Of a stretch of 64,000 nucleotides of DNA, positions 1 to 64,000 are shown piece by piece. The stretch is taken from the NCBI RefSeq assembly GCF_017161445.1, contig NZ_CP071060.1:3348001-3412000 (forward strand), given 5' to 3'. The position numbers and the translations under genes are program-made. This stretch comes from Niveibacterium microcysteis. Lineage in GTDB: Bacteria > Pseudomonadota > Gammaproteobacteria > Burkholderiales > Rhodocyclaceae. Position 1 is the stretch's first letter. Each line of letters begins with the position of its first letter. The notes beneath the pieces were generated by a model. The model saw nothing but the letters and a program-made list of their open reading frames with translations. It did no database searches and was not told the origin of the DNA.

Positions 1-2371
1 GGCCCTCCTTCTGCCGCAAGCGATCTGCCAGCCGGCTCTTGAGACCCGCCCCACCGCCCAGGATCTGGTTGGCAAGCACCACGGCCGGGTAGTCGGCAGA
101 GTCGTCGCGCAGCGGCATCGTCAATCCGCCGATGAAGAAGGCGTTCGCCTTGTCCGGCGTTTCGAGCGAGATCTCGGTCGGCTTCTTCTGGCGGAACGGC
201 TGCGGCACGCGCGCGTAGGACTCGCCGGACTTCCACGAGCCCAACAGGCGGGTGAGCTGTGCCTTGGTTGCGGCCTCGTCAAAGTCCCCCACCAGCGCTG
301 CCTGCGCGTTACTGGCGCCGTAGAAACGCCGATGGAAGGCCGACAGTGCCTTGGGTGTCACCGCCTTGATGTCGGCGATTTCTTCGTCCACCGTGCCAAC
401 GTAGCGCACATCGCCCTTGGGCCATGGGTTGTCGTAGCGGCCGATCGCACGCATCGCGACCGACTGCGGTTCCCGGCGACCACTCTCAAGCCCTGCGAGG
501 GACTCGGTGCGGAGTTGCTCAAGCTCGGCAGCCGGGAACTCCGGCTTGCGCAGCACGCGCTCGAGCAGATCGAGGAAGGCAGCAAGCTTGTCACGGCGCG
601 TCTCGAAACTGATCAAAACAGCGTTGCCGTCCTGCGCAGAAATGGACAACTGCGCCTTCATCGCGTCGAGCGCGTCCGCAATCTGCTGACGGCTCTGACC
701 GCCAGCACCCCGCGTCAGCATCGCCGCAGTGAAGTCAGCAACGGTTTCCTGCCCCACCAAGGAACGTTCATTGCCCATACGCAGCACGATCTGGCCATGC
801 ACCGTGTTGCCGCGGGTGCGCTTGGGCAGCAGGGCGATCTTTGCGCCATTCGGCAACGCGCTGCGATGAACCCGCGCTTCGATGGTTTCCGGCGACGGAT
901 CGAAGGCCTCACCTGCTGCTTGGGCCTCCTTGCCTTGGTAGCCATCCAGCACGCCGGCGAGCGCGGGCGCCTCGGGCACGTCGACCCGCACCGGCTTGTC
1001 GGTCGGGATGAACTGGCCAAAAGTCCGGTTTGACGCCTTGAAGTAGGCGTTGGCAACCCGCTGCACATCGGCAAGCGTTGCCTGTTCAATACGGTCGCGC
1101 CCGAGGAAGAACAGTCGCCAGTCACCAAGCGCAATGGCTTCGGACAGGCCCACGCCGAAATGCGCCGGATCATTGAGCGTCTTCTCAAAGCCATTGAGCA
1201 GGGCAACGCGGGCGCGATCGAGTTCGGCCTGGGTGATCGGCTTGCGCGCGAGGTTCTCGACCACGTCGACGAGGATCTTGCGGGCTTCGCTGCGCGACTG
1301 CTGCTTCGTGAGTTGCACGAAGAAGGTCATGTAGCCCGGCTCGGCCAACTCGAAGTTCCAGGCGCTGACGCTCGCCGCCTTGCCTCGCTCCACCAGGGCC
1401 TTGTGCAAGCGGCCGCTCGGCGCATCACCGAGTATGTATGAGAGTAATGAGAGCGCCGCGGTATCCGGATGTGAGCCCGCCGGCACATGGTAGAGAGTGC
1501 CAACGAGCTGTATGTCACCCACCCGCGCCAGCGCGACTTCGCGCTCGCCGTCCTGCACCGGTTCGCGTGTCCAGGTCGGCGTCAGCTCCCGCGCAGGCCG
1601 CGCAATCGGCATGAAGTAGTTGGCGATCTTCTGCAGCGTGGCAGCGGCATCGAACTTGCCGGTCACGGTCAGCACCGCGTTGTCCGGTTGGTAGTAACGG
1701 CGGTAGAACGCCTGCAGATTCTCGATGCGCACGCCTTCGACGTCAGCACGCGCGCCAATCGTCGATTTGCCGTAGTTGTGCCACTGGTAGGCTGCGGCCG
1801 CCATCTTTTCCCACAGGATCTGGCCCGGATTGTTCTCGCCAGACTCCATTTCGTTGCGCACGACGGTCATCTCTGAATCGAGATCGGCCTTCGCAATGTA
1901 GGAATTGACCATGCGGTCCGCCTCCATACGCAAAGCCCAGTCTAGGTTGTCGTCCGAGGCCGTGAACGTCTCGTAGTAGTTCGTGCGATCGAACCACGTC
2001 GTGCCGTTCATCTGCATGCCACGGCGCTTGAACTCGGAGTCGATGGTGTTGCCGGGGAAATTCTTCGACCCCTTGAACATCAGGTGCTCAAGCAGGTGCG
2101 CCATGCCGGTCTCACCGTAGTGTTCATGCCGGGAGCCCACCAGATAGGTGATATTCACCGTGGTGCTGGGCTTGGTCTCGTCCGGCGCGAGCAAGACCCG
2201 CAGGCCGTTCGGCAAACGGTATTCGGTGATGCCCTCCACGCTGGTCACGCGCTGAATCCCTTGCGGAACGCTGACGGCAGCCGGTGCCGCATCGGCCCAA
2301 CCGACTGCAGGTGTGATTACCAGCCAAAGCCCCAGCACAAGGGCCCGCGAAAAGCCGCTACGGACGTGCAT
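1..2371 (-). CDS. M16 family zinc metallopeptidase (pitrilysin-like), C-terminus beyond left edge
   Basis: The frame opens with MHVRSGFSRALVLG at 2371 and stays open to the window edge, so about 790 residues are visible and the stop lies outside. Residues 1-26 look like a signal peptide, so the protein is probably periplasmic. The M16 zinc motif HxxEH is present as HLLEH (about residues 92-96), followed by the family-typical MFKGSKNFP and the NGTTWFDRTNYYETF stretch. M16 enzymes clip short peptides or misfolded proteins; two-domain bacterial forms run to about 900 residues, which fits the size. I chose ATG 2371 because the ATG at 2375 runs into a stop after five codons. Substrate unknown. Confidence 0.9.
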   Translation of the reverse strand, partial: MHVRSGFSRALVLGLWLVITPAVGWADAAPAAVSVPQGIQRVTSVEGITEYRLPNGLRVLLAPDETKPSTTVNITYLVGSRHEHYGETGMAHLLEHLMFKGSKNFPGNTIDSEFKRRGMQMNGTTWFDRTNYYETFTASDDNLDWALRMEADRMVNSYIAKADLDSEMTVVRNEMESGENNPGQILWEKMAAAAYQWHNYGKSTIGARADVEGVRIENLQAFYRRYYQPDNAVLTVTGKFDAAATLQKIANYFMPIARPARELTPTWTREPVQDGEREVALARVGDIQLVGTLYHVPAGSHPDTAALSLLSYILGDAPSGRLHKALVERGKAASVSAWNFELAEPGYMTFFVQLTKQQSRSEARKILVDVVENLARKPITQAELDRARVALLNGFEKTLNDPAHFGVGLSEAIALGDWRLFFLGRDRIEQATLADVQRVANAYFKASNRTFGQFIPTDKPVRVDVPEAPALAGVLDGYQGKEAQAAGEAFDPSPETIEARVHRSALPNGAKIALLPKRTRGNTVHGQIVLRMGNERSLVGQETVADFTAAMLTRGAGGQSRQQIADALDAMKAQLSISAQDGNAVLISFETRRDKLAAFLDLLERVLRKPEFPAAELEQLRTESLAGLESGRREPQSVAMRAIGRYDNPWPKGDVRYVGTVDEEIADIKAVTPKALSAFHRRFYGASNAQAALVGDFDEAATKAQLTRLLGSWKSGESYARVPQPFRQKKPTEISLETPDKANAFFIGGLTMPLRDDSADYPAVVLANQILGGGAGLKSRLADRLRQKEG

Positions 2372-2484
2372 GCATACTCCCAGATGGTTCGGCACCAAGT
2401 GCCACGAATGAACGACGGCCGCATCGCGGCCGCCTGTCTGGCTATGACCGGCCGCTCCCAAACGGGTTCGGCACGAAGTTCAGC

Positions 2485-2715
2485 TCACTTGCAGCGGATC
2501 ACGAACTCGAATTCTTTCGCTGCCGTTTCGGCGTGCGATGCAAGCTCGTGGCCGGTCTGTCGGCAGAAGGCCTGGAAATCACGCACCGAGCCAGGGTCCG
2601 TGGCGACCACGCGCAGCGTCTCCCCGGTGTGCATTTCGGCAAGCGCCTTCTTCGCCCGCAGGATCGGCAAGGGGCAATTGAGCCCGCGCACATCCAGATC
2701 GCGATTAACGTCCAT
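2485..2715 (-). CDS. tusA: TusA/SirA-like sulfurtransferase
   Basis: This 76-residue protein has the TusA fold signature: DLDVRGLNCPLPILRAKKAL near the N-terminus, with the catalytic cysteine in the NCPLP motif (about residue 14), then LRVVATDPGS and a C-terminal FEFVIRCK strand. TusA-family proteins carry persulfide sulfur to partners in tRNA thiolation, molybdenum cofactor maturation or sulfur oxidation. It sits alone between the M16 protease and a BepA-like protease, so the context does not choose between these roles. Other family members (YeeD, YedF) share the fold, so the tusA symbol is a family-level call. Confidence 0.85.
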   Translation of the reverse strand: MDVNRDLDVRGLNCPLPILRAKKALAEMHTGETLRVVATDPGSVRDFQAFCRQTGHELASHAETAAKEFEFVIRCK

Positions 2716-2785
2716 CCAAGACTCCCGAGACAGGTAAAGGCTGAAGTTTCATTCTAGCGCGCGGCACGCGCCGCCCCCGCGCACG

Positions 2786-4222
2786 TCATCGTTGCTGTTG
2801 CTTCTCCAGCTCACGACGCCGGTCTTGCAGCTCCGCCAAGCGCGCTTCGGCGGCGGCCTTCTCGTAGTAATCGCCGTCGCGCGCGCGAAGGCCGAGCGTG
2901 AGTTGTTCGATCGCGGAGTAGAGCGACCCACGCAGGACGTAGACCTCCGCCTGGGCACGATGTTGCGACAGGCGCTTGCCTTGCGCCGCACTCGCCTTGG
3001 CGAGGCGGCTGTAGAGCCGCTCGTCGGCGCTGTCGAAGCGGATCTGGTCATTCGCGAGCGCCGCTGCCTCGCGGGGTTTGCCGGCCGCCATCAGGGCATC
3101 AATCTCGCCGTAGACCAGCGCGCTGCTCTGCGGAAAACGCTGTCGCGCCGCCCGCAGGATGCGCACCGCATCCATGTTGGCGCCAGCGGCCCGGTGCACA
3201 TCTGCATCAAGCAGATCGACCATGGCGCTGCTGAGGTCGAGCTTGCGCAAGGCAGCGACATCCTTCTGCGCATCGGCGACCTGGTTGAGCCGAAGGTGGG
3301 CGCGACCGCGTGCGTACCAATGGACGGCAGCGGCATTCACGCGTTGTGGTGGCTCGCCGGCAAAGCGCGTCAGGATGTCTTCCGGCACCTGCTCAAGGCT
3401 CTCGATCTTCGCCTTGACCAAGGAGAAGTCGATCGAATCGACCACTTGCCGATATGGCAGTTGCTGCACCCGGTTGGCCACATCACCGATCCGCTCGCTG
3501 GTCAGCGGGTGGGAGCGCAGGTAAGCAAACGAGCCGCTATCGAAGAGCCGCGTCGCGCGATCGAGACGCTCGAAAAAACTCACCATGCCGCGCGTGTCGA
3601 AACCCGCGGCGTCGAGCACCTGTAGGCCAATGCGATCCGCTTCGCGTTCGTAGTCGCGCGAATACGCCAGCTGCGCGCTCGCCATCGCCGCCTGCCCCGC
3701 CGAAAGCGCTGCACCTGCGGCATCGCCGCTCGAGCGGGAGGCAAGGATCGCCAGTACCAGCGAGGCGAGCATCATGTAACCCATGTTCTGCTGCTGCGCG
3801 ACCATCCGCGCCATGTGGCGCTGCTGCACGTGCGAGATTTCGTGCGCCATCACCGAGGCCAGCTCGGATTCGGACTGCGCCGCGACGAACAGCCCGGTAT
3901 GGAAGTACAGCACGCCGCCAAGGGTTGCCGCGGCGTTGATCGACTTGTCGTGCAGCACGAAGTAGCGGTACTGCTGGCTCGGCGTGGCGCTCACGGCGAC
4001 TAGCCGCGAACCGATGCGCTCGAGGTAGTCCTCCAGCTCGGGATCGTCCACATAGCGCGCGTCACCGAAGCGGATCTCGCGCACGATCGCCGCGCCAATC
4101 TGGCGTTCCATCTGCGGCGAGATGTCGGCCTGCGCGGAATCACCCAGATCGGGCAAGCCGTCGGCCAGCACGCGCACGGAGAACAGGAAGGCGAGCAGGC
4201 CCGCCAGCAGTCGCTTTTTCAT
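2786..4222 (-). CDS. M48 family metalloprotease with C-terminal TPR region (BepA-like)
   Basis: The protein is 478 residues starting at MKKRLLAGLLAF; the frame extends further upstream, but this start gives a clean signal peptide (cleavage near ADG, residue 20-22). The zinc-binding HExxH motif is HEISH at about residues 127-131, with the third-ligand region EREADRIG downstream. The C-terminal half is alpha-helical and TPR-like (LRKLDLSSAMVDLLDADV and similar). This layout matches BepA/YfgC, a periplasmic protease-chaperone that helps LptD and BAM assembly or degrades stalled outer-membrane proteins. Divergent from moaC. BepA is the best guess among M48 paralogues. Confidence 0.88.
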   Translation of the reverse strand: MKKRLLAGLLAFLFSVRVLADGLPDLGDSAQADISPQMERQIGAAIVREIRFGDARYVDDPELEDYLERIGSRLVAVSATPSQQYRYFVLHDKSINAAATLGGVLYFHTGLFVAAQSESELASVMAHEISHVQQRHMARMVAQQQNMGYMMLASLVLAILASRSSGDAAGAALSAGQAAMASAQLAYSRDYEREADRIGLQVLDAAGFDTRGMVSFFERLDRATRLFDSGSFAYLRSHPLTSERIGDVANRVQQLPYRQVVDSIDFSLVKAKIESLEQVPEDILTRFAGEPPQRVNAAAVHWYARGRAHLRLNQVADAQKDVAALRKLDLSSAMVDLLDADVHRAAGANMDAVRILRAARQRFPQSSALVYGEIDALMAAGKPREAAALANDQIRFDSADERLYSRLAKASAAQGKRLSQHRAQAEVYVLRGSLYSAIEQLTLGLRARDGDYYEKAAAEARLAELQDRRRELEKQQQR

Positions 4223-4325
4223 GAGGGTATGATACCGGGCGGCCTTCGCAGCCCTTGTGCCGGGGTACAGAAGGTAACAAATCTTCCTCTTCCGGTCGCC
4301 CGACATCGTCACTCGCCCGCCCACC

Positions 4326-4817
4326 ATGCCCGACAGCCCCGACTCTCCGCTCACCCACTTCAACGCGCGCGGTGAAGCGCATATGGTCGATATCGGCGCG
4401 AAGGGCGAAACCACCCGCGTAGCGCGGGTGCGCGGCCGAATCACGATGCAACCGGAAACACTCGCGCTGATCCTGCGCGGCGATGCGAAGAAAGGCGACG
4501 TGCTCGGCATCGCACGCATCGCGGGTATTCAGGCATCGAAGCGCACGGCCGAATTGATCCCGCTGTGCCATCCGATCCCGCTGACGCGTGTTGCGGTCGA
4601 CCTGAAGCCCGACGTTGCCGCATCGGCGGTCGAAGTCGAAGTCACCGCAGAGACCGTTGGCCGCACCGGCGTCGAGATGGAAGCCCTGACCGCCGCCTCG
4701 GTTGCGCTGCTGACGATCTACGACATGTGCAAAGCGGTCGATCGCGGCATGCAGATCGAGGCGATCCGGCTCGTCGAAAAACTCGGCGGCAAGTCCGGTC
4801 ACTGGCAAGCAGACTGA
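4326..4817 (+). CDS. moaC: cyclic pyranopterin monophosphate synthase MoaC
   Basis: MoaC converts the MoaA product (3',8-cyclo-7,8-dihydro-GTP) to cyclic pyranopterin monophosphate in molybdenum cofactor synthesis. The 163-residue length is typical. Family hallmarks are visible: the N-terminal [35 protein letters not shown] (the CHP active-site stretch), and the C-terminal [22 protein letters not shown]. The gene is divergent from the bepA-like gene and 33 bp upstream of the CYTH-CHAD gene. No other moa genes are in the window. Confidence 0.97.
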
Positions 4818-4850
4818 AGCACGCCCCCGCAAGCGGAACGACCAGAGACC

Positions 4851-6356
4851 ATGAGCAAGGAAGTCGAACTCAAACTCGCGCTACCAGCGCAGGCGCTGCC
4901 CGCATTGCGCGCGCACCCGCTGATTGCCGACGCCCCGGTTGAAGGCGCCGACGGCGTGCTGCTCAACACCTACTTCGACACGCCCGGGCTTGAACTGCGA
5001 TCGCGCAAGATTGCGGTTCGCTTGCGCAAGGATGGCGAGCGCTGGCTGCAGACGGTGAAATGCGCTGCCGCGTCACTGGGCGGCCTCGCCAGCCGACCCG
5101 AGTGGGAACACCCCTACCGCGACGAGCGCTTTGACTTCAGCGTTGTCGACATCCCGGATGTGCGGACCGAACTAGAAAGCGTCCGTAGCCGACTCGCGCC
5201 GGTGTTCACAACGACCTTTCACCGCCAGACACGGCGACTGACCCCCGCGCCCGGTATCGTGATCCTCGCGATGATCGACGAGGGCACGATTGAGGCTGGC
5301 GGCCGCAGCAGCCCGATCTGCGAACTCGAACTCGAACTGGTCAGCGGTGACGGCAAAGATCTCTATGCGCTCGCCTGCCGGCTCGCGGCCGACTTGCCTT
5401 TGCGCCCCGAAGACGCGAGCAAGGCGCAGCGCGGTTATGAGCTGTACCAGAACCTCAGGCCCGCCCCCCGGCGCGCCCGGCCGGTAGCGCTCAGCGCCAA
5501 GACCGAGGCACGCGAGGCGTTCCGGCAACTTGCCTACGAGCTACTCGCGATGTGGCAGACGAATGAGGCCCTAGCACTGCGCCTCGACGACCCCGAGTAC
5601 GTGCATCAGGCCCGAGTGGCGCTACGCCGCTTGCGCACCTTGCTCGGGTTGTTCCGCCGCGCGCTGCCGAACACTCTGACGCAGGAGTGGCGGCCCCGCT
5701 TCGCCGCGCTCGCCAACGGCCTTGGCGCGGCGCGCGACGCCGACGTGGTGCTGGACACCCTGCTCGCGCCGATCACGACACAAGGCCCCGTCGGCGGCGA
5801 CATGCAACGCCTCGTCGCCGCGCTCGAGGCCCATCGGGATACCGAACGCGCGAGCCTGCGGCAGATCGAAGCCTCCGCCGAACGCGGCCGTGCGCAACTT
5901 GAATTCGCTGCGGTCTTGCATGCACTGAAACCGGACGCCGACGAGTTGGTCGGCAGCGTTGCACGTCGCGCCATGAAACGGGTGCGGCGTGACGCGCGCA
6001 CCAGCCTCGCTGAAGCGGTTGCCGGCGATGTGGCACAGCTCCATCGACTGCGCATCGTGCTCAAACGCTTGCGCTATGGCCTCGATTTCTTTGCCTCGCT
6101 GTGGCCGCAAAAAGTGCCGGAATACGCACGCGCGCTGGCGGAACTGCAAGAGAGCCTGGGCGCGATCAACGACGCAGCGATGGGCAATCGTCTGCTTGGC
6201 GAACTTGCCGGCAGCGACCCCGGGCTCGCCGCAGCGCGGGCATTCACCGCGGGTTGGCACGCACCACGCATCGCGCAGCTGCGCGCCCACGCGCTTGTCG
6301 ATGCCGACGCCCTGCTCGGCAGCCCGGCCCCCTGGAAGAAAGGCAACGCAAAATGA
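4851..6356 (+). CDS. CYTH and CHAD domain protein (inorganic triphosphatase, YgiF-like)
   Basis: The N-terminus carries the CYTH signature ExExK (EVELK, residues 4-8), and residues to about 200 form the triphosphate tunnel domain with alternating charged strands. From about residue 215 to 500 there is a CHAD domain: helical, rich in Arg/His, with HQARVALRRLRTLLGLFR and HRLRIVLKRLRYGLDFF as its conserved basic helices. CYTH enzymes hydrolyse inorganic triphosphate and CHAD domains bind polyphosphate, so a role in short-chain polyphosphate turnover is likely. The stop overlaps the sixA start (ATGA), which implies co-translation. Confidence 0.93.
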   Translation: MSKEVELKLALPAQALPALRAHPLIADAPVEGADGVLLNTYFDTPGLELRSRKIAVRLRKDGERWLQTVKCAAASLGGLASRPEWEHPYRDERFDFSVVDIPDVRTELESVRSRLAPVFTTTFHRQTRRLTPAPGIVILAMIDEGTIEAGGRSSPICELELELVSGDGKDLYALACRLAADLPLRPEDASKAQRGYELYQNLRPAPRRARPVALSAKTEAREAFRQLAYELLAMWQTNEALALRLDDPEYVHQARVALRRLRTLLGLFRRALPNTLTQEWRPRFAALANGLGAARDADVVLDTLLAPITTQGPVGGDMQRLVAALEAHRDTERASLRQIEASAERGRAQLEFAAVLHALKPDADELVGSVARRAMKRVRRDARTSLAEAVAGDVAQLHRLRIVLKRLRYGLDFFASLWPQKVPEYARALAELQESLGAINDAAMGNRLLGELAGSDPGLAAARAFTAGWHAPRIAQLRAHALVDADALLGSPAPWKKGNAK

Positions 6357-6823
6357 GCGAGCCCGACACGCTGGACCTGCTGCTTTGGCGCCATGCCGAA
6401 GCGGAAGATGGCTACCCGGACGCACAGCGCAAGCTGACCGAGCGCGGTCAGCGCCAGGCCGAACGCATGGCGGCATGGCTCAAGACCCATGCCCCCGACA
6501 AGCTCAAGATCATTGTCAGCCCCGCAACCCGCACCCGGCAGACAGTGGCCCCGCTGGGTCGCGAGCATGAGATCAACGCCGATGTCGGCACCGAGGCAGG
6601 GCCCGAAGATCTGCTGCGCGCCGCGGGTTGGCCCGATGCACGTGGTGCAGTGTTGATCGTGGGGCACCAGCCAACGCTAGGCCAGGTCGCCGCTGAGCTT
6701 CTTGGCCAACCGGGTGGCGAACTTTCGTTCAAGAAAGGCGCGCTGTGGTGGTTCCGAGTGCGCGAGCGCTACGGCGTGCCAGAGACAGTGCTCCGCGCCG
6801 TGATCCCGGCCGAGTTGACCTGA
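6353..6823 (+). CDS. sixA: SixA-type phosphohistidine phosphatase
   Basis: This 156-residue histidine phosphatase begins with DLLLWRHAEAE, where RH is the catalytic RHG-like motif. TERGQRQAERMAAWL and SPATRTRQT provide the arginine pocket, and VGHQPTLGQVA holds the second catalytic histidine. SixA removes phosphate from histidine phosphotransfer proteins (ArcB Hpt or the nitrogen PTS in E. coli). Its start overlaps the stop of the CYTH-CHAD gene by 4 nt, a pairing common in betaproteobacteria. A strong terminator follows at 6841. Confidence 0.92.
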   Translation: MSEPDTLDLLLWRHAEAEDGYPDAQRKLTERGQRQAERMAAWLKTHAPDKLKIIVSPATRTRQTVAPLGREHEINADVGTEAGPEDLLRAAGWPDARGAVLIVGHQPTLGQVAAELLGQPGGELSFKKGALWWFRVRERYGVPETVLRAVIPAELT

Positions 6824-6840
6824 TCTGACCGACCCAAAAC

Positions 6841-6870
6841 AAAAAGGGCGCACCGAAGTGCGCCCTTTTT
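6841..6870. terminator. bidirectional rho-independent terminator between sixA and aroG
   Basis: A perfect 13-bp stem, AAAAAGGGCGCAC / GTGCGCCCTTTTT, with a CGAA loop. The T tract on one strand and A tract on the other let it end sixA (plus) and the convergent DAHP synthase (minus). Confidence 0.92.
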
Positions 6871-6886
6871 GATGCTGTGAGCACGC

Positions 6887-7966
6887 TCAGTCGGTAGCGC
6901 GTGCAACGCGCCGCTGACGCACTGCGGCGGCCAGCGTTTCCAGCACGCCCAGGCTGTCTTCCCAGCCGATGCAGGCGTCCGTGATGCTCTTGCCGTATTC
7001 CAGCGGCTTGCCCGGCACCAGATCCTGACGACCATCCTTGATGTGCGATTCGACCATCACACCGACGATGCGGTCTTCACCGGCAGCCATCTGGCCGGCA
7101 ACGTCCTGCGCCACAACGATCTGGCGCTCGTACTTCTTGCTGCTGTTGGCGTGCGAGAAGTCCACCATCACCTTGGCGGCCACGCTTGATGCGGCCAGTT
7201 CCTTGCACGCCGCGTCCACGCTGGCGGCGTCGTAGTTGGTGGTCTTGCCGCCGCGCAGGATGACGTGGCAGTCCTCGTTGCCTCCGGTCGACACGATGGC
7301 CGAATGACCGGCCTTCGTCACCGACAGGAAGTGGTGCGGCGCGGCAGCAGCCTTGATCGCATCCACCGCGATCTTGACGTTACCGTCGGTGCCGTTCTTG
7401 AACCCGACCGGGCACGACAGGCCCGAAGCCAGCTCGCGGTGCACCTGCGACTCGGTCGTACGCGCACCGATCGCGCCCCAGGAGATCAGGTCGGCGATGT
7501 ATTGCGGCGTGATCATGTCGAGGAACTCGGTCGCGCAGGGCAGGCCCATCTCGTTGATCTCCCACAGCAACTCGCGGGCAATACGGATGCCATCGTTGAT
7601 GCGGAAGCTGCCGTCGAGCATCGGGTCGTTGATCAGGCCCTTCCAGCCAACGGTGGTGCGCGGCTTCTCGAAGTACACCCGCATCACGACCAGCAGATCG
7701 TCTTTCAAACGATCAGCCTCGGCCTTGAGGCGGCGGGCGTAATCCTTGGCAGCCTCGGTATCGTGAATCGAGCACGGGCCGATCACGACGAGCAGGCGAT
7801 CGTCCTGACCATGGAGAATGCGATGGATGCCGCTGCGCGCGTCATACGCCGTCTGCGCCGCCTGGGGCGTGGCCGGAAACTCGCGCAGAACATGGGATGG
7901 GGGCACCAGTTCCTTGATTTCTCGGATGCGGACGTCGTCGATGTGCAGGCGGGTTGAGGCGTTCAT
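6887..7966 (-). CDS. aroG: 3-deoxy-7-phosphoheptulonate synthase (class I DAHP synthase)
   Basis: The enzyme condenses phosphoenolpyruvate with erythrose 4-phosphate, the first step of the shikimate pathway. With the start at MNASTRLHIDDVRI the product is 359 residues, typical of AroG/AroF/AroH. Visible hallmarks are LLVVIGPCSIHD (active-site Cys), MRVYFEKPRTTVGWKGLINDP, GARTTESQVHRELASGLS, FKNGTDGN and DFSHANSSK. The frame extends to 8035 but the upstream residues are not family-like. Which aromatic amino acid inhibits it cannot be read from sequence. It supplies tyrosine precursors, of interest because the pigment locus downstream appears to consume tyrosine. Confidence 0.95.
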   Translation of the reverse strand: MNASTRLHIDDVRIREIKELVPPSHVLREFPATPQAAQTAYDARSGIHRILHGQDDRLLVVIGPCSIHDTEAAKDYARRLKAEADRLKDDLLVVMRVYFEKPRTTVGWKGLINDPMLDGSFRINDGIRIARELLWEINEMGLPCATEFLDMITPQYIADLISWGAIGARTTESQVHRELASGLSCPVGFKNGTDGNVKIAVDAIKAAAAPHHFLSVTKAGHSAIVSTGGNEDCHVILRGGKTTNYDAASVDAACKELAASSVAAKVMVDFSHANSSKKYERQIVVAQDVAGQMAAGEDRIVGVMVESHIKDGRQDLVPGKPLEYGKSITDACIGWEDSLGVLETLAAAVRQRRVARATD

Positions 7967-8052
7967 AATTTCCGGTTCCAGGTCAGACGGCCGGGAGATG
8001 GGGCGCAAGACCGCGCGCAATTTTTTTAACCACATCCCGAATTGAGCGCACG

Positions 8053-8058
8053 ATTATA
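8053..8058 (-). promoter_or_regulatory. probable -10 element of the DAHP synthase promoter
   Basis: A perfect TATAAT on the minus strand, 87 bp upstream of the aroG start, in an intergenic stretch with no other AT-rich hexamer of this quality. No convincing -35 hexamer is seen 16-18 nt upstream, so an extended or activator-dependent promoter is possible. Confidence 0.45.
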
Positions 8059-8090
8059 GCTCAACATTTTCCAGAACGCCGCAGCGCAGC

Positions 8091-9182
8091 ATGACGGACG
8101 ACACACCCTCCAAGCCGCCGAGCGTCCCGATACGCGGGCGCGGCGCGGCTTCGCGCCCCGACGGCCGCTTCGAACAATGGCAGCGCGCGGCTTTCGACGA
8201 CGGCTGGACGGCGGAGGAAGAAGCCGCCCTGCCGAAGACGGAATTGATCGTCGACACGGCCAAGAGCGTGATCGTCGAGGCACGCTCGCCCGACATCCCG
8301 TTCGAGTTGTCGATCAACCCCTACCGCGGATGCGAACACGGCTGCAGCTACTGCTTCGCCCGCCCGACGCACAGCTACCTCGGCTACTCCGCCGGACTCG
8401 ATTTCGAAACGAAGATTCTCTGGAAACCCGACGCACCCGAGGTGCTGCGGCGTGAACTGGCCCGCCCGCGCTACCAGTGCAGGCCCATCGCGCTCGGCAT
8501 CAACACCGACGCCTGGCAGCCGATCGAACGCAAACTCGGCCTCACCCGTCGCCTGCTCGAAGTCCTTTGCGAAACCAGACACCCGGTCAGCATCGTGACA
8601 AAGGGTGCGCTGATCGAACGCGACGCAGATCTGCTCGCCGACATGGCGCGCGACAAGCTTGTGCATGTGATGTTCTCGATCACCACGCTCGACCGCGAAC
8701 TTGCCCGCGTGATGGAGCCCCGCGCGGCTACGCCGGCCCGGCGCCTTGATGCGATGCGTACGCTGCATGAGGCGGGCGTGCCGGTCGGTGTGCTATTCGC
8801 ACCGCTGATTCCTGCGCTGAACGATCATGAGATGGAAGCCGTGTTGCAGGCCAGCCAGGCAGCGGGCGCCACCAATGCGGGCTACGTGCTGCTGCGCCTA
8901 CCACACGAATTAAAGACGCTCTTTCCGGAGTGGCTGCAACAGCACGTGCCGGGGCGTGCCGAGCATGTGCTCAGCGTATTGCGCCAGATGCACGGCGGGC
9001 AGATCTACGACAGCCGTTTCGGCCAGCGCATGAAAGGTAGCGGCGTTTTCGCCGAGCTGTATCGCAAGCGTTTCGCACTCGCGGTTGAGCGCCTCGGTTT
9101 GAACCAGACCCGCGACACACTAAACTGCGCAGGGTTTCGTCCCCCACGCACAGCCGGTCCGCAGGCCGATCTGTTCGACTAA
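8091..9182 (+). CDS. PA0069-family radical SAM protein
   Basis: A 363-residue radical SAM protein. The [4Fe-4S]-binding CxxxCxxC motif is CEHGCSYC (about residues 82-89), within the characteristic NPYRGCEHGCSYCFARPTH. GINTDAWQPIER and SIVTKGALIERD follow. The family resembles spore photoproduct lyase in its core, but its reaction is not established. The last gene segment carries no known extra domain. The start ATG at 8091 sits just after the aroG promoter, so the two genes diverge from a shared control region. Confidence 0.9.
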   Translation: MTDDTPSKPPSVPIRGRGAASRPDGRFEQWQRAAFDDGWTAEEEAALPKTELIVDTAKSVIVEARSPDIPFELSINPYRGCEHGCSYCFARPTHSYLGYSAGLDFETKILWKPDAPEVLRRELARPRYQCRPIALGINTDAWQPIERKLGLTRRLLEVLCETRHPVSIVTKGALIERDADLLADMARDKLVHVMFSITTLDRELARVMEPRAATPARRLDAMRTLHEAGVPVGVLFAPLIPALNDHEMEAVLQASQAAGATNAGYVLLRLPHELKTLFPEWLQQHVPGRAEHVLSVLRQMHGGQIYDSRFGQRMKGSGVFAELYRKRFALAVERLGLNQTRDTLNCAGFRPPRTAGPQADLFD

Positions 9183-9226
9183 CCATTCCGGGTTCGCAGC
9201 CCGGACGCAGACCTTCGACAATCGCC

Positions 9227-10477
9227 ATGCACCCAGCAAGCATCCGCCGACTCGCTTTGATTCTCCTGTGCCTGAGCTGCACCGCTTGCATGCCACGCAT
9301 GTTCAACGAATTGCAGCGCAACGTGCGGGACCTCGAAGCACTATCCGGCCTTTACGGCGAGGTCAGCGGCGTTGCAGGCGACGCCGCGCCGGTGATCGTC
9401 GCCGCGCTGGCCGGTGCTGAGGGCGATGAGTCGGTACTCAACTACGCCGAAGCGGGGGCGAATGGGCGTTACCTGTTGCGCGTTCAGGCGGGCAAGACCT
9501 ATCGACTGGTGGCGTTCGCCGACCGCAACCGCAACCGGCGCCTCGATGCCAGCGAGCCGTTCGGCGCCCTCGATCACGCCGTTACGGCGCAGGGTGGTCG
9601 GAGCGTGGGGCGCCTCGATTTTTCGCTGGACAGCGCAGCACCCTTATCGCCCGCCGAGCGCGCCGCGCTCGCTGGCCTGGCGGAGGTGAAGCGTCAGGAG
9701 TTGCAGATCGCACTCGGTGATCAGGTGGATCTGGACGATCCGGCGTTCTCACCGGACGGGGGCAAGAAGGGCTTGTGGGCACCGACCGACTTTCTCAGCG
9801 AAATAGGGGGCGGCGTTTACTTCCTGCAAGCCTTCGATCCGAAGAAGACACCAGTGCTGTTCGTACATGGCGCGGGCGGCAATCCGCGCGAGTTTGAATC
9901 ACTCATCGCCGAACTCGATCGCAAGCGCTTTCAACCCTGGGTGTACTACTACCCCTCCGGGCTGCGCCTCGGCACCGTTGTGCAAATGCTGGATGGCATC
10001 GTGACCAGCCTGCGCCGCGAATACGGCTTCGAGCAGCTTGTCGTGACCGCTCACAGCATGGGCGGGCTTGTCTCGATGAGCTATCTGAAACGGCTTGCGG
10101 CGCGGGGCGACGAGCGTCAGGTGCCCCTGCTCGTCACACTCTCGACCCCGTGGCGTGGTCACGAAGCGGCCGAACTCGGTGTGAAGTACGCGCCGGTTGC
10201 GATCCCGTCATGGATCGATATGCAGGTCGATAGCGATTTTCAGCGTGCGCTCTTCAGCACCCCGATGCCTCCGACAACCCGCTTCGGCCTGTTCTTCGGC
10301 TATCACGGCGATTCTGGCGACGGCACGATCAGCCTCGCAAGCCAACTGCGCAGCGAGGCACAGACCGAGGCGCAACGCATGCTGGGCTTTGATGAGACGC
10401 ACACCTCGATCCTGCATGCGAGCGCGGTGCGGCAGGCGTGGCGCAGCCTGGTGGAAACGGCTGCGCCCCAACACTAA
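9227..10477 (+). CDS. putative lipoprotein alpha/beta hydrolase (lipase/esterase-like)
   Basis: 416 residues. The N-terminus (LILLCLSCTACMPRM) looks like a lipoprotein signal with a slightly non-consensus lipobox. Residues about 40-130 look like a beta-sandwich domain (Tyr-Gly-rich, FADRNRNRRLDASEPFG). The hydrolase domain follows: VLFVHGAGGNPREF gives the oxyanion region, VVTAHSMGGLVSMSYL the nucleophile serine, and FDETHTSILHASAV a likely catalytic histidine. Such proteins act on lipids or esters at the cell surface; the substrate is unknown. It is convergent with a PEP-CTERM GDSL esterase. Confidence 0.8.
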   Translation: MHPASIRRLALILLCLSCTACMPRMFNELQRNVRDLEALSGLYGEVSGVAGDAAPVIVAALAGAEGDESVLNYAEAGANGRYLLRVQAGKTYRLVAFADRNRNRRLDASEPFGALDHAVTAQGGRSVGRLDFSLDSAAPLSPAERAALAGLAEVKRQELQIALGDQVDLDDPAFSPDGGKKGLWAPTDFLSEIGGGVYFLQAFDPKKTPVLFVHGAGGNPREFESLIAELDRKRFQPWVYYYPSGLRLGTVVQMLDGIVTSLRREYGFEQLVVTAHSMGGLVSMSYLKRLAARGDERQVPLLVTLSTPWRGHEAAELGVKYAPVAIPSWIDMQVDSDFQRALFSTPMPPTTRFGLFFGYHGDSGDGTISLASQLRSEAQTEAQRMLGFDETHTSILHASAVRQAWRSLVETAAPQH

Positions 10478-10504
10478 GCCACCGTTGGTGGCGCATCCGC
10501 CCGA

Positions 10505-11530
10505 TCAGACGCGAGCCGCGCGCGATCGCCGAGTGAGCCCAAGCATCGCGACGCCAAGCAGACTCAGCGCCAGTGCCGGCGGTTCGGGCACCACGGCGTC
10601 GTAGAGACCATCGGCAATCAACTCATGCCCGCGCGTGGTCGGGTGCTGCGCATCCCAGAACAGGTAACTGCTCCAGTCCGCCGGATTGGCGGCACAAGCG
10701 GTGTATAGGCAAGCATCGGCGACGTCGCCCAGGCCCTCGTCCGCCGCGTTCGCAACGAGCTTGCCAAGAAAGCCGTAGGTATCGAAGCGGATGACACGGC
10801 CCGGCGCCGCGATATCGACCGAATCCAGCACGCCGTTCAACGCGGTGTTGAACATGCCGCTCAGCGCCGCGGACTGCGCCGCAACGGTCGGGCCGGCAGC
10901 GCGCGCAGACGGCGTCAGCCCGAGATTCGGCATCCCGGCGACGAGCACATGCTGCGCACCGCCAAGGATCAATTGCTGCGTGATGGTGCCAAGGTTGGTA
11001 ACAGCTTCCGCGATCGCGGCGCCCAGCGTGGCCGGGGTTGCCAGCGGGCTGCTTGCCGCGGCGGACAAGTCGTTTGCGCCCCCCCACACCACATACAGCG
11101 CGGTCGGGTCGATCGGCGTCGTGGACGCGTAGCGATCGACCTGGGTGCGCATGCCGGGCAGATCCGCCGCATCGATGATGCCCTTCAGGATCGGATCGCT
11201 CGTCAGCGCCGGATCATGCTTGGCAAGGTTATCGTAACCAGTCAGCGCGCCGCCGGTTGCATAGTCATGAACTTGCGAAGACGCGAGCCCCAGCCGGGAG
11301 GCGAGGTACTCCACGGCGACCTGCCCGTTGCTGAAGCGCCCCCCCGGGTAGACCGTCGCCGGCGGCAGGATGCCGCCCGTGGCTGCGGCGAAGTTTCCGT
11401 TGTCCGACAGCGAATCGCCGAACACCACCATCTGACTGAACAACGCCGAGGCGTGGGCGGGCATTGGCGCCGCCACGATAAGGGATGCTGCCGCGATCAA
11501 GGTCCGCAGCAGACCAGGTCTGCAAGTCAT
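10505..11530 (-). CDS. SGNH/GDSL-family esterase with PEP-CTERM sorting signal
   Basis: 341 residues. A signal peptide (LIVAAPMPAHA) precedes the GDSL block I motif VFGDSLSDNGN, block III GGANDLS and block V DAQHPTTRGHELIADG, which supply the Ser, Gly/Asn and Asp-His residues of an SGNH hydrolase. The C-terminus ends VPEPPALALSLLGVAMLG followed by RRSR: a VPEP motif, one hydrophobic helix and a basic tail, the exosortase (EpsH) PEP-CTERM signal. The mature enzyme is therefore probably processed and exported or surface-anchored. The exosortase itself is not in this window. The following 230 bp to cysA hold no gene and no promoter I would call. Confidence 0.92.
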   Translation of the reverse strand: MTCRPGLLRTLIAAASLIVAAPMPAHASALFSQMVVFGDSLSDNGNFAAATGGILPPATVYPGGRFSNGQVAVEYLASRLGLASSQVHDYATGGALTGYDNLAKHDPALTSDPILKGIIDAADLPGMRTQVDRYASTTPIDPTALYVVWGGANDLSAAASSPLATPATLGAAIAEAVTNLGTITQQLILGGAQHVLVAGMPNLGLTPSARAAGPTVAAQSAALSGMFNTALNGVLDSVDIAAPGRVIRFDTYGFLGKLVANAADEGLGDVADACLYTACAANPADWSSYLFWDAQHPTTRGHELIADGLYDAVVPEPPALALSLLGVAMLGLTRRSRAARV

Positions 11531-11760
11531 GACTCGTCTCCATCAACAAAGGGCCGCGGCTCAGGCTCGTTCAGCTGGTGGCTTCAGGGCTGCCGCAATG
11601 GAGAATGTAGACCTGCTACGACAGGCTTAAAGGCGACAGCGTCGTGTTTTCGCGACGCGCCGTGACGTGCTTATCGGATAATGCCGAATGCATTAATCGG
11701 AATGTAACGCGAGCGGCCGCCTCCGACTCTGCGGCCTGGTTTAGTTCACAGGGCGGGAGA

Positions 11761-12822
11761 TCAGATCACCCAGTCGGGCACCCAACGACGCGGCTCACTG
11801 CCCGCTGCGTCAAATACCGTGACGCTCTTTGGCAACAGCCATACCGCATCGCCGCTCGACAAGCCGAGCTGCAGATGGCGCTCACGCGACAGCTCAACCT
11901 CGATCACTTCGGATTGATGAGTGAGCTCGACACGCACCGCCGGGCCGATCGCCTGCACATGCGCCACTTCGGCGGCAAGCGCCCCCGCCACGGCTTCGCG
12001 CAGGATCTCGATATCGTGCGGGCGCACGAAGGCGGTTGCCTGCGAATTCGAATCGCGCGCCACCTCGGCCCAGGGGCCATGCAGGCGGCTATGGAAGACG
12101 TTCACGTTGCCAAGAAACTGGTAGACGAAGGGCGTCGCAGGATTCGAGTAAACCTCGTCCGGCGAGCCCACCTGTTCGATTCGCCCCTGGTTCATGACGA
12201 CCACGCGATCGGCGACTTCCAGCGCTTCTTCCTGATCGTGCGTAACGAACACGCTGGAGATGTGCATTTCGTCGTGCAAACGGCGCAGCCAGCGGCGCAA
12301 CTCCTTGCGTACCTGCGTATCAAGTGCGCCAAAGGGCTCGTCGAGCAGCAGCACGCGCGGCTCTACCGCCAGCGCACGTGCCAGTGCGATGCGCTGACGC
12401 TGACCGCCAGACAATTGACTGGGGTAGCGCTCGGCAAGCCAGTCAAGCTGCACCAGCTTGAGCAGATCGATCACTTTCTCGCGGATCTTCGCTTCCGAGG
12501 GGCGCTCACTGCGCGGCTTCACACGCAGGCCGAAGGCGACGTTCTCGAACACCGTCATATGACGGAACAGCGCGTAGTGCTGGAACACGAAGCCGACCTG
12601 CCGCTCGCGCGTATGCAGGTGCGTGGCTTCCTCACCCGAAAAGGCGATCTGGCCCGAATCGGCGACCTCCATACCGGCGATGATGCGCAGCAACGTGGTC
12701 TTGCCGCAGCCCGACGGCCCCAGCAGCGCCACCAGTTCCCCGGTGGGGATCTCTAGCGAGATGTTGTCGAGCGCTACAAAGCTGCCGAAGCGCTTGCCGA
12801 TGTTGCGAATGCCGATACTCAT
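11761..12822 (-). CDS. cysA: sulfate/thiosulfate ABC transporter ATPase CysA
   Basis: The 353-residue ATPase powers sulfate/thiosulfate import. Walker A is GPSGCGKTT (about residues 35-43), the ABC signature is [15 protein letters not shown], Walker B is [12 protein letters not shown] and the H-loop is [11 protein letters not shown]. Residues beyond about 240 form the regulatory TOBE-like domain. I chose [13 protein letters not shown] at 12822: it overlaps the cysW stop by ATGA, and the longer upstream frame is cysW in another frame. Last gene of sbp-cysT-cysW-cysA. Confidence 0.96.
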
Positions 12823-13721
12823 GAGGGGTTCCCGTTGATGCGCAGGTCGCTGGCGGCGGCGCCGCGCTCCGGAGGCAATGCCGCCGACAGCACTTCTGTT
12901 TCGCGTCGCATGCGCCACTCGACGAAGGTCTTGGCCGCAAGGGTGACGAGTGCCAACAGGGCAAGGATGCTCGCCGCCGCAAACGCACCGATTGCGTTGT
13001 ATTCGTTGTAGAGAATCTCGACGTGCAGCGGCAGCGTGTTCGTCTCGCCACGGATATGGCCAGACACCACACTCACCGCGCCAAACTCGCCCATCGCCCG
13101 CGCGTTGGCGAGAATCACGCCGTACAGCAAGCCCCATTTGATGTTGGGCAGCGTCACGCGCCAGAACATCTGCCAGCCGGAAGCGCCGAGCGACACCGCG
13201 GCCTCCTCCTCGTCGCGCCCCTGTGCCTGCATCAGCGGGATCAGCTCGCGCGCGATGTAGGGCACGCTGATGAAGAGCGTGGCGATCACCATGCCGGGTA
13301 CGGCGAAGATGATCTTGATGTCGTGCGCAGCAAGCCACGGCCCAAACCAACCCTGCGCACCGAAGATCAGGATGAACAGCAAGCCCGCGACCACCGGGCT
13401 CACCGCGAAAGGCAAGTCGATCAGGGTCGTGAGCAGGCTCTTGCCACGGAAGTCGAACTTCGCGATCGCCCAGGCCGCGGCAACACCAAACGCAATGTTC
13501 AGCGGTAGCACCATCAGCGCGATCAGGATCGTCAGCTTTGCCGCCTTAAGGGTATCCGGCTCCTTCAAGGCTTCAAGGTAGGCGCCCCAGCCCTTGGCCA
13601 GCGCCTCGCTGAACACCGCCGCAAGCGGTAGCACGAGGAACAGGAACAGGAAAGCGAAGGCCAGGCCGCACAGCAGCCAGCGCACACAGCGCGATTCGGT
13701 GTTCGCGATTCTGCCGCTCAT
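12819..13721 (-). CDS. cysW: sulfate ABC transporter permease CysW
   Basis: A 300-residue inner-membrane permease with six predicted transmembrane segments and the EAA coupling loop ([21 protein letters not shown]). It pairs with CysT to form the sulfate channel. The start at 13721 ([11 protein letters not shown]) overlaps cysT by ATGA, and its stop overlaps the cysA start in the same way, so translation of the three genes is coupled. Confidence 0.95.
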
Positions 13722-14602
13722 GCTGCGGCCCCTTCGATACGCGCACCCGGCGCCGCCGCTTCCACGGGCGTACGCCCGGTGTGCCGGTTTGCGGCCCACC
13801 ACTGCAGCAGGTTGATCGACAGCAACAGCACAAACGAGATCACCAACATCACCACCGCCAGCACCGTCGCGCCGACGAGGTCGTACTGTTCGAGCTTGGA
13901 GATGATCAACAGCGGCGTGATCTCGGAGACCATCGGCATGTTGCCGGCGATGAAGATCACCGAGCCGTACTCGCCAACGGCACGCGAAAACGCCAACGCA
14001 AACCCGGTCAGCCAGGCAGGAAAAAGCTGGGGCAGCACCACGCGCCACAGCGTCTGCGCGCGACTTGCACCCAGCGTCGCGGCTGCCTCCTCGATCTCGG
14101 GCTCGATGTCCTCGATCACCGGTTGCAGCGTACGTACGACGAAGGGCAGCGTCACAAAGGTCAGCGCCACCATGATGCCCAGCGGTGTAAAGGCCACCTT
14201 GATACCGAACGGTTCGATCAGGCGGCCAATCCACCCGTTGCCCGCGTACAGGGTGGTCAGCGTGATACCGGCCACCGCTGTCGGCAGCGCGAAAGGAAGG
14301 TCCACCAGCGCGTCGACAAAGCGCTTGCCGTGAAAGGGATAGCGCACCAGCACCCAAGCCACGATCAGCCCGAACACGGCGTTGATCAGTGCCGCAACGA
14401 GCGATGCGCCGAAGGTCACACGATAGGCCGCAAGGGCGCGTTCGTTGGTCGCCACGGCCCAGAAGTCGGCCGGGCTCAGCGCGCTGCTCTTGGCGATCAG
14501 GGCACCCAGCGGTATCAGCACCAGCAGCGATAGATAGGTGATGGCGTAGCCGAGCGAGAGCCGAAAGCCCGGCAAAACATTGTGAGCGAGTCTGCTGGTC
14601 AT
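13718..14602 (-). CDS. cysT: sulfate ABC transporter permease CysT (CysU)
   Basis: 294 residues with six membrane helices and the permease EAA loop (EEAAATLGASRAQTLWRVVLP). It is the first permease of the transporter, 39 bp downstream of the binding-protein gene. The start MTSRLAHNVLPGFRLSLGYA gives a short cytoplasmic N-terminus ahead of helix 1, as in known CysT proteins. Confidence 0.95.
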   Translation of the reverse strand: MTSRLAHNVLPGFRLSLGYAITYLSLLVLIPLGALIAKSSALSPADFWAVATNERALAAYRVTFGASLVAALINAVFGLIVAWVLVRYPFHGKRFVDALVDLPFALPTAVAGITLTTLYAGNGWIGRLIEPFGIKVAFTPLGIMVALTFVTLPFVVRTLQPVIEDIEPEIEEAAATLGASRAQTLWRVVLPQLFPAWLTGFALAFSRAVGEYGSVIFIAGNMPMVSEITPLLIISKLEQYDLVGATVLAVVMLVISFVLLLSINLLQWWAANRHTGRTPVEAAAPGARIEGAAA

Positions 14603-14641
14603 GAAGCGCCTTGGGGCCGCTGGTAGCGGCCCCGCGTCAGG

Positions 14642-15631
14642 TTATTTGTTGACGTACAGCTGGTCGAAGCTGCCGCCGTCCTTGAAGTGCGTCGCCGCCG
14701 CCTTGCTCCAGCCACCAAAGACCTCATCCACCGTGAAGGTCTTGATCGCCGGAAACTGCGCCGCGTACTTCTTCAGCACCGCCGGGTCGCGCGGGCGCAG
14801 GTAGTTCTGTGCGGCATTCTCCTGGCCTGCAGGCGACCAGAGGTATTCGAGGTAAGCCTGCGCCTGCTTGCGCGTGTTGCGCTTGTCCACGGTCTTCTCG
14901 ACCAGCGCAACCGGGAACTCCGCGAGGATCGATTCACTCGGGTACACCACCTCGAACTCGCCACGGCCGAATTCGCGGGCAATCAGCTCGGCTTCGGATT
15001 CGAACGTGATCAGCACGTCGCCGAGCTTGCGCTGCATGAAGGTCGTCGTCGCATCGCGACCGCCCGATGCAAACAGCGGCGCATTGCGCAGCAGCGCCGC
15101 CACGAAGCCTTTCGCACTCGCCTCGGTGGCACCCGGCTGGCGTTGCGCCCAACCCCAGGCCGCGAGGTAGCTGTAGCGGCCATTCCCGGTGTTCTTCGGG
15201 TGCGGCAGGATCACGCTGATGCCGCTCTTGGCCAGGTCGGGCCAGTTACGCAACTGCTTCGGGTTGCCCTTGCGCACGATGAACACCATCGTCGAGGTGT
15301 AAGGCGAGGCGTTGTTCGGGAACTTCTTGGCCCAGTCGGCCGCTACCAGCCCCTTGTCGGCGAGGAACTGGATGTCGGTGGCCTGATTCATCGTCACGAC
15401 GTCGGCTTCCAACCCGTCGGCCACGGCGCGCACCTGCTTCGTCGAGCCCGAGTGGGACTGCTTGAGCTCCAACACTTCGCCGGTCTTGGTTTTCCACGCT
15501 GCGGCGAAGAGCGGGTTGTAGTCCTTGTAGAAATCGCGGGCCACGTCGTAGGACACGTTCAGCAGCGAAGTCTGCGCCTGGGCCCCGAATGCGGCCAGCG
15601 CGAGCGCGGCAGCGAAAAGCGTGCGTTTCAT
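14642..15631 (-). CDS. sbp: periplasmic sulfate-binding protein
   Basis: A 329-residue solute-binding protein that delivers sulfate to CysTWA. The signal peptide ends at AFGAQAQ (about residue 20). Family motifs are NVSYDVARDFYKDYNPLFA, QSHSGSTKQVRAV, ADVVTMNQATDI, and the C-terminal LRPRDPAVLKKYAAQFP. I chose MKRTLFAAALAL at 15631 over the longer frame because it begins a proper signal peptide. Sbp and CysP are close paralogues, and sbp is preferred by overall pattern only. Confidence 0.93.
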   Translation of the reverse strand: MKRTLFAAALALAAFGAQAQTSLLNVSYDVARDFYKDYNPLFAAAWKTKTGEVLELKQSHSGSTKQVRAVADGLEADVVTMNQATDIQFLADKGLVAADWAKKFPNNASPYTSTMVFIVRKGNPKQLRNWPDLAKSGISVILPHPKNTGNGRYSYLAAWGWAQRQPGATEASAKGFVAALLRNAPLFASGGRDATTTFMQRKLGDVLITFESEAELIAREFGRGEFEVVYPSESILAEFPVALVEKTVDKRNTRKQAQAYLEYLWSPAGQENAAQNYLRPRDPAVLKKYAAQFPAIKTFTVDEVFGGWSKAAATHFKDGGSFDQLYVNK

Positions 15632-15778
15632 TGTTGGAATCGTCCAGCGATGCAATGCCCGCATTTTCCGCGAACGCTTTAGATCAACAAACCACGAAAA
15701 CTGTATTTCAAAAGAGGAAATTCGAATAACGAGCGCCGCACCACCGCAGCGCGCGTGGCACGGCAGCCAGGAACGGGC
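15632..15778 (-). promoter_or_regulatory. control region upstream of the sulfate transporter operon
   Basis: 147 bp without a gene. Positions about 15680-15730 are AT-rich compared with the neighbourhood, including TTGAAA on the minus strand near 15709-15714. Sulfate uptake operons are normally activated by the LysR-type regulator CysB, which binds such regions, but I cannot point to a clear CysB site or a full promoter. The assignment rests on position and composition. Confidence 0.3.
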
Positions 15779-16543
15779 TCAGGCGAGGTGACCGCAAAAG
15801 CTGTCGAGGAGTTCGCGCTCGCGTTCGGCGAGATTGGCAGCTTGCGTGGTCGCCTTCAGGTCCTCCTTGGTGGCAAGCGCCTGATCCAGGAACGCCCACT
15901 GCTGGCGTGCGAGTTGAAGATCGCCCTTCGCTGTGTCCGGCAAGCCAGTGTCCGCGTTGAGCGAATCAAGGCGGGCGGAAAACGTCTTGCGCATCTGATC
16001 CAGTTGCAGCGACGCGTCGGGCGCTGCCTGACTCCACTGGCGCATCAGCGCGATGCGGGCCATGCGCTGGGTCAGCATGCGTGCCTCGCTCGCATCCGCA
16101 ACGCGACGCGCTTCGTCACCCGCCTGCGCCTTGGCAAGTTGATTGACGAGCTTCATGCCCTGCTCACCCAGGTCCTGCGCCAGCGACGCAACACGGCGCA
16201 CGCCTTCCGGCGCGGGTTTCGCTCCCCAGGCCATGCGGTACACCCGCCAGCGCTGTTCGATCAGCAGCATCTGCTCACCATGCACGCTGCGTCCGAGGGC
16301 GGCGAACAGCTGATCGAACGCGCGGGTCGAATCCTGCAGATGCAGGCCGGCGCGCTGAACGTCGATACCCACGCCCATCTGCATCCAGTACTTGCCGATC
16401 CGCTCGGCATGCATCGCGAGTTGCCCCGCCTGGTTGATCAACACGCGTGGCGACACCTGCGGCGCGGCCTTCTTCACCGCAGCGGCGAGCGGGCCCGAGA
16501 CCAGCGAGGCAAAGCCCAGCAGCACAAGCTCACGTCTACGCAT
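15779..16543 (-). CDS. stand-alone PilJ N-terminal-domain (type IV pili MCP-like sensor) protein
   Basis: 254 residues with a short signal-like N-terminus (RRRELVLLGFASLVSGPLAAA) then an all-helical body. LINQAGQLAMHAERIGKYWMQM and ASEARMLTQRMARIALM are two copies of the PilJ_N/nitrate-sensor type motif (LINxAGrQRMLSQRmak), normally the periplasmic sensing module of chemoreceptors such as PilJ or of NarX. No HAMP, kinase or methyl-accepting domain follows, so this is a free periplasmic sensor-like domain of unknown role. The start ATG 16543 has an excellent ribosome site, AAGGAGG, 6 nt upstream. It follows tldD by 10 bp. Confidence 0.8.
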   Translation of the reverse strand: MRRRELVLLGFASLVSGPLAAAVKKAAPQVSPRVLINQAGQLAMHAERIGKYWMQMGVGIDVQRAGLHLQDSTRAFDQLFAALGRSVHGEQMLLIEQRWRVYRMAWGAKPAPEGVRRVASLAQDLGEQGMKLVNQLAKAQAGDEARRVADASEARMLTQRMARIALMRQWSQAAPDASLQLDQMRKTFSARLDSLNADTGLPDTAKGDLQLARQQWAFLDQALATKEDLKATTQAANLAERERELLDSFCGHLA

Positions 16544-16553
16544 CAAAGCCTCC

Positions 16554-18005
16554 TTACGCGGTACCGCCAACCGTCAGGCCATCGAGCCGGATCGTCGGCT
16601 GGCCGACGCCGACCGGGACGCTCTGCCCTTCCTTGCCGCAGGTGCCGACGCCCGGATCCAGCGCAAGGTCATTCCCGATCATTGAAACCCGTGTCAGCGC
16701 GTCAGGGCCGTTGCCGATCAGCGTCGCCCCTTTCACCGGATAGGCCAGTTTGCCGTTCTCGATCATCCACGCCTCGGCAGCAGAGAAGACGAACTTGCCT
16801 GAGGTGATGTCGACCTGCCCGCCACCGAAATTGACCGCGTAGAGGCCGCGCTCGACCGACGCGATGATCTCCTGCGGATCATGCTGGCCGGCCAGCATGA
16901 TGGTGTTGGTCATACGCGGCAACGGCAGGTGCGAAAACGATTCGCGGCGACCATTGCCGGTGGGTGCCACGCCCATCAGCCGCGCGTTGGTCATGTCCTG
17001 CATGTAGCCGGTGAGGATGCCATCCTCGATCAGTACGGTGCGTTGCGTGGGATTGCCTTCGTCGTCGACCGTCAGCGATCCGCGACGGCCCGGCAGGGTG
17101 CCGTCATCCACCACGGTGACGCCCTTCGCGGCGACGCGTTCACCAATGCGGCCAGCAAAGGCCGAGCTGCCCTTGCGGTTGAAGTCGCCCTCGAGGCCAT
17201 GGCCGATCGCCTCGTGCAGCAGGATGCCTGGCCAGCCGTTGCCCAGCACCACCGTCATCATGCCGGCCGGCGCGGGCCGTGCGGCAAGGTTGGTACTGGC
17301 TTGGTGCACCGCTTTCTGCGCGAAATCGCGCAGCACTTCGTCGGTAAAGGCGGCGTAATCGTGACGGCCGCCGCCGCCGGCCGAACCCTGCTCACGGCGC
17401 CCGCCCTCTTCCATGATCACCACCACCGACAGACGGGACAGCGGCCGCACATCGGCCGCCATGTGGCCATCAGCGCGCGCCACCATGACCACTTCCCAGG
17501 TTGCCGCGAGCGAGGCCATCACCTGAGTCACGCGCGGGTCGAGGCCACGAGCGATCTGCTCGATGCGTTCGAGCAGGCGCACCTTCTCGGCATCCGGCAG
17601 CGAACCGATCGGATCGTGCGCCGGGTACAGCGCAGGCCGCTGTTTTGCGGCGCGCACCGGCACCACGGCGGTTGCACCCGCCGCAGCGATCGCGCGCGTG
17701 GTCTTCGCCGCCGCTTCCAGTGCTGCGGCGCTGATGTCGTCCGAATAGGCGAAGGCGGTCTTCTCGCCGCTCACCGCACGCACGCCAACCCCTTGCTCGA
17801 TGTTGAAGGAGCCGGACTTGACGATGCCCTCCTCCAGGCTCCAGCCCTCGGCGCGCTGGTATTGGAAGTACAGGTCGGCATAGTCGAGGCGATGTGCCAT
17901 CAGCGTGCCAAAGCATCGCTCGATCGAAGCCAGGTTCAAGCGCCCCGGTGCCAGCAGCAGGCGCTCGGCGGTGTCCATTGCGCGCTCGGTTGTCGTAGTC
18001 GTCAT
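16554..18005 (-). CDS. tldD: metalloprotease TldD
   Basis: 483 residues. TldD pairs with TldE/PmbA in a heterodimeric protease that trims unfolded peptides and matures some RiPPs (microcin B17). The zinc-binding HExxxH motif is [11 protein letters not shown] at about residues 264-274, and the C-terminal [28 protein letters not shown] is a TldD hallmark. TldE is not in this window. It lies downstream of yhdP and the nitrilase gene, the usual betaproteobacterial order. Confidence 0.97.
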
Positions 18006-18015
18006 GTTGTTCCAG

Positions 18016-18822
18016 TCAAAGTCGGCGGTGCTGCAGGGCCGGCAGGCTCTCGCGCAGCGTGCGCTGATGTTCGGTGTCGATGTCGCCCAGCACCACGCCG
18101 GCGCCGCGTGGCAGGTGCGCCAGCACCGTGCCCCAAGGGTCGATCAGCATGCTGTCGCCCCAGGTGCGACGGCCGCCAGGGTGCTCACCCCCTTGCGCGC
18201 TCGCCAGCACGTAGCAGAGGTTTTCAACGGCCCGTGCGCGCAGCAACACTTCCCAGTGCGCGCGGCCAGTGGTTTCGGTGAATGCAGCGGGCAGCACGAT
18301 CAGTGCCAGATCGCCCATTGCACGGAAGAGTTCAGGGAATCGCAGGTCGTAGCAGACCGAGAGCCCGACGCGGCCAAACGGGGCATCGAAGGTGACGACC
18401 TCGGCGCCAGCCTCAATCGTGCGCGACTCATCATAGGCTTCCGCACCCTTGCGGAAGCCGAACAGATGCAGCTTGTCGTAACGCGCGACGCGGTGTCCGG
18501 TGTCGTCGTACACCAGGATCGCGTTACGCACCTTGTCGTCCGCTTCAGCGGTGAGCGGGATCGTGCCGCCGACGAGCCACACCCGATGCCGTACGGCGGT
18601 CTCGGCCAGAAAGCGTTGCAACGGGCCATCGCCATCGGGCTCGCGCAGCGCGAGCTTGGCCGTTTCGTCCGGCGAGATCAGCGCAAAGTACTCGGGCAAC
18701 ACCACCAGCTGCGCCCCACCCGCAGCAGCGTCGGCAATCAGCCGCTCGGCCTCCTGCAGGTTTGCCGCAACGTCGGGGCCCGACACCATTTGCACCGCGG
18801 CCACACGGTATGCCTTGCTCAC
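18016..18822 (-). CDS. carbon-nitrogen hydrolase (nitrilase superfamily, Nit1/omega-amidase-like)
   Basis: 268 residues with the nitrilase-superfamily Glu-Lys-Cys triad: E44 in VVLPEYF, K117 in [14 protein letters not shown]157 in [14 protein letters not shown]. The sequence fits the Nit branch, whose members remove damaged glutathione (deaminated GSH) or act as omega-amidases. The start is GTG at 18822: GGAGG lies 6 nt upstream, and the GTG overlaps the yhdP stop as GTGA. Translational coupling with yhdP and tldD is likely. Confidence 0.9.
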
Positions 18823-21800
18823 TGCTCACCTCCGTTGTTGTCCGAATGTGCGGCGCCGCCCGAGAGCTTGCGCACCCGCGGTTCGTCCCAGCTGCCGTCC
18901 ACGGCGTACTCGTAGGTAAAGATCTTCTCGATCGGGTCGCGCAAGACCTTCTGCGCAAGATACGCCACCAGGCCGACCGCCGGGTTGAGCGTGCCGATCG
19001 CCGGCCCCAGCGCCGCCCCGAGCGCAACGGTTTCCGACAGCGTTGGCTGTACCTGAACCTGCAGCCGCTGGGTCTCCGCGCTCAGGTCCACACTACCGCG
19101 CATCGACACCTGCGCCGCGGGCCCGCGGATCGAGAGGTCTTCGGTCCGCATCACCCCATGGCTGATTTTCATGCTACCGGAAACGCTGTCGAAGGCGAAT
19201 CCTTCGGAAAACACGTCGCGGAAGTCCAGCGTGGCGCGGCGCGGCAGCGCCTGCAGGCTGAACACGCCGAGCAGGCGCCCCATGCCTGGATCGATCTTGC
19301 TGAACTGACCCGATGAGGCCTTGATATCGAAGCCGCCGGACAGCGAGGCGAGCTGCGGTGCCTCCGGCGCCCCTTGCCAGTCGAGGAAGCCTTTGGCGCT
19401 CACCTCACCCCGGCGCAGCAAGCCCGCATGGCCCAGCCGGCCCAGCAATGCGCCGGCATCGTGTGCATCCAGTTCGAAGCGCACCCGCGTATGCCCATCG
19501 ATGTAGGCACCGGTCATCGCCACCTTGCCGTCGTCGTTGCTCAACAGCAGTTCATCGAGCAACCAATCGTTCCCATCCGGCGTGCCGCGGAGGGTCAGCG
19601 CGCCCAGTTCGCGGGCGGCATGCGCAAACGACGCCACCTTGATGTCCAGCCGCGGCATCTGCCGCTCGCCACCGTTCACCTGCTCAACCAGCGGCAATGT
19701 GCGGCGCTGCGCGGGCAACAGCGCAAGGCGAGATAGCCGCCCCTGCACACGCCCTGCACCCGCCATGTCGATAGAAACGTCGCCTTCGGCTGCCGGGCCC
19801 TTCAACTGCCCCTGCCACAGCGTACCGGTACGCTGGGCAGTGAAGCCCTGATCGTGGAAGCGCAGACCCTTGAGCACCAGATCGCCGGCACGCACGTCGA
19901 TGCTGTCGAAAGGCGGCGCACCCTCGTCATAGCCAGAACGCCCGATCGCGCTGCGCCACGCGTCGAGGTCAAGGCGATCGAGTCGCGCACGCAGCGCCAG
20001 CCCGTGCGCCGGAAGGCTGGCCTCGGCGCCGCCAAGTGCCAGCACACCTTGCTCGATCTGCAAACCCTCGGGGCGATCGAAGAGTTCGAACCTGACCCGC
20101 GCACGCCCGGCCAATCCGCCCTCCACCTGCTGCCGACCCTGCTGCCCGCTACCCGACCAGCGCCAGTCCAGATGCATCGGCTGCACCTGGCTGGCGGGTT
20201 TGTTGAACGGTTCGGGCAGGCTGGATGCCACGCCGAGCAAGCTGGTGTCGAGCGCAAGGCTGACATCGTGTTCGCGCGTTACGACGCGCGCCGTGACCGG
20301 CGTTTCCCCCGCGAGGTGATCCCATACCGGCGAAGGGAACTGACTCGCCAGATGCCGCACCGCGACGCTGCCGCGCGCCTCGATCTCGATGGCGCCATCG
20401 CGCCGGGTATCACCGCGCACCTTGACCGGTGTGCCGAGGAACAAGCCGCTCGCCTCGGGAATCGCGAAGCGCGACTCGGTGAAGCTGAAGCGCCCGCTGG
20501 CAGACGAGAGTTCCGGCAAGCCCGGCAGCAGACGCAGCCGGTTGTCGGCAAACCGGAATTCGCCCTCGGTCGTGGTCTTCACTGGATCGGCCAGGGGCAC
20601 GGCGAGATGCAAACTCAGCGCACCATCGCCCACCGCCTCGACGCCGCGCGTGAAATAGCCGACGCTCGCGGCGATGGGGCTGGCGTTGAGAAACTGCAGA
20701 AACTCCCGCGTCGGGCCGGCGGCATGGCCATCCACCACCAGATGCCCCTGGTTCAGGTCGGCGACCACCGCCTTCACCTTCGATACGTTTGCGCCGAACA
20801 CCTTGCCGCGATCGGCGTCGATTTCCATCCGCGCGCGGTTGAAGTGCAGCGAGCCGTCGATGTCGTCGATTGCGGGCCAAGCCGGCGCGTAGGCAAGCCT
20901 TGAACCGCGCACACGCGCGTCGACGGTGAAGGCGCCCTTCGGATCGTCGGTAAACGGGAAATGCGCCAGATCGCCGCGCAACACCAGTCGCGCATCCTCG
21001 GCCACACCACCGGTGATCGCATCGCGCAGCCAGTGCCGCACGTCGGCGGCCACCACCAACGGCATGTAGCGCCACACGGCGCGGCCGTCGGCGCGGCTCA
21101 GCTGGGCGGTGATGTCGATCTCGCCGGGCCCGGTGCCGCGCGTGCGCCACACACCACTTGCGCTGCCCGCCGCATCGGCGTTGCTGAAGCGGCCATCGGT
21201 CAGGCGTACGCTGGCTTCGCCTTTGCGCAGCGTCCAGTCGCCAACAAAAGCGGCTTCGTCGATCGGGATCTCGCCTTGCTCGAACACCGCTGGCAGCGCG
21301 ATCTCGCCCTTGGCGACGCTGAGGTCGTAGCGCCCGCCGCGCTCATTCGCTTCCAGCGAACCCGACCAACCGTCGCCGCCAGGCCAGAGGCCGTGTGGCG
21401 CAAGCCCGAGCCCCTTGAAGCGGGTGGCAACCCGATACTGCGCGGGCACGCCGTCTTCACCGGTCCAGGCAAGCTTGATCTGCTCGAACACGCCGTGCGG
21501 CGCGAGCACTTGCAAGCGGTCGCGCCACGCAGAAGGCAGCGGCAGGTGCGCGGCCATGGCAGCCAGGGCGCCCACATCCAGCTGGGTTGCAGAAAACTCG
21601 CCATGCGCCGGCTTGCCGCCTTCGGCCGCGCTGCGCTCCAGATGGAAGCTGGCCGGGGCAAGCGCCTGCCCCGCACCGGTATGAAGCGCCAATTCGCGCC
21701 CACCAATCAGCCAGGTGCCACCCCGCCGCGCCGCTTCGAGATGGCCGGTCAGGCGGCGCAGCGAGAGCGCGCCGAGCCGGTCGCCGAACAGCAGTTTTAC

Positions 21801-22679
21801 ATCACGCAACGCAAGCTCGCTGACGGCTGCGACCGGCGCCCCGGCCTCCAGCGTCAGCCACAGCCGCGTGCCGCCAACGCCGCTTGCCACATGCATCGGC
21901 CAGTCGAACCACGGGTGCCAGGCAGCGAAATCGGCACGATCGACGCTTGCATAGAGCTGGCCGGACCAATGGTCCGCCGTGCTGCCGCGCTCACCTTCCA
22001 GCCGACCGCGCAGGTCGATCGGCGAGGCCAGCGCTATCGGCGGCTGCGCCGTCAGGCCGAATCGGTGCTCGCGGCCATCGTTCTCAAGGCGCAGGTTCAG
22101 CTGCGTCATCGCCAGCGGGGGCGCACCGCGTTTCAGATCCACCCAGGTCAGCCGGGCCCCGCGAATCACGATGCTCGGCTGAGCGAAGACCCATTCGGTC
22201 AGCGCGTTGTGATCGGCCCCGCGAGTAGCAGGCAAGCCCTGCAAATGCACGGCGCCGTCGGTATCGCGCTGCAGGCTCAGCACCGGCCGATCGACGGTCA
22301 GCTGATGCAGGCGCACCGCGCCAACGAAGAGCGAACGCCACGACAAGGAAGCATCAACCGACGCGAGCCGAAGCGCTTCGGCGCCGTTGGCGTCGTGCAG
22401 CCGCAGGTCGTGCAGGCGCAGACGCGGGCGCAAGCCATCCCAATCGGCGTCGAGGCGTGCGAGCTTGACCGGCAGTCCAATCGCCAGTGACAGGCGCTGC
22501 TCGACCTGCGGGCGCCACTCACCTACGCGCGGCAGTACGGCATAGCGCAGGGCCAGCAGCGCAAGGCCAGCGATGAAGAAGGCCGCCACGGCCAGCCGCA
22601 CGGCCACGCGCACCCATGGGGTCTGCGCGCCAGCCGGGGCATAGCGGGAAAGCTGAAAGCGGAAATACGAAGGCAGCAT
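18819..22679 (-). CDS. yhdP: YhdP-family AsmA-like envelope protein
   Basis: A very large protein (1286 residues from MLPSYFRFQLSRYA). One N-terminal transmembrane helix (about residues 30-50, VAVRLAVAAFFIAGLALLAL) precedes a long periplasmic body of repeating beta strands. The C-terminus (AALGPAIGTLNPAVGLVAYLAQKVLRDPIEK) is the TIGR02099/YhdP hallmark. YhdP, TamB and YdbH are bridge-like proteins that move phospholipids to the outer membrane. The frame allows an upstream start at 22742; 22679 better places the helix near the N-terminus. Divergent from glnE. Confidence 0.93.
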   Translation of the reverse strand: MLPSYFRFQLSRYAPAGAQTPWVRVAVRLAVAAFFIAGLALLALRYAVLPRVGEWRPQVEQRLSLAIGLPVKLARLDADWDGLRPRLRLHDLRLHDANGAEALRLASVDASLSWRSLFVGAVRLHQLTVDRPVLSLQRDTDGAVHLQGLPATRGADHNALTEWVFAQPSIVIRGARLTWVDLKRGAPPLAMTQLNLRLENDGREHRFGLTAQPPIALASPIDLRGRLEGERGSTADHWSGQLYASVDRADFAAWHPWFDWPMHVASGVGGTRLWLTLEAGAPVAAVSELALRDVKLLFGDRLGALSLRRLTGHLEAARRGGTWLIGGRELALHTGAGQALAPASFHLERSAAEGGKPAHGEFSATQLDVGALAAMAAHLPLPSAWRDRLQVLAPHGVFEQIKLAWTGEDGVPAQYRVATRFKGLGLAPHGLWPGGDGWSGSLEANERGGRYDLSVAKGEIALPAVFEQGEIPIDEAAFVGDWTLRKGEASVRLTDGRFSNADAAGSASGVWRTRGTGPGEIDITAQLSRADGRAVWRYMPLVVAADVRHWLRDAITGGVAEDARLVLRGDLAHFPFTDDPKGAFTVDARVRGSRLAYAPAWPAIDDIDGSLHFNRARMEIDADRGKVFGANVSKVKAVVADLNQGHLVVDGHAAGPTREFLQFLNASPIAASVGYFTRGVEAVGDGALSLHLAVPLADPVKTTTEGEFRFADNRLRLLPGLPELSSASGRFSFTESRFAIPEASGLFLGTPVKVRGDTRRDGAIEIEARGSVAVRHLASQFPSPVWDHLAGETPVTARVVTREHDVSLALDTSLLGVASSLPEPFNKPASQVQPMHLDWRWSGSGQQGRQQVEGGLAGRARVRFELFDRPEGLQIEQGVLALGGAEASLPAHGLALRARLDRLDLDAWRSAIGRSGYDEGAPPFDSIDVRAGDLVLKGLRFHDQGFTAQRTGTLWQGQLKGPAAEGDVSIDMAGAGRVQGRLSRLALLPAQRRTLPLVEQVNGGERQMPRLDIKVASFAHAARELGALTLRGTPDGNDWLLDELLLSNDDGKVAMTGAYIDGHTRVRFELDAHDAGALLGRLGHAGLLRRGEVSAKGFLDWQGAPEAPQLASLSGGFDIKASSGQFSKIDPGMGRLLGVFSLQALPRRATLDFRDVFSEGFAFDSVSGSMKISHGVMRTEDLSIRGPAAQVSMRGSVDLSAETQRLQVQVQPTLSETVALGAALGPAIGTLNPAVGLVAYLAQKVLRDPIEKIFTYEYAVDGSWDEPRVRKLSGGAAHSDNNGGEQ

Positions 22680-22815
22680 CAGGGGCGGCGAATACAATCG
22701 AGGTACAGACGCACCCCACTCTGGCCTGTTCCGCGCCGCCACACCGGCTCCGCTTCGAACAGGCTATTGCACCGATGCGAACCCGAATTCTATTGGAAAC
22801 CCGACCCGAGGCCCC

Positions 22816-25500
22816 ATGGAAACCGTCGGCACACTGACTGAACGGCTTACGCCTGCACTCGCCGCGAGCCGCTACCTGCAACGCGAGCTTGCCGCGCGCC
22901 CCTGGCTGGCGCCCTTGCTGGAGGCATCAATCGACGCACCGATGGGCGCCGAGGCGATGCGCGACTTCCTCGCCCGCGAGGCGCCCGACGAGGCGCAGCT
23001 CAAACGTGGCCTGCGCCGCCTGCGCACCTGGGTGATCTGCCACACCGCGGCGCGCGACCTGCTGGGCCTCGCCCCGCTCGCAGAAGTCACCGAGACGATG
23101 ACGCGGCTCGCCGAGGTCTGCATCGCGCATGCGCACGACCAGCTCCACACCGGGCTCGCCGAGCGCCACGGCGCGCCGGCCTGCGCCGACGGCACGCCAA
23201 TGCGCATGGTGATCATCGGCATGGGCAAGCTGGGCGGACGCGAGCTGAACGTATCGTCCGACATCGACCTGATCTTCGCCTACCCGGAAGACGGCGACAC
23301 CACCGGCCCGCGGCCGTTGTCGCACTTCGACTTCTTCACCCGCCTCGGGCGCCAGATCATCGCTGCGATCGGCGAAGTCACCGAAGACGGCTTCGTGTTC
23401 CGTGTGGACATGCGCCTGCGCCCGAACGGTGACTCGGGCCCGCTGGTATCGAGCTTCGACGCGCTTGAGCACTACTTCATCGCACAAGGCCGTGAGTGGG
23501 AACGTTTTGCGTGGATCAAGGCACGCCCGCTGTGCGGTGAGCGGCTGGATGAGCTGGCCGACATCGTGCGCCCCTTCGTGTTCCGCAAGTACCTGGACTT
23601 CGGCGCAATCAACGCGATGCGCGCGCTGCATGCGCAGATCCGGGCGCAAGTCGCGCGGCGCGAAATGGCGACCAACATCAAGCTCGGGCCGGGCGGCATC
23701 CGCGAGATCGAATTCACTGCGCAGGTGTTCCAGATCATCCGCGGCGGCCGCGACGCAGGGCTGCAGATCAAGCCGACGATGCAGGTGCTCGAAGCGCTCG
23801 CCGACCGCGGCGTGCTCGACTATGGCGCCGTTACCGCGATGGGCGATGCCTATGTCTTCCTGCGCCGGCTCGAACACCGGCTGCAATACCTCGATGACGC
23901 ACAGACGCACGACCTGCCGGCGACGCCGGAAGACCGCGCGCGCATCGCGATCGCCATGGGCTTTGCGGACGAAGCCGCCATGGCGGCGGAGCTGGAGCAT
24001 CACCGTACAGTCGTCAGCGCCAGCTTCCAAGCCGCCTGCGGCGACCCGAACGAAGCCGACCACGCGCTCGATGAACTGTGGGATGCGACGATCACGCCGG
24101 AACATGTCGCGAACCGCTTCGAGGCGATGCAGTTCCGCAATCCGACCGCAGCGGCCGACCGCCTCGCGCAGATGCGCGAAGGCCACCGCTACCGCCAACT
24201 GCCGGAAAGCATCCGCGGCCGCGTCGACGCGCTGATCCCGCGCATCATCGAAGGCTGTGCTGCACAACCGAATCCGGACGACACGCTGGCGCGCATCCTC
24301 ACGCTGCTCGATGCCATCAACCGCCGCGGTGCCTACCTCGCGCTACTGCAGCAGTACCCGCAAGCCCTGCGTCGCCTGATGGAGCTGATGTCCGCATCGA
24401 GCTGGGCGGCGGACTACCTGACCACGCACCCGATCTTGCTCGACGAACTGCTCGACGCACGTCAGCTGGAAGAAGCGCCGGACTGGCCTGCCTTCGCCCA
24501 GCACCTGCGCGAACAGCTTGACGCAGCCGAACCGGATATCGAACGGCAAATGGATCTGATGCGCGAGCAGCACCATGCGCAGGTATTCCGCATCCTGCAC
24601 CAGGACATTGCCGGCAAATGGGAGGTGGAAGCGATCGGCGATCACCTCTCGGCGCTGGCCGATGTGGTGCTGGAGGAAACGCTGCGCCAGTGCTGGCGCA
24701 AGCTCAAGCAACGCCACCGCGAGACGCCGCGCTTTGCGGTGATCGGCTACGGCAAGCTGGGCGGCAAGGAGCTCGGCTATGCATCCGATCTGGACATCGT
24801 GTTCCTCTACGACGACGAAGATCCGTCCGCCTCCGAGAACTATGCCCGCCTCGCACAGCGCCTGCTGACCTGGCTATCTGCACGCACCTCAGCCGGCACC
24901 CTGTTCGACACCGACACCCGGCTGCGCCCCAACGGCGAATCGGGCCTGCTGGTCAGCGGCATCGATGCGTTCCGCAAGTACCAGGACGAATCGGCGTGGC
25001 TATGGGAACACCAGGCGCTGACACGCGCCCGTTTTGTCGCCGGCGATGCCGAAGTCGGTGCCAAGTTCGAACGCGCCCGCGAAGAACTGCTGCGCCGCCC
25101 GCGCGACCTCACGAAGCTGGCGGAAGAAGTGATCGCCATGCGGCGCAAGATGCTCGACCAACACGCAAGTCGCGACGCGAGCTTCAAGGTCAAGGACGAC
25201 ACCGGCGGCCTCATCGACTTCGAGTTCATCATCCAGTATCTCGTGCTGGGCCACGCCCACGCGCATCCGAAGCTGGTTGCCAACCTCGGCAACATCGCGC
25301 TCGCGCGGATCTCTGGGGAACTCGGTCTGGTCGACGCCGCCCATGCCAAAGCCGCGGCTGACGCCTATCGCACCCTGCGCCGCATGCAACACCGGCTGCG
25401 GCTCAACGGAGAGAAAGCACGGCTGCCGGAGGGCGCGGCCGAAGCCGAGCGTGAGGCAATCCGTACCTTGTGGATGGACGTATTCGGGCGGCCAGCCTGA
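22816..25500 (+). CDS. glnE: bifunctional glutamine synthetase adenylyltransferase/deadenylase
   Basis: 894 residues. GlnE adds AMP to glutamine synthetase and removes it by phosphorolysis, under control of PII proteins. Both nucleotidyltransferase domains are intact: GKLGGRELNVSSDIDLIFAY (about residue 137 onward) for the deadenylase, and GKLGGKELGYASDLDIVFLY for the adenylylase half. DMRLRPNGDSGPLVSSFDA and DTRLRPNGESGLLVSGIDA are the matching second motifs. Divergent from yhdP; a hairpin follows its stop. Confidence 0.97.
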   Translation: METVGTLTERLTPALAASRYLQRELAARPWLAPLLEASIDAPMGAEAMRDFLAREAPDEAQLKRGLRRLRTWVICHTAARDLLGLAPLAEVTETMTRLAEVCIAHAHDQLHTGLAERHGAPACADGTPMRMVIIGMGKLGGRELNVSSDIDLIFAYPEDGDTTGPRPLSHFDFFTRLGRQIIAAIGEVTEDGFVFRVDMRLRPNGDSGPLVSSFDALEHYFIAQGREWERFAWIKARPLCGERLDELADIVRPFVFRKYLDFGAINAMRALHAQIRAQVARREMATNIKLGPGGIREIEFTAQVFQIIRGGRDAGLQIKPTMQVLEALADRGVLDYGAVTAMGDAYVFLRRLEHRLQYLDDAQTHDLPATPEDRARIAIAMGFADEAAMAAELEHHRTVVSASFQAACGDPNEADHALDELWDATITPEHVANRFEAMQFRNPTAAADRLAQMREGHRYRQLPESIRGRVDALIPRIIEGCAAQPNPDDTLARILTLLDAINRRGAYLALLQQYPQALRRLMELMSASSWAADYLTTHPILLDELLDARQLEEAPDWPAFAQHLREQLDAAEPDIERQMDLMREQHHAQVFRILHQDIAGKWEVEAIGDHLSALADVVLEETLRQCWRKLKQRHRETPRFAVIGYGKLGGKELGYASDLDIVFLYDDEDPSASENYARLAQRLLTWLSARTSAGTLFDTDTRLRPNGESGLLVSGIDAFRKYQDESAWLWEHQALTRARFVAGDAEVGAKFERAREELLRRPRDLTKLAEEVIAMRRKMLDQHASRDASFKVKDDTGGLIDFEFIIQYLVLGHAHAHPKLVANLGNIALARISGELGLVDAAHAKAAADAYRTLRRMQHRLRLNGEKARLPEGAAEAEREAIRTLWMDVFGRPA

Positions 25501-25513
25501 GGCGTCACAGCGC

Positions 25514-25536
25514 GGGCGGCGCATTGCACGCCGCCC
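25514..25536. terminator. hairpin between convergent glnE and the 25546 gene
   Basis: An 8-bp perfect GC stem, GGGCGGCG / CGCCGCCC, around a 7-nt loop. No T tract follows on either strand, so it may be a weak or Rho-assisted terminator. Confidence 0.45.
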
Positions 25537-25545
25537 AAACAGCGC

Positions 25546-25980
25546 TTACTTCAGCTTCACGTAGCGGCCACGCAGCGCAACACCGGCCATCAGGCCGCCC
25601 GCATGGCATTCGAACTCGGTGTCGCTGACGAAGGGCTCTTTCTTGTAGTAGCTCTCGATGTCCACGACCGCGTCGGCGCCGAGTTTCTTCGCCTTCTCTT
25701 GCAGCTTGATCATCGCGGACAGGAAGGTCCAGTAACAGGCTTCCTCGTCGCTCTTGTTGAAGGCGTTGGTCTTGGTGTTGGCGACATCGTCACCGAGACT
25801 CTTGTCGACCTTGCCGTACTTCTGCTTGCCGAAATAGAACTTCACGCCGTCGTTCAGCTTGGCCTGCGCATCCGCGCGGTTCATCGCGTCCTGGATCGGC
25901 AGGTGCAGTTCGGTATCGCGTGCGCAGACCGGCGCGGCAAGGCTCACGGCCATCGCGGCCAGCAACAGTTGTCGTTTCAT
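25546..25980 (-). CDS. small secreted protein of a family often misnamed 'excinuclease ATPase subunit'
   Basis: 144 residues with a signal peptide ending at APVCA (about residue 20). The body carries HLPIQDAMN, VKFYFGKQKYGKV, KTNAFNKSDEEACYWTFLSAM, GADAVVDIESYY and TEFECHAGGLMAGVALRGRYVKL. Two cysteines (in EEACYW and EFECHAG) could form a disulfide. It has nothing to do with excinuclease; that label is a database artefact I recall for homologues. Function unknown. The start ATG 25980 has AAAGGAAAA upstream. Confidence 0.8.
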   Translation of the reverse strand: MKRQLLLAAMAVSLAAPVCARDTELHLPIQDAMNRADAQAKLNDGVKFYFGKQKYGKVDKSLGDDVANTKTNAFNKSDEEACYWTFLSAMIKLQEKAKKLGADAVVDIESYYKKEPFVSDTEFECHAGGLMAGVALRGRYVKLK

Positions 25981-26144
25981 CGTTTTCCTTTCCATGCGGG
26001 AAGCCGTGCTCCCCTTGTTCCAGATTCTTGCGCGCACGCCGAGGCAAACTGCAAATGGCATACCGCAGCCCGGCAAGCTTATACGTCCCTGCCCGTCGAT
26101 GTGGCGCGGCAATCTTTCGCACTGTGTCGCGAGTGCACAGCGAT

Positions 26145-26618
26145 TCAGGTGGCGTCGAGGGCGAACAAAATCCAATCCGATCGCCTCGCATCGCTATCTA
26201 CCCAACCCGCCAGCACCGACTCGACGCCGTCCAATGCCCAGTGGTCCGCCAACCGTGCGGCAAAGTCCCAGAAATCGTCGTCGGCCAGCATGCAGGTTGT
26301 TCGGATGATCTGTGGCCACTGCGCCGCCATCACCGACAAGCTGATCGCGGGCTGCGATTGCATGAAACCAAACGGCATCGTGGGTGCGCCATCAAGTACA
26401 TCGTTCAGCACGCCGAGCGTCTCGTTCACCGGCCCCAACGCACTCCCCAGGATCAAGCCGACCGGACCCGCGGGCACTTCAATCGACAACGCGCCGGCCA
26501 GCGCAAGTTCAGTCCAGCCCCCCAAGCGGCGCGGCACGGCCCCAAGCCGGGCCCGCAGACAGGCGCGAGCACCTGCCTCGTCGAAGGTATTGCGGCTTTG
26601 TTGGACGACGCGACTCAT
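26145..26618 (-). CDS. KS-like (chain-length-factor-like) protein, catalytic residues absent
   Basis: 157 residues from MSRVVQQSRNTFDE. Stretches such as LILGSALGPVNETLGVLNDVLDG and PMPFGFMQSQPAISLS resemble the N-terminal half of ketosynthases. There is no catalytic Cys-His-His set, and the protein is less than half a KS. Its start overlaps the stop of the true KS (26615) by ATGA. I infer a non-catalytic KS partner comparable to the chain-length factor encoded at 50517-51224. This is the last gene of the pigment locus; 164 bp without a recognisable gene follow. Confidence 0.6.
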   Translation of the reverse strand: MSRVVQQSRNTFDEAGARACLRARLGAVPRRLGGWTELALAGALSIEVPAGPVGLILGSALGPVNETLGVLNDVLDGAPTMPFGFMQSQPAISLSVMAAQWPQIIRTTCMLADDDFWDFAARLADHWALDGVESVLAGWVDSDARRSDWILFALDAT

Positions 26619-27667
26619 ACCCGGTGCTCCAGCACGCCAGCCCATACCTGACCGCCAAAACCCATCGCCAGCACGAGCGCCGGACGACCGTCCCAGCGCC
26701 GCGCCGTGGTAGATGGCGCGATGCCCAGAGCAGGGTCCGCGGCGTCAAAGCCCAACGTTGCCGGCATCCAGCCTTGGTCAAGGCAAGCCGTCAGCAACGC
26801 AATCTCTGCCGGGCCACTAGCGCCAAGGGTGTGGCCTATCAGGCCTTTGAACGACACACAGGGCGGCACCTCGTCAAACACGGCCCGCAAGCCGGCTGCC
26901 TCAGCGGATTCGGTCATCGGACTGCCCGCGCCATGCAGCTTGACGACACCAATATCAGCCGGGGCTCGGCCGGCGCGGCGCAGCGCCAGGCGAATCGCAG
27001 CTGCCACCGGTTCACCCGATGCATCGGCCGACGTTGGCCCGCTTCGGTCCAGCGCCGAGCCGCTCCCGCTCAGATGCCAGCCGGCGCCGTCGCGTGCATC
27101 GCAATCCAGTACGCCAATCGCCTCGCCGAGCATCAAGCCATCACGCTGTCGATCGAATGGCTTGCAGGGCGTCGACGAGAGTAGCTGCATGGCGGCGAAG
27201 CCCTGCCGCGTGAACGCATTGTCCAGTTCCAGTCCGATTACGCGCACCTGCCGGGCACGACCTGTAGCCAGCTCCACCTGCGCGGCATCGAGCGCGGCAA
27301 GGCCCGACACGCAAGCCACAGAAAAGCAACGCGGCGAAGCACTGATGCCCAGGCGATGGGCTATGCCCGCCGCGAAAGTCGGCGGCGACCCGGCCAGCAC
27401 ACCAACGCGCTCGGCGCGCTCGGCGCCCCCAATCTGCCAGGACGAGGAACCGATATTGAGCAAAGCGTCCGCCGGCGCCGGCAACGCCTGGGCAAGCAGA
27501 TCCAGGGCACCGTGAAGGCGATGCCCCCACTCACCTGCCAGCGGCATCGCTGCAAACGGGCGCCCTTCGCGCGACGCCAGCGCGCGTTCGCCCTCCAATG
27601 CGCAGTGCACCGCGTCGGCGAGACTCAAGCCTGCTGCCGAAACGAGCGCCCGGGCGGTGATCCTCAT
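26615..27667 (-). CDS. beta-ketoacyl-ACP synthase (DAR half of pigment locus)
   Basis: 350 residues, somewhat short for a FabF-type KS (about 400). The catalytic triad is visible: Cys in SVACVSGLAAL, His in VKLHGAGSPMTES, and His in KGLIGHTLGASGP. It condenses ACP-bound acyl chains. It overlaps the upstream ACP gene (ATGA) and the downstream KS-like gene (ATGA), forming an ACP-KS-KS-like module. The same KS sits beside ACP and ABC transporter genes in flexirubin clusters of Bacteroidetes, as I recall. A likely task is making a beta-keto acyl precursor for DarB. Confidence 0.85.
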   Translation of the reverse strand: MRITARALVSAAGLSLADAVHCALEGERALASREGRPFAAMPLAGEWGHRLHGALDLLAQALPAPADALLNIGSSSWQIGGAERAERVGVLAGSPPTFAAGIAHRLGISASPRCFSVACVSGLAALDAAQVELATGRARQVRVIGLELDNAFTRQGFAAMQLLSSTPCKPFDRQRDGLMLGEAIGVLDCDARDGAGWHLSGSGSALDRSGPTSADASGEPVAAAIRLALRRAGRAPADIGVVKLHGAGSPMTESAEAAGLRAVFDEVPPCVSFKGLIGHTLGASGPAEIALLTACLDQGWMPATLGFDAADPALGIAPSTTARRWDGRPALVLAMGFGGQVWAGVLEHRV

Positions 27668-27936
27668 GTCAGGCGCGGAGCCTTGTCCTGCAGGTAGTCG
27701 GCAAGCGATGCCACACTCGCGAGAATGCGCCGAGTCTCCTTGCTATCGGTCAGCCGAACCCCATAGCGCTTCTGCAGCGCCATCGAAAGCTGCAGCGCAT
27801 CGAGCGAATCGAGCGCCAGGCGCGCCTGCGGGCCGAAGATCGGTTCATCATCGCTCAAGGCTTCCGGCGGCAAGTCCTTCTCGCAGGTGTCGACGATCAG
27901 GCGCTTGAGCGCCACGGTCAGTTCATTCGTGCTCAT
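27664..27936 (-). CDS. acyl carrier protein (DAR half of pigment locus)
   Basis: 90 residues from MSTNELTVALKRL. The phosphopantetheine attachment serine is in LALDSLDALQLSM (DSL motif), and the C-terminal VASLADYLQD is ACP-like. It is the third ACP of the locus and lies far from the other two (49238-49758), directly before the KS at 26615. It probably carries intermediates of the resorcinol branch. It starts 8 bp after the ABC permease stop. Confidence 0.9.
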   Translation of the reverse strand: MSTNELTVALKRLIVDTCEKDLPPEALSDDEPIFGPQARLALDSLDALQLSMALQKRYGVRLTDSKETRRILASVASLADYLQDKAPRLT

Positions 27937-27944
27937 GGTTGTGT

Positions 27945-29153
27945 TCAGGCTGTCGCGCGCGAACGTTGCAGCGCCCACGCAGCGAGAATCAAACAGGCTG
28001 CACCGAAGCCCAGCAAGGCAAGCATCGGCAGTGCGAGATCGGCGAGCGGCGCATCGCGCAACAACACCGCATGAAAAGCATCCAGCGCCCAGGCCATCGG
28101 CGAGACTTGCGTGAGGGGCTGCATCGCGGCGGGCATGATGAAGCGTGGCACCATCACGCCGCCGATCGCGGCCATCAGGATGTTACCCACGCCGCCGATG
28201 ACCGTGGCCTGCTCAGAGGTACGGGCGATCGACGCGACGAGGAAGGCCCAACCGATCGCAGCCGCCGACACTGAGACCGACACCAGCGCCAGCGCCGCCA
28301 GCCCACCCGCTCCCGGCAACTGCAGGGCCTCGCCGCCAAGCGCAGGCACCAGGCTGGCCCCAACCGCGAACATCAGACACGCCTGCAGCAGATTGAGCAG
28401 CACGAAAGGTGGCAATTTGCCGGCGATCAGCAAGGCCGGTGACGCCCCCATCGCACGAAGGCGCAGCAGGGTGCCGAACTGCCGCTCGGCGATGAAGACC
28501 GGTGCGAGCGGAATCACGACGAAGAACAGGCCAAAGATCAGCCATGCCGGCACGCTCTGCTGCACCGCGCTCGGCTTCAGGCTGCGGCCGTCGGCGCGCT
28601 GCATCAAGGGCAGTGCCACGGAATCCATCGGCACCGGCAACGGCACCCCCATCAGCGCCTGCACACGGCGCGACATCTCGCTCGCCTGCACCTGGCCGAG
28701 CACGGCGGCCACCTGCTGACGCATCGCCTGCTGCGCCACCACAGCCACCGCCGGATCTACCAGAATCTGAACCTTCGCCGCTGCCGCACCGGGCTCGGGG
28801 CCCAGGATCGCGGTACCGACACCAGCTTGCAGCACAACCGCGAACGCCGCGTCGCCCCGCCCCACGGCGCGCCGCGCATCCGCCAGCGACACCTCGCGGG
28901 CCTCATCAAACCCGGACACCGAACGCCGCATGGCGGCCACCAAGGCGCGCGCAGCGGGGCTCTCGTCCTGCTGCACCAGCACGCTGCGCGGCTTGAGCGC
29001 TGCCGGATCAAATGCGTCGCGCAAGGCGAAGGACATGATCAGGATGAACACTGCCGGCATCACGAAGAGCGCCGCCAGCGCATGGGGATCGCGCAGCAGC
29101 GCAAGCGCCTCCTTGCGCCACAGGGCGAGCAGGCGGACTAACAAACGGCTCAT
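27945..29153 (-). CDS. ABC-2 type transporter permease
   Basis: 402 residues from MSRLLVRLLALWRKE. An N-terminal membrane helix (LAALFVMPAVFILIMSFAL) is followed by a large extracytoplasmic domain (about residues 50-195) and five or six C-terminal helices, the YhhJ/ABC-2 permease layout. It overlaps the ATPase gene by ATGA and must be its membrane partner. In this locus it probably exports pigment or its precursors across the inner membrane. Confidence 0.88.
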   Translation of the reverse strand: MSRLLVRLLALWRKEALALLRDPHALAALFVMPAVFILIMSFALRDAFDPAALKPRSVLVQQDESPAARALVAAMRRSVSGFDEAREVSLADARRAVGRGDAAFAVVLQAGVGTAILGPEPGAAAAKVQILVDPAVAVVAQQAMRQQVAAVLGQVQASEMSRRVQALMGVPLPVPMDSVALPLMQRADGRSLKPSAVQQSVPAWLIFGLFFVVIPLAPVFIAERQFGTLLRLRAMGASPALLIAGKLPPFVLLNLLQACLMFAVGASLVPALGGEALQLPGAGGLAALALVSVSVSAAAIGWAFLVASIARTSEQATVIGGVGNILMAAIGGVMVPRFIMPAAMQPLTQVSPMAWALDAFHAVLLRDAPLADLALPMLALLGFGAACLILAAWALQRSRATA

Positions 29154-30064
29154 GCGTCGTCCCTCAGCGCGCGCTGGGTCAGTTGGAGGAACACATCCTC
29201 CAGCGTGGCGCGGCCACACTGCACGCTGCGCAGCGGCACGTTGTGGCGACGCAGCGCGTCAAGCACGCCGCCGAGTTCCTCGGGGGCGCCGAGCGTCAGC
29301 GACCAGGTTTGCGGGCCGATCACGTTGAGGGCATAGCGCACTTGCCATTCCTGCGCCAGCGGCGCCGGCAGTGGGCCGCCAAGCGCAATGCGAGCGTGCG
29401 TGCCCGCCTTCGCGCATACGGAATCCAGTGTGCCTTCGGCCAAGACGCGCCCGTGGTCGAGAATCGCGACGCGATCCGCGACCGCTTCGATTTCTTCCAT
29501 GTAGTGGCTGGTGTAAATCACGCCCCGCCCCTCGTTGCGCAATGCGCGCACCGTGTCGAGCAGGAAAGCGCGCGATTGCGGGTCGACGCCGGCGGTCGGC
29601 TCGTCAAGCAGCAAGACAGCCGGATCGCCCAGCAGCCCGAGCGCGAGGTTCAAACGCCGCTTCATGCCGCCCGAGAGCGTCCGTGCAGGCCGGTCGACAA
29701 ACGCTGCAAGCTGGCCGTAGGCGATCGCACGTTCGACGCGTGCGGCGCATTCGGCGCCACGCAACCCGAGCACGCCAGCAAACACCGCGAGGTTTTCGCG
29801 CGCGCTGAGCATCGGGTAGAAAGCGAAATCCTGCGGCACCCAGGCGACGCGACCGGCAGAGTCCAATGCCGCGTCACGTCGCACGCACCCCGTGGTCGGC
29901 ATGATCACGCCCGCCAGCAGAGCGATCAGGGTCGATTTGCCCGCGCCGTTCGGCCCGAGCAGCCCGAGCACCTCGCCAGCGGATATGCGCAGCGACACCG
30001 AATCGAGCGCCACGCTGGCGGCCTTCGGATAGCGAAAGCTGAGCGCCTCGGCGGCGAGTATCAC
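29150..30064 (-). CDS. ABC transporter ATP-binding protein
   Basis: 304 residues starting at a GTG (VILAAEALSFRYPKA). Walker A is GPNGAGKST (about residues 36-44), the signature is LSGGMKRRLNLAL, Walker B is VLLLDEPTAGVDP, and the switch histidine is in VIYTSHYMEEIE. I prefer GTG 30064 because it overlaps the upstream stop (GTGA) and has GGAGCG upstream; the longer frame adds non-ABC sequence. The C-terminal 80 residues form a small accessory domain, as in ABC-2 exporters. Confidence 0.9.
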   Translation of the reverse strand: MILAAEALSFRYPKAASVALDSVSLRISAGEVLGLLGPNGAGKSTLIALLAGVIMPTTGCVRRDAALDSAGRVAWVPQDFAFYPMLSARENLAVFAGVLGLRGAECAARVERAIAYGQLAAFVDRPARTLSGGMKRRLNLALGLLGDPAVLLLDEPTAGVDPQSRAFLLDTVRALRNEGRGVIYTSHYMEEIEAVADRVAILDHGRVLAEGTLDSVCAKAGTHARIALGGPLPAPLAQEWQVRYALNVIGPQTWSLTLGAPEELGGVLDALRRHNVPLRSVQCGRATLEDVFLQLTQRALRDDA

Positions 30065-31053
30065 AGGCTGCGCTCCAGCGCCTGAAAGAACGCCTTCTCC
30101 CGATGGCCCATCGCGTCCAGCGCATCGGCCAGTCGGGCGGGGTTGAGCGGTTCGCGGTCGCGGCACATCCGCGCGGCGGTCAGCGCGAACTCACGCCACG
30201 CGTCGCCGATCTCGATCAGCTGTTGCGCATGTTCGGCAAAGACCGGGCGGCCTAACAGCTCGGCCGCCTCCTGCAGGAATGCGGCCTCGATGAACCGGAA
30301 ACCCGCGCCGCCGGTACCGATCTCTTCCTGCATGCGCACGATATGGCCAACGAAGAGCTTGCTCGCACGTGCATCCTCCATCGACAGTCGGCGCACGGCG
30401 CGCGCGAGTCGATGGATACCGCGTACGCCGATCAACGGCAGCGGGGTCTTGAGCATGATGCGACAGGTGCGACGCATCGCGGCGGGGAGTACCGCGTTCC
30501 AGTCTGGCACCTGCGCGGGGGTCTCCGCGTAATAGAGCAGGCCCTTTGGTGCCAGCACGCCACGCGCAAAGCGCGCGCGCTCCAGCGCGTCGGCCTCGCA
30601 GACCACCGGCTCCTCGAAGACCGGATCGCTGATCCGGTAACCATCCTGTTCGCGGCCGAACACGAGCAGGTTGTGCGCATTGAAATGGAAACGCAGATCC
30701 TGCGGAAAGTACGGCAGCCAGAATACCGAGGTCTGCAAGCCGACGACATGCCCGGCATCGAGCAACCGGTCGAGGCGTTCGCGCCCGGCTTTCGGCGAAC
30801 GGAATGTCTCAAAGCGGATCTTCCAGCCCAGCGGTTTGCGCAGGCCGCGCAGAATCGACTTGGGTGGCATGCGGTAGGCGATCAGCGGCAGGCCGTTGAG
30901 CTTGATGAAGGGCAGGTAGGCGAACGACAGCGCAGACGACAGCCCAAAAGCCATCGGCTCGGACATCTGGACGCCGCTATGACGCACCAACGCCGACACG
31001 ACGCCGCTTTCGCAGTGACTTGCTTGCCGGTGCTCGAACGCGGGGGTACTCAT
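30061..31053 (-). CDS. BtrH-like acyltransferase candidate (BtrH N-terminal and DUF4872-type domains)
   Basis: 330 residues from MSTPAFEHRQASHC, with GGAGG upstream of the ATG. The N-terminal HRQASHCESG places a candidate nucleophile at Cys14. A C39-peptidase-like fold continues with FNAHNLLVFG (His) and YRISDPVFEE (Asp), which would complete a Cys-His-Asp triad. The C-terminal half is helical (RIMLKTPLPLIGVRGIHRLAR). BtrH moves an acyl group from an ACP to an amine in butirosin synthesis. I infer that this homologue could move the aryl polyene acyl chain from ACP to the resorcinol hydroxyl, but there is no direct evidence. Confidence 0.78.
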   Translation of the reverse strand: MSTPAFEHRQASHCESGVVSALVRHSGVQMSEPMAFGLSSALSFAYLPFIKLNGLPLIAYRMPPKSILRGLRKPLGWKIRFETFRSPKAGRERLDRLLDAGHVVGLQTSVFWLPYFPQDLRFHFNAHNLLVFGREQDGYRISDPVFEEPVVCEADALERARFARGVLAPKGLLYYAETPAQVPDWNAVLPAAMRRTCRIMLKTPLPLIGVRGIHRLARAVRRLSMEDARASKLFVGHIVRMQEEIGTGGAGFRFIEAAFLQEAAELLGRPVFAEHAQQLIEIGDAWREFALTAARMCRDREPLNPARLADALDAMGHREKAFFQALERSL

Positions 31054-31451
31054 AGGTCCTCCACACGGCGAAGCGCGTCGACGCTGCAGCCGAGCACCGC
31101 AGCGTAGCGCTGCAGCACGTGTGGCGACAAACGCGCAAACACGGCCGGCCGGAAATGGCGACGGATTCGCCAGCGCCATACGCCGGATGTCTGTGCGAGC
31201 AGATCGAGGTCCATGCGCGCACGATACATGTGGTATTCCAGCGGTGACGCCAGGCCGGCAAGGGCGCGCGCGCGGGCATCCTCGGCAAGGCGCTGGAGTT
31301 CGTCCACCGCCTGCAGGTTGACGATTTCCTCCGCCTCCCAGCCGGTCGAGGCAACCACATGCAAGCGACCGTCAGCGCCCTGCGCATAAACGGCCTTGCG
31401 ATGGCCGGCGAGCACGCGCCCGCTGTCTTGCGGAACCTGTTCGTCGCGCAT
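31050..31451 (-). CDS. uncharacterised 133-residue protein between BtrH-like gene and darB
   Basis: From MRDEQVPQDSGRVLAG, a soluble protein with no signal peptide or membrane segment. It starts with a beta-rich stretch (KAVYAQGADGRLHVVASTGWEAEEIVNL) and continues as helices (EDARARALAGLASPLEYHMYRARMD). The C-terminus RLSPHVLQRYAAVLGCSVDALRRVEDL could be a helix-turn-helix-like end. It overlaps the darB stop by one base (TGATG) and its own stop overlaps the BtrH-like start. I do not recognise the family; co-translation argues for a role in the DAR branch. Confidence 0.7.
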   Translation of the reverse strand: MRDEQVPQDSGRVLAGHRKAVYAQGADGRLHVVASTGWEAEEIVNLQAVDELQRLAEDARARALAGLASPLEYHMYRARMDLDLLAQTSGVWRWRIRRHFRPAVFARLSPHVLQRYAAVLGCSVDALRRVEDL

Positions 31452-32605
31452 CACACCACCGTCAGATGGAAATAGCCGCTGGAGAAGCGTCCACTCTCCG
31501 GCACCGCGCACAGGATACGGTGACCAGGCTCCACCCGCCCGCTCTTGAGCAGGCCATCGAGCATGATGTAGATCGAAGCGGCACCGGTGTTGCCGCATTC
31601 CGAAAGGTTGGTGTACCAGCGCGACTGCGGAATCTCGAAGCCCACGTCACGCAGCCCTTGCGCGATGCCGTCGCGGAAGAACTCGGACGACATGTGGGGC
31701 AAGAACCAGTCGATGTCTGCCGCACGCAGGCAACGACGTTCAATCACGCGGGGAAACGGTCGCCGCAGCGTGTGTTCGATGATGTTGTCGTTGAGCAGGC
31801 GGACGTCCTGCTTCACCGCCATCACCGAATCCCGGTCGCGCGTAGCGGGATCGTAGGCGAGCCAGCCGTGGAAGTTGCCCGCCTCGTCCTTGTCGCCACC
31901 GGCGTACATGCAAACCGGCAATTCGTGGGCTGCAGACGACAACTCCATCCAGTCGATTCGCAGGTTAAGCCCGCCCGCTCGTGGCGAACGCTCCACCAAC
32001 ATCGCCCCGGCACCATCAGACAGCATCCAGCGCAGGAAGTCCTTCTCGAAGGCGATCTCTGGCCGCGCTTCCAGTTCAGCGACCCGCGCATCGCGCTCTG
32101 GCGCGAAATTGCGGCCGCGCATCATCATCGATGCGACTTCGCTACCAGTCGAAACGGCATGCTCGGCTTGGCCGGAGATCACCGCCATCCAGGCATATTT
32201 CAAGGCGGAAGTGCCCGCCAGGCAGATGCCAGCGGTCGCCACGACTTCGCAGGCCGGGATACCCAATTCGCCGTGCACCATCACCGCGTGATTGGGCATC
32301 AGCTGGTCGGGCAGCGAGGTGCCACATGCCAGGCAGTCGATCGTCGCCGGATCGAAGTCGGCCGACGCCAGTGCGCGCACCGCAGCCGCCGTGAGCTGCG
32401 CATTGCTCTGGCGCGGCTCGCCGGTCGCCGGATCGAGCACATAGTGGCGCGAGCGGATGCCGTTGCTGCGCAGCACGACACGGCGCGCGCGCGAACGATC
32501 CGGGCCGACACGGCCGAGCACATCTTCCATGTGCTCGTTGTCAATGGGCGCATTGGGCAGCACGCTGGCAATGCGGGTGATGTACGCGTAAGACGGTTCA
32601 GACAT
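31451..32605 (-). CDS. darB: KS III-type ketosynthase DarB-like (dialkylresorcinol formation)
   Basis: 384 residues from MSEPSYAYITRIASVLP. It has the FabH/thiolase fold: catalytic Cys128 in TAGICLAGTSALKYA, His in DWFLPHMSSEFFRD, and Asn in SECGNTGAASIYIMLDG. DarB homologues join two beta-keto acyl units and cyclise them to a cyclohexanedione, the precursor of dialkylresorcinols. The neighbour DarA supports this over a plain FabH role, as does the unusual substrate-loop region (MMMRGRNFAPERDA). Its start overlaps the darA stop by 8 nt. Confidence 0.85.
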   Translation of the reverse strand: MSEPSYAYITRIASVLPNAPIDNEHMEDVLGRVGPDRSRARRVVLRSNGIRSRHYVLDPATGEPRQSNAQLTAAAVRALASADFDPATIDCLACGTSLPDQLMPNHAVMVHGELGIPACEVVATAGICLAGTSALKYAWMAVISGQAEHAVSTGSEVASMMMRGRNFAPERDARVAELEARPEIAFEKDFLRWMLSDGAGAMLVERSPRAGGLNLRIDWMELSSAAHELPVCMYAGGDKDEAGNFHGWLAYDPATRDRDSVMAVKQDVRLLNDNIIEHTLRRPFPRVIERRCLRAADIDWFLPHMSSEFFRDGIAQGLRDVGFEIPQSRWYTNLSECGNTGAASIYIMLDGLLKSGRVEPGHRILCAVPESGRFSSGYFHLTVV

Positions 32606-33602
32606 GAGACTGGATACGCTCAGTGCCGCTGCCGGACGGCGCCTCGAATTCAGCACGGATGCGTTCGAAGCGTTTGCGCAGCAGCGGCGCGAGCAAAGAT
32701 TGCAGTGCCAGGCTCAGCGGCACGATCGTGACGATGGCCAACACCAGATAGGTTACGAACAAGAACAGCACCGGGCGCCGGCGACGCTGCCCGGCCTTGC
32801 CCGCTGCGCGAACGATGCGCGACCACACCGAGAAAGCCCGGGCGCCAGCGCGTTCGGACAGCGCGAGGCGTGGCTCGACCTTGACTGCGCCCAGACCCGT
32901 CAGCAAAGGCGAAGCGCCCTGCTCGCGATCCTCGCTTAGCGCCACACAGAGGGCTTTGCCAAATCGCTCAGTCGCTTTGATCTCAGCATCGGACACCCCC
33001 GCGGCCGGCATGCCCCACAAAGGATCACGGCGCCCTGTAAGCAGCCAGCGTGGCGTAGTAATGAAGGTGGCGAGTGTCGGACCCTGATCGACCAGTACCA
33101 CGTGATCAATGACGCGTGCGCCTATCGCCTCAAGTCGCGTGCGCAGCTTCTGCCATGCCGCCATCCACATGTTGCGGCAAGCGGCAACGGCCACCACGGG
33201 CTTCCCGGCGAGGAGTCGTTGCGCTTGGGGGCTCTCCAGAAAGGCAGTGACCGGCAGCGATGGAGACAGAAACCAGACCTGATAACCCAGCACGATCAGG
33301 TCGTAGTCGTCGGCCTGCGCCGGAATAGTGCGAAGCGGCGGCGCATCCTGTTGCACCGACTCCGGGAATGCGTCGAGAAATTCCCAGAAGCCCCACGGGA
33401 AAGGGTATCGATCGAACCCGTCGAGCCGCCAGCGATCAACTTCGACCGCGCTACTGCAATGAAGCGGGGCAACGATGCGGTCGAGGATCCGGTCGAGCTG
33501 GCCGCTTTGCGACCCACCTACGACGAGGACACGCTTCGTGCCCGAACCCGGCGCGCGCACGGGACGTAGAGGTTGATGCGCATGCGCGCCCGCGCTGATC
33601 AC
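32598..33602 (-). CDS. darA: DarA-like protein (dialkylresorcinol synthesis, flavodoxin-like)
   Basis: 334 residues from GTG 33602. RVLVVGGSQSGQLDRILDRIV resembles the flavodoxin-type phosphate loop of DarA proteins, followed by DDYDLIVLGYQVWFLSPSLPV and KPVVAVAACRNMW. A single C-terminal membrane helix (VLFLFVTYLVLAIVTIVPL) would anchor it to the inner membrane. DarA is thought to aromatise the DarB cyclohexanedione to a resorcinol; a flavin-dependent oxidation would fit the fold. The GTG overlaps the stop of the preceding gene (GTGA). A second in-frame GTG some 40 nt downstream is also possible. Confidence 0.82.
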   Translation of the reverse strand: MISAGAHAHQPLRPVRAPGSGTKRVLVVGGSQSGQLDRILDRIVAPLHCSSAVEVDRWRLDGFDRYPFPWGFWEFLDAFPESVQQDAPPLRTIPAQADDYDLIVLGYQVWFLSPSLPVTAFLESPQAQRLLAGKPVVAVAACRNMWMAAWQKLRTRLEAIGARVIDHVVLVDQGPTLATFITTPRWLLTGRRDPLWGMPAAGVSDAEIKATERFGKALCVALSEDREQGASPLLTGLGAVKVEPRLALSERAGARAFSVWSRIVRAAGKAGQRRRRPVLFLFVTYLVLAIVTIVPLSLALQSLLAPLLRKRFERIRAEFEAPSGSGTERIQSHV

Positions 33603-34072
33603 AGTTCGTCGGCGTCGGCCGGCTCGGCTTGCGTGGACTGGATTCCAAGACCCTTGTTGATCTCAGCCATCAAACCGCGCACCCAGCGGATGTACGTGGG
33701 ATGAATCACCTCGCCCTGTTCCGTCTTGCGATAGTTCAGGTTCACGCTGGAGAGATATTCCACACGGTAGGATTTCGCGTCGTACGTAATCGCCACCTCA
33801 GCGGCATGGCGACTGCGCACATCCACTGCAAGGACGACACGCCCTGGCTGCTCCGACTTCAAGACCCACGTCTTGGCGGCGCCGCCTCTTACGATCGCGT
33901 CACGGACTTCAATCTCGGTCCAAGCTTTCCCTGCAGTGGCCGGAATCACCACTGCCGGCGGATTGACAAGCGGAGTACTCCGTCCGGCGAGCGCAGGGGT
34001 TGCAAATACGGCCAGCGTTGCAACAGTCAACGCCAAGCACAAGGCGCGCGAGATCGAGGGAAACAGTTTCAT
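33599..34072 (-). CDS. small secreted protein, paralogue 1 of 3
   Basis: 157 residues from MKLFPSISRALCLAL, with a signal peptide ending at ATPALAG (about residue 30). The mature part carries VRDAIVRGGAAKTWVLKSE, YRVEYLSSVNLNY and IHPTYIRWVRGLMAEIN. The same blocks recur in the genes at 35344 and 35841, so three tandem paralogues flank the methyltransferase gene. No known domain recognised. It is probably periplasmic; no lipobox. Its stop overlaps the darA GTG, so it is co-translated with the resorcinol branch. Confidence 0.78.
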   Translation of the reverse strand: MKLFPSISRALCLALTVATLAVFATPALAGRSTPLVNPPAVVIPATAGKAWTEIEVRDAIVRGGAAKTWVLKSEQPGRVVLAVDVRSRHAAEVAITYDAKSYRVEYLSSVNLNYRKTEQGEVIHPTYIRWVRGLMAEINKGLGIQSTQAEPADADEL

Positions 34073-34097
34073 ATGTGAAGTTCCGGGAGTTTCTGAA

Positions 34098-35180
34098 TCA
34101 GGCTCGGGCAAACGACAGCAGCGAGTGGCAAATTCCAAGTCCGTCACGGACGTCAGCCAGTTGCAGGCCGGCGCGACGCGCACAGTCAATGAAGGCTCGC
34201 GATTCGTACATCTTGCTATTGCCGCTTGCAAGCGCAGTGAAATACGGCGACGTATTGATCAGGCAATAGGCCGCAACTTCGTGCTGCTGGCGATCCCAGA
34301 AGGTATCCAGTACGAGGACCCGCCCACCATCGGCCAACGCGGCCGCGGCGCGTGCAAGGATGCTGCTGATCTTCTCTTCGGAGAAGCAACAAAGGAACTG
34401 GCTCATCCAGACCACGTCCTGTCCGCCGGGGAAAGCGGCCGTCTCGTCGAGCAGGTCGATTTCGTAAGGGGTGGCGCGATCAAGCACGCCAGCATCGGCA
34501 AGCGTCTGACGCGCGACGTTGAGCTGCACAGGTAGATCCAGCATCGTCACGTGAAGCGCGGGATCCTGCTGCAGGCACATGCGGGAAAACTTGCCGGTAT
34601 TCGCCCCAATATCCATGAGCCGCGCAGGCTGATGGGCAAGGACGTGCGGCAGCACGTCCGGGAATGCAGAGTCGGAATAGTAATGGTCGAAATCGAACCA
34701 GCTCTTGCGTGCCGGCTCCGGAAGGATCGAGAGCCCCTCGTAAATCGTGGGCCAGTCGCCAAGTGCGCGCAGCCCGATGGGGCGTTCCTGTTCAAGGCAG
34801 GCCTCCAGATCCGCGAGGCCGATGTAGCAGACATCGTGCACAAAATCTGCATTGACGCGGAACAGCGGGTCAGACACGACAAAGTGCCCGGTCTTGGTCA
34901 GATACCAGCGGTCTTGGTCTCGCGAGACCACGCCAGCCGACAGCGCCGTTTCCATCAGCACGCCAACCGCATAACGCGACAGGCGGCCAATTGGCACCAG
35001 GTCTTCCGTCGTCAAGCCAGCCTTCGCGGCGCCGGCCAGGGCGTCCAGCATGCCGCGCTTCCAGGCGACGCGTACACACTGGAATACGACTGGCGCAAAA
35101 GCGATGCGCTGGGCGTCGTACTGCGCATCAAGCGCCGACAACTTGCGGGGGCGGAACAGTTCATTCACGGCGTTCATCAT
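34098..35180 (-). CDS. class I SAM-dependent methyltransferase (O-methyltransferase type)
   Basis: 360 residues. The N-terminal half (about 1-150) is a helical dimerisation/winged-helix region, as in plant-type O-methyltransferases. The SAM motif I is LMDIGANTGKFSRMCL (about residue 188), then VTMLDLPVQLNVAR and DVVWMSQFLCCFSEE. Aryl polyenes and xanthomonadins often carry an O-methyl on the aromatic head, so this enzyme probably methylates the aryl hydroxyl or the resorcinol (inference). ATG codons occur at 35180 and 35177. Confidence 0.85.
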   Translation of the reverse strand: MMNAVNELFRPRKLSALDAQYDAQRIAFAPVVFQCVRVAWKRGMLDALAGAAKAGLTTEDLVPIGRLSRYAVGVLMETALSAGVVSRDQDRWYLTKTGHFVVSDPLFRVNADFVHDVCYIGLADLEACLEQERPIGLRALGDWPTIYEGLSILPEPARKSWFDFDHYYSDSAFPDVLPHVLAHQPARLMDIGANTGKFSRMCLQQDPALHVTMLDLPVQLNVARQTLADAGVLDRATPYEIDLLDETAAFPGGQDVVWMSQFLCCFSEEKISSILARAAAALADGGRVLVLDTFWDRQQHEVAAYCLINTSPYFTALASGNSKMYESRAFIDCARRAGLQLADVRDGLGICHSLLSFARA

Positions 35181-35183
35181 TAT

Positions 35184-35246
35184 TCAGTACAGGTTCATGC
35201 CGATCAGGCGTTGTCTGGCATGGTCAGCGCCGCCGGCGACGATCAT
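35184..35246 (-). other. possible 20-codon ORF just upstream of the methyltransferase
   Basis: A short reading frame with ATG at 35246 reads MIVAGGADHARQRLIGMNLY and stops 3 nt before the methyltransferase ATG. It lies in the only sizeable gap (163 bp) inside the pigment locus. The spacing would suit a leader peptide or translational coupling, but it has no strong ribosome site and could be chance. The rest of the gap holds nothing I recognise. Confidence 0.2.
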
Positions 35247-35343
35247 GCCGCGTCAGTTTCCCGGCCCGGGATCATTGCGGCATCAAGGCGGTCGCCCGTT
35301 GCCTCCCGACAGGCGAGCAAGACGGAGTGGGAAGCTGCGATCG

Positions 35344-35823
35344 TCACTCCGCGCGCGTTCCGACGATGAAGGCGTTGATCGAGCGGGATAGAGCATCGGT
35401 CCAGCGCGTATATGCCGGGTGTATTACCGGTCCGGTCGGCTTCGTGACGCCGATCTCGGGAAAAACGTTCGGACGCGAATCGAGCTCAGCGATCTGATAG
35501 TCAAGGTTACGGCTGCTGAGATACTCAATGCGGTAGCCCTCTTCCGAGTACGGCAGCCTGACCTCCACCGCATAGCGCCCCTTTTCAAAGCGGAGCACAA
35601 CGTGGTCCGCTTCCTCGGATTTCAGCATCCATGCTTGGGCTGCGCCGCCCGCGATGATCGCCGCGCGGACCTGAGGTGCCCTCAACTTAACGCGGGTGAG
35701 CGTCGCAGTCTTGATCGGCGCCGGATTGACCAAAGGAACAGGCACGGCGCCCGACACACTGCTGGAGAACCCAGCCCCGAGTAGCAGCGCGAACAGACCC
35801 ACGCGGATCATCGAGAACGACAT
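35344..35823 (-). CDS. small secreted protein, paralogue 2 of 3
   Basis: 159 residues from MSFSMIRVGLFALLL; a start at the second Met (MIRVG) is possible. The signal peptide ends around SSVSGA (about residue 26). Shared family blocks are VRAAIIAGGAAQAWMLKSE, GYRIEYLSSRNLDY and IHPAYTRWTDALSRSIN. It differs from its paralogues by an insert of about 18 residues (LDSRPNVFPEIGVTKPTG) before the IHP block. Family unknown; likely periplasmic. Confidence 0.76.
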   Translation of the reverse strand: MSFSMIRVGLFALLLGAGFSSSVSGAVPVPLVNPAPIKTATLTRVKLRAPQVRAAIIAGGAAQAWMLKSEEADHVVLRFEKGRYAVEVRLPYSEEGYRIEYLSSRNLDYQIAELDSRPNVFPEIGVTKPTGPVIHPAYTRWTDALSRSINAFIVGTRAE

Positions 35824-35840
35824 TCGTCGCAGTTCCGCGG

Positions 35841-36269
35841 TCAGGGCGCAGCGCGCACGTTGCGCAGCGCAGTGCTGGCCGCCTTTGTCAGAGACGACAG
35901 CCAACGGTAATAGGCGTTGTCGATCATCCGCGCGCCATCGGCCGTCTCGCTGTACCGCAGGTTATCGCTGGAAACATAGGTAATGCTGTACTGCGTTTCG
36001 TCATAGCTGACCGCGATCTCGACGCGATATTTGCCGCGGTGTTCCAGTTCGAGCACAAGACGACCGGGCGCCTCCGACTTGAGCGCCCAACCGTGCGCCA
36101 GACCGCCGGACAAGACGGCATCGCGAACCTGTTGCTTGGTGAGCGCAACCGTCGTGATCGTGGAGATCTTGATCTGATAGTCATCCTTCAACTCAGTCTG
36201 GTAGGCGCCAGCAGCGGTTGCCAGACCGAGCATGAACACCATGGCGAGCACTTGCATAAAGCGGTACAT
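35841..36269 (-). CDS. small secreted protein, paralogue 3 of 3
   Basis: 142 residues with a signal peptide (MYRFMQVLAMVFMLGLATAAGA). Family blocks are VRDAVLSGGLAHGWALKSE, YSITYVSSDNLRY and IDNAYYRWLSSLTKAA. It is the most diverged of the three: IHP is replaced by IDN, and the N-terminal Pro-rich piece is missing. GGAGC lies upstream of the ATG. It sits 24 bp after the KS gene (36294) and starts the segment between the aryl polyene and resorcinol halves. Confidence 0.76.
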   Translation of the reverse strand: MYRFMQVLAMVFMLGLATAAGAYQTELKDDYQIKISTITTVALTKQQVRDAVLSGGLAHGWALKSEAPGRLVLELEHRGKYRVEIAVSYDETQYSITYVSSDNLRYSETADGARMIDNAYYRWLSSLTKAASTALRNVRAAP

Positions 36270-36293
36270 GAAAGCTCCAGGACAATACAGAAA

Positions 36294-37517
36294 TCAGACA
36301 CGCCGGAAGATCAACGAAGTGTTGATGCCGCCGAACGCGAAGTTGTTGGACATGACGTAGCCGGTGTCGATCGCGCGGATCCCGTCACGGATGTAGTCAA
36401 GGTCGCCGCAGCGTGGGTCGATCTCGGTGAGGTTGAGCGTCGGCGAGAACCAGCCTTCGTTCATCATCCGCACCGACATCCAGGCCTCCAGCGCGCCGCA
36501 GGCGCCGAGGGTGTGGCCCATGTAGCTCTTGAGCGAACTGAAGGGCACCGCGCGGCCAAAGACCCGTGCCGTCGCTTGCGACTCGGCAATATCACCCTGC
36601 TCGGTCGCCGTACCGTGTGCGTTGACGTACCCGATTTCGTCCGGCGACAGGCCAGCGCTCTCCAGCGCCAGCAGCATCGCACGGCCCATGGTTTCCGAAC
36701 GCGGATTCGTGACATGCGAGCCGTCGCAGTTGGTGCCGAAGCCGACGATCTCGGCGTAGATCTTCGCGCCGCGGGCCTTCGCGTGTTCGTACTCTTCCAG
36801 CACCAGTGTGCCGGCACCTTCGCCGAGCACCAAACCATCGCGCTTTGCATCGAAGGGGCGTGGCACAAGCTGCGGGGTGTCGTTCGATACACAGGTCGCG
36901 AACAGCGTGTCGAACACAGCCGCCTCGGTGGCGCAAAGTTCCTCCGAACCGCCTGCGAGCATCGCCAGCTGGGCGCCGCTGCGGATCGCCTCGAAGGCGT
37001 AGCCCACGCCCTGGCTGCCGGAGGTGCACGCGCTGGAAGTCGTGATGACTCGGCCGGTCATGCCGAAGAAGACCGCGATGTTCACCGGCGCGGTGTGCGC
37101 CATCATCTTGATGTAGGTGGTGGCGTTGATGCCTTCGACCGTCTTGTTGTTAAGCATGTTGCCGAAGTCGCCCATCGAATTCGGCGTACCGGCGGACGAG
37201 CCATACGAAATACCCATGCGGCCGCTCTGCACCAATGGGTCGCCAAGCAGACCTGCGTCACCCAACGCAACTTCGCTGGCACGCACGGCCATCAGCGCAT
37301 TACGCCCCATGCTTCGTGTGGTTTTACGGTTGTAGTGGGCCGGCAATTCGAAGGGGGCGGCCGGTGCACCCAGGCGTGTGTTGAGGCCCTCGTACTGAGC
37401 CCAGTCGTCCATCACCTGGATTGCATTCTGCGAGCCCTTCAGACGCGCCGACACTGTTTCCCAGTCGTGGCCTAGCGGGCTGATTGCCCCCACGCCGGTA
37501 ATCACGACGCGCTTCAT
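36294..37517 (-). CDS. FabF-like beta-ketoacyl-ACP synthase (ApeR-type)
   Basis: 407 residues from MKRVVITGVGAISPLG. The KS triad is complete: Cys in TSSACTSGSQGVGYA, His in YVNAHGTATEQGD, His in SYMGHTLGACGALEA. GlyPhe-type motif NNFAFGGINTSLIF at the end is typical of FabF. In aryl polyene operons the last KS (ApeR) is thought to act early in elongation or to start it. It overlaps the ketoreductase gene by ATGA. The long frame beyond 37517 is the ketoreductase read in another frame. Confidence 0.92.
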   Translation of the reverse strand: MKRVVITGVGAISPLGHDWETVSARLKGSQNAIQVMDDWAQYEGLNTRLGAPAAPFELPAHYNRKTTRSMGRNALMAVRASEVALGDAGLLGDPLVQSGRMGISYGSSAGTPNSMGDFGNMLNNKTVEGINATTYIKMMAHTAPVNIAVFFGMTGRVITTSSACTSGSQGVGYAFEAIRSGAQLAMLAGGSEELCATEAAVFDTLFATCVSNDTPQLVPRPFDAKRDGLVLGEGAGTLVLEEYEHAKARGAKIYAEIVGFGTNCDGSHVTNPRSETMGRAMLLALESAGLSPDEIGYVNAHGTATEQGDIAESQATARVFGRAVPFSSLKSYMGHTLGACGALEAWMSVRMMNEGWFSPTLNLTEIDPRCGDLDYIRDGIRAIDTGYVMSNNFAFGGINTSLIFRRV

Positions 37518-38239
37518 CCTGCCAATCCTCCGTCCACCACGATCACTTGCCGCGTAATGTAGGCCGCCGCCTCGCTCATCAAAAACGCCACGGTACCGGC
37601 GACTTCCGACACCGTGCCGGCGCGGCGCAGCGGGATCATGTCGCGAATCTCGGCTGGCATATCGCTCGTCAAGTCGGTCTCGATCAGCCCCGGCGCAACG
37701 CAGTTCACCGTGATACGACGTTTCGCAAGTTCCAGCGACAGCGCCTTTGTCGCGCCGATCAGGCCGGCTTTCGATGCGCTGTAGTTCACCTGCCCGCGGT
37801 TGCCGATGACACCTGAGACAGAGGCCAGCGTCACGATCCGACCGCCCTGCCGCAGCTGCACCATCGGCATTACCAACGGATGCAGCACGTTGTAGAAACC
37901 ATCCAGATTGGTCCGCAGCACGGCGTCCCAATCGTCTTCCGCCATCGCCGGGAAAGCCGTGTCGCGTGTGATGCCGGCATTCAGGACAACGCCCCAGTAG
38001 GCGCCGTTGGCACCCACGTCCGCATCCAACGCAGCGCGCGCTGCGGCACGGTCGGATACGTCGAACTGCAGCACGCGCGCTGCGCGCCCGAGCGATTCGA
38101 TCTCCGCCGCTACGGCGAGCGCCTCCTCGCGCCTGCTGCGGCAATGCAGCACAACATCGAATCCATCGCGCGCAAGCTGCAGCGCCACACCACGTCCGAT
38201 TCCACGACTGGAACCCGTGACAAGAACCGTCCGGTTCAT
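37514..38239 (-). CDS. 3-oxoacyl-ACP reductase, FabG-type (ApeQ-like)
   Basis: 241 residues, a short-chain dehydrogenase. The NADPH-binding motif is VTGSSRGIGRGVALQ, the catalytic serine is in LASVSGVIGN, and the YxxxK is YSASK (VNYSASKAGLIGATKALS). It reduces the beta-keto group after each condensation, before dehydration gives the next conjugated double bond. It overlaps both neighbours by 4 nt, so the KS, KR and DH are made together. Confidence 0.93.
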   Translation of the reverse strand: MNRTVLVTGSSRGIGRGVALQLARDGFDVVLHCRSRREEALAVAAEIESLGRAARVLQFDVSDRAAARAALDADVGANGAYWGVVLNAGITRDTAFPAMAEDDWDAVLRTNLDGFYNVLHPLVMPMVQLRQGGRIVTLASVSGVIGNRGQVNYSASKAGLIGATKALSLELAKRRITVNCVAPGLIETDLTSDMPAEIRDMIPLRRAGTVSEVAGTVAFLMSEAAAYITRQVIVVDGGLAG

Positions 38240-38685
38240 GCTTCAGAACCCTTCAGAAAAACGTTCACATCGTCAGGCTGGAAAGCCGACAGCGTCGCCT
38301 CCGCCACTACGGCACCATCGCGCGTGATCCGCGCATCGAACGCCGCCAGCCCGTTGTCACCCTGAAAAACCTGACAGGCCGCTACCTGCAGCACATCGCC
38401 CGGCGCAAACCCCGGCACATGGGCCACATAGCGACGCGCGCCCAACAGCAAACCAATCTTCACCGGCGCACCCGCCTTCTGCGCCCGCACGCCAATGAGC
38501 GCCGCGACGGTCTGGGCCATGTACTCGATACCGACCCAAGCACCGACGCTCCCGTCGTGGCAGAAGAGCGGATCGTCGCGAACCGTCAGCTCACACAGGA
38601 CGGCGTCGCCTTCATGCGAGACTAGCCGATCAACCAGCCGCATGCGCCCACGATGGGGCAGCAGCGATTCGATTGCAGGCATCAT
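38236..38685 (-). CDS. hotdog-fold 3-hydroxyacyl-ACP dehydratase (ApeP-like)
   Basis: 149 residues from MMPAIESLLPHRGRMRLVD, a FabZ/FabA-type N-terminus. The catalytic region is PLFCHDGSVGAWVGIEYMAQTVAA, with a probable His-Glu pair (His in FCHDG, Glu in GIEYM). It removes water from the 3-hydroxyacyl-ACP to extend the polyene. It overlaps the KS at 38682 by ATGA. The second dehydratase of the locus is fused to the AMP-ligase at 47014. Confidence 0.88.
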   Translation of the reverse strand: MMPAIESLLPHRGRMRLVDRLVSHEGDAVLCELTVRDDPLFCHDGSVGAWVGIEYMAQTVAALIGVRAQKAGAPVKIGLLLGARRYVAHVPGFAPGDVLQVAACQVFQGDNGLAAFDARITRDGAVVAEATLSAFQPDDVNVFLKGSEA

Positions 38686-39869
38686 GGTTCCGCCCCCAGA
38701 ATGAGGCTCGCATTGTTGCCGCCGAATGCAAAGGAATTCGACAACACATGACGCGGGCGGCGCCCCAGACGCGTGCCCGCGGTAGCCAGGCAAAGGGCCG
38801 GGAGCGCCGGATCCGGCTCGCCATCCCACAGATGCGGTGGCAACCAACCGTCAACGTTGTCCGGCTGCAGTGCGAGCCAGGCAAGTGCAGCCTCGATCGC
38901 ACCCGCCGCGCCCAGCGTATGGCCGGTAAGCGGCTTGGTTGAACTGACGGGCACCGACGTTCCCAGCACACGCGCAATCGCCGGTGCTTCCATCGCGTCA
39001 TTGTGCGGCGTCGCCGTGCCATGCACATTGACGTAGTCGATGTTCTCGGGAGCCAGGCCCGCCCTTCGCAGCGCCTCGCGCATCGAAGCTTCCGCACCGC
39101 GCCCTTCCGGGTCTGGCGCCGACATGTGGTGCGCGTCGGCGCTCTCGCCCCAGCCCGTAAGGCTCACCGCAGCCGGCTCACGGGACACCAGGAACAACGC
39201 GGCGCCTTCGCCGATATTGATGCCGTGGCGGTTGCGCGAGAACGGGTTACAGCGCTCCGTACTCACCGAATCCAGCGCGGCAAACCCGCTGACGGTGAAT
39301 GCGCACAGGCTGTCTACCCCGCCGGCGATCACCACATCGGCCAAGCCCGCACGTAACAGCCGCGCAGCCGAGATCAGCGCACGCGCACTCGACGAACATG
39401 CCGTGGAAATCGTGTAGATCGGGCCAGAAGTCCCCAGTGTCTCGGCGAGGCATTGCGCCGGCGACCCGAGTTCCTGCTGCCCATAGTGGTATGCCGGCGG
39501 GAATTCGCCCTGCGCCACCCGCTCGCGCATCGCCTGCTCACCCTCGGCAATGCCCGATGTGCTGGTGCCGAGTACCACGGCCACGCGATGCGCTCCGACG
39601 CGCGCGATCGCGGCATCGACCTGCGGGCGGATCTGCGCCAGGGCTGCGAGCATCAGCGCGTTGTTGCGGCTGCGCTGACGCAGCGGCAAGTGCGCGACCG
39701 ACGGCAGCGCCGCCCGTACCTCGCCGACCATCACCTCGCGCCCGGCAAGGTAGCCCTCGCGCATGCGCATGCCCGGCGATTCCCCTGCTTGCAGCGCGGC
39801 GGCCACTTCGCTCGGGCTATCGCCCAACGCGCACAGCAGGCCCAGGTGGTTCAGATAGATCGTGCTCAT
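38682..39869 (-). CDS. beta-ketoacyl-ACP synthase (ApeO-type elongating KS)
   Basis: 395 residues. The triad is intact: Cys in ISTACSSSARALISAA, His in YVNVHGTATPHND, His in PLTGHTLGAAGAIEA. In E. coli the ApeO KS works as a heterodimer with the chain-length factor ApeC, whose counterpart here is at 50517. SNSFAFGGNNASLIL closes the fold. It overlaps the lipoprotein gene upstream and the dehydratase gene downstream. Confidence 0.92.
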   Translation of the reverse strand: MSTIYLNHLGLLCALGDSPSEVAAALQAGESPGMRMREGYLAGREVMVGEVRAALPSVAHLPLRQRSRNNALMLAALAQIRPQVDAAIARVGAHRVAVVLGTSTSGIAEGEQAMRERVAQGEFPPAYHYGQQELGSPAQCLAETLGTSGPIYTISTACSSSARALISAARLLRAGLADVVIAGGVDSLCAFTVSGFAALDSVSTERCNPFSRNRHGINIGEGAALFLVSREPAAVSLTGWGESADAHHMSAPDPEGRGAEASMREALRRAGLAPENIDYVNVHGTATPHNDAMEAPAIARVLGTSVPVSSTKPLTGHTLGAAGAIEAALAWLALQPDNVDGWLPPHLWDGEPDPALPALCLATAGTRLGRRPRHVLSNSFAFGGNNASLILGAEP

Positions 39870-40396
39870 GCTTCTTCAGAATCAATCGTCAGGCGATAGC
39901 CAAAGCGGCGGTGCTCAAGCGTCGTCCGCCCCCGCCAGCGAGGCTCGCCGGAATACTCGATATGCAGGATGGTCGCGCCGTTGAGCAGCACGTCGCGGCT
40001 ATGCGCCCCCTCCTCCACCGACCAGCCAGCTGGCAGGGCCGCCGCGAGCGCCTCGCGCGGCCAGTACGCCAGCTGCAGGTCGCGCAGGATACGCGCTCCC
40101 GACACTGCCTCGGGCACCAGCGGACTGCGGTCTTCACGCAGACCGCCGGCGTCCAGATGCACGGCGATCATCCGACGCCCCATCGCCAGCGCAGCAAGGT
40201 CGATGCGCTCCGGATCGATGGCCACCACCGCCTCGAAACTGCGCGATTCGCCCATGGCGACCACGGTGATCTGCTGCGTCAGCGTCAGCGTGCGGCCAAA
40301 GGCAGCCGGTGCAACGTAACCCAGCGGCACTTCATTGGGTGACGGCCCGGCGCACGCCGCAAGCAACGTCAGCAAGGCCAGCAGCCAGCTTCTCAT
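39866..40396 (-). CDS. DUF3261 lipoprotein (ApeN-like)
   Basis: 176 residues from MRSWLLALLTLLAACAGP. The lipobox is LAAC (Cys about residue 15), so the protein is lipid-anchored, probably in the outer membrane. The body is beta-rich (TLTQQITVVAMGESRSFEAVV, ILHIEYSGEPRWRGRTTLEHRRFGY). A DUF3261 lipoprotein lies beside the MMPL gene in aryl polyene and xanthomonadin clusters and is presumed to help deliver the pigment. It overlaps the MMPL stop by ATGA. Confidence 0.85.
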   Translation of the reverse strand: MRSWLLALLTLLAACAGPSPNEVPLGYVAPAAFGRTLTLTQQITVVAMGESRSFEAVVAIDPERIDLAALAMGRRMIAVHLDAGGLREDRSPLVPEAVSGARILRDLQLAYWPREALAAALPAGWSVEEGAHSRDVLLNGATILHIEYSGEPRWRGRTTLEHRRFGYRLTIDSEEA

Positions 40397-42759
40397 GCCC
40401 GCTCCTTGCGCGCGAAAGCCGGCGCCAGCAGCCACGATGCACCTACGCCGACCAGACACACCAAGCCAAAGACCCGCAGCGCCGGGGTGTGCGACAGCGC
40501 GAGCAAGCCGAACGACAGCAGGGTGCTGAATGCAGACAGTGTGACGGCGAGCCACGGATTCCCATCGTCATTGCGCGGATGCTCGAGCAGGAAGATGCCG
40601 TAGTCGATGCCCATGCCGAGCACGATGAACAGCCCCAGCACTGCGAACAGCTGAAATGGCAGGCCAGCGATGCCCAGCGCAGCAGCCGCAAGCAAACTCG
40701 CCAGCACAGTCGGCACCACCGCACGCCAGGTTTCGCGGCCATAGCGACGCCACAGCAGCCAGAAGGAGCCGAGGTAGCCAAGTACGATCACGCCGCTCAT
40801 CAGCCCGCGGTAACGCGCGATGACGCTCGATATGCGGCCCGGCTTGTCGACCCAGCTCACGCCGGGAATCCCCTCGCCCAGCGTGCGCAGACGATCCAGC
40901 GATGCGGCCCCGGTCACGCCGCTCAACAGCACGACCCCTGCGAACTGCGCGCCGATTCGGCCCAGCCATAGGCTGTGGAAGGGCTCGGACACCGGATGCT
41001 TGAGCCAGTCGTCGAAAGCCAGCGGTTTGCAGGCCAGTCGATCGGCCATCAGCGCCGGGTCGAAACCGGTGGTCGCCTCGATGCGCTCGCGCCATTGCGG
41101 CGCGCGATACACCGTTTGCAGCGCTGCACAATCGGCTGCTTGCCGGGCTTGCGATGGAATGTGTCGGGCAAGCATGTCGTAGCCGCTCAGCGTGCCGTCG
41201 GCAACACGAGCGGCCAGGCGCGCTGCCAGCGCCTCCTGCGCCTGCAGCACCGCTTCCGCGCTGCCCGCCTGCACCACGAAGAACTGCGCTGGACTCGGCA
41301 CGCCGGCGAGTTGCGCAACGTGTGCCTGCTCTGCCAGCAAGGCCGGCGGCGCCGACTGCAGCGCACGCACGTCGTCCTGAACCTTGATCTGCGCGAGTCC
41401 GAGTACCAGCACGGTCAGGGTGGCAAGCGCCATCGCAATGCCCATCGGCCCACGCCCAAACGTCGGCCAGATCGCTCGCAGATGGCCCATCCAGGTGCCA
41501 ACGCTTGTGCCATGCGTGGCGCGCCACTGAAGATAGGGAAACCACAGGATTACAGTGAGCCACGCGGCGACGAGGCCGACGCCTGAGAACAGCGCCATTT
41601 GGCGCAATCCTGGGAAGGGTGCCAACGCGAGCGCGACATAGGCCAGCACCGTCGTCACCATCGCGAGCCAGAGCCCCGGGTTGAGCTGGTCGCGCCGGCG
41701 CTTTGGGTCGAAGGGCTGCTCGCCAATGCCGGCGGCGAGAAAGTGCACACCGTAATCCACGCCGACGCCGATCAGGCTGGCGCCGAACACCAGCGTCAGC
41801 ACATGCACACGCTCGAAGACCAGCCAGGTGGCGCTCATTGCACAGAGAGTGCCGATGAACAGCGGCAACAGCGACAGCACCAAGGCACCCGGGCGGCGGA
41901 AGATCAGAAACACCAGCAGGGTCACCCCGAAGGTCGAGCCGAGACCAATCGCGGCGAATTCATTGCGCGCCTCGCTCGCGATCACCGCAGCAATCGGCGC
42001 CACACCGGCGATCAGGATCTCGGCATCCGGCGCAGCACCCACGGCGCGCTGCCGGGCCAGGCCGAGGTGTTCCATCAGGTTTTGCTGCGCGTCGAGCGAG
42101 AAAGCGCCCTCCTTCAGCGTCAGTAGCACGACGCCCCATTCACGCCCTTCCGCTGACACCCACAGGCGGCCATCAACGGTGCGCACGCGCTGCCCACCGG
42201 CCTGATCCATCATCCAGTCGCCGAACAAGCCGAGCGGATCTTCGCGCCAGGCCAGACCGCCACCGCCCGCCGGCGAGAAGAGTCGCGCCAGCGCATGGTC
42301 CGCCTGTTTGTCGGCACCCTGAGCGAGCACGCCCCGGCCCGCATCGCTGATCAGGCCGCCGCGATAAGGCGCAAGAAACGCGCGCCATGCGGCGAGGTCT
42401 CCACCGCTGACCCGGTGGCGCACCGATGCCGGCACACCGTCGATCCCGCTCAGCCACGCATCCACAGCCTTACGCGTGGTCGCTGCGTCGCGCGCGCCAA
42501 CCATCACCACCACACGCCGTTCGGCCGACGAGGCCATGCGCGCAAAAGCCGCCTCGGCAACCGGGTCACGGTCGTCCTGCGGCAACAACGCCATCACGTC
42601 GGAATCCGGCCTTGGCCGCTCTACCTGCCAGAGCCAGCCCAAGTGCGCGCAGGCGGCAAGCACGAGCAACAGCCACACGCAGGCGAGTGCGCGCCAGCCA
42701 CCTTCCGGCAGCCACGAGACTTCGTCGCGAGCGTGGGGGGCCGAAGGTGAATCAGTCAA
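40393..42759 (-). CDS. MMPL/RND-type exporter (ApeM-like)
   Basis: About 788 residues with two MMPL repeats. Each has one helix, a large periplasmic loop, then a block of about five helices (first block IGLGSTFGVTLLVFLIF, GASLIGVGVDYGVHFLAAG; second block MSGVIVLGYLGSFWLLW, GLFIVLGMGIDYGIFLLEH). The GVDYG and GIDYG motifs hold the proton-relay Asp. It is thought to move the aryl polyene out of the inner membrane. No ATG fits; I chose TTG 42759, which overlaps the LolA-like gene by 8 nt. The start is uncertain. Confidence 0.88.
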   Translation of the reverse strand: MTDSPSAPHARDEVSWLPEGGWRALACVWLLLVLAACAHLGWLWQVERPRPDSDVMALLPQDDRDPVAEAAFARMASSAERRVVVMVGARDAATTRKAVDAWLSGIDGVPASVRHRVSGGDLAAWRAFLAPYRGGLISDAGRGVLAQGADKQADHALARLFSPAGGGGLAWREDPLGLFGDWMMDQAGGQRVRTVDGRLWVSAEGREWGVVLLTLKEGAFSLDAQQNLMEHLGLARQRAVGAAPDAEILIAGVAPIAAVIASEARNEFAAIGLGSTFGVTLLVFLIFRRPGALVLSLLPLFIGTLCAMSATWLVFERVHVLTLVFGASLIGVGVDYGVHFLAAGIGEQPFDPKRRRDQLNPGLWLAMVTTVLAYVALALAPFPGLRQMALFSGVGLVAAWLTVILWFPYLQWRATHGTSVGTWMGHLRAIWPTFGRGPMGIAMALATLTVLVLGLAQIKVQDDVRALQSAPPALLAEQAHVAQLAGVPSPAQFFVVQAGSAEAVLQAQEALAARLAARVADGTLSGYDMLARHIPSQARQAADCAALQTVYRAPQWRERIEATTGFDPALMADRLACKPLAFDDWLKHPVSEPFHSLWLGRIGAQFAGVVLLSGVTGAASLDRLRTLGEGIPGVSWVDKPGRISSVIARYRGLMSGVIVLGYLGSFWLLWRRYGRETWRAVVPTVLASLLAAAALGIAGLPFQLFAVLGLFIVLGMGIDYGIFLLEHPRNDDGNPWLAVTLSAFSTLLSFGLLALSHTPALRVFGLVCLVGVGASWLLAPAFARKERA

Positions 42760-43357
42760 ACTGCGCGGCCTCGGCCTTGCCCAACGCCGCTGCCGGCACG
42801 ATATCAAGCAGGCGAATACGGGTGCGGTCACCGTTGGCGTCGAGCATGTCCACCGATTCGACGAAGCGTTGCCCCGCCAGATCGATCTTCGACAACACCT
42901 GCGCCATCGACGCTTCGCGCGGCGCAAGGCTCAAGGACCAGCGATTGCCGTCGACCTTGCCGGTTACCGTGAAACGCTGTTCGAGCTGAGCGATATCGCC
43001 AGAGAGCAGCGCGAACATCACGCCGTTGATCGCGCGCACCGCGGGCTCCTTGTCCGCCGACATGCGCATCGTCACCGTGTCACCCGCCTTCTGCAGGATC
43101 TCCCCCTTGGTGAGCCGCACGCTGCTCGCGAACGGGGCTTCGGTCTGCCACAACACGCCGCGGTCGCGGGCGACGATGAAGCGCCCCCGCGAAGCGACTG
43201 GCTTCGGAAAACCACTCAGCTCACGCACCTGTTCAAAGCGGCCGCTCACCACCGGTGGCTGCTGCAACAAGCCACGCACCTTGTCGACCAACGGGTCGGC
43301 CGCATGCGCAACGGAGGCCACCAGCGACAGGCTCAACGCACACAACAAGCGAATCAC
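42752..43357 (-). CDS. LolA-like outer membrane lipoprotein carrier (ApeL-like)
   Basis: 201 residues from a GTG at 43357 that overlaps the thioesterase stop (GTGA). The signal peptide ends at VASVAHAADP (about residue 20). The LolA-type unclosed barrel is seen in VVSGRFEQVRELSGFPKPV, SRGRFIVARDRGVLWQTEAPF and MLDANGDRTRIRLLDI. LolA homologues carry hydrophobic ligands through the periplasm; in APE loci the cargo is presumed to be the pigment. Confidence 0.87.
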   Translation of the reverse strand: MIRLLCALSLSLVASVAHAADPLVDKVRGLLQQPPVVSGRFEQVRELSGFPKPVASRGRFIVARDRGVLWQTEAPFASSVRLTKGEILQKAGDTVTMRMSADKEPAVRAINGVMFALLSGDIAQLEQRFTVTGKVDGNRWSLSLAPREASMAQVLSKIDLAGQRFVESVDMLDANGDRTRIRLLDIVPAAALGKAEAAQFD

Positions 43358-43770
43358 AGGCTCACCCCAAGCTTCTCAAACAGGACCGGCGGCGAAACGA
43401 AGCACATCTCGCCGTTGGCGATCTCCACCGCCACCTGGATCGTCTCGCCCTTGGTCAAGCGCTCGCCGCTGGCTGCATCACGCACTTCGTAACGGATGCG
43501 CAGCCGGTTTTCCCATTCGACGATGCGGGCAGACACGCGCAGGCGCTGCGCAAAACGTGCAGGGCGTGCGTAACGGACCGACATGTCGATCACAGGCCAG
43601 GCATAGCCCGAATCACGCATCTGCGGATAGTCGTAGTCCAGGCCCTGCAGCAAGGCATGGCGGGCGCGTTCGAAGTAACGCACATAGTTACCGTGCCAAA
43701 CGACTTCCATCGGGTCGAGGTCGTGGAAAGGCACCTCGATCTCGATCTCGGCCTGCCAGTTGTCACGCAT
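43354..43770 (-). CDS. 4HBT-type acyl-ACP/CoA thioesterase (ApeK-like)
   Basis: 138 residues of single hotdog fold. The 4-hydroxybenzoyl-CoA thioesterase motif is FHDLDPMEVVWHGNYVRYFE with the catalytic Asp in DLDPM. It could release the finished chain or clear misloaded ACPs. It overlaps the ammonia lyase gene by 8 nt and the lolA-like gene by 4 nt. Confidence 0.9.
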   Translation of the reverse strand: MRDNWQAEIEIEVPFHDLDPMEVVWHGNYVRYFERARHALLQGLDYDYPQMRDSGYAWPVIDMSVRYARPARFAQRLRVSARIVEWENRLRIRYEVRDAASGERLTKGETIQVAVEIANGEMCFVSPPVLFEKLGVSL

Positions 43771-45304
43771 ACAGCCCCCAGCGCTGGCTGCGCAGCGCCC
43801 CGAGCACGCGATGCAAGTCAGCGTCGAGCGCGCGATCTTCGGCTACGAAAGGAATCAACTGATCAAGGTCGGCAACGAACTCGCCGAGTTCTTCCGTCAG
43901 CTCGACGGCCTGCTGCGCGCGCCGCAGCGCGACGCCCTGGCGCACCGCGATCAGATGCCCGGCCGCAACTTGCTCCACCAGTTCCAGCACACGCAACGCA
44001 TCGCGCGCAGCGATCGTGCCCATGCTGACCTTGTCCTGGTTATGGCACTCGGTCGAGCGCGAGAACACCGAGGCCGGCATCGTCAGCTTCAGCGCTTCGG
44101 CAGTCCAGGCCGACAGCGAAATCTGCAGCGCCTTGAGGCCGTGGTTGATCGGCGCGCGCTCGCCGCTGGCGCCGGACAGGTTGGACGGTAGCCCATGGTT
44201 GAAGCGGGTATCGACCAGCAACGCCATCTGGCGGTCCATCAGGTCGGCGAGGTTCGCGACGAGGTTCTTCAGGCTATCCATGGCAAATGCGACATGGCCG
44301 CCGTAGAAGTGGCCGCCGTGCAGCACCTGTTCACCATCCGGATCGATGATCGGGTTGTCGTTTGCGCTGTTGAGTTCGTTTTCCAGTGTCGTGCGCAGGA
44401 ATGGCAGCGCATCTTCCAGCACCCCGATCACATGCGGCGCACAGCGGATCGAGTAGCGATCCTGCAGGCGCTTCTCGTTGCGCGGCGGGCGATCGGAATG
44501 CAGATCGGCGCGCAAGCGTGCTGCCACCCCCTGCTGGCCGGCGTGCGGCTTCACCGAGAACAGCGTCTCGTCGAAATGGTGGGCGTTTCCGTCGAGTGCA
44601 AGGCAGGCCAGCCCGGTCATGCGCGTAGCCAGCCGCGCAAGGTATTCGGCGCGCTCAATCGCGAGGCAAGCCAGGCCTGTCATCACCGCGGTGCCGTTCA
44701 TGATCGCCAGCCCCTCTTTCGGGCGCAGGCGCAGCGGCGTGATGCCGCGTTCGGCAAAGACATCGGCTGTGTTGCGGATCGAACCTTCGACCCACACCTG
44801 GCGCTCGCCACACAGCACCGCAGCAACATACGAGAGCGGCGTCAGATCACCGCTCGCGCCGACTGAGCCTTCGGCGGGAATCAACGGCAGGATGTCCTGC
44901 GCCAGCAGGGTTTCGATCTGCCGAAGCAGGCCCCAACTCACGCCCGAAAAGCCCTGAGCCAACGAGGTCAGGCGCGCCACCAGCACTGCACGTGTTTCTT
45001 CCGGCGTGAGCCAGCGCCCCAGCCCGCAGCCGTGGTAGGTGAAAAGATGGTGCGGCAACTCCGCGACCAGTGCTGGCGGGATCGTGACGGTGCAGGAATC
45101 GCCGTAGCCGGTCGTCACGCCGTAGATCACGCCGTCTTCCGCCAGCAGGCGGTCAAGGAAGGCAGCGCCGCGTTCGATGCGATCACGGAAGGCTGGAGCG
45201 GGATCGAGCGCCACGGCAGCGCGCCGCTGACTGGCGGCGACCACGTCGACCGTATGGATGCGGGTGCCACCGACGCGGATGGCAGAATCAGGCTTGCGAG
45301 TCAT
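43763..45304 (-). CDS. aromatic amino acid ammonia lyase (tyrosine/histidine ammonia-lyase family)
   Basis: 513 residues. The MIO cofactor triad Ala-Ser-Gly is at residues 150-152 in GSVGASGDLTPLSYVAA, and the catalytic Tyr61 is in YGVTTGYGD. The substrate-selectivity pair, by my alignment, is Tyr90-His91 (FTYHGCGLG); histidine lyases have Ser-His, tyrosine lyases His-Leu and phenylalanine lyases Phe-Leu there, so it matches none exactly. In flexirubin loci this enzyme makes 4-coumarate from tyrosine as the polyene starter, which I think is its job here. Confidence 0.88.
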   Translation of the reverse strand: MTRKPDSAIRVGGTRIHTVDVVAASQRRAAVALDPAPAFRDRIERGAAFLDRLLAEDGVIYGVTTGYGDSCTVTIPPALVAELPHHLFTYHGCGLGRWLTPEETRAVLVARLTSLAQGFSGVSWGLLRQIETLLAQDILPLIPAEGSVGASGDLTPLSYVAAVLCGERQVWVEGSIRNTADVFAERGITPLRLRPKEGLAIMNGTAVMTGLACLAIERAEYLARLATRMTGLACLALDGNAHHFDETLFSVKPHAGQQGVAARLRADLHSDRPPRNEKRLQDRYSIRCAPHVIGVLEDALPFLRTTLENELNSANDNPIIDPDGEQVLHGGHFYGGHVAFAMDSLKNLVANLADLMDRQMALLVDTRFNHGLPSNLSGASGERAPINHGLKALQISLSAWTAEALKLTMPASVFSRSTECHNQDKVSMGTIAARDALRVLELVEQVAAGHLIAVRQGVALRRAQQAVELTEELGEFVADLDQLIPFVAEDRALDADLHRVLGALRSQRWGLYA

Positions 45305-46280
45305 GTGTCACGCGCACGGGGCGCGCCCAGAAATCGAAAAAGTTGAACCACTGCAACGGCGTGCGTCGTGTTTCCGCCTCAAGGCGCGCGGCGAACTCCT
45401 GCACCAGCGGCTGCAAGGCCGCTTCGCGGTTGCGCCGCGGCAGCACGATGCGATCGCGGAAGCGCTCGAAACGCACGCGAAAACCCTTGCCTTCAGCGGT
45501 CGGCCACATCAGGAACACCGGTACGCCCAGCACCGCTGCCAGCACCCAGGGGCCGATCGGAAATGGCGCGGCCTTGCCGAGAAACGGGGCTTCGAGCACC
45601 CCCGCATCCTGCGTGACCGGGACACGATCGCCAGTCATCACGATGAAGTCGCCGTCGGCAACGCGCTCCGCGAGGAACATGGCCATCGCCGGATCCAGTT
45701 CGGTCACCTGAATCAGGTTGAGCTGGCTGTCCGGATTGAGTTCGGCCATCAGCCGGTTGAAGCGCGCCGCGTGCCGCGTGTGCACCAGCACATGGATCTT
45801 GCCGGCGTCATGGTAGCTCGACGCCAGCGCCCGGCTGGCCTCGAAGTTGCCGAGATGAGCGGTGACAATGAGGCCACCGCGTCGCGCGCGAAACGCCTCG
45901 GCACACAATTCGGCCCCCTCGACGATGCAGCGCGCCGGATCGAGTCCGCCATTCCAGACCATCAGCTTGTCGAGAATGCACTCGGCGAAGGCCACGAAGT
46001 GGCGCAGCGATGCCCAGCGCCCGGGCTCGACGCCACTCGCCCGCAAGCGCTCGATGTAGGCCAGCGACGCTTCACGTGCGCTGCGCGCGCTCAGCCAATA
46101 CACAAAAACCACCGGGTACAGCGCCAACTGGAACGGCAGGCGCCCCAGCGCGCGATGCAGGCGATAGAGCAGCCGCATGCCGAAGATGAAGCCCACCTCG
46201 TCCATCTGCGCCCAATGCCGTGCGCCGCGCGCAGGCGGCTGCCCTGCCCCGGGCGCGGGGCTCGCCTGCGGACGATTCAT
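45288..46280 (-). CDS. LpxL/HtrB-like lysophospholipid/lipid A-type acyltransferase
   Basis: 330 residues from MNRPQASPAPGAGQPP. The family HxxxxE-type motif is seen as TAHLGNFEASRALA, with VMTGDRVPVTQDAG and FPIGPWVLAAVLGVPVFLMW downstream, as in LpxL-type acyltransferases. One membrane segment lies near the N-terminus (LALYPVVFVYWLSA). In aryl polyene loci such an enzyme may acylate the carrier lipid or glycan to which the pigment is attached. It overlaps the glycosyltransferase by 4 nt. Confidence 0.87.
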   Translation of the reverse strand: MNRPQASPAPGAGQPPARGARHWAQMDEVGFIFGMRLLYRLHRALGRLPFQLALYPVVFVYWLSARSAREASLAYIERLRASGVEPGRWASLRHFVAFAECILDKLMVWNGGLDPARCIVEGAELCAEAFRARRGGLIVTAHLGNFEASRALASSYHDAGKIHVLVHTRHAARFNRLMAELNPDSQLNLIQVTELDPAMAMFLAERVADGDFIVMTGDRVPVTQDAGVLEAPFLGKAAPFPIGPWVLAAVLGVPVFLMWPTAEGKGFRVRFERFRDRIVLPRRNREAALQPLVQEFAARLEAETRRTPLQWFNFFDFWARPVRVTHDSQA

Positions 46281-47017
46281 GCTGCACTCCGGAAGTGCCG
46301 CAGCAGCAGGCGCGGCGCCCTCGGCAACATGCCGAAGAACAGGCGCGTGTGCATCCACGAAATCGCCAAGTTGTCCGCCAGCGGGCGGAAGTGCGACACA
46401 CCACCTTCCGGATAGCGCACATGGGTTGGCACGTTTCGGATCGGCAGGCCGGCCCAGTCCAGCCTAACCAGAACCTCAACATCGAAGTCCATGCGGCGTC
46501 CGATGCGGGTGCGCTGCAACAAGGGCACCACCGCATCGAGCGGGTAGACGCGGAATCCGCACATCGAATCGGTGATGCGGAACGAGAGCGTGTTGATCCA
46601 GACCCATACATGCGTGGCGTAGCGCCCGTAGAGACGCCCTTTCGGCACACTGGCGTCATAGACCGGGCAACCGATGATCGCGTGGTCGGGCGCAGATTCG
46701 GCTTCGGCGAGAAAACGCGGCACGTCAGCCGTGTCATGCTGGCCGTCGGCATCGATCTGCAGGGCGTGCGTGTAGCCTGCCGCATGGGCAGCGCAAAGGC
46801 CGTCGGACACCGCCGCGCCCTTACCGCCGTTCTGTTGCCGGCGCAGCACCGTCACATCAGTGTCAGCCGCCGCCAGAGCGTCTAGCACCGTTGCGCACTC
46901 GGCGCGGCTGCCGTCATCCACCATCAAGACGGGCAGGCGCTGCGCGCGCAGGGCCGCCACCACGCCGCCCACTGCATGCTCGTGGTTGTAGACCGGGATC
47001 ACGGCGCAGCACTTCAC
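46277..47017 (-). CDS. family 2 glycosyltransferase (ApeJ-like)
   Basis: 246 residues from GTG 47017, chosen because it overlaps the AMP-ligase stop (GTGA) and starts just before the GT-A fold. CAVIPVYNHEHAVGGVV and LMVDDGSRAE bind nucleotide, QIDADGQHD is the DxD metal site, and MCGFRVYPLDAV matches DPM1/DGDG-like family 2 enzymes. It would add a sugar to a lipid carrier or to the pigment head. The sugar is not predictable. Confidence 0.9.
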   Translation of the reverse strand: MKCCAVIPVYNHEHAVGGVVAALRAQRLPVLMVDDGSRAECATVLDALAAADTDVTVLRRQQNGGKGAAVSDGLCAAHAAGYTHALQIDADGQHDTADVPRFLAEAESAPDHAIIGCPVYDASVPKGRLYGRYATHVWVWINTLSFRITDSMCGFRVYPLDAVVPLLQRTRIGRRMDFDVEVLVRLDWAGLPIRNVPTHVRYPEGGVSHFRPLADNLAISWMHTRLFFGMLPRAPRLLLRHFRSAA

Positions 47018-48693
47018 CGCGCAGCTCCAAACATCAGGCGGCCACTCGCACAAGGGCGTTCGCCATCGGTGATCCGAAAGGCCACGGCCGCCTTCGCAGG
47101 CAAATGCTCAAGTGACAGCACCAAGCGGCAACCGGGGCGCACGACGTGCTGGAACTTCAGGGCATCAACACCGCGGAATGGCGCCGCAATGCCGAACATG
47201 TCCTGTGCCCAGCGCATCGCCCAATCGAGCTGTACGACACCCGGCAGGATCGGCGTATCGGGAAAATGCCCTTCAAAGGCAGCGAGTGAGGCCGCCACCT
47301 CCAACGCGACGACCGCTTGGGTATCGCTCACCGACAGCACCTGCGCTTCCGGCTGCTCGGCCGAGGCGCCGAACAAGGCCACGAGCAGCGCCTGCGGCGT
47401 CTTGCCCAGCGCGTTGAGCGGTATCGTTTCGACATGCCGCCAACGCCGCGGCAGCGCCAGCGCTTCGACATCGCCAGCAATCGCAGTGCGCAAATACCCG
47501 TGCAGCCCCGCACGACCAAGCCGAGCAAGCGCGGCATGCCCGGTCTCGCTCAACACGAGGACCGCCCCCAAACGCCCCTCCGGCAGCACGCAGCAGCGCG
47601 CCTCGGCAATTTCAGGTTGGCCGGTGAGTGCGCGCTCAACCGCGTCGAGCGACACCCTTTTTTCCTCGACCTTCACGATACGGTCGGCGCGACCCAGCAA
47701 ACGGAAGCCCGCCCCGATTGGCTGCGCACGATCGGCGGTGTCGTACCACGCAGCAGGGTCGGGCATGAAAGGAGAGCGCAGACGCAGTCCAGTCTCCGCG
47801 AATTCAAGGTCAACACAGCCGTGCTGCTGCCACACCGCATCAAGCGCCGCATCGGACTGGCTCCGCCACGCGATGCCACCCGTCTCGGAGCTGCCATAGA
47901 CCTCGATCACGGGCACACCCAGGGTGCCACGCACCGCGAGCGAAGCGTCCCGCGCCAGCGGCCCGCCCGACGAAAAGACGATGCGCGGCGCTGGTGGCAG
48001 CGCATGCAGCGCCAGCGCTTCGGGCCAGCGTCGCAGATAAGCGGGGCTCGACACCAGCACCGCATCTTGGCCCCCCAATGCGGCGGCGACGGCCTCGGGA
48101 TACAGCAGTTGCTGGGCGAGCAGCACGCGACCACTGACCACGGGCCACAGCAAACGAAACAGCAGCCCGTAAAGGTGCTGGTGGGAGACTGTGCCCACAA
48201 TCGTTGCATCGGCTGCCGCCTCTCCCCAGGTCGACTCAATGACGGCGAGTTCGGCAGCCAGTTGGCGCAGTCGTTTTTCGATTGCCACCGGCGCGCCGCT
48301 GGTGCCCGACGTGAAGACGACCAAGGCTGGCAGTTCGCCATCAAGCGCCGCGAGGGCGAAATCAGCCGGCGCGGGCTCTGCGATCGCGCTCGCTGGGCCG
48401 GCCAGCCAGCCGTCGACCTCTCCTTGCAAGCGCTGAAGTGTCGCCGGCAGAAGGTCACCCGGCAGTACGACCGTTTTGCCGGCCGCCCAGGCACCGAATA
48501 GGCGCACGGCGGCTTCATCGACGTCGCCGCAGTAAAGCCCCCATCGCGCGCCCGGCATCTCGCCCAGGCGCGCGGCCCACGCGCGTACACGCGCGAGGAA
48601 CATCCCCCAGGAAACGAGGCTGCCGTGGCTGAGCGCGAACGGCGTCTCAGGCGCGCGCGCCTGTAACAGCGCGCTCGAAAGGCGATCAAGCAC
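47014..48693 (-). CDS. AMP-dependent aryl-acid ligase fused to a FabA/FabZ-like dehydratase domain
   Basis: 559 residues from GTG 48693, with GGAGG 7 nt upstream. Residues about 10-440 form an adenylate-forming ligase: VVFTSGTSGAP (about 125), EVYGSSETGG, DRIVKVEEKRVSLDAVE, and LNALGKTPQ with the catalytic Lys. Residues about 450-559 are a hotdog dehydratase: FEGHFPDTPILPGVVQLDWA, with His and an Asp in the FabA position. In other APE operons these are two genes (ApeH, ApeI as I recall). The ligase activates the aryl starter and loads it on an ACP. Confidence 0.9.
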   Translation of the reverse strand: MLDRLSSALLQARAPETPFALSHGSLVSWGMFLARVRAWAARLGEMPGARWGLYCGDVDEAAVRLFGAWAAGKTVVLPGDLLPATLQRLQGEVDGWLAGPASAIAEPAPADFALAALDGELPALVVFTSGTSGAPVAIEKRLRQLAAELAVIESTWGEAAADATIVGTVSHQHLYGLLFRLLWPVVSGRVLLAQQLLYPEAVAAALGGQDAVLVSSPAYLRRWPEALALHALPPAPRIVFSSGGPLARDASLAVRGTLGVPVIEVYGSSETGGIAWRSQSDAALDAVWQQHGCVDLEFAETGLRLRSPFMPDPAAWYDTADRAQPIGAGFRLLGRADRIVKVEEKRVSLDAVERALTGQPEIAEARCCVLPEGRLGAVLVLSETGHAALARLGRAGLHGYLRTAIAGDVEALALPRRWRHVETIPLNALGKTPQALLVALFGASAEQPEAQVLSVSDTQAVVALEVAASLAAFEGHFPDTPILPGVVQLDWAMRWAQDMFGIAAPFRGVDALKFQHVVRPGCRLVLSLEHLPAKAAVAFRITDGERPCASGRLMFGAAR

Positions 48694-49231
48694 CGGCAAG
48701 CCTCCGCTTGACGCGCTGACGGACCACCCATTCCGCGGCAAACAAAAGCCCCATCGCGACGTAAGACAGGCAACCGTTGTACAAAGCCCAGATCGCGTCC
48801 GAAGCCCACAGCGCTGTCGCGAGCGAGATGCTGCCGTTTATCACGAAGAAGCCGCACCAAACCTGCGTCACGCGCCGGACATAGGGCACTGCGGCGTCCG
48901 GAAGATCCGGTTCTTGCAGGCGCGCGAAACGCTCGATGACGGTTGGCGGATGCAGCAGGCTCCAGCCGAACACCGCAAGCAAGCCAAGGTTGATCGCCAA
49001 GGGGTAGAAGCGCAGCGGCAGTGCGTCATTGGAAAGCAACGCATAGCCGGCGATCAGCGTTGCCGCACCGACCCACGTCCACGCCATACGATCGCGCGGA
49101 CCGACGACGAGGCGTGTCAGGGCCGCGACCAGCAGCGCAGCCGCCAGCCAGCGAGGCGACACCCAGCGCTGGCCAAACGCAAGTGCAAGCGGAAACAGGA
49201 TCGCAAAGAGCGCGAGCACGCCGTTGGGCAT
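48686..49231 (-). CDS. COG4648-family integral membrane protein (ApeG-like)
   Basis: 181 residues with five or six hydrophobic segments (VLALFAILFPLALAFGQRW, LAAALLVAALTRLVV, WVGAATLIAGYALL, LAINLGLLAVFGWSLL, VWCGFFVINGSISLATALW, GCLSYVAMGLLFAAEWVV). The HPPTVIERFARLQEP loop is typical of the family. It occurs between ACP and AMP-ligase genes in APE operons; function unknown, possibly organising the complex at the membrane. Its stop overlaps the ligase GTG by 8 nt. Confidence 0.85.
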   Translation of the reverse strand: MPNGVLALFAILFPLALAFGQRWVSPRWLAAALLVAALTRLVVGPRDRMAWTWVGAATLIAGYALLSNDALPLRFYPLAINLGLLAVFGWSLLHPPTVIERFARLQEPDLPDAAVPYVRRVTQVWCGFFVINGSISLATALWASDAIWALYNGCLSYVAMGLLFAAEWVVRQRVKRRLAGA

Positions 49232-49237
49232 CGTGCG

Positions 49238-49489
49238 TCAGGCGGCTTCGGCCATCACACCGTAAAGCGCATCCACCACGTCCTGCACGGTACGGACCGT
49301 CTTGAAGACCTCGGGCTGCATACGCTTGCCGGTCAGCTCCTTGGCGCGGAGCATGAGATCAACCGCATCGATCGAGTCGATATCGAGATCCGTGTAGAGA
49401 TTCGATTCCGGTTTCACGTCGGCCGGATCGATCTCGAAAGTGTCGTGAAGCACGCCCACGATCCAGGCATAAATCTGCTCGCGGTTCAT
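49238..49489 (-). CDS. acyl carrier protein (ApeF-like)
   Basis: 83 residues. The phosphopantetheine serine is in LDIDSIDAVDLML, preceded by FEIDPADVKPESNLYTD. A second ACP gene lies directly upstream with ATGA overlap. In APE systems one ACP takes the aryl starter and the other the growing chain; which does which cannot be read from sequence. Confidence 0.93.
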   Translation of the reverse strand: MNREQIYAWIVGVLHDTFEIDPADVKPESNLYTDLDIDSIDAVDLMLRAKELTGKRMQPEVFKTVRTVQDVVDALYGVMAEAA

Positions 49490-49758
49490 ACAGCCTCCTG
49501 CGTACGCCGGCGCGCCTTGACCAACTCGGCGAGTGCGGCAACGCTGGCGAAGTGCGCGCGCGTCTCGTTCGAATCAGCTGACAGCGTGATTCCGTAATGT
49601 TTCTGCAGCGCGACGCCAAGCTCAAGCGCATCGATCGAATCGAGGCCCAGCCCATCGCCGAACAGCGGTGCATCGGTGTCGATATCGTCGACCGAGATGT
49701 CCTCGAGGTCGAGGCAGTCGATGATCATCTGTTTGATTTCTTTGTACAACTCATCCAT
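49486..49758 (-). CDS. acyl carrier protein (ApeE-like)
   Basis: 90 residues. The attachment serine is in GLGLDSIDALELGVAL, with DLEDISVDDIDTDAPLFGDG before it. HYGITLSADSNETRAHFASVAALAEL resembles the C-terminal helix region of the DAR-branch ACP at 27664, so those two may be related by duplication. It overlaps the acyltransferase upstream by 8 nt and the next ACP by 4 nt. Confidence 0.93.
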   Translation of the reverse strand: MDELYKEIKQMIIDCLDLEDISVDDIDTDAPLFGDGLGLDSIDALELGVALQKHYGITLSADSNETRAHFASVAALAELVKARRRTQEAV

Positions 49759-50524
49759 GGCGCAACAACTCCTGGGCGAAATGCCGTTCGAGATCCTGTG
49801 TCAGATGCCGGGCCGCGAGAGCAAGAGGCAAATCGGGACGCAGGTAGGGGGTGACGGGTATGTCTTCCCCCACGGAAAACACAAAATGCGGCCGCCGAAG
49901 CGGCACTCGATACCACTTCTCCCCCTTGGTCAGCATGATCGGGCTGCACTGGATATAGACCGGTGTCAGCGCAAGCGCACCCCGTACCGCAAGGTTTCCG
50001 GCGCCGCGCTGAAACGAGAGCGGGCACCCGGGCACCGTGCGCGTACCTTCCGGGAAGATGATCAGGTTGCTGCCGTTACGGACCGACGCGATGCAGGCAT
50101 CGACGACTTCCGGGCCGGAACCATTGCTTACATAGTCAGCAGCCTGGACCGGGCCGCGAGTGAACGGATTACGCCACAACGCCGCCTTCACCACGCAATC
50201 AGCATTGCGCACCAGCGACATTAAGAACACGACGTCGATCAAGGTCGGATGGTTCGCAACAACCAGGAGCCCGTCCCGCTGCAGCCGCTCGACGTTCCGA
50301 AGCTCATAGGTATAGATGCCCATCACGCGCATCTGCGCGACGAACACTCGGAATGCGAAGCGGATCACGTTGCGTGAAATACGGCGGCGCGCGTTCCGCT
50401 CCCAAACCGCGATGCGAATCAGCGGAAAGATCAATAGCCCAAGCACCAGTCCGCCGAGCCCGAAACTCGAGAAGCAGAACGCGGTCGCGAAGATCCGCCA
50501 AGCGCGATTAAACGGACTAGACAC
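49751..50524 (-). CDS. PlsC-like 1-acyl-glycerol-3-phosphate acyltransferase family protein (ApeD-like)
   Basis: 257 residues from GTG 50524, which overlaps the upstream gene by 8 nt. The HX4D catalytic motif is NHPTLIDVVF and the second block is IIFPEGTRTVPG. An N-terminal membrane helix (FATAFCFSSFGLGGLVLGLLIFPL) anchors it. In APE operons this acyltransferase is believed to transfer the polyene or a fatty acyl chain to the lipid or glycan anchor. The frame extends upstream of 50524, but that part is the chain-length-factor gene in another frame. Confidence 0.87.
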   Translation of the reverse strand: MSSPFNRAWRIFATAFCFSSFGLGGLVLGLLIFPLIRIAVWERNARRRISRNVIRFAFRVFVAQMRVMGIYTYELRNVERLQRDGLLVVANHPTLIDVVFLMSLVRNADCVVKAALWRNPFTRGPVQAADYVSNGSGPEVVDACIASVRNGSNLIIFPEGTRTVPGCPLSFQRGAGNLAVRGALALTPVYIQCSPIMLTKGEKWYRVPLRRPHFVFSVGEDIPVTPYLRPDLPLALAARHLTQDLERHFAQELLRHG

Positions 50525-51224
50525 GCCGCACCTGCCACCCGCGAGCGCAGTCGAATGAAACGGAGTCGCCGGCCAACCACCGCGTCCAAGCCAGCACCTC
50601 TGGTTCGGAATACGCGGGCGTTGGCACCGCCGCTTGCGACAGCGCCAGGCCGGTGCCGTCGCCAAGCCGGAAAATGCCCGCCCAAGCGGCAGGGAGCTCA
50701 GGCTCAGTCACATAACTTGAATAGCAGGCGGGCACCGGCTCATCACTCAGAATCGCCAGAACTTCAGCATGACCATCAGCCAGAAAGGCCATTACTTCGG
50801 CGAGCATCGCGAAGACCCCGCCCGTCTCAGCAGCGAGCGCCGTATACGGCGCCGAATCCTTGCGCACGATGCCGAGCAAGCCAGGCGCCGCGTTGTGCAC
50901 CGACGCAGCAAAGCCGGCCGGCGACAAGGTCTCACCTCGCGCAAGCGCCTCGAGCAACTCTGCGGAACGGCCGACCGATCCATGCCTCGACACGTACACG
51001 ACCGGCAAACCGGTTCGATCGCCCAGAACATCGAACGCGGCACGCAAGGTCATACGCGCCAGTCGATCAGCCCGGCGTCGCAGCATTGCCGGAATTTCCG
51101 GCAGCACGGGCTCACCGGCGGACTCAGGTGTGCGAAGACCGTCGGCCCACTCCTGCCACGCAGCGCGATCCGGCAAGCCGGGCGCCCACGCCGTCCAGGA
51201 CGACACGCTTAGCAAACCCGACAT
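50517..51224 (-). CDS. beta-ketoacyl synthase chain-length factor (ApeC-like)
   Basis: 235 residues from MSGLLSVSSWTAWAPGLPD, the typical opening of this Ketoacyl-synt_2 family. PVVYVSRHGSVGRSAELLEALARGE and AGFAASVHNAAPGLLGIVRK are KS-fold pieces, but there is no catalytic Cys-His-His set. The E. coli homologue pairs with the elongating KS (here 38682) to set chain length. It is the first gene of the pigment locus; everything down to 26145 lies in the same orientation behind it. Confidence 0.87.
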   Translation of the reverse strand: MSGLLSVSSWTAWAPGLPDRAAWQEWADGLRTPESAGEPVLPEIPAMLRRRADRLARMTLRAAFDVLGDRTGLPVVYVSRHGSVGRSAELLEALARGETLSPAGFAASVHNAAPGLLGIVRKDSAPYTALAAETGGVFAMLAEVMAFLADGHAEVLAILSDEPVPACYSSYVTEPELPAAWAGIFRLGDGTGLALSQAAVPTPAYSEPEVLAWTRWLAGDSVSFDCARGWQVRRV

Positions 51225-51371
51225 CACACAACACCCGCAAACGCCCGGCCCGCACCCAACGCTGCGCGGGCGCGCATCGGCAGACAAAAGACAGCAAAGA
51301 TAGATACGGGTGCGCGCATCGAGTTGCCACAGCGCCACGAGTCGGCGCAAAAAAGTTCGGATTGTTTGCTA

Positions 51372-51391
51372 ATCGCCGGTGCCGCGGCGAT
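51372..51391. repeat. inverted repeat ATCGCC-N8-GGCGAT
   Basis: Two perfect 6-nt arms separated by 8 nt, about 150 bp upstream of the first pigment gene. The arms are the same half-site as in the repeat at 51437, which suggests a common DNA-binding protein. Confidence 0.5.
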
Positions 51392-51436
51392 GCAATCGCT
51401 CACGAACTCCACAATCAATCGAGGGGCAAATTATCC

Positions 51437-51453
51437 CAGGCGATGATCGCCTG
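51437..51453. repeat. 17-bp near-perfect palindrome CAGGCGAT-G-ATCGCCTG
   Basis: Eight-nt perfect arms around one base, a strong candidate operator for a dimeric regulator. Next to a possible -10 hexamer (GATAAT on the minus strand), so binding would block transcription. Confidence 0.55.
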
Positions 51454-51524
51454 ACGACCACATCACACCCCAACGAATGGCATAGCAACTACGACACAAG
51501 CAAACAAAACCAACAAATTTGTCA

Positions 51525-51542
51525 GAAAATATAAATATTTTC
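51525..51542. repeat. AT-rich palindrome GAAAATAT-AA-ATATTTTC
   Basis: Perfect 8-nt arms around AA, in an AT-rich island of otherwise GC-rich DNA. A second short palindrome, ACAAATTTGT, lies at 51513-51522. Could be an upstream promoter element, a bent segment or a site for a global regulator. Confidence 0.5.
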
Positions 51543-51552
51543 GCACAAACGA

Positions 51553-51581
51553 AAAAACGCCGGCATAAAGCCGGCGTTTTT
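51553..51581. terminator. terminator downstream of tRNA-Pro
   Basis: Perfect 12-bp stem AAAAACGCCGGC / GCCGGCGTTTTT with an ATAAA loop. It is 10 bp past the 3' end of the minus-strand tRNA gene, so it ends tRNA transcription and insulates the pigment leader. Confidence 0.92.
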
Positions 51582-51590
51582 CATGAAACC

Positions 51591-51667
51591 TGGTCGGGGT
51601 GAGAGGATTCGAACCTCCGGCCTCTACGTCCCGAACGTAGCGCTCTACCAGGCTAAGCTACACCCCG
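51591..51667 (-). tRNA. tRNA-Pro (anticodon CGG)
   Basis: A 77-nt cloverleaf on the minus strand. Acceptor CGGGGTG pairs with CACCCCG and CCA is encoded (51591-51594 read ACCA). The anticodon arm is CTACG-TTCGGGA-CGTAG, giving CGG in the loop, which reads the proline codon CCG. The T arm contains GGTTCGAATCC. A terminator follows. Confidence 0.97.
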
Positions 51668-51686
51668 TTTTTCTTGCTGCGACCGA

Positions 51687-52655
51687 TCAGTGATCTCTCG
51701 CAACTGCAAAGTCCGACAATTGTAGCAGCGAATCTTTGAAATGTGAAGGGGGTAATGCAACGAGACCCGCTTTTGCCAGCGCAACCTCCTCCACGGCCGC
51801 TTGGCGCGTGCGCTCCAGCGCATCAGTGGCGCGGATCGCCGCCATCACTGCAGGGTAGGATTCGCGCCCCCCTTCGGTGATCGCATGGCGCACCGCGTCG
51901 GCGTGCTCCTGCGAGCCATGGCGCATCACATGAATCAGGGGCAAAGTCGGCTTGCCCTCGGCAAGATCGTCGCCAACATGCTTGCCGGTATGAGCCTCGT
52001 CACCGGAGTAGTCCAGCACATCATCCACCAACTGGAACGCGGTGCCGATGTGGCGACCAAAGCTTGCCAGCGACTCCTGACCAGCCTCATCCAACCCGCC
52101 CAGGATTGCGCCGAGCCGCGCAGCTGCCTCAAACAGCATGGCGGTCTTGTAGCGAATCACGCGAAGGTAGTCTTCGACCGTCACATCCACATTGCGGACA
52201 TTGAGGAGCTGGAGCACCTCCCCCTCCGCGATGACGTTGGTCGCATCCGCCAACACCCGCATCACGCGCATGTCGTCCACGCCCACCATCATCTGGAAGG
52301 CGCGCGAATACAAGAAGTCGCCCACCAGCACCGCAGCGGCGTTACCAAACATTGCGTTGGCGGTGCTGTTGCCACGACGCAATGCGGATTCGTCCACGAC
52401 GTCGTCGTGAAGCAAGGTCGCGGTGTGAATGAATTCAACCACCGCCGCCAGTTCATGGTGATGGACGCCTCGATAGCCAAGCGCGTTGGCCACAAAGAGG
52501 AGCAAAGCCGGGCGCAAGCGCTTGCCACCCGCTGCGATGATGTACTCGGCCACCTGCCGGATGAGCACCACATCGGAATGGAGGCGCTGGCGGATCACGC
52601 CATCAACCGCGGCCATATCGGCGGCAATCGGCGCGTAGAGTTCTTGGGTCGACAA
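51687..52655 (-). CDS. ispB: polyprenyl (octaprenyl) diphosphate synthase
   Basis: Makes the C40-type side chain of ubiquinone from farnesyl diphosphate and isopentenyl diphosphate. Both aspartate-rich motifs are present: LLHDDVVDESALRRG and QLVDDVLDYSGD. GGKRLRPALLL and YRTAMLFEA-like RYKTAMLFEAAARLG also fit. I chose TTG 52655 (reads MSTQELYAPIAADM), which gives 322 residues as in other IspB proteins; the frame opens at TTG 52730, which would add 25 residues. Divergent from rplU. Confidence 0.92.
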   Translation of the reverse strand: MSTQELYAPIAADMAAVDGVIRQRLHSDVVLIRQVAEYIIAAGGKRLRPALLLFVANALGYRGVHHHELAAVVEFIHTATLLHDDVVDESALRRGNSTANAMFGNAAAVLVGDFLYSRAFQMMVGVDDMRVMRVLADATNVIAEGEVLQLLNVRNVDVTVEDYLRVIRYKTAMLFEAAARLGAILGGLDEAGQESLASFGRHIGTAFQLVDDVLDYSGDEAHTGKHVGDDLAEGKPTLPLIHVMRHGSQEHADAVRHAITEGGRESYPAVMAAIRATDALERTRQAAVEEVALAKAGLVALPPSHFKDSLLQLSDFAVARDH

Positions 52656-52754
52656 GGTGCGGCCGTGCGTGACAAAAGACGCAATGCTAGGAAGCGGCGG
52701 CCGGCGAGTCAAGGCGCGCACTTCGATCAAAACAGGAAAACCCGATTAGAAACC

Positions 52755-52783
52755 TTGACTTAGCTCTCGCAAAAAGTTAGAGT
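52755..52783 (+). promoter_or_regulatory. sigma70-type promoter of rplU-rpmA
   Basis: -35 TTGACT (52755-52760) and -10 TAGAGT (52778-52783) with exactly 17 nt between them. Transcription would start near 52790, leaving a leader of about 37 nt before the rplU ATG. Confidence 0.75.
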
Positions 52784-52826
52784 CGCGGGCTTTTCCACGT
52801 AGTTGTTCGTAAAGAACGGAGTCAAC

Positions 52827-53138
52827 ATGTACGCGGTCGTAAAAACCGGGGGCAAGCAGTATCGTGTGTCCGCCGGCCAAAAGATCAAGGTAGAACAGAT
52901 ACCTGCGGACGTTGGCGCTGAGATCACCCTGGACCAGGTTCTGGCCGTGGGTGAAGGCGAGTCGGTCAAGATCGGCACGCCTGTGGTTGCTGGTGCTGCC
53001 GTGAAGGCCACCGTGATCGCTCAAGGCCGTCACGACAAGGTCACGATTTTCAAGATGCGCCGTCGCAAGCACTACCAGAAGCACCAGGGGCATCGTCAGA
53101 ACTACACCGAGCTTCGCATCGAAGCGATCTCGGCCTGA
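52827..53138 (+). CDS. rplU: 50S ribosomal protein L21
   Basis: 103 residues, the standard length, from [19 protein letters not shown]. The L21 core [17 protein letters not shown] and the C-terminal [21 protein letters not shown] are present. It binds 23S rRNA. A preceding in-frame TTG at 52803 is ignored. Followed 18 bp later by rpmA. Confidence 0.98.
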
Positions 53139-53156
53139 TAACGGGGAGTCACGCAC

Positions 53157-53420
53157 ATGGCACACAAAAAAGCCGGCGGCAGTTCACGTAACGGCCGCGA
53201 CTCAGAATCGAAACGCCTCGGCGTCAAGCGCTACGGCGGTCAATTCGTGCTGGCTGGCAACATCCTCGTTCGTCAGCGCGGTACCGAATACCACCCGGGC
53301 GACAACGTCGGCATCGGCAAGGATCACACCCTCTTCGCGAAGATCGACGGCGTCGTTCAGTTCGTGATCAAGGGCGCGAGCCGCCGCCGCACCATCACCG
53401 TGGTGCCCGCCCAGCAGTAA
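53157..53420 (+). CDS. rpmA: 50S ribosomal protein L27
   Basis: 87 residues, beginning [22 protein letters not shown], the unmistakable L27 N-terminus that reaches the peptidyl-transferase centre. The body [23 protein letters not shown] is typical. Terminator 19 bp downstream. Confidence 0.98.
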
Positions 53421-53438
53421 TCATCGCTGTCGGGAAGC

Positions 53439-53468
53439 AAAAGCCCTATCCGCGTGATAGGGCTTTTT
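53439..53468 (+). terminator. terminator after rpmA
   Basis: Stem AAAAGCCCTATC / GATAGGGCTTTT (12 bp) with a CGCGT loop and a T run, between rpmA and obgE. Confidence 0.9.
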
Positions 53469-53477
53469 CATTTCTGA

Positions 53478-54698
<1,221 letters not shown>

Positions 54699-54701
54699 GC
54701 G

Positions 54702-55817
54702 ATGCGCGAGCAGATCCGCGAAGCCCGCCGGCTGGTTGTGAAAGTCGGCAGCGCACTGGTGACCGACAACGGGCGCGGGCTCGCGCTCGCCGCCCTTGAA
54801 GACTGGGCGCGCCAAATCGCGGCGCTGCGTCGCGAAGGTCGACAGATCGTGCTGGTCTCTTCCGGCGCGATTGCAGCCGGCATGCAACGCCTGGGCTGGA
54901 CGACCCGCCCGCACGAGACGCACGCACTGCAAGCGGCTGCCGCGGTGGGGCAAATGGGCCTCGCGCAAGCCTACGAGGGCATCTTTTCAGCCCATGGCCT
55001 GAAAACCGCCCAAGTGCTGCTGACGCACGAAGATCTCGCCGATCGCACCCGCTACCTCAATGCACGTTCGACCCTGCTGACGCTGCTGGATCTCGGCGTG
55101 ATTCCGATCATCAACGAGAACGACACAGTCGTCACTGACGAGATCAAGTTCGGCGACAACGACACCCTCGGCGCCCTGGTCGCCAATCTGATCGAAGCCG
55201 ACGCGCTGATCATCCTGACCGACCAGCAAGGCCTCTACACCGCCGACCCACGTAAAGACCCGGATGCCACGCTGGTGGCCGAAGCACGCGCCGAAGACAC
55301 GTCGCTCGAAGCGATGGCTGGCGGTGCCGGCACCGGTATCTCGCGCGGCGGCATGATCACCAAGATTCGCGCTGCGCAGCGCGGTGCACGCAGCGGTACG
55401 CACACCTGCATCGCCAGCGGCCGCGAGGCCGACGCGCTGCTGCGACTCGCCAAAGGTGAATCGCTGGGGACACTGCTCTACGCATCCAGCTCGCCGCTGG
55501 CGGCCCGCAAACAGTGGCTGGCGGATCATCTTCAGCTCGCCGGCACGCTTCATCTCGACGCGGGTGCGGTGCGCGCGCTCGAAACCGGTCGTAGCCTGCT
55601 TCCGGTCGGCGTGGTTTCGGTCGAAGGTGAATTTGGCCGCGGCGCCGTAGTCGCCTGCGTGGGGCCCGATGGCCGCGCGCTGGCACGCGGACTGACGAAC
55701 TACGCCAGCCGTGAGGCAAACCGTATTGCGCGCCACGCCAGCCATGAAATCGAGAGCATTCTCGGTTATGTCGACGAACCAGAGCTGATCCACCGCGACA
55801 ATCTCGTACTGCTCTGA
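54702..55817 (+). CDS. proB: glutamate 5-kinase
   Basis: 371 residues. Phosphorylates glutamate in proline synthesis. The kinase domain opens [16 protein letters not shown] and includes [38 protein letters not shown] and [21 protein letters not shown] domain follows from about residue 275 ([22 protein letters not shown]). Overlaps the obgE transcript, a common betaproteobacterial order. Confidence 0.97.
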
Positions 55818-55944
55818 GCGCCCGCTTTCACGCGGGTTTCCGCGACATAGCGGCGGCCGATGCGTCAATCATGAAATTCGATTGTCGCCCCTAGCGCATT
55901 GCCGCTAGAGTCCCCGGTCCTTCAGCAGCACCGGAGATTCAAAC

Positions 55945-57276
55945 GTGACACAGGCTGACGCAACACCGCGCCATCGCATCATCATCGTCGGCGGCGGCGC
56001 AGGCGGGCTCGAGCTGGCAGTCAAACTCGGCGACTGTCTCGGCAAGCCCGGCAAGGCAGACATCACCCTCGTCGACCGCGGCCGCACGCACGTCTGGAAA
56101 CCACTGCTGCATCAGGTTGCGGCAGGCACGCTCGACAGCCATGCAGACGAGATCGAATACCTTGCGCTCGGTCGGCGTCACCACTTCCGTTTTCGGCAGG
56201 GTGAATTCACCGGGCTCGATCGAGCCAGCAAGCAGATCCGTTTGGCGCCCGTACGCTCGCTTGAAGGCGAGATTCTGCTACCGGAGTCGAGCCTGCCCTA
56301 CGACACGCTCGTGTTCGCGCTGGGCAGCCAGACCAACGACTTCGGCACGCCGGGCGCGCGCGAGCACAGCATCATGCTGGACTCACCCGCCGCCGCGCTG
56401 CACTTCCACCGCAAACTGATCGACGCCTCGATCCGCGCGCAGGCAGGCGGCCCGGCCGCGGGTCAAGGCCGCTTCACCGTGGCGATCATCGGCGGCGGCG
56501 CGACGGGCGTGGAGCTCGCCGCCGAACTGCATATGACCGCCCGCATCATGGCGAGCTTCGGGCTGGAGAACCTGCATCCGGAACGCGATCTGAAGATCTC
56601 GATCGTCGACGCCGCGCCACGCGTCCTGCCGCTGCTGCCCGAGCGCGTGTCGTCGGCCGTGTCGCGAGAGCTGCGCAAGCTCGACATCGATCTGCACACG
56701 AACGAAAAGGTTGTCGAAGTCAGCGCCGAAGGCGTGCGGATGGGCAGCGGCAAGTTCATCCCGAGTGGCCTGACGGTGTGGGCCGCGGGCATCAAGGCGC
56801 CGGATTTTCTGCGCGACATCGACGGGCTTGAAACCAACCGGATCAACCAGCTGGTGGTCGATCGCACCTTGCGCAGCACGCGCGACCCGTCGATCTACGC
56901 GATGGGCGATTGCGCTGCATGCCCGATGGACGATAGCGGCAAGGCGATGGTGCCGCCGCGCGCCCAGGCGGCACATCAGCAAGCGCTGCTGCTCGCCAAG
57001 ACCATTCCGCGGGTGCTGGCCGGCAAGCCAGGCCTGCCCTTCCGCTACCACGACCATGGTTCGCTGGTTTCGCTTGGTGAATACAGCACGGTGGGGAGCC
57101 TGATGGGGCGCGTGGCCAGCGGCGGCGTGTTCATCGAGGGCATGTTCGCCAAGTGGATGTACTGGTCGCTCTACAAGAAGCATCAGGTTGCGATCAACGG
57201 CATGTTTCGCACCTGGCTGGCAACCTGGGTCGAGGCCATCGACCGTATGCGCAATCCGCGCATCAAACTGCACTGA
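55945..57276 (+). CDS. ndh: type II NADH dehydrogenase (NDH-2)
   Basis: 443 residues from GTG 55945. Two Rossmann motifs: RIIIVGGGAGGLELAVKLG binds FAD near the N-terminus, and VAIIGGGATGVELAAEL binds NADH. YAMGDCAACP is the FAD pyrophosphate motif. The C-terminus (FAKWMYWSLYKKHQVAINGMF) is the amphipathic membrane anchor of NDH-2. It passes electrons from NADH to quinone without pumping protons. Confidence 0.93.
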   Translation: MTQADATPRHRIIIVGGGAGGLELAVKLGDCLGKPGKADITLVDRGRTHVWKPLLHQVAAGTLDSHADEIEYLALGRRHHFRFRQGEFTGLDRASKQIRLAPVRSLEGEILLPESSLPYDTLVFALGSQTNDFGTPGAREHSIMLDSPAAALHFHRKLIDASIRAQAGGPAAGQGRFTVAIIGGGATGVELAAELHMTARIMASFGLENLHPERDLKISIVDAAPRVLPLLPERVSSAVSRELRKLDIDLHTNEKVVEVSAEGVRMGSGKFIPSGLTVWAAGIKAPDFLRDIDGLETNRINQLVVDRTLRSTRDPSIYAMGDCAACPMDDSGKAMVPPRAQAAHQQALLLAKTIPRVLAGKPGLPFRYHDHGSLVSLGEYSTVGSLMGRVASGGVFIEGMFAKWMYWSLYKKHQVAINGMFRTWLATWVEAIDRMRNPRIKLH

Positions 57277-57312
57277 ACGCTGCGTGTTGGCTACACGGCC
57301 GACACCGCGCTC

Positions 57313-57343
57313 AAAAAAAACGGCCCGCAAAAGCGGGCCGTTT
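57313..57343 (-). terminator. terminator of the rpsF-priB-rpsR-rplI operon
   Basis: Stem AAACGGCCCGC / GCGGGCCGTTT with a 4-nt loop; on the minus strand a run of eight T follows. It may also stop ndh readthrough from the other side. Confidence 0.9.
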
Positions 57344-57365
57344 CACATGCAGCAGCGGGTTCGGC

Positions 57366-57815
57366 TTAGTTCTCGCCGAGCACCGACACCGTCACGTTGA
57401 CCAGCACATCGGTGTGCAGCGCGACTTGCAGCGCGTTGTCGCCGATAGCCTTGATCGGGCCGAGCGGCATGCGAACCGCAGCCTTCTCAACCGAGAAGCC
57501 TTGCGCGTTGAGCGCTTCGGCGACGTCGGCATTGGTGACGGAGCCGAACAGACGGCCATCGACACCAGCCTTGCGAACGATCTGAACGGTGGTGCCGTCC
57601 AGCTTGCCGGCCAGTTCCTGAGCAGCAGCCAGCTTCTCGGCAGCAACGCGCTCAAGTTCAGCGCGCTTGGCTTCGAAGGCAGCCAGGTTGTCAGCGGTAG
57701 CGCGCTTGGCCTTGCCGTTCGGGATCAGGAAGTTACGGGCGTAACCGTCCTTGACCTTGACGACATCGCCGAGGTTGCCGAGGTTGATGACCTTTTCGAG
57801 CAGAATGATTTGCAT
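57366..57815 (-). CDS. rplI: 50S ribosomal protein L9
   Basis: 149 residues, the usual length. [36 protein letters not shown] is the conserved N-domain (shown in part: [18 protein letters not shown]). The long linker helix and a C-terminal RNA-binding domain follow. Last gene of the rpsF operon, 21 bp after rpsR. Confidence 0.98.
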
Positions 57816-57836
57816 GGTGATTCCTCTTCGACCCGA

Positions 57837-58112
57837 TTAGTCGTGCAGGTCGCAGAACGGCAGCAGGGCCAGGAAGCGGGCGCGCTTGATAGCAGCCTGC
57901 AGCTGACGCTGATAGCCGGCCTTGGTGCCGGTGATACGGGCCGGCATGATCTTGCCGGTTTCGGTCACGAATTCCTTGAGGACGTCGACGTCCTTGTAGT
58001 CGATCAGCTCGACTTTTTCAGCCGTAAAACGGCAGAACTTGCGACGCTTGAAGAGCCCGCCGCGGCGGTTGCCGCCCTTCTTGTCATCTTTTTTCTTCGG
58101 TCTGAAAGCCAT
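57837..58112 (-). CDS. rpsR: 30S ribosomal protein S18
   Basis: 91 residues. The core [19 protein letters not shown] and [26 protein letters not shown] is S18. The N-terminus ([17 protein letters not shown]) is basic. Two bp after priB. Confidence 0.98.
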
Positions 58113-58114
58113 TT

Positions 58115-58417
58115 TCAGTTCCCTTCCAAAATTTCGATCGTATTCACATGCATCACCAGACCCTTGTGCCGCGCGCTACGCGCTGCGAGAAATCCGGTGA
58201 GCGTCACCTTGTCACCCGGGCGGCGAGCCTGCGCGGACAGCGCGGCATCACCCAAGGCCAGGACGGAAACCTCGCACCGCACTTCCCGCTCGATCCCGGC
58301 TTCGATCTGCCGTGAGACATGTTCGAGGCTGAATTCGAGGACCGGCATTCCTGCCGGCGTTCTGCGGAGTACGCCGCATTCGGCGATCACTCCATCCAGA
58401 ACCAGTGCGTTACGCAT
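58115..58417 (-). CDS. priB: primosomal replication protein N (PriB)
   Basis: About 100 residues, a single-stranded DNA-binding OB fold like SSB ([50 protein letters not shown]). It helps restart stalled replication with PriA. The start is ATG 58417; a GTG at 58420 is equally possible. A possible Shine-Dalgarno lies unusually close (GGAGG then 2 nt). Standard position between rpsF and rpsR. Confidence 0.93.
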
Positions 58418-58446
58418 CACCTCCGGTGGCCCGGGAGTCAGGCGAC

Positions 58447-58824
58447 TCAGGCTTCGGCGGTCTTGGCTTCGTCGGCAGCAGGTGCCGGGGTCAGCGACTT
58501 GGCCTTCTCTTCCTTCATCATCGGAGACGGCGCAGTGACGGCCTTCTTCATCTTGATGGTGAGGTGGCGCAGGACGGCGTCGTTGAACTTGAACGCGTGT
58601 TCGAGTTCGGTGAGCGCTTCCTGATCCGTCTCGATGTTCATCAGGACGTAGTGAGCCTTGTGAACCTTCTGGATCGGGTAAGCCAGCTGACGACGACCCC
58701 AGTCTTCAAGACGATGGATCTGGCCGCCACGCTGGGTCACGAGCGCCTTGTAGCGCTCGATCATCGCCGGCACCTGTTCGGACTGGTCCGGGTGGACGAT
58801 GAAGACAACTTCGTAATGTCGCAT
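58447..58824 (-). CDS. rpsF: 30S ribosomal protein S6
   Basis: 125 residues from [18 protein letters not shown], which is the S6 start; the longer frame to 58884 is rejected. AAGGAGC lies 6 nt upstream. The body ([25 protein letters not shown]) is typical. The C-terminal tail is Ala-Glu rich. First gene of the operon. Confidence 0.98.
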
Positions 58825-58895
58825 GGATGCTCCTTGCGGTTTGCGTGAATCACAGCCCCCCGGCATGCGAAACCGGTGGAGCAAGGGAACCCGCG

Positions 58896-58924
58896 ATTTT
58901 ATACAAGCCCATGTATTTATTCAA
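58896..58924 (-). promoter_or_regulatory. probable promoter of the rpsF operon
   Basis: On the minus strand TTGAAT (58924-58919) and TAAAAT (58901-58896) are 17 nt apart, about 70 bp upstream of the rpsF ATG. TATAAA overlaps the -10. Confidence 0.65.
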
Positions 58925-58967
58925 GTTGACGCCAGCGGCGCCAGAATGGCGGCAGGAGACGATATGC

Positions 58968-58985
58968 ATTGCAAGATTTCGCAAT
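58968..58985. promoter_or_regulatory. inverted repeat ATTGC-N8-GCAAT upstream of metY
   Basis: Perfect 5-nt arms with 8 nt between them, about 60 bp upstream of the metY ATG and 21 bp before a TATACT (59007-59012) that could be its -10. It resembles a LysR-type or repressor operator, but the regulator is not known. Confidence 0.35.
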
Positions 58986-59047
58986 AGCCGCCGCGGGCGC
59001 CGCCTCTATACTCGTGCGCTTGTTTTTGTGACCCGGAGACCAAACAG

Positions 59048-60319
59048 ATGAAGCTCGAAACGCTTGCGGTACATGCCGGCTACTCGCCCGACCCGACCAC
59101 GCGCGCAGTCGCGGTGCCGCTCTACCAGACGGTGGCCTACGCCTTCGACGACACCCAGCATGGCGCCGATCTGTTTGACCTGAAGGTGCCGGGCAACATC
59201 TACACGCGGATCATGAACCCGACTCAGGATGTGCTGGAGAAGCGCGTGGCCGCGCTCGAAGGCGGCATCGCCGCGCTGGCACTGGCTTCCGGCCAGGCGG
59301 CGATCACCTACGCGATCCAGACGATCGCGGAGGCCGGCGACAACATCGTGTCAGCCGCCACGCTCTACGGTGGCACCTACAACCTGTTCGCCCATACGCT
59401 GCCGCAGTACGGCATCAACGTACGCTTTGCCGACTACCGTGACCCGGCGAGCTTTGAAGCATTGATCGATGAGCGGACCAAGGCGGTCTATGTTGAATCG
59501 ATCGGCAACCCGCTCGGCAACATCACCGACATCGAAGCCATCGCTGCCATCGCGCACCGCCACGGGGTGCCGCTGATCGTCGACAACACCGTGCCGTCGC
59601 CCTACCTGCTGCGGCCGATCGAGTTCGGCGCGGACATCGTGGTGCACTCCCTGACGAAGTACCTCGGCGGCCATGGCAACTCGATCGGCGGTGCGATCGT
59701 CGACTCGGGCAAGTTCCCGTGGGCGGATCACAAGGCGCGCTTCCGCCGCCTCAACGAGCCGGATGTGTCCTACCACGGCGTGGTCTACACCGAAGCGCTT
59801 GGCCCGGCGGCGTACATCGGCCGCGCACGCGTGGTGCCGCTGCGAAACATGGGTGCCGCGATCTCCCCCTTCAACGCCTTCATGATCCTGCAGGGCATCG
59901 AAACGCTCGCGCTGCGGATGGATCGCATCACTGCGAACACCCGCAAGATCGCCGAATACCTGAAGGGCCATGCGAAGGTGAAGTGGGTGAATTACGCGGG
60001 GCTTGCCGACCACCGCGACCATGCGCTGGCGCAGAAGTACATGGGCGGCCGCCCGTCCGGCATCCTGACCTTCGGCGTCGAGGGCGGCCTGGAAGGCGGC
60101 GCGCGCTTCCAGGATGCGCTGAAGCTATTCACCCGCCTGGTTAACATCGGCGACGCGAAGTCGCTTGCCTGCCACCCGGCCTCCACCACGCACCGCCAAC
60201 TCTCGCCGGCGGAACTTGAGAAAGCGGGCGTAACGCTGGATACGGTACGCCTCTCGATCGGTATCGAGCATATCGACGACCTGATCGCCGATCTGGAGCA
60301 AGCGCTCGCCGCAGCCTGA
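59048..60319 (+). CDS. metY: O-acetylhomoserine sulfhydrylase (MetY-type)
   Basis: 423 residues, PLP-dependent Cys/Met metabolism family. The PLP lysine is in VVHSLTKYLGGHGNSIGG, with LASGQAAITYAIQTI and LIVDNTVPSPYLLRP before it. It makes homocysteine from O-acetylhomoserine and sulfide. The length (about 425) and N-terminus LETLAVHAGYSPDPTTRAVAVPLYQT fit MetY rather than MetZ/MetB. An inverted repeat lies upstream. Confidence 0.94.
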   Translation: MKLETLAVHAGYSPDPTTRAVAVPLYQTVAYAFDDTQHGADLFDLKVPGNIYTRIMNPTQDVLEKRVAALEGGIAALALASGQAAITYAIQTIAEAGDNIVSAATLYGGTYNLFAHTLPQYGINVRFADYRDPASFEALIDERTKAVYVESIGNPLGNITDIEAIAAIAHRHGVPLIVDNTVPSPYLLRPIEFGADIVVHSLTKYLGGHGNSIGGAIVDSGKFPWADHKARFRRLNEPDVSYHGVVYTEALGPAAYIGRARVVPLRNMGAAISPFNAFMILQGIETLALRMDRITANTRKIAEYLKGHAKVKWVNYAGLADHRDHALAQKYMGGRPSGILTFGVEGGLEGGARFQDALKLFTRLVNIGDAKSLACHPASTTHRQLSPAELEKAGVTLDTVRLSIGIEHIDDLIADLEQALAAA

Positions 60320-60344
60320 GGTCGGTCGATCACCACAACAAATA

Positions 60345-60368
60345 GGGCACCCTCGGGTGCCCTTTTTT
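60345..60368 (+). terminator. terminator after metY
   Basis: GGGCACCC / GGGTGCCC stem with a very short loop, followed by TTTTTT. Confidence 0.88.
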
Positions 60369-60390
60369 CGTTCTCGGCCAACTGCGGCGA

Positions 60391-60675
60391 TCACAAGGCG
60401 TCGATCGCCTTCGCCATCGCCACATCGCGCGCCGACAAACCGCCTGCGTCGTGTGTCGTCAGCAAGATCTCGACGCGGTTGTAGACGTTGCTCCACTCGG
60501 GATGATGGTCGTGCTTCTCTGCCAGCAGCGCCACGCGATTCATGAATCCCCAGGCCTCGCTGAAGTCCCTGAACTTGAAGTGCTTCACCAGCGCATCACG
60601 GCTGGCGTCGTGCGCCCACCCGTTCAGTGACACCAGCGCTGCACGCTCGGCCTCGGTGAGTTTTGCGATTGCCAT
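60391..60675 (-). CDS. phhB: pterin-4a-carbinolamine dehydratase (PhhB-type)
   Basis: 94 residues. The active-site motif is [29 protein letters not shown], shown in part as [13 protein letters not shown]. The enzyme recycles 4a-hydroxytetrahydrobiopterin after aromatic amino acid hydroxylation; some homologues have a molybdopterin role (DCoH). No hydroxylase gene is in the window. Start [13 protein letters not shown] at 60675. Confidence 0.93.
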
Positions 60676-60683
60676 GGTGCGCC

Positions 60684-61274
60684 TCAGACGATGCTGCATG
60701 CCTGGTCGAAGGCGAAGCGCGGGCTGCGCGCATGCAGCGCACTCGCGTCACCGTAACCGAGGTTGCAGAGGAAGTTGCTCTTGATGGCGGTGCCGGCGAA
60801 GAACTCGACATCGACCATCGCGTTGTTGAAGCCGGACATCGGCCCGCAATCGAGCCCCAAAGCACGGGCGGCAAGAATCAGGTAAGCGCCCTGGAGGCTG
60901 CCATTGCGGAAGGCCGTGGTCTGGATCTTGGCGTCATTGCCCGCGAACCAGGATCTTGCGTCGGTATGCGGAAACAGAAAGTCGAGGCGGTCGTGGAACT
61001 GCAGGTCGTAACCGATGATCGCCGTCACCGGCGCCGCCATCGTCTTTGCGCGGTTCCCGTCGTCAAGCGCTGGGGCGAGACGCGCCTTGGCTTCCGGCGA
61101 GGTCACAAAGACGATGCGTGCCGGCGAACAGTTGGCCGACGTCGGCGCCATCTTCAGCAGATCGTAAAGTCGGTGCAGTAACGCGGGCTCGACTGGCTTG
61201 TTGAGCCATTTGCTGTGCGTGCGTGCGGCGTTGAACAATTGGTCCAGCGCTTCCGCGCCAAGGGCTTGCGTCAT
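60684..61274 (-). CDS. rutE: malonic semialdehyde reductase RutE-like (nitroreductase family)
   Basis: 196 residues from [19 protein letters not shown], the family's usual length. FMN nitroreductase fold: [58 protein letters not shown]. RutE reduces malonic semialdehyde to 3-hydroxypropionate in pyrimidine breakdown. No other rut genes are here, so it may act more generally. 8 bp upstream of phhB. Confidence 0.88.
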
Positions 61275-61321
61275 GGGTGTGAGTTGCTCCGTCAGCCGAT
61301 AATCGCGCCAGACCGATTGGG

Positions 61322-64000
61322 TCAGCGCAGTGAAAAATCGACGCGACTGGCGCTTGTGGCAGCCTTCGCGTCGCTCTTGTCCTTGTCTTCTCCCACCTTT
61401 GGCGCCAGAACGAACACGCGCTCGACGGGCACCTTCCCGGTTTCGACCAACCAAGCCTTGACCTGGTTCGCACGCTCCTGCGCCAGTGCGCGCACATCGG
61501 CGTCGCCGACGTTGGCAACACTCATCAGCATCCGCTCCATGTCAGCGACGGGAACATCCTTCTGCATCCCCACGACGTTGCGCGGCTTGTTGGGGATCTT
61601 CTCGTCGGCGTAAACACGCTTGAGCAGTGCCGGATATTCGGCCGGGTCGATGCGCACCTCGTCGATGCTGCCGCCCGATTCGCCCGCCTTCGCCATGTCC
61701 TGCAACTTCAGGCTACGAACCTTGCGCTGATAGCTCTCGCGCTTGAGCCCCTCCGCGTCCACCAGCGGATCGGCGCGCCCGATCAACTCAAGGGTAAGCG
61801 CAGGCCGGTCCTTCAAGGTCTTCGCCACGGTATCGAGTCGCTTGGTGCCTTCGGCGTCAATACGGGCCGAACCCGCGGTAAACGGCAGGTTGGAAAAATC
61901 GGCATCCGCACCACCGCCTGCCAGGAAGGAGAACGGCGACGAGACGACCTTGCCGAAGAAGTTGAGGATCATCTTCCAGACGATGCCGCCGACCGAGAAC
62001 TCCGGGTCATCAAGCGTGCCCCCCACGGGCAGATTGACGTCGATTTCGCCGCGGCTGTTCTTCAGCAGATTCACCGCGAAGCGCACCGGTAGCGAGGTTG
62101 CATCCGGGCTCTCGACCTTGTCGCCGAAGGTCAGTTGGTCGAGGAACACATGGTTCTCGGCGCTGAGCTTGCGATCTTCGATGCGGTAGCGCAGATCCAT
62201 CGAGAGCTTGCCCTTCTCGATGCCGTAGCCAACGTACTTGCTCGCATATGCCGACAGGGCCGTGAGCTCATACCCCTTGACCGAGGTCTTCACGTCGAGG
62301 AAGCGGTCGTTACGGAACGGCGCAAGCTGGCCGCTGATTTCGAGCGGCGCCAGCCCATCCACCGCACCCCGCAGATCCAGCGAGGCCACTTTCGCCGGAT
62401 CGGTACCGAGGTTCTCGATACGGCCGGCAACCCCGGAAAGGCGTGCATCGAAATTAGGCCGCACAAAGCGATCGCTGTAGTTGATCGACGCGCCGCTCAA
62501 AACGATGCGGTCGATCCGGATCGGCGGCATCGGCTTCGCGGGTGGCACCGTCGTCGTGCTGGTTGCAGTCGCCGCTTTCTTGGCATCAGTAGGCGGGGGC
62601 GTGGGGGTGTCGTCATCCGAATGACGACGCTGCGTGACTTCGCGCAGATTCAGCTCACCCTCCTTGCTCAGAATCAGCCGGGTCTGCAAATCGCGCAACG
62701 CGATCTCGCCGATGCCGATCGACAATGGCGCCAAGCGCAGATCGATACCGCTGACGGAGAAGTTGCCCCAGCGCACGAAGTCGGCATCGTTGATCAGATC
62801 GAGCGACGAGAAATCCGCCACCGCCACGCGTCCCTTGTAGCTGCCCGCGGGCGCATCGGGCTTACTCAGGTCGAGGCTGAGCGCCCCTTGCGCCGACACC
62901 TTCGCGCGTGTCACGGAGACCTCATAGTCACGCGTCACCTGTGCCACCAGCGGCACGACGTCCAGGCCACTGCCGTCAATCTTCAAGTCGGCGCGCAGCG
63001 GCTGCGGCGACACGCGTCCATCCACCGTCAGTTTCCCCTTCTGGTTCCAGCCCGTTGCCAACTTGAGCTGCGCGTAGCTGCCCGCACGGCTGTCCACGTT
63101 GCTCACGGCCAGCGTCAGTGGCGAGAGGTTCAGGCGCAGCGGGGTCGCGTGCGAGACGTCGTCGTAACGCAGCGTTGCGCCGTTGAGCTTCAGTTCGCCC
63201 AGGGCGTAGGCCCAGTCGGATTCCGCCTTGGCGGTCTTGGGCGGTTCGCTCGCTTTGGCGGCCGGCTTCGTTCCCATCAGGCGCGAGAGATTGAAACGAC
63301 CCTCCTTGTCACGCTGCAAAGCGAATTCAGGTGCGTCGATCGTCGCGGCGCCGAGCTTGATCGTGCGCTGCGGAAGGTCCAAGGTCACCGCACTCAGGGC
63401 GATCTTCGGGGCCTTCAGGAAGGGCGTCTTCTCGCCACGCACGCGCAGCGCAACGTCTGCTGCGCCAAGCTCCGCATCAGTCAGCACGATGCCGACACCG
63501 CTTTCGCCAACCTGAAGATCCAACGGAACATGGCCGCTGAAACGGGCGGCATCGATCACCAATCCAGGCACCGTCGCCGCGACATAGGGCGAGCCCCGCG
63601 CAGGTTGAAACTCAGCGAAGTCCAGCACCCCGGCCAGATGCAGCGGCTTGATCGCAAGCTTCGCATCGAGCCCGATCGATTCACCCGCGTCGCCCTTGGC
63701 AGCAACCTTGAGCGCCGCAGCTTTATCAAGCGCCGAAGACAGCCCCTTCAGTTCGATGTCCAGGGTTTCAACAGCCATCTTCACGGGCGGATCGGTGGTT
63801 ACGTTGGAGATATCGACATGCCCACGATCCAGCGCGATGCGGTCGATCTGCCACTGCCAGCCGCCGCCGGCTTCCGGCTGGGCAGGCGCCGCCGCATCGG
63901 CCGGTGCCGCGTAGGCCAGCAATTCGCGTTGAATCGCCAGTACGGCCTTGACCCGGTTCGTGCGATCGAACTCGACCGCCATGCCGGGTTTGACCAGTTC
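61322..64000 (-). CDS. DUF748 AsmA-like envelope protein, N-terminus beyond right edge
   Basis: At least 892 residues; the frame is still open at the right edge. The visible part is a long beta-strand-rich periplasmic body ([38 protein letters not shown]) and ends with DUF748 hallmarks such as [20 protein letters not shown] and [22 protein letters not shown]-terminal region ([28 protein letters not shown], in part) is OmpA-like in layout. Members are AsmA-superfamily proteins of unknown or lipid-transport function. Compare yhdP at 18819. Confidence 0.88.

Follow-up and report, generated by a model that had tools for sequence, protein, structure and literature searches.

Flexirubins, in which a 4-hydroxyphenyl polyene acid forms an ester with a dialkylresorcinol (DAR), serve as a chemotaxonomic marker of the Bacteroidota. 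Flexirubin and arcuflavin producers that carry DAR genes of the kind described below give esters, according to the available extracts of the original papers (PMC3949708, PMC3992019). Arcuflavin of Azoarcus sp. BH72 combines an aryl polyene (APE) with a DAR in a betaproteobacterium and starts from 3-hydroxybenzoate made by the XanB2 chorismatase; its arc genes lie at two unlinked loci and its dar genes in a cluster apart from these, ligase and dehydratase are encoded separately, and a halogenase gene is present (PMC3949708, in the parts available). The flexirubin loci of Chitinophaga pinensis and Flavobacterium johnsoniae (extracts of PMC3992019), and those of Chitinophagaceae, have a lyase as start gene, a FlxJ-type methyltransferase, DarA, DarB, DarD and DarE. 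An alkali colour shift is reported for the C. pinensis flexirubin (PMC3992019) and none for the BH72 pigment (PMC3949708). Hybrid clusters of Pseudoalteromonas, taken from their description, also place APE and DAR genes next to each other, and yellow-orange colour goes together with the resorcinol part there (PMC9966250, in extract). BH72 was compared by its gene table alone and Flavobacterium by description, while Chitinophagaceae and other relatives were compared by sequence.

Profile searches of the window, the whole 64,000-nucleotide stretch of Niveibacterium microcysteis DNA that was analysed, revealed a complete APE set joined to a complete DAR set (Table 1), bearing out the sequence-only reading of an APE-DAR hybrid locus in a betaproteobacterium. 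That reading had counted 28 same-strand genes; the shared strand held, and with our chosen starts there are 30 genes at 26145-51224, most of them overlapping, plus a 31st at 25546-25980. Overlaps make up 23 of the 30 junctions in this chain, 16 of them of 4 bases, and a chance origin of the arrangement is not credible. Promoter-like sites were not found in 25400-36400, and terminator-like sites there were at chance level. The gene content was as the same reading had listed it, with the MMPL-type gene named by homology and position only (Sterol-sensing, 19.8 bits, under the Pfam cut-off of 22.3). Its list lacked the FlxJ-like methyltransferase, the thioesterase, the glycosyltransferase, two acyltransferases and three small exported proteins. 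The latter (rpt1-rpt3) are tandem paralogs with a predicted model at pLDDT 84 and no PDB match below E 0.001.

Table 1. Genes of the hybrid locus in order of position, with the evidence for each assignment.
Gene product	Position	Strand	Evidence
Small exported protein, operon end	25546..25980	-	in G002 directly follows methyltransferase; Pfam: none above cut-off
DarK-like protein, 157 aa	26145..26618	-	position as BH72 darK; weak Ketoacyl-synt_2 match, E 0.019
DarJ ketosynthase	26615..27667	-	PF02801, PF00109
DarC acyl carrier protein	27664..27936	-	PF00550
DarI ABC transporter permease	27945..29153	-	PF12698
DarF ABC transporter ATPase	29150..30064	-	PF00005
DarE, BtrH-type thiol acyltransferase, proposed polyene-ACP:resorcinol O-acyltransferase	30061..31053	-	PF14399 (BtrH_N) + PF16169 (DUF4872); NF053550 464.9 bits, cut-off 300
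DarD, small, adjoins DarE; NCBIfam DarG family	31050..31454	-	NF053536 166.7 bits, cut-off 70
DarB, cyclising ketosynthase of resorcinol formation	31451..32605	-	NF005293 577.5 bits, cut-off 450
DarA, flavin-fold aromatase of resorcinol formation	32598..33602	-	PF03358 (FMN_red) 27.3 bits, cut-off 24
rpt1, small exported protein, paralog of rpt2, rpt3	33599..34072	-	
FlxJ-like methyltransferase	34098..35177	-	NF053543 445.9 bits, below cut-off 560; PF00891
rpt2, small exported protein	35344..35823	-	
rpt3, small exported protein	35841..36269	-	
Ketosynthase KS1	36294..37517	-	NF006587 706.9 bits, cut-off 470
Ketoreductase (KR)	37514..38239	-	PF13561
ApeP-like dehydratase	38236..38685	-	PF22817; solved relative 6qsr_B
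Ketosynthase KS2, likely CLF partner	38682..39869	-	6qsp_A, E 9e-111
DUF3261 protein	39866..40396	-	PF11659
MMPL/RND-like exporter (predicted)	40393..42759	-	homology to same position in APE loci
LolA-like carrier	42752..43357	-	PF19574, PF03548
4HBT thioesterase	43354..43770	-	PF13279
Aromatic amino acid ammonia lyase, predicted TAL	43763..45304	-	PF00221; motif comparison
LpxL-like acyltransferase	45288..46280	-	weak NF006487 39.8 bits, cut-off 281; Pfam family: none
Glycosyltransferase family 2 (GT2)	46277..47017	-	PF00535
AMP-ligase fused to ApeI-like dehydratase	47014..48699	-	PF00501 + PF22818
Membrane protein, ArcU-like position	48686..49231	-	Pfam: none above cut-off; homologues in APE loci
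Acyl carrier protein (ACP) 1	49238..49489	-	PF00550
Acyl carrier protein (ACP) 2	49486..49758	-	PF00550
PlsC-like acyltransferase	49751..50530	-	PF01553
Chain-length factor (CLF), Ketoacyl-synt_2	50517..51224	-	PF13723; 6qsp_B, E 6e-22

The APE half contains a ketosynthase with a short CLF, ApeP- and ApeI-type dehydratases, a KR, two ACPs, an AMP-ligase, LolA and DUF3261 proteins and, by homology only, an MMPL exporter. The best NCBIfam match of the AMP-ligase was 4-coumarate-CoA ligase at 85.3 bits, far under the cut-off of 334.7. Nested within the APE operon is the DAR block of ~8 kb, with a DarB-type ketosynthase and DarA adjacent to it. Homology of both proteins in profile searches had been set beforehand as the test of the hybrid idea, and it was found (Table 1). 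DarA had no match in the NCBIfam search, and a homologue of it was present in 24 of the 26 DAR-locus rows, the window counted in. Against narrower models, DarB scored 464.6 (NF053539, below the cut-off of 550) and DarD 121.5 (flexirubin model NF053545, below the cut-off of 170); a Pfam search placed DarD in no family.

In its NQD (TAL/PAL-type) and MIO motifs the lyase matches FlxA-type lyases, whereas HutH differs. With such a lyase as starter gene, the head is expected to be tyrosine-derived and flexirubin-like. The substrate is a prediction because every curated lyase model scored under its cut-off, with HutH only slightly behind the best TAL model. NF053543 was by far the best model for the methyltransferase, which may methylate the ring, or could act as an O-methylase instead. 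We consider it probable that the operon makes a flexirubin-type ester of a tyrosine-derived polyene and a resorcinol, joined by DarE into a predicted yellow membrane pigment, with the DAR genes as a portable block in a tyrosine-type APE operon. The lyase would convert tyrosine to 4-coumarate, which the AMP-ligase would load onto an ACP, and KS2/CLF, KS1, KR and the ApeI/ApeP-type dehydratases would extend it to an ACP-held aryl polyene, as in the APE family. DarB and DarA would form a 2,5-dialkylresorcinol, as in the DAR family, probably together with DarC and DarJ. DarE, as a BtrH-type cysteine acyltransferase and perhaps with help from DarD, would then transfer the ACP-bound polyene to a hydroxyl of the resorcinol. 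MMPL, LolA, DUF3261 and the ABC pair may bring the pigment into the outer membrane, where it would act against oxidation. The two acyltransferases and the glycosyltransferase of the APE half could attach the polyene elsewhere.

The predicted model of DarE has the whole fold of the carrier-protein acyltransferases CtaG, AziU3 and CcbD, and its C14, H127 and D143 are invariant (Cys-His-Asp). Together with the BtrH_N domain, through which BtrH itself is linked by Pfam, these are the features of BtrH-related acyltransferases. A sequence search of the PDB with DarE gave 0 matches and a profile search 5 (best E 0.23, unrelated), so that sequence similarity to CtaG, AziU3 and CcbD was not found there. 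BtrH and these three enzymes have an amine as acceptor, whereas the proposed acceptor of DarE is a phenol. BtrH-type enzymes make amides and are not known to form phenol esters. DarE adjoins DarB in 30 of the 34 DarB genomes and was found in 0 of the 36 other entries searched. The acyltransferase idea is not ours alone, as the family already bears the NCBIfam name 'BtrH-related acyltransferase DarH'; the darG and darH of BH72 are other genes. A literature search, with subscription papers mostly outside its reach, found no paper assigning ester formation to DarE or DUF4872. DarE is thus named here as the best candidate for the predicted ester-forming enzyme.

For the ester step alone, and overlapping with this explanation, a PlsC-/LpxL-like or ligase-like enzyme of the FlxW type might form the ester, with DarE as a peptidase-like accessory. 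FlxW has been proposed for this step in C. pinensis (PMC3992019, in extract), and the available part of the arcuflavin paper names DarE a BtrH-like peptidase (PMC3949708). DUF4872 is also absent from four DarB genomes (G309, G286, G192 and G081) that still have polyene-type genes, so that their DAR is free unless some other enzyme is able to form the ester. PlsC, LpxL and the ligase, however, also occur in DAR-free APE operons, whereas every DarE found adjoined DarB, and its full predicted fold is that of carrier-protein acyltransferases. We regard another ester-forming enzyme as rather unlikely.

It is less likely still that the operon makes two products and no ester, namely an aryl polyene linked to a lipid and a DAR in free form. 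The APE half retains its own GT2 and two acyltransferases, G286, G309 and G192 have darAB without the remaining DAR genes, and DARs are also known as free signalling molecules (PMC9606717, in extract). Two congeners, Niveibacterium sp. 24ML and G002, carry the same APE operon without DAR. Against this, the DAR genes here lie inside the operon with DarE, DarD, an ABC pair and an ACP, and the flexirubin and arcuflavin producers with such genes yield esters.

The APE half groups with the DAR-free operons of its own genus. The same APE genes, including lyase and methyltransferase, occur in the two congeners and in Burkholderiales (Roseateles, Paucibacter, Pelomonas, Rubrivivax, Ideonella), where the order is the same except that the methyltransferase lies between MMPL and DUF3261. 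No DAR genes were found within 10 kb of the methyltransferase in these lyase-type operons, and no DarB scored over cut-off in 24ML, G002 or eight Burkholderiales genomes. In G002 an intact homologue of the 25546-25980 gene lies directly beside the methyltransferase, with DAR absent. 24ML was ruled out as a clean 'empty site' by a 40-base remnant of that gene beside its methyltransferase; a deletion has thus occurred there, so 24ML is no proof that DAR was never present. Gain of the DAR block is the simpler reading, though unproven. The G+C contents (DAR 66.3%, APE 65.0%, left flank 65.5%, right flank 63.0%) gave no compositional sign of recent transfer, and the DAR borders showed only short, chance-level direct repeats.

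Lyase-type APE-DAR loci of three gammaproteobacteria also have both halves side by side, but their DAR modules are of another lineage and another gene order. Flexirubin loci share the genes named above but differ in gene order, with lyases 30-34% identical to the one here; in two flexirubin-type loci DarB is 46% and DarE 40-44% identical to the window proteins. Since a DarB-only tree was poorly resolved, a four-gene DAR tree was used. In it the window module and that of the XanB2-type genome G031 are sisters (support 98/96), and a grouping with other APE-linked hybrids is rejected. A group of the window, G006 and the XanB2 rows G018, G031, G059 and Caldimonas had a support of 64/39 only. Seven rows make up the wider group, which also takes in G064, without a XanB2 match in the 22-genome search, and G174, with an ApeP-like match in one search that was missing in another.

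The arcuflavin precedent cited in the sequence-only reading is real, and the DAR order is that of BH72 apart from darG and darH (Table 1 of PMC3949708), but the likeness does not extend to the whole locus. Here one operon holds both halves, ligase and dehydratase are fused, a FlxJ-like methyltransferase is present, and an ammonia lyase stands in place of XanB2 and 3-hydroxybenzoate (BH72 as given in the available parts of PMC3949708). In a search of 22 genomes for the XanB2-type chorismatase (PF21168), this genome had no match, with matches in six others; arcuflavin as a model of the whole locus was ruled out by this and by the lyase. It is very improbable that the pigment resembles arcuflavin, with a methylated head derived from 3-hydroxybenzoate: the BH72-like DAR order and the sister position to G031 favour this reading, but PF21168 was not found in the genome, the operon includes a lyase, and the APE half belongs with lyase-type operons.

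Tentatively, and at somewhat short of even odds, the DAR block with its own DarE may be a portable capping cassette that converts any aryl polyene already made by its host, whether of the 3-hydroxybenzoate or the tyrosine type, into an ester with a resorcinol. The assembly of flexirubin-like pigments would then have happened repeatedly, in this case when a tyrosine-type operon took up a cassette from the XanB2-genome lineage, and DarE would be the enzyme still lacking for the ester step in both flexirubins and arcuflavin. That enzyme is only a proposal (FlxW) in the extracts of the C. pinensis paper (PMC3992019), and DarE is a further candidate with a predicted active site. Since close relatives have the polyene genes without the resorcinol part, the two halves can be distinguished and put to the test. 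Relatives carrying the same polyene operon with and without DAR allow direct tests of which enzyme forms the ester and of what the resorcinol cap is for.

Thirty consecutive genes occupy 51224-26145 on the minus strand; gene 31, encoding a small exported protein (25546-25980), comes next. With the starts chosen by us, 23 of the 30 gene junctions overlap, 16 of them by four bases. The genome around the window measures 4.85 Mb. The gene list of the sequence-only reading held, while its count of 28 genes rises to 30 with these starts. The locus is genuine: a complete operon for a hybrid pigment of known kind, joining aryl polyene (APE) and dialkylresorcinol (DAR) genes. Earlier polyene-DAR hybrids in Proteobacteria are reported in two publications (PMC3949708; PMC9966250); in the literature examined we did not find a description of the present gene combination and assembly history. 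A tRNA-Pro gene lies directly upstream of the operon start; the DNA there is kept in Niveibacterium sp. 24ML and in another genome of the genus, G002, and there was no indication of past use as an integration site.

Features of the pigment locus, in window coordinates
Feature	Position	Strand	Basis or remark
Aryl polyene half	34098-51224	minus	profile searches
Dialkylresorcinol half	26145-33602	minus	profile searches
rpt1	33599-34072		small exported paralogs, 31-40% identical
rpt2	35344-35823		as rpt1
rpt3	35841-36269		as rpt1
tRNA-Pro (CGG)	51591-51667		

Searches of PDB sequences gave the two chains of 6qsp as best matches for the ketosynthase KS2 and the chain-length factor (CLF), and 6qsr_B for the dehydratase; we take these entries to be the Xenorhabdus ApeO/ApeC and ApeP structures. 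An ApeI-like dehydratase is fused to the AMP-ligase. The operon's ammonia lyase contains the motifs ASGDLTPL and NQD, compared to QED at the latter site in the genome's own HutH (L211). NQD was present in 56 of 57 aligned lyase rows, 34 of these from Bacteroidota, each row being the best frame of at least 400 aa per locus, with the window and 24ML counted twice each. The NQD site is presumably "motif 2" of FlxA. In C. pinensis, FlxA, a demonstrated tyrosine ammonia-lyase (TAL), is reported to have a HAL-like motif 1 and a TAL/PAL-like motif 2 (PMC3992019). Because every NCBIfam model fell under its cut-off on the window lyase (best TAL BagA/FevW at 402.8 bits, then HutH at 392.2), we only infer from its sequence that it is a TAL.

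PF21168, the family of the XanB2-type chorismatase that supplies the arcuflavin starter, was matched in six of the 22 genomes searched by profile (G018, G031, G059, G329, G445 and G159). It was not found there in the window's genome, nor in six genomes with a lyase-type operon (G434, G243, G376, G064, G063 and G068). DarB and DUF4872 are both present in each of the six XanB2 genomes, while ApeP-like matches are absent from all of them; one kind of DAR module thus accompanies two kinds of polyene. Two others, G160 and G219, have DarB, DUF4872 and a CLF family match, with neither a XanB2 nor an ApeP-like match. Caldimonas mangrovi (L194, L206, L004) has DAR genes ordered as in the window and also a lyase-type APE operon, within one genome but on separate contigs, and a FlxJ-like methyltransferase at yet another site; this arrangement is an unlinked version of the window operon.

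Co-occurrence was assessed in 34 DarB genomes: five from a protein search (E <= 1e-80), including G006 with DarB in two pieces, 20 more from a class sample in which 21 of 369 were over the cut-off, the window's genome among them, and nine reached via methyltransferase-found loci, which are not a random sample. The 36 DarB-negative entries were picked by hand and are mostly larger genomes, with 24ML entered twice (G001, G062) and with distant full-length DarB relatives under the cut-off in four (G165, G390, G107, G312). Polyene genes and DAR genes go together: Ketoacyl-synt_2 matched in 34/34 DarB genomes, among which Bacteroidota and G081 gave weak matches (E 1e-9 to 1e-15), compared to 13/36 others; for the DarB genomes of the class sample the count was 21/21 (p 5e-7). 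DUF4872, found in the window in DarE, the proposed polyene-ACP:resorcinol O-acyltransferase, was present as a single copy 0.85-2.0 kb from DarB in 30 of the 34, compared to none of the 36 (Fisher p 8e-16). Speaking against DarE as the ester-forming enzyme, four genomes (G309, G286, G192, G081) have DarB and polyene-type genes and no DUF4872; formation of the ester by another enzyme is the less likely reading. Homology revealed no further DAR genes around darAB in G309, G286 and G192, and the ten neighbours examined in G309 and G286 were of other kinds or unassigned.

Among seven genomes of the genus, the operon methyltransferase is present in four and DarB in two, the window's and G006. The G006 operon is spread over three contigs, one running from the methyltransferase through rpt1 and darA into the start of darB. 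Gaps aside, 24ML is collinear with the window over 13459-25599 and 34117-61751 and lacks 25600-34116; 40 bases of the small gene 25546-25980 survive in it as a remnant, and therefore a deletion happened there. In G002, DAR is absent and the intact small gene adjoins the methyltransferase; its left flank, in the stretch fetched, is unlike the window's, and two further copies of the small gene are present (L200 18549-19399). Relatives of the encoded protein, 46-54% identical, occur in Burkholderiales APE loci. The five-gene polyene tree was (((window, G006), 24ML), G002), with at least 100/99 at each fork, and set the genus apart from Burkholderiales and gammaproteobacterial operons; two long rows in it join and are of unsure placement. 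In the four-gene DAR tree, window and G006 were sister to the XanB2-type G031 (98/96), within a seven-row group with G018, G059, G064 and G174 (100/99). Together, the trees indicate that the window's two halves have different nearest kin. Grouping the window and G006 DAR genes with the APE-linked hybrids G434, G243, G376 and G340 was rejected (p-AU 6e-14); this group was defined from gene arrangement, before the four-gene tree and after a DarB tree, and for G376 fewer than half of the columns are filled.

The rpt paralogs matched no Pfam family above cut-off. The Burkholderiales loci L003 and L005-L009, and likewise L020, have lone relatives close to APE genes. The structure model is helix-strands-helix (pLDDT 84), with no PDB match below E 0.001 and weak matches to KA1-like domains. 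FlxJ-like methyltransferases also occur in Silvanigrellales, Polyangiaceae, Oligoflexales, Myxococcota and deltaproteobacterial MAGs (L025, L029, L011, L050, L056, L079), adjoined by an ammonia lyase in L025 and L029, and, with polyene-type genes, in two Planctomycetota MAGs, G072 (L014) and G081 (L064). G072 has DarB with DarE on a separate contig (L195); G081 has darA and darB without DarE.

The product is best predicted as a 2,5-dialkylresorcinol esterified with a (methyl-)4-hydroxyphenyl polyene carboxylic acid; this prediction leaves chain lengths, the methyl position and the choice of esterified hydroxyl free. The alkali test is reported as negative for arcuflavin (PMC3949708) and positive for C. 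pinensis flexirubin (PMC3992019). Since these results are opposite, the test would distinguish an arcuflavin from a flexirubin prediction, unless the methyltransferase blocks the phenol. Collectively, the pigment reading, with the DarE ester step included, is probable, and its most testable point is DarE as the candidate ester-forming enzyme.
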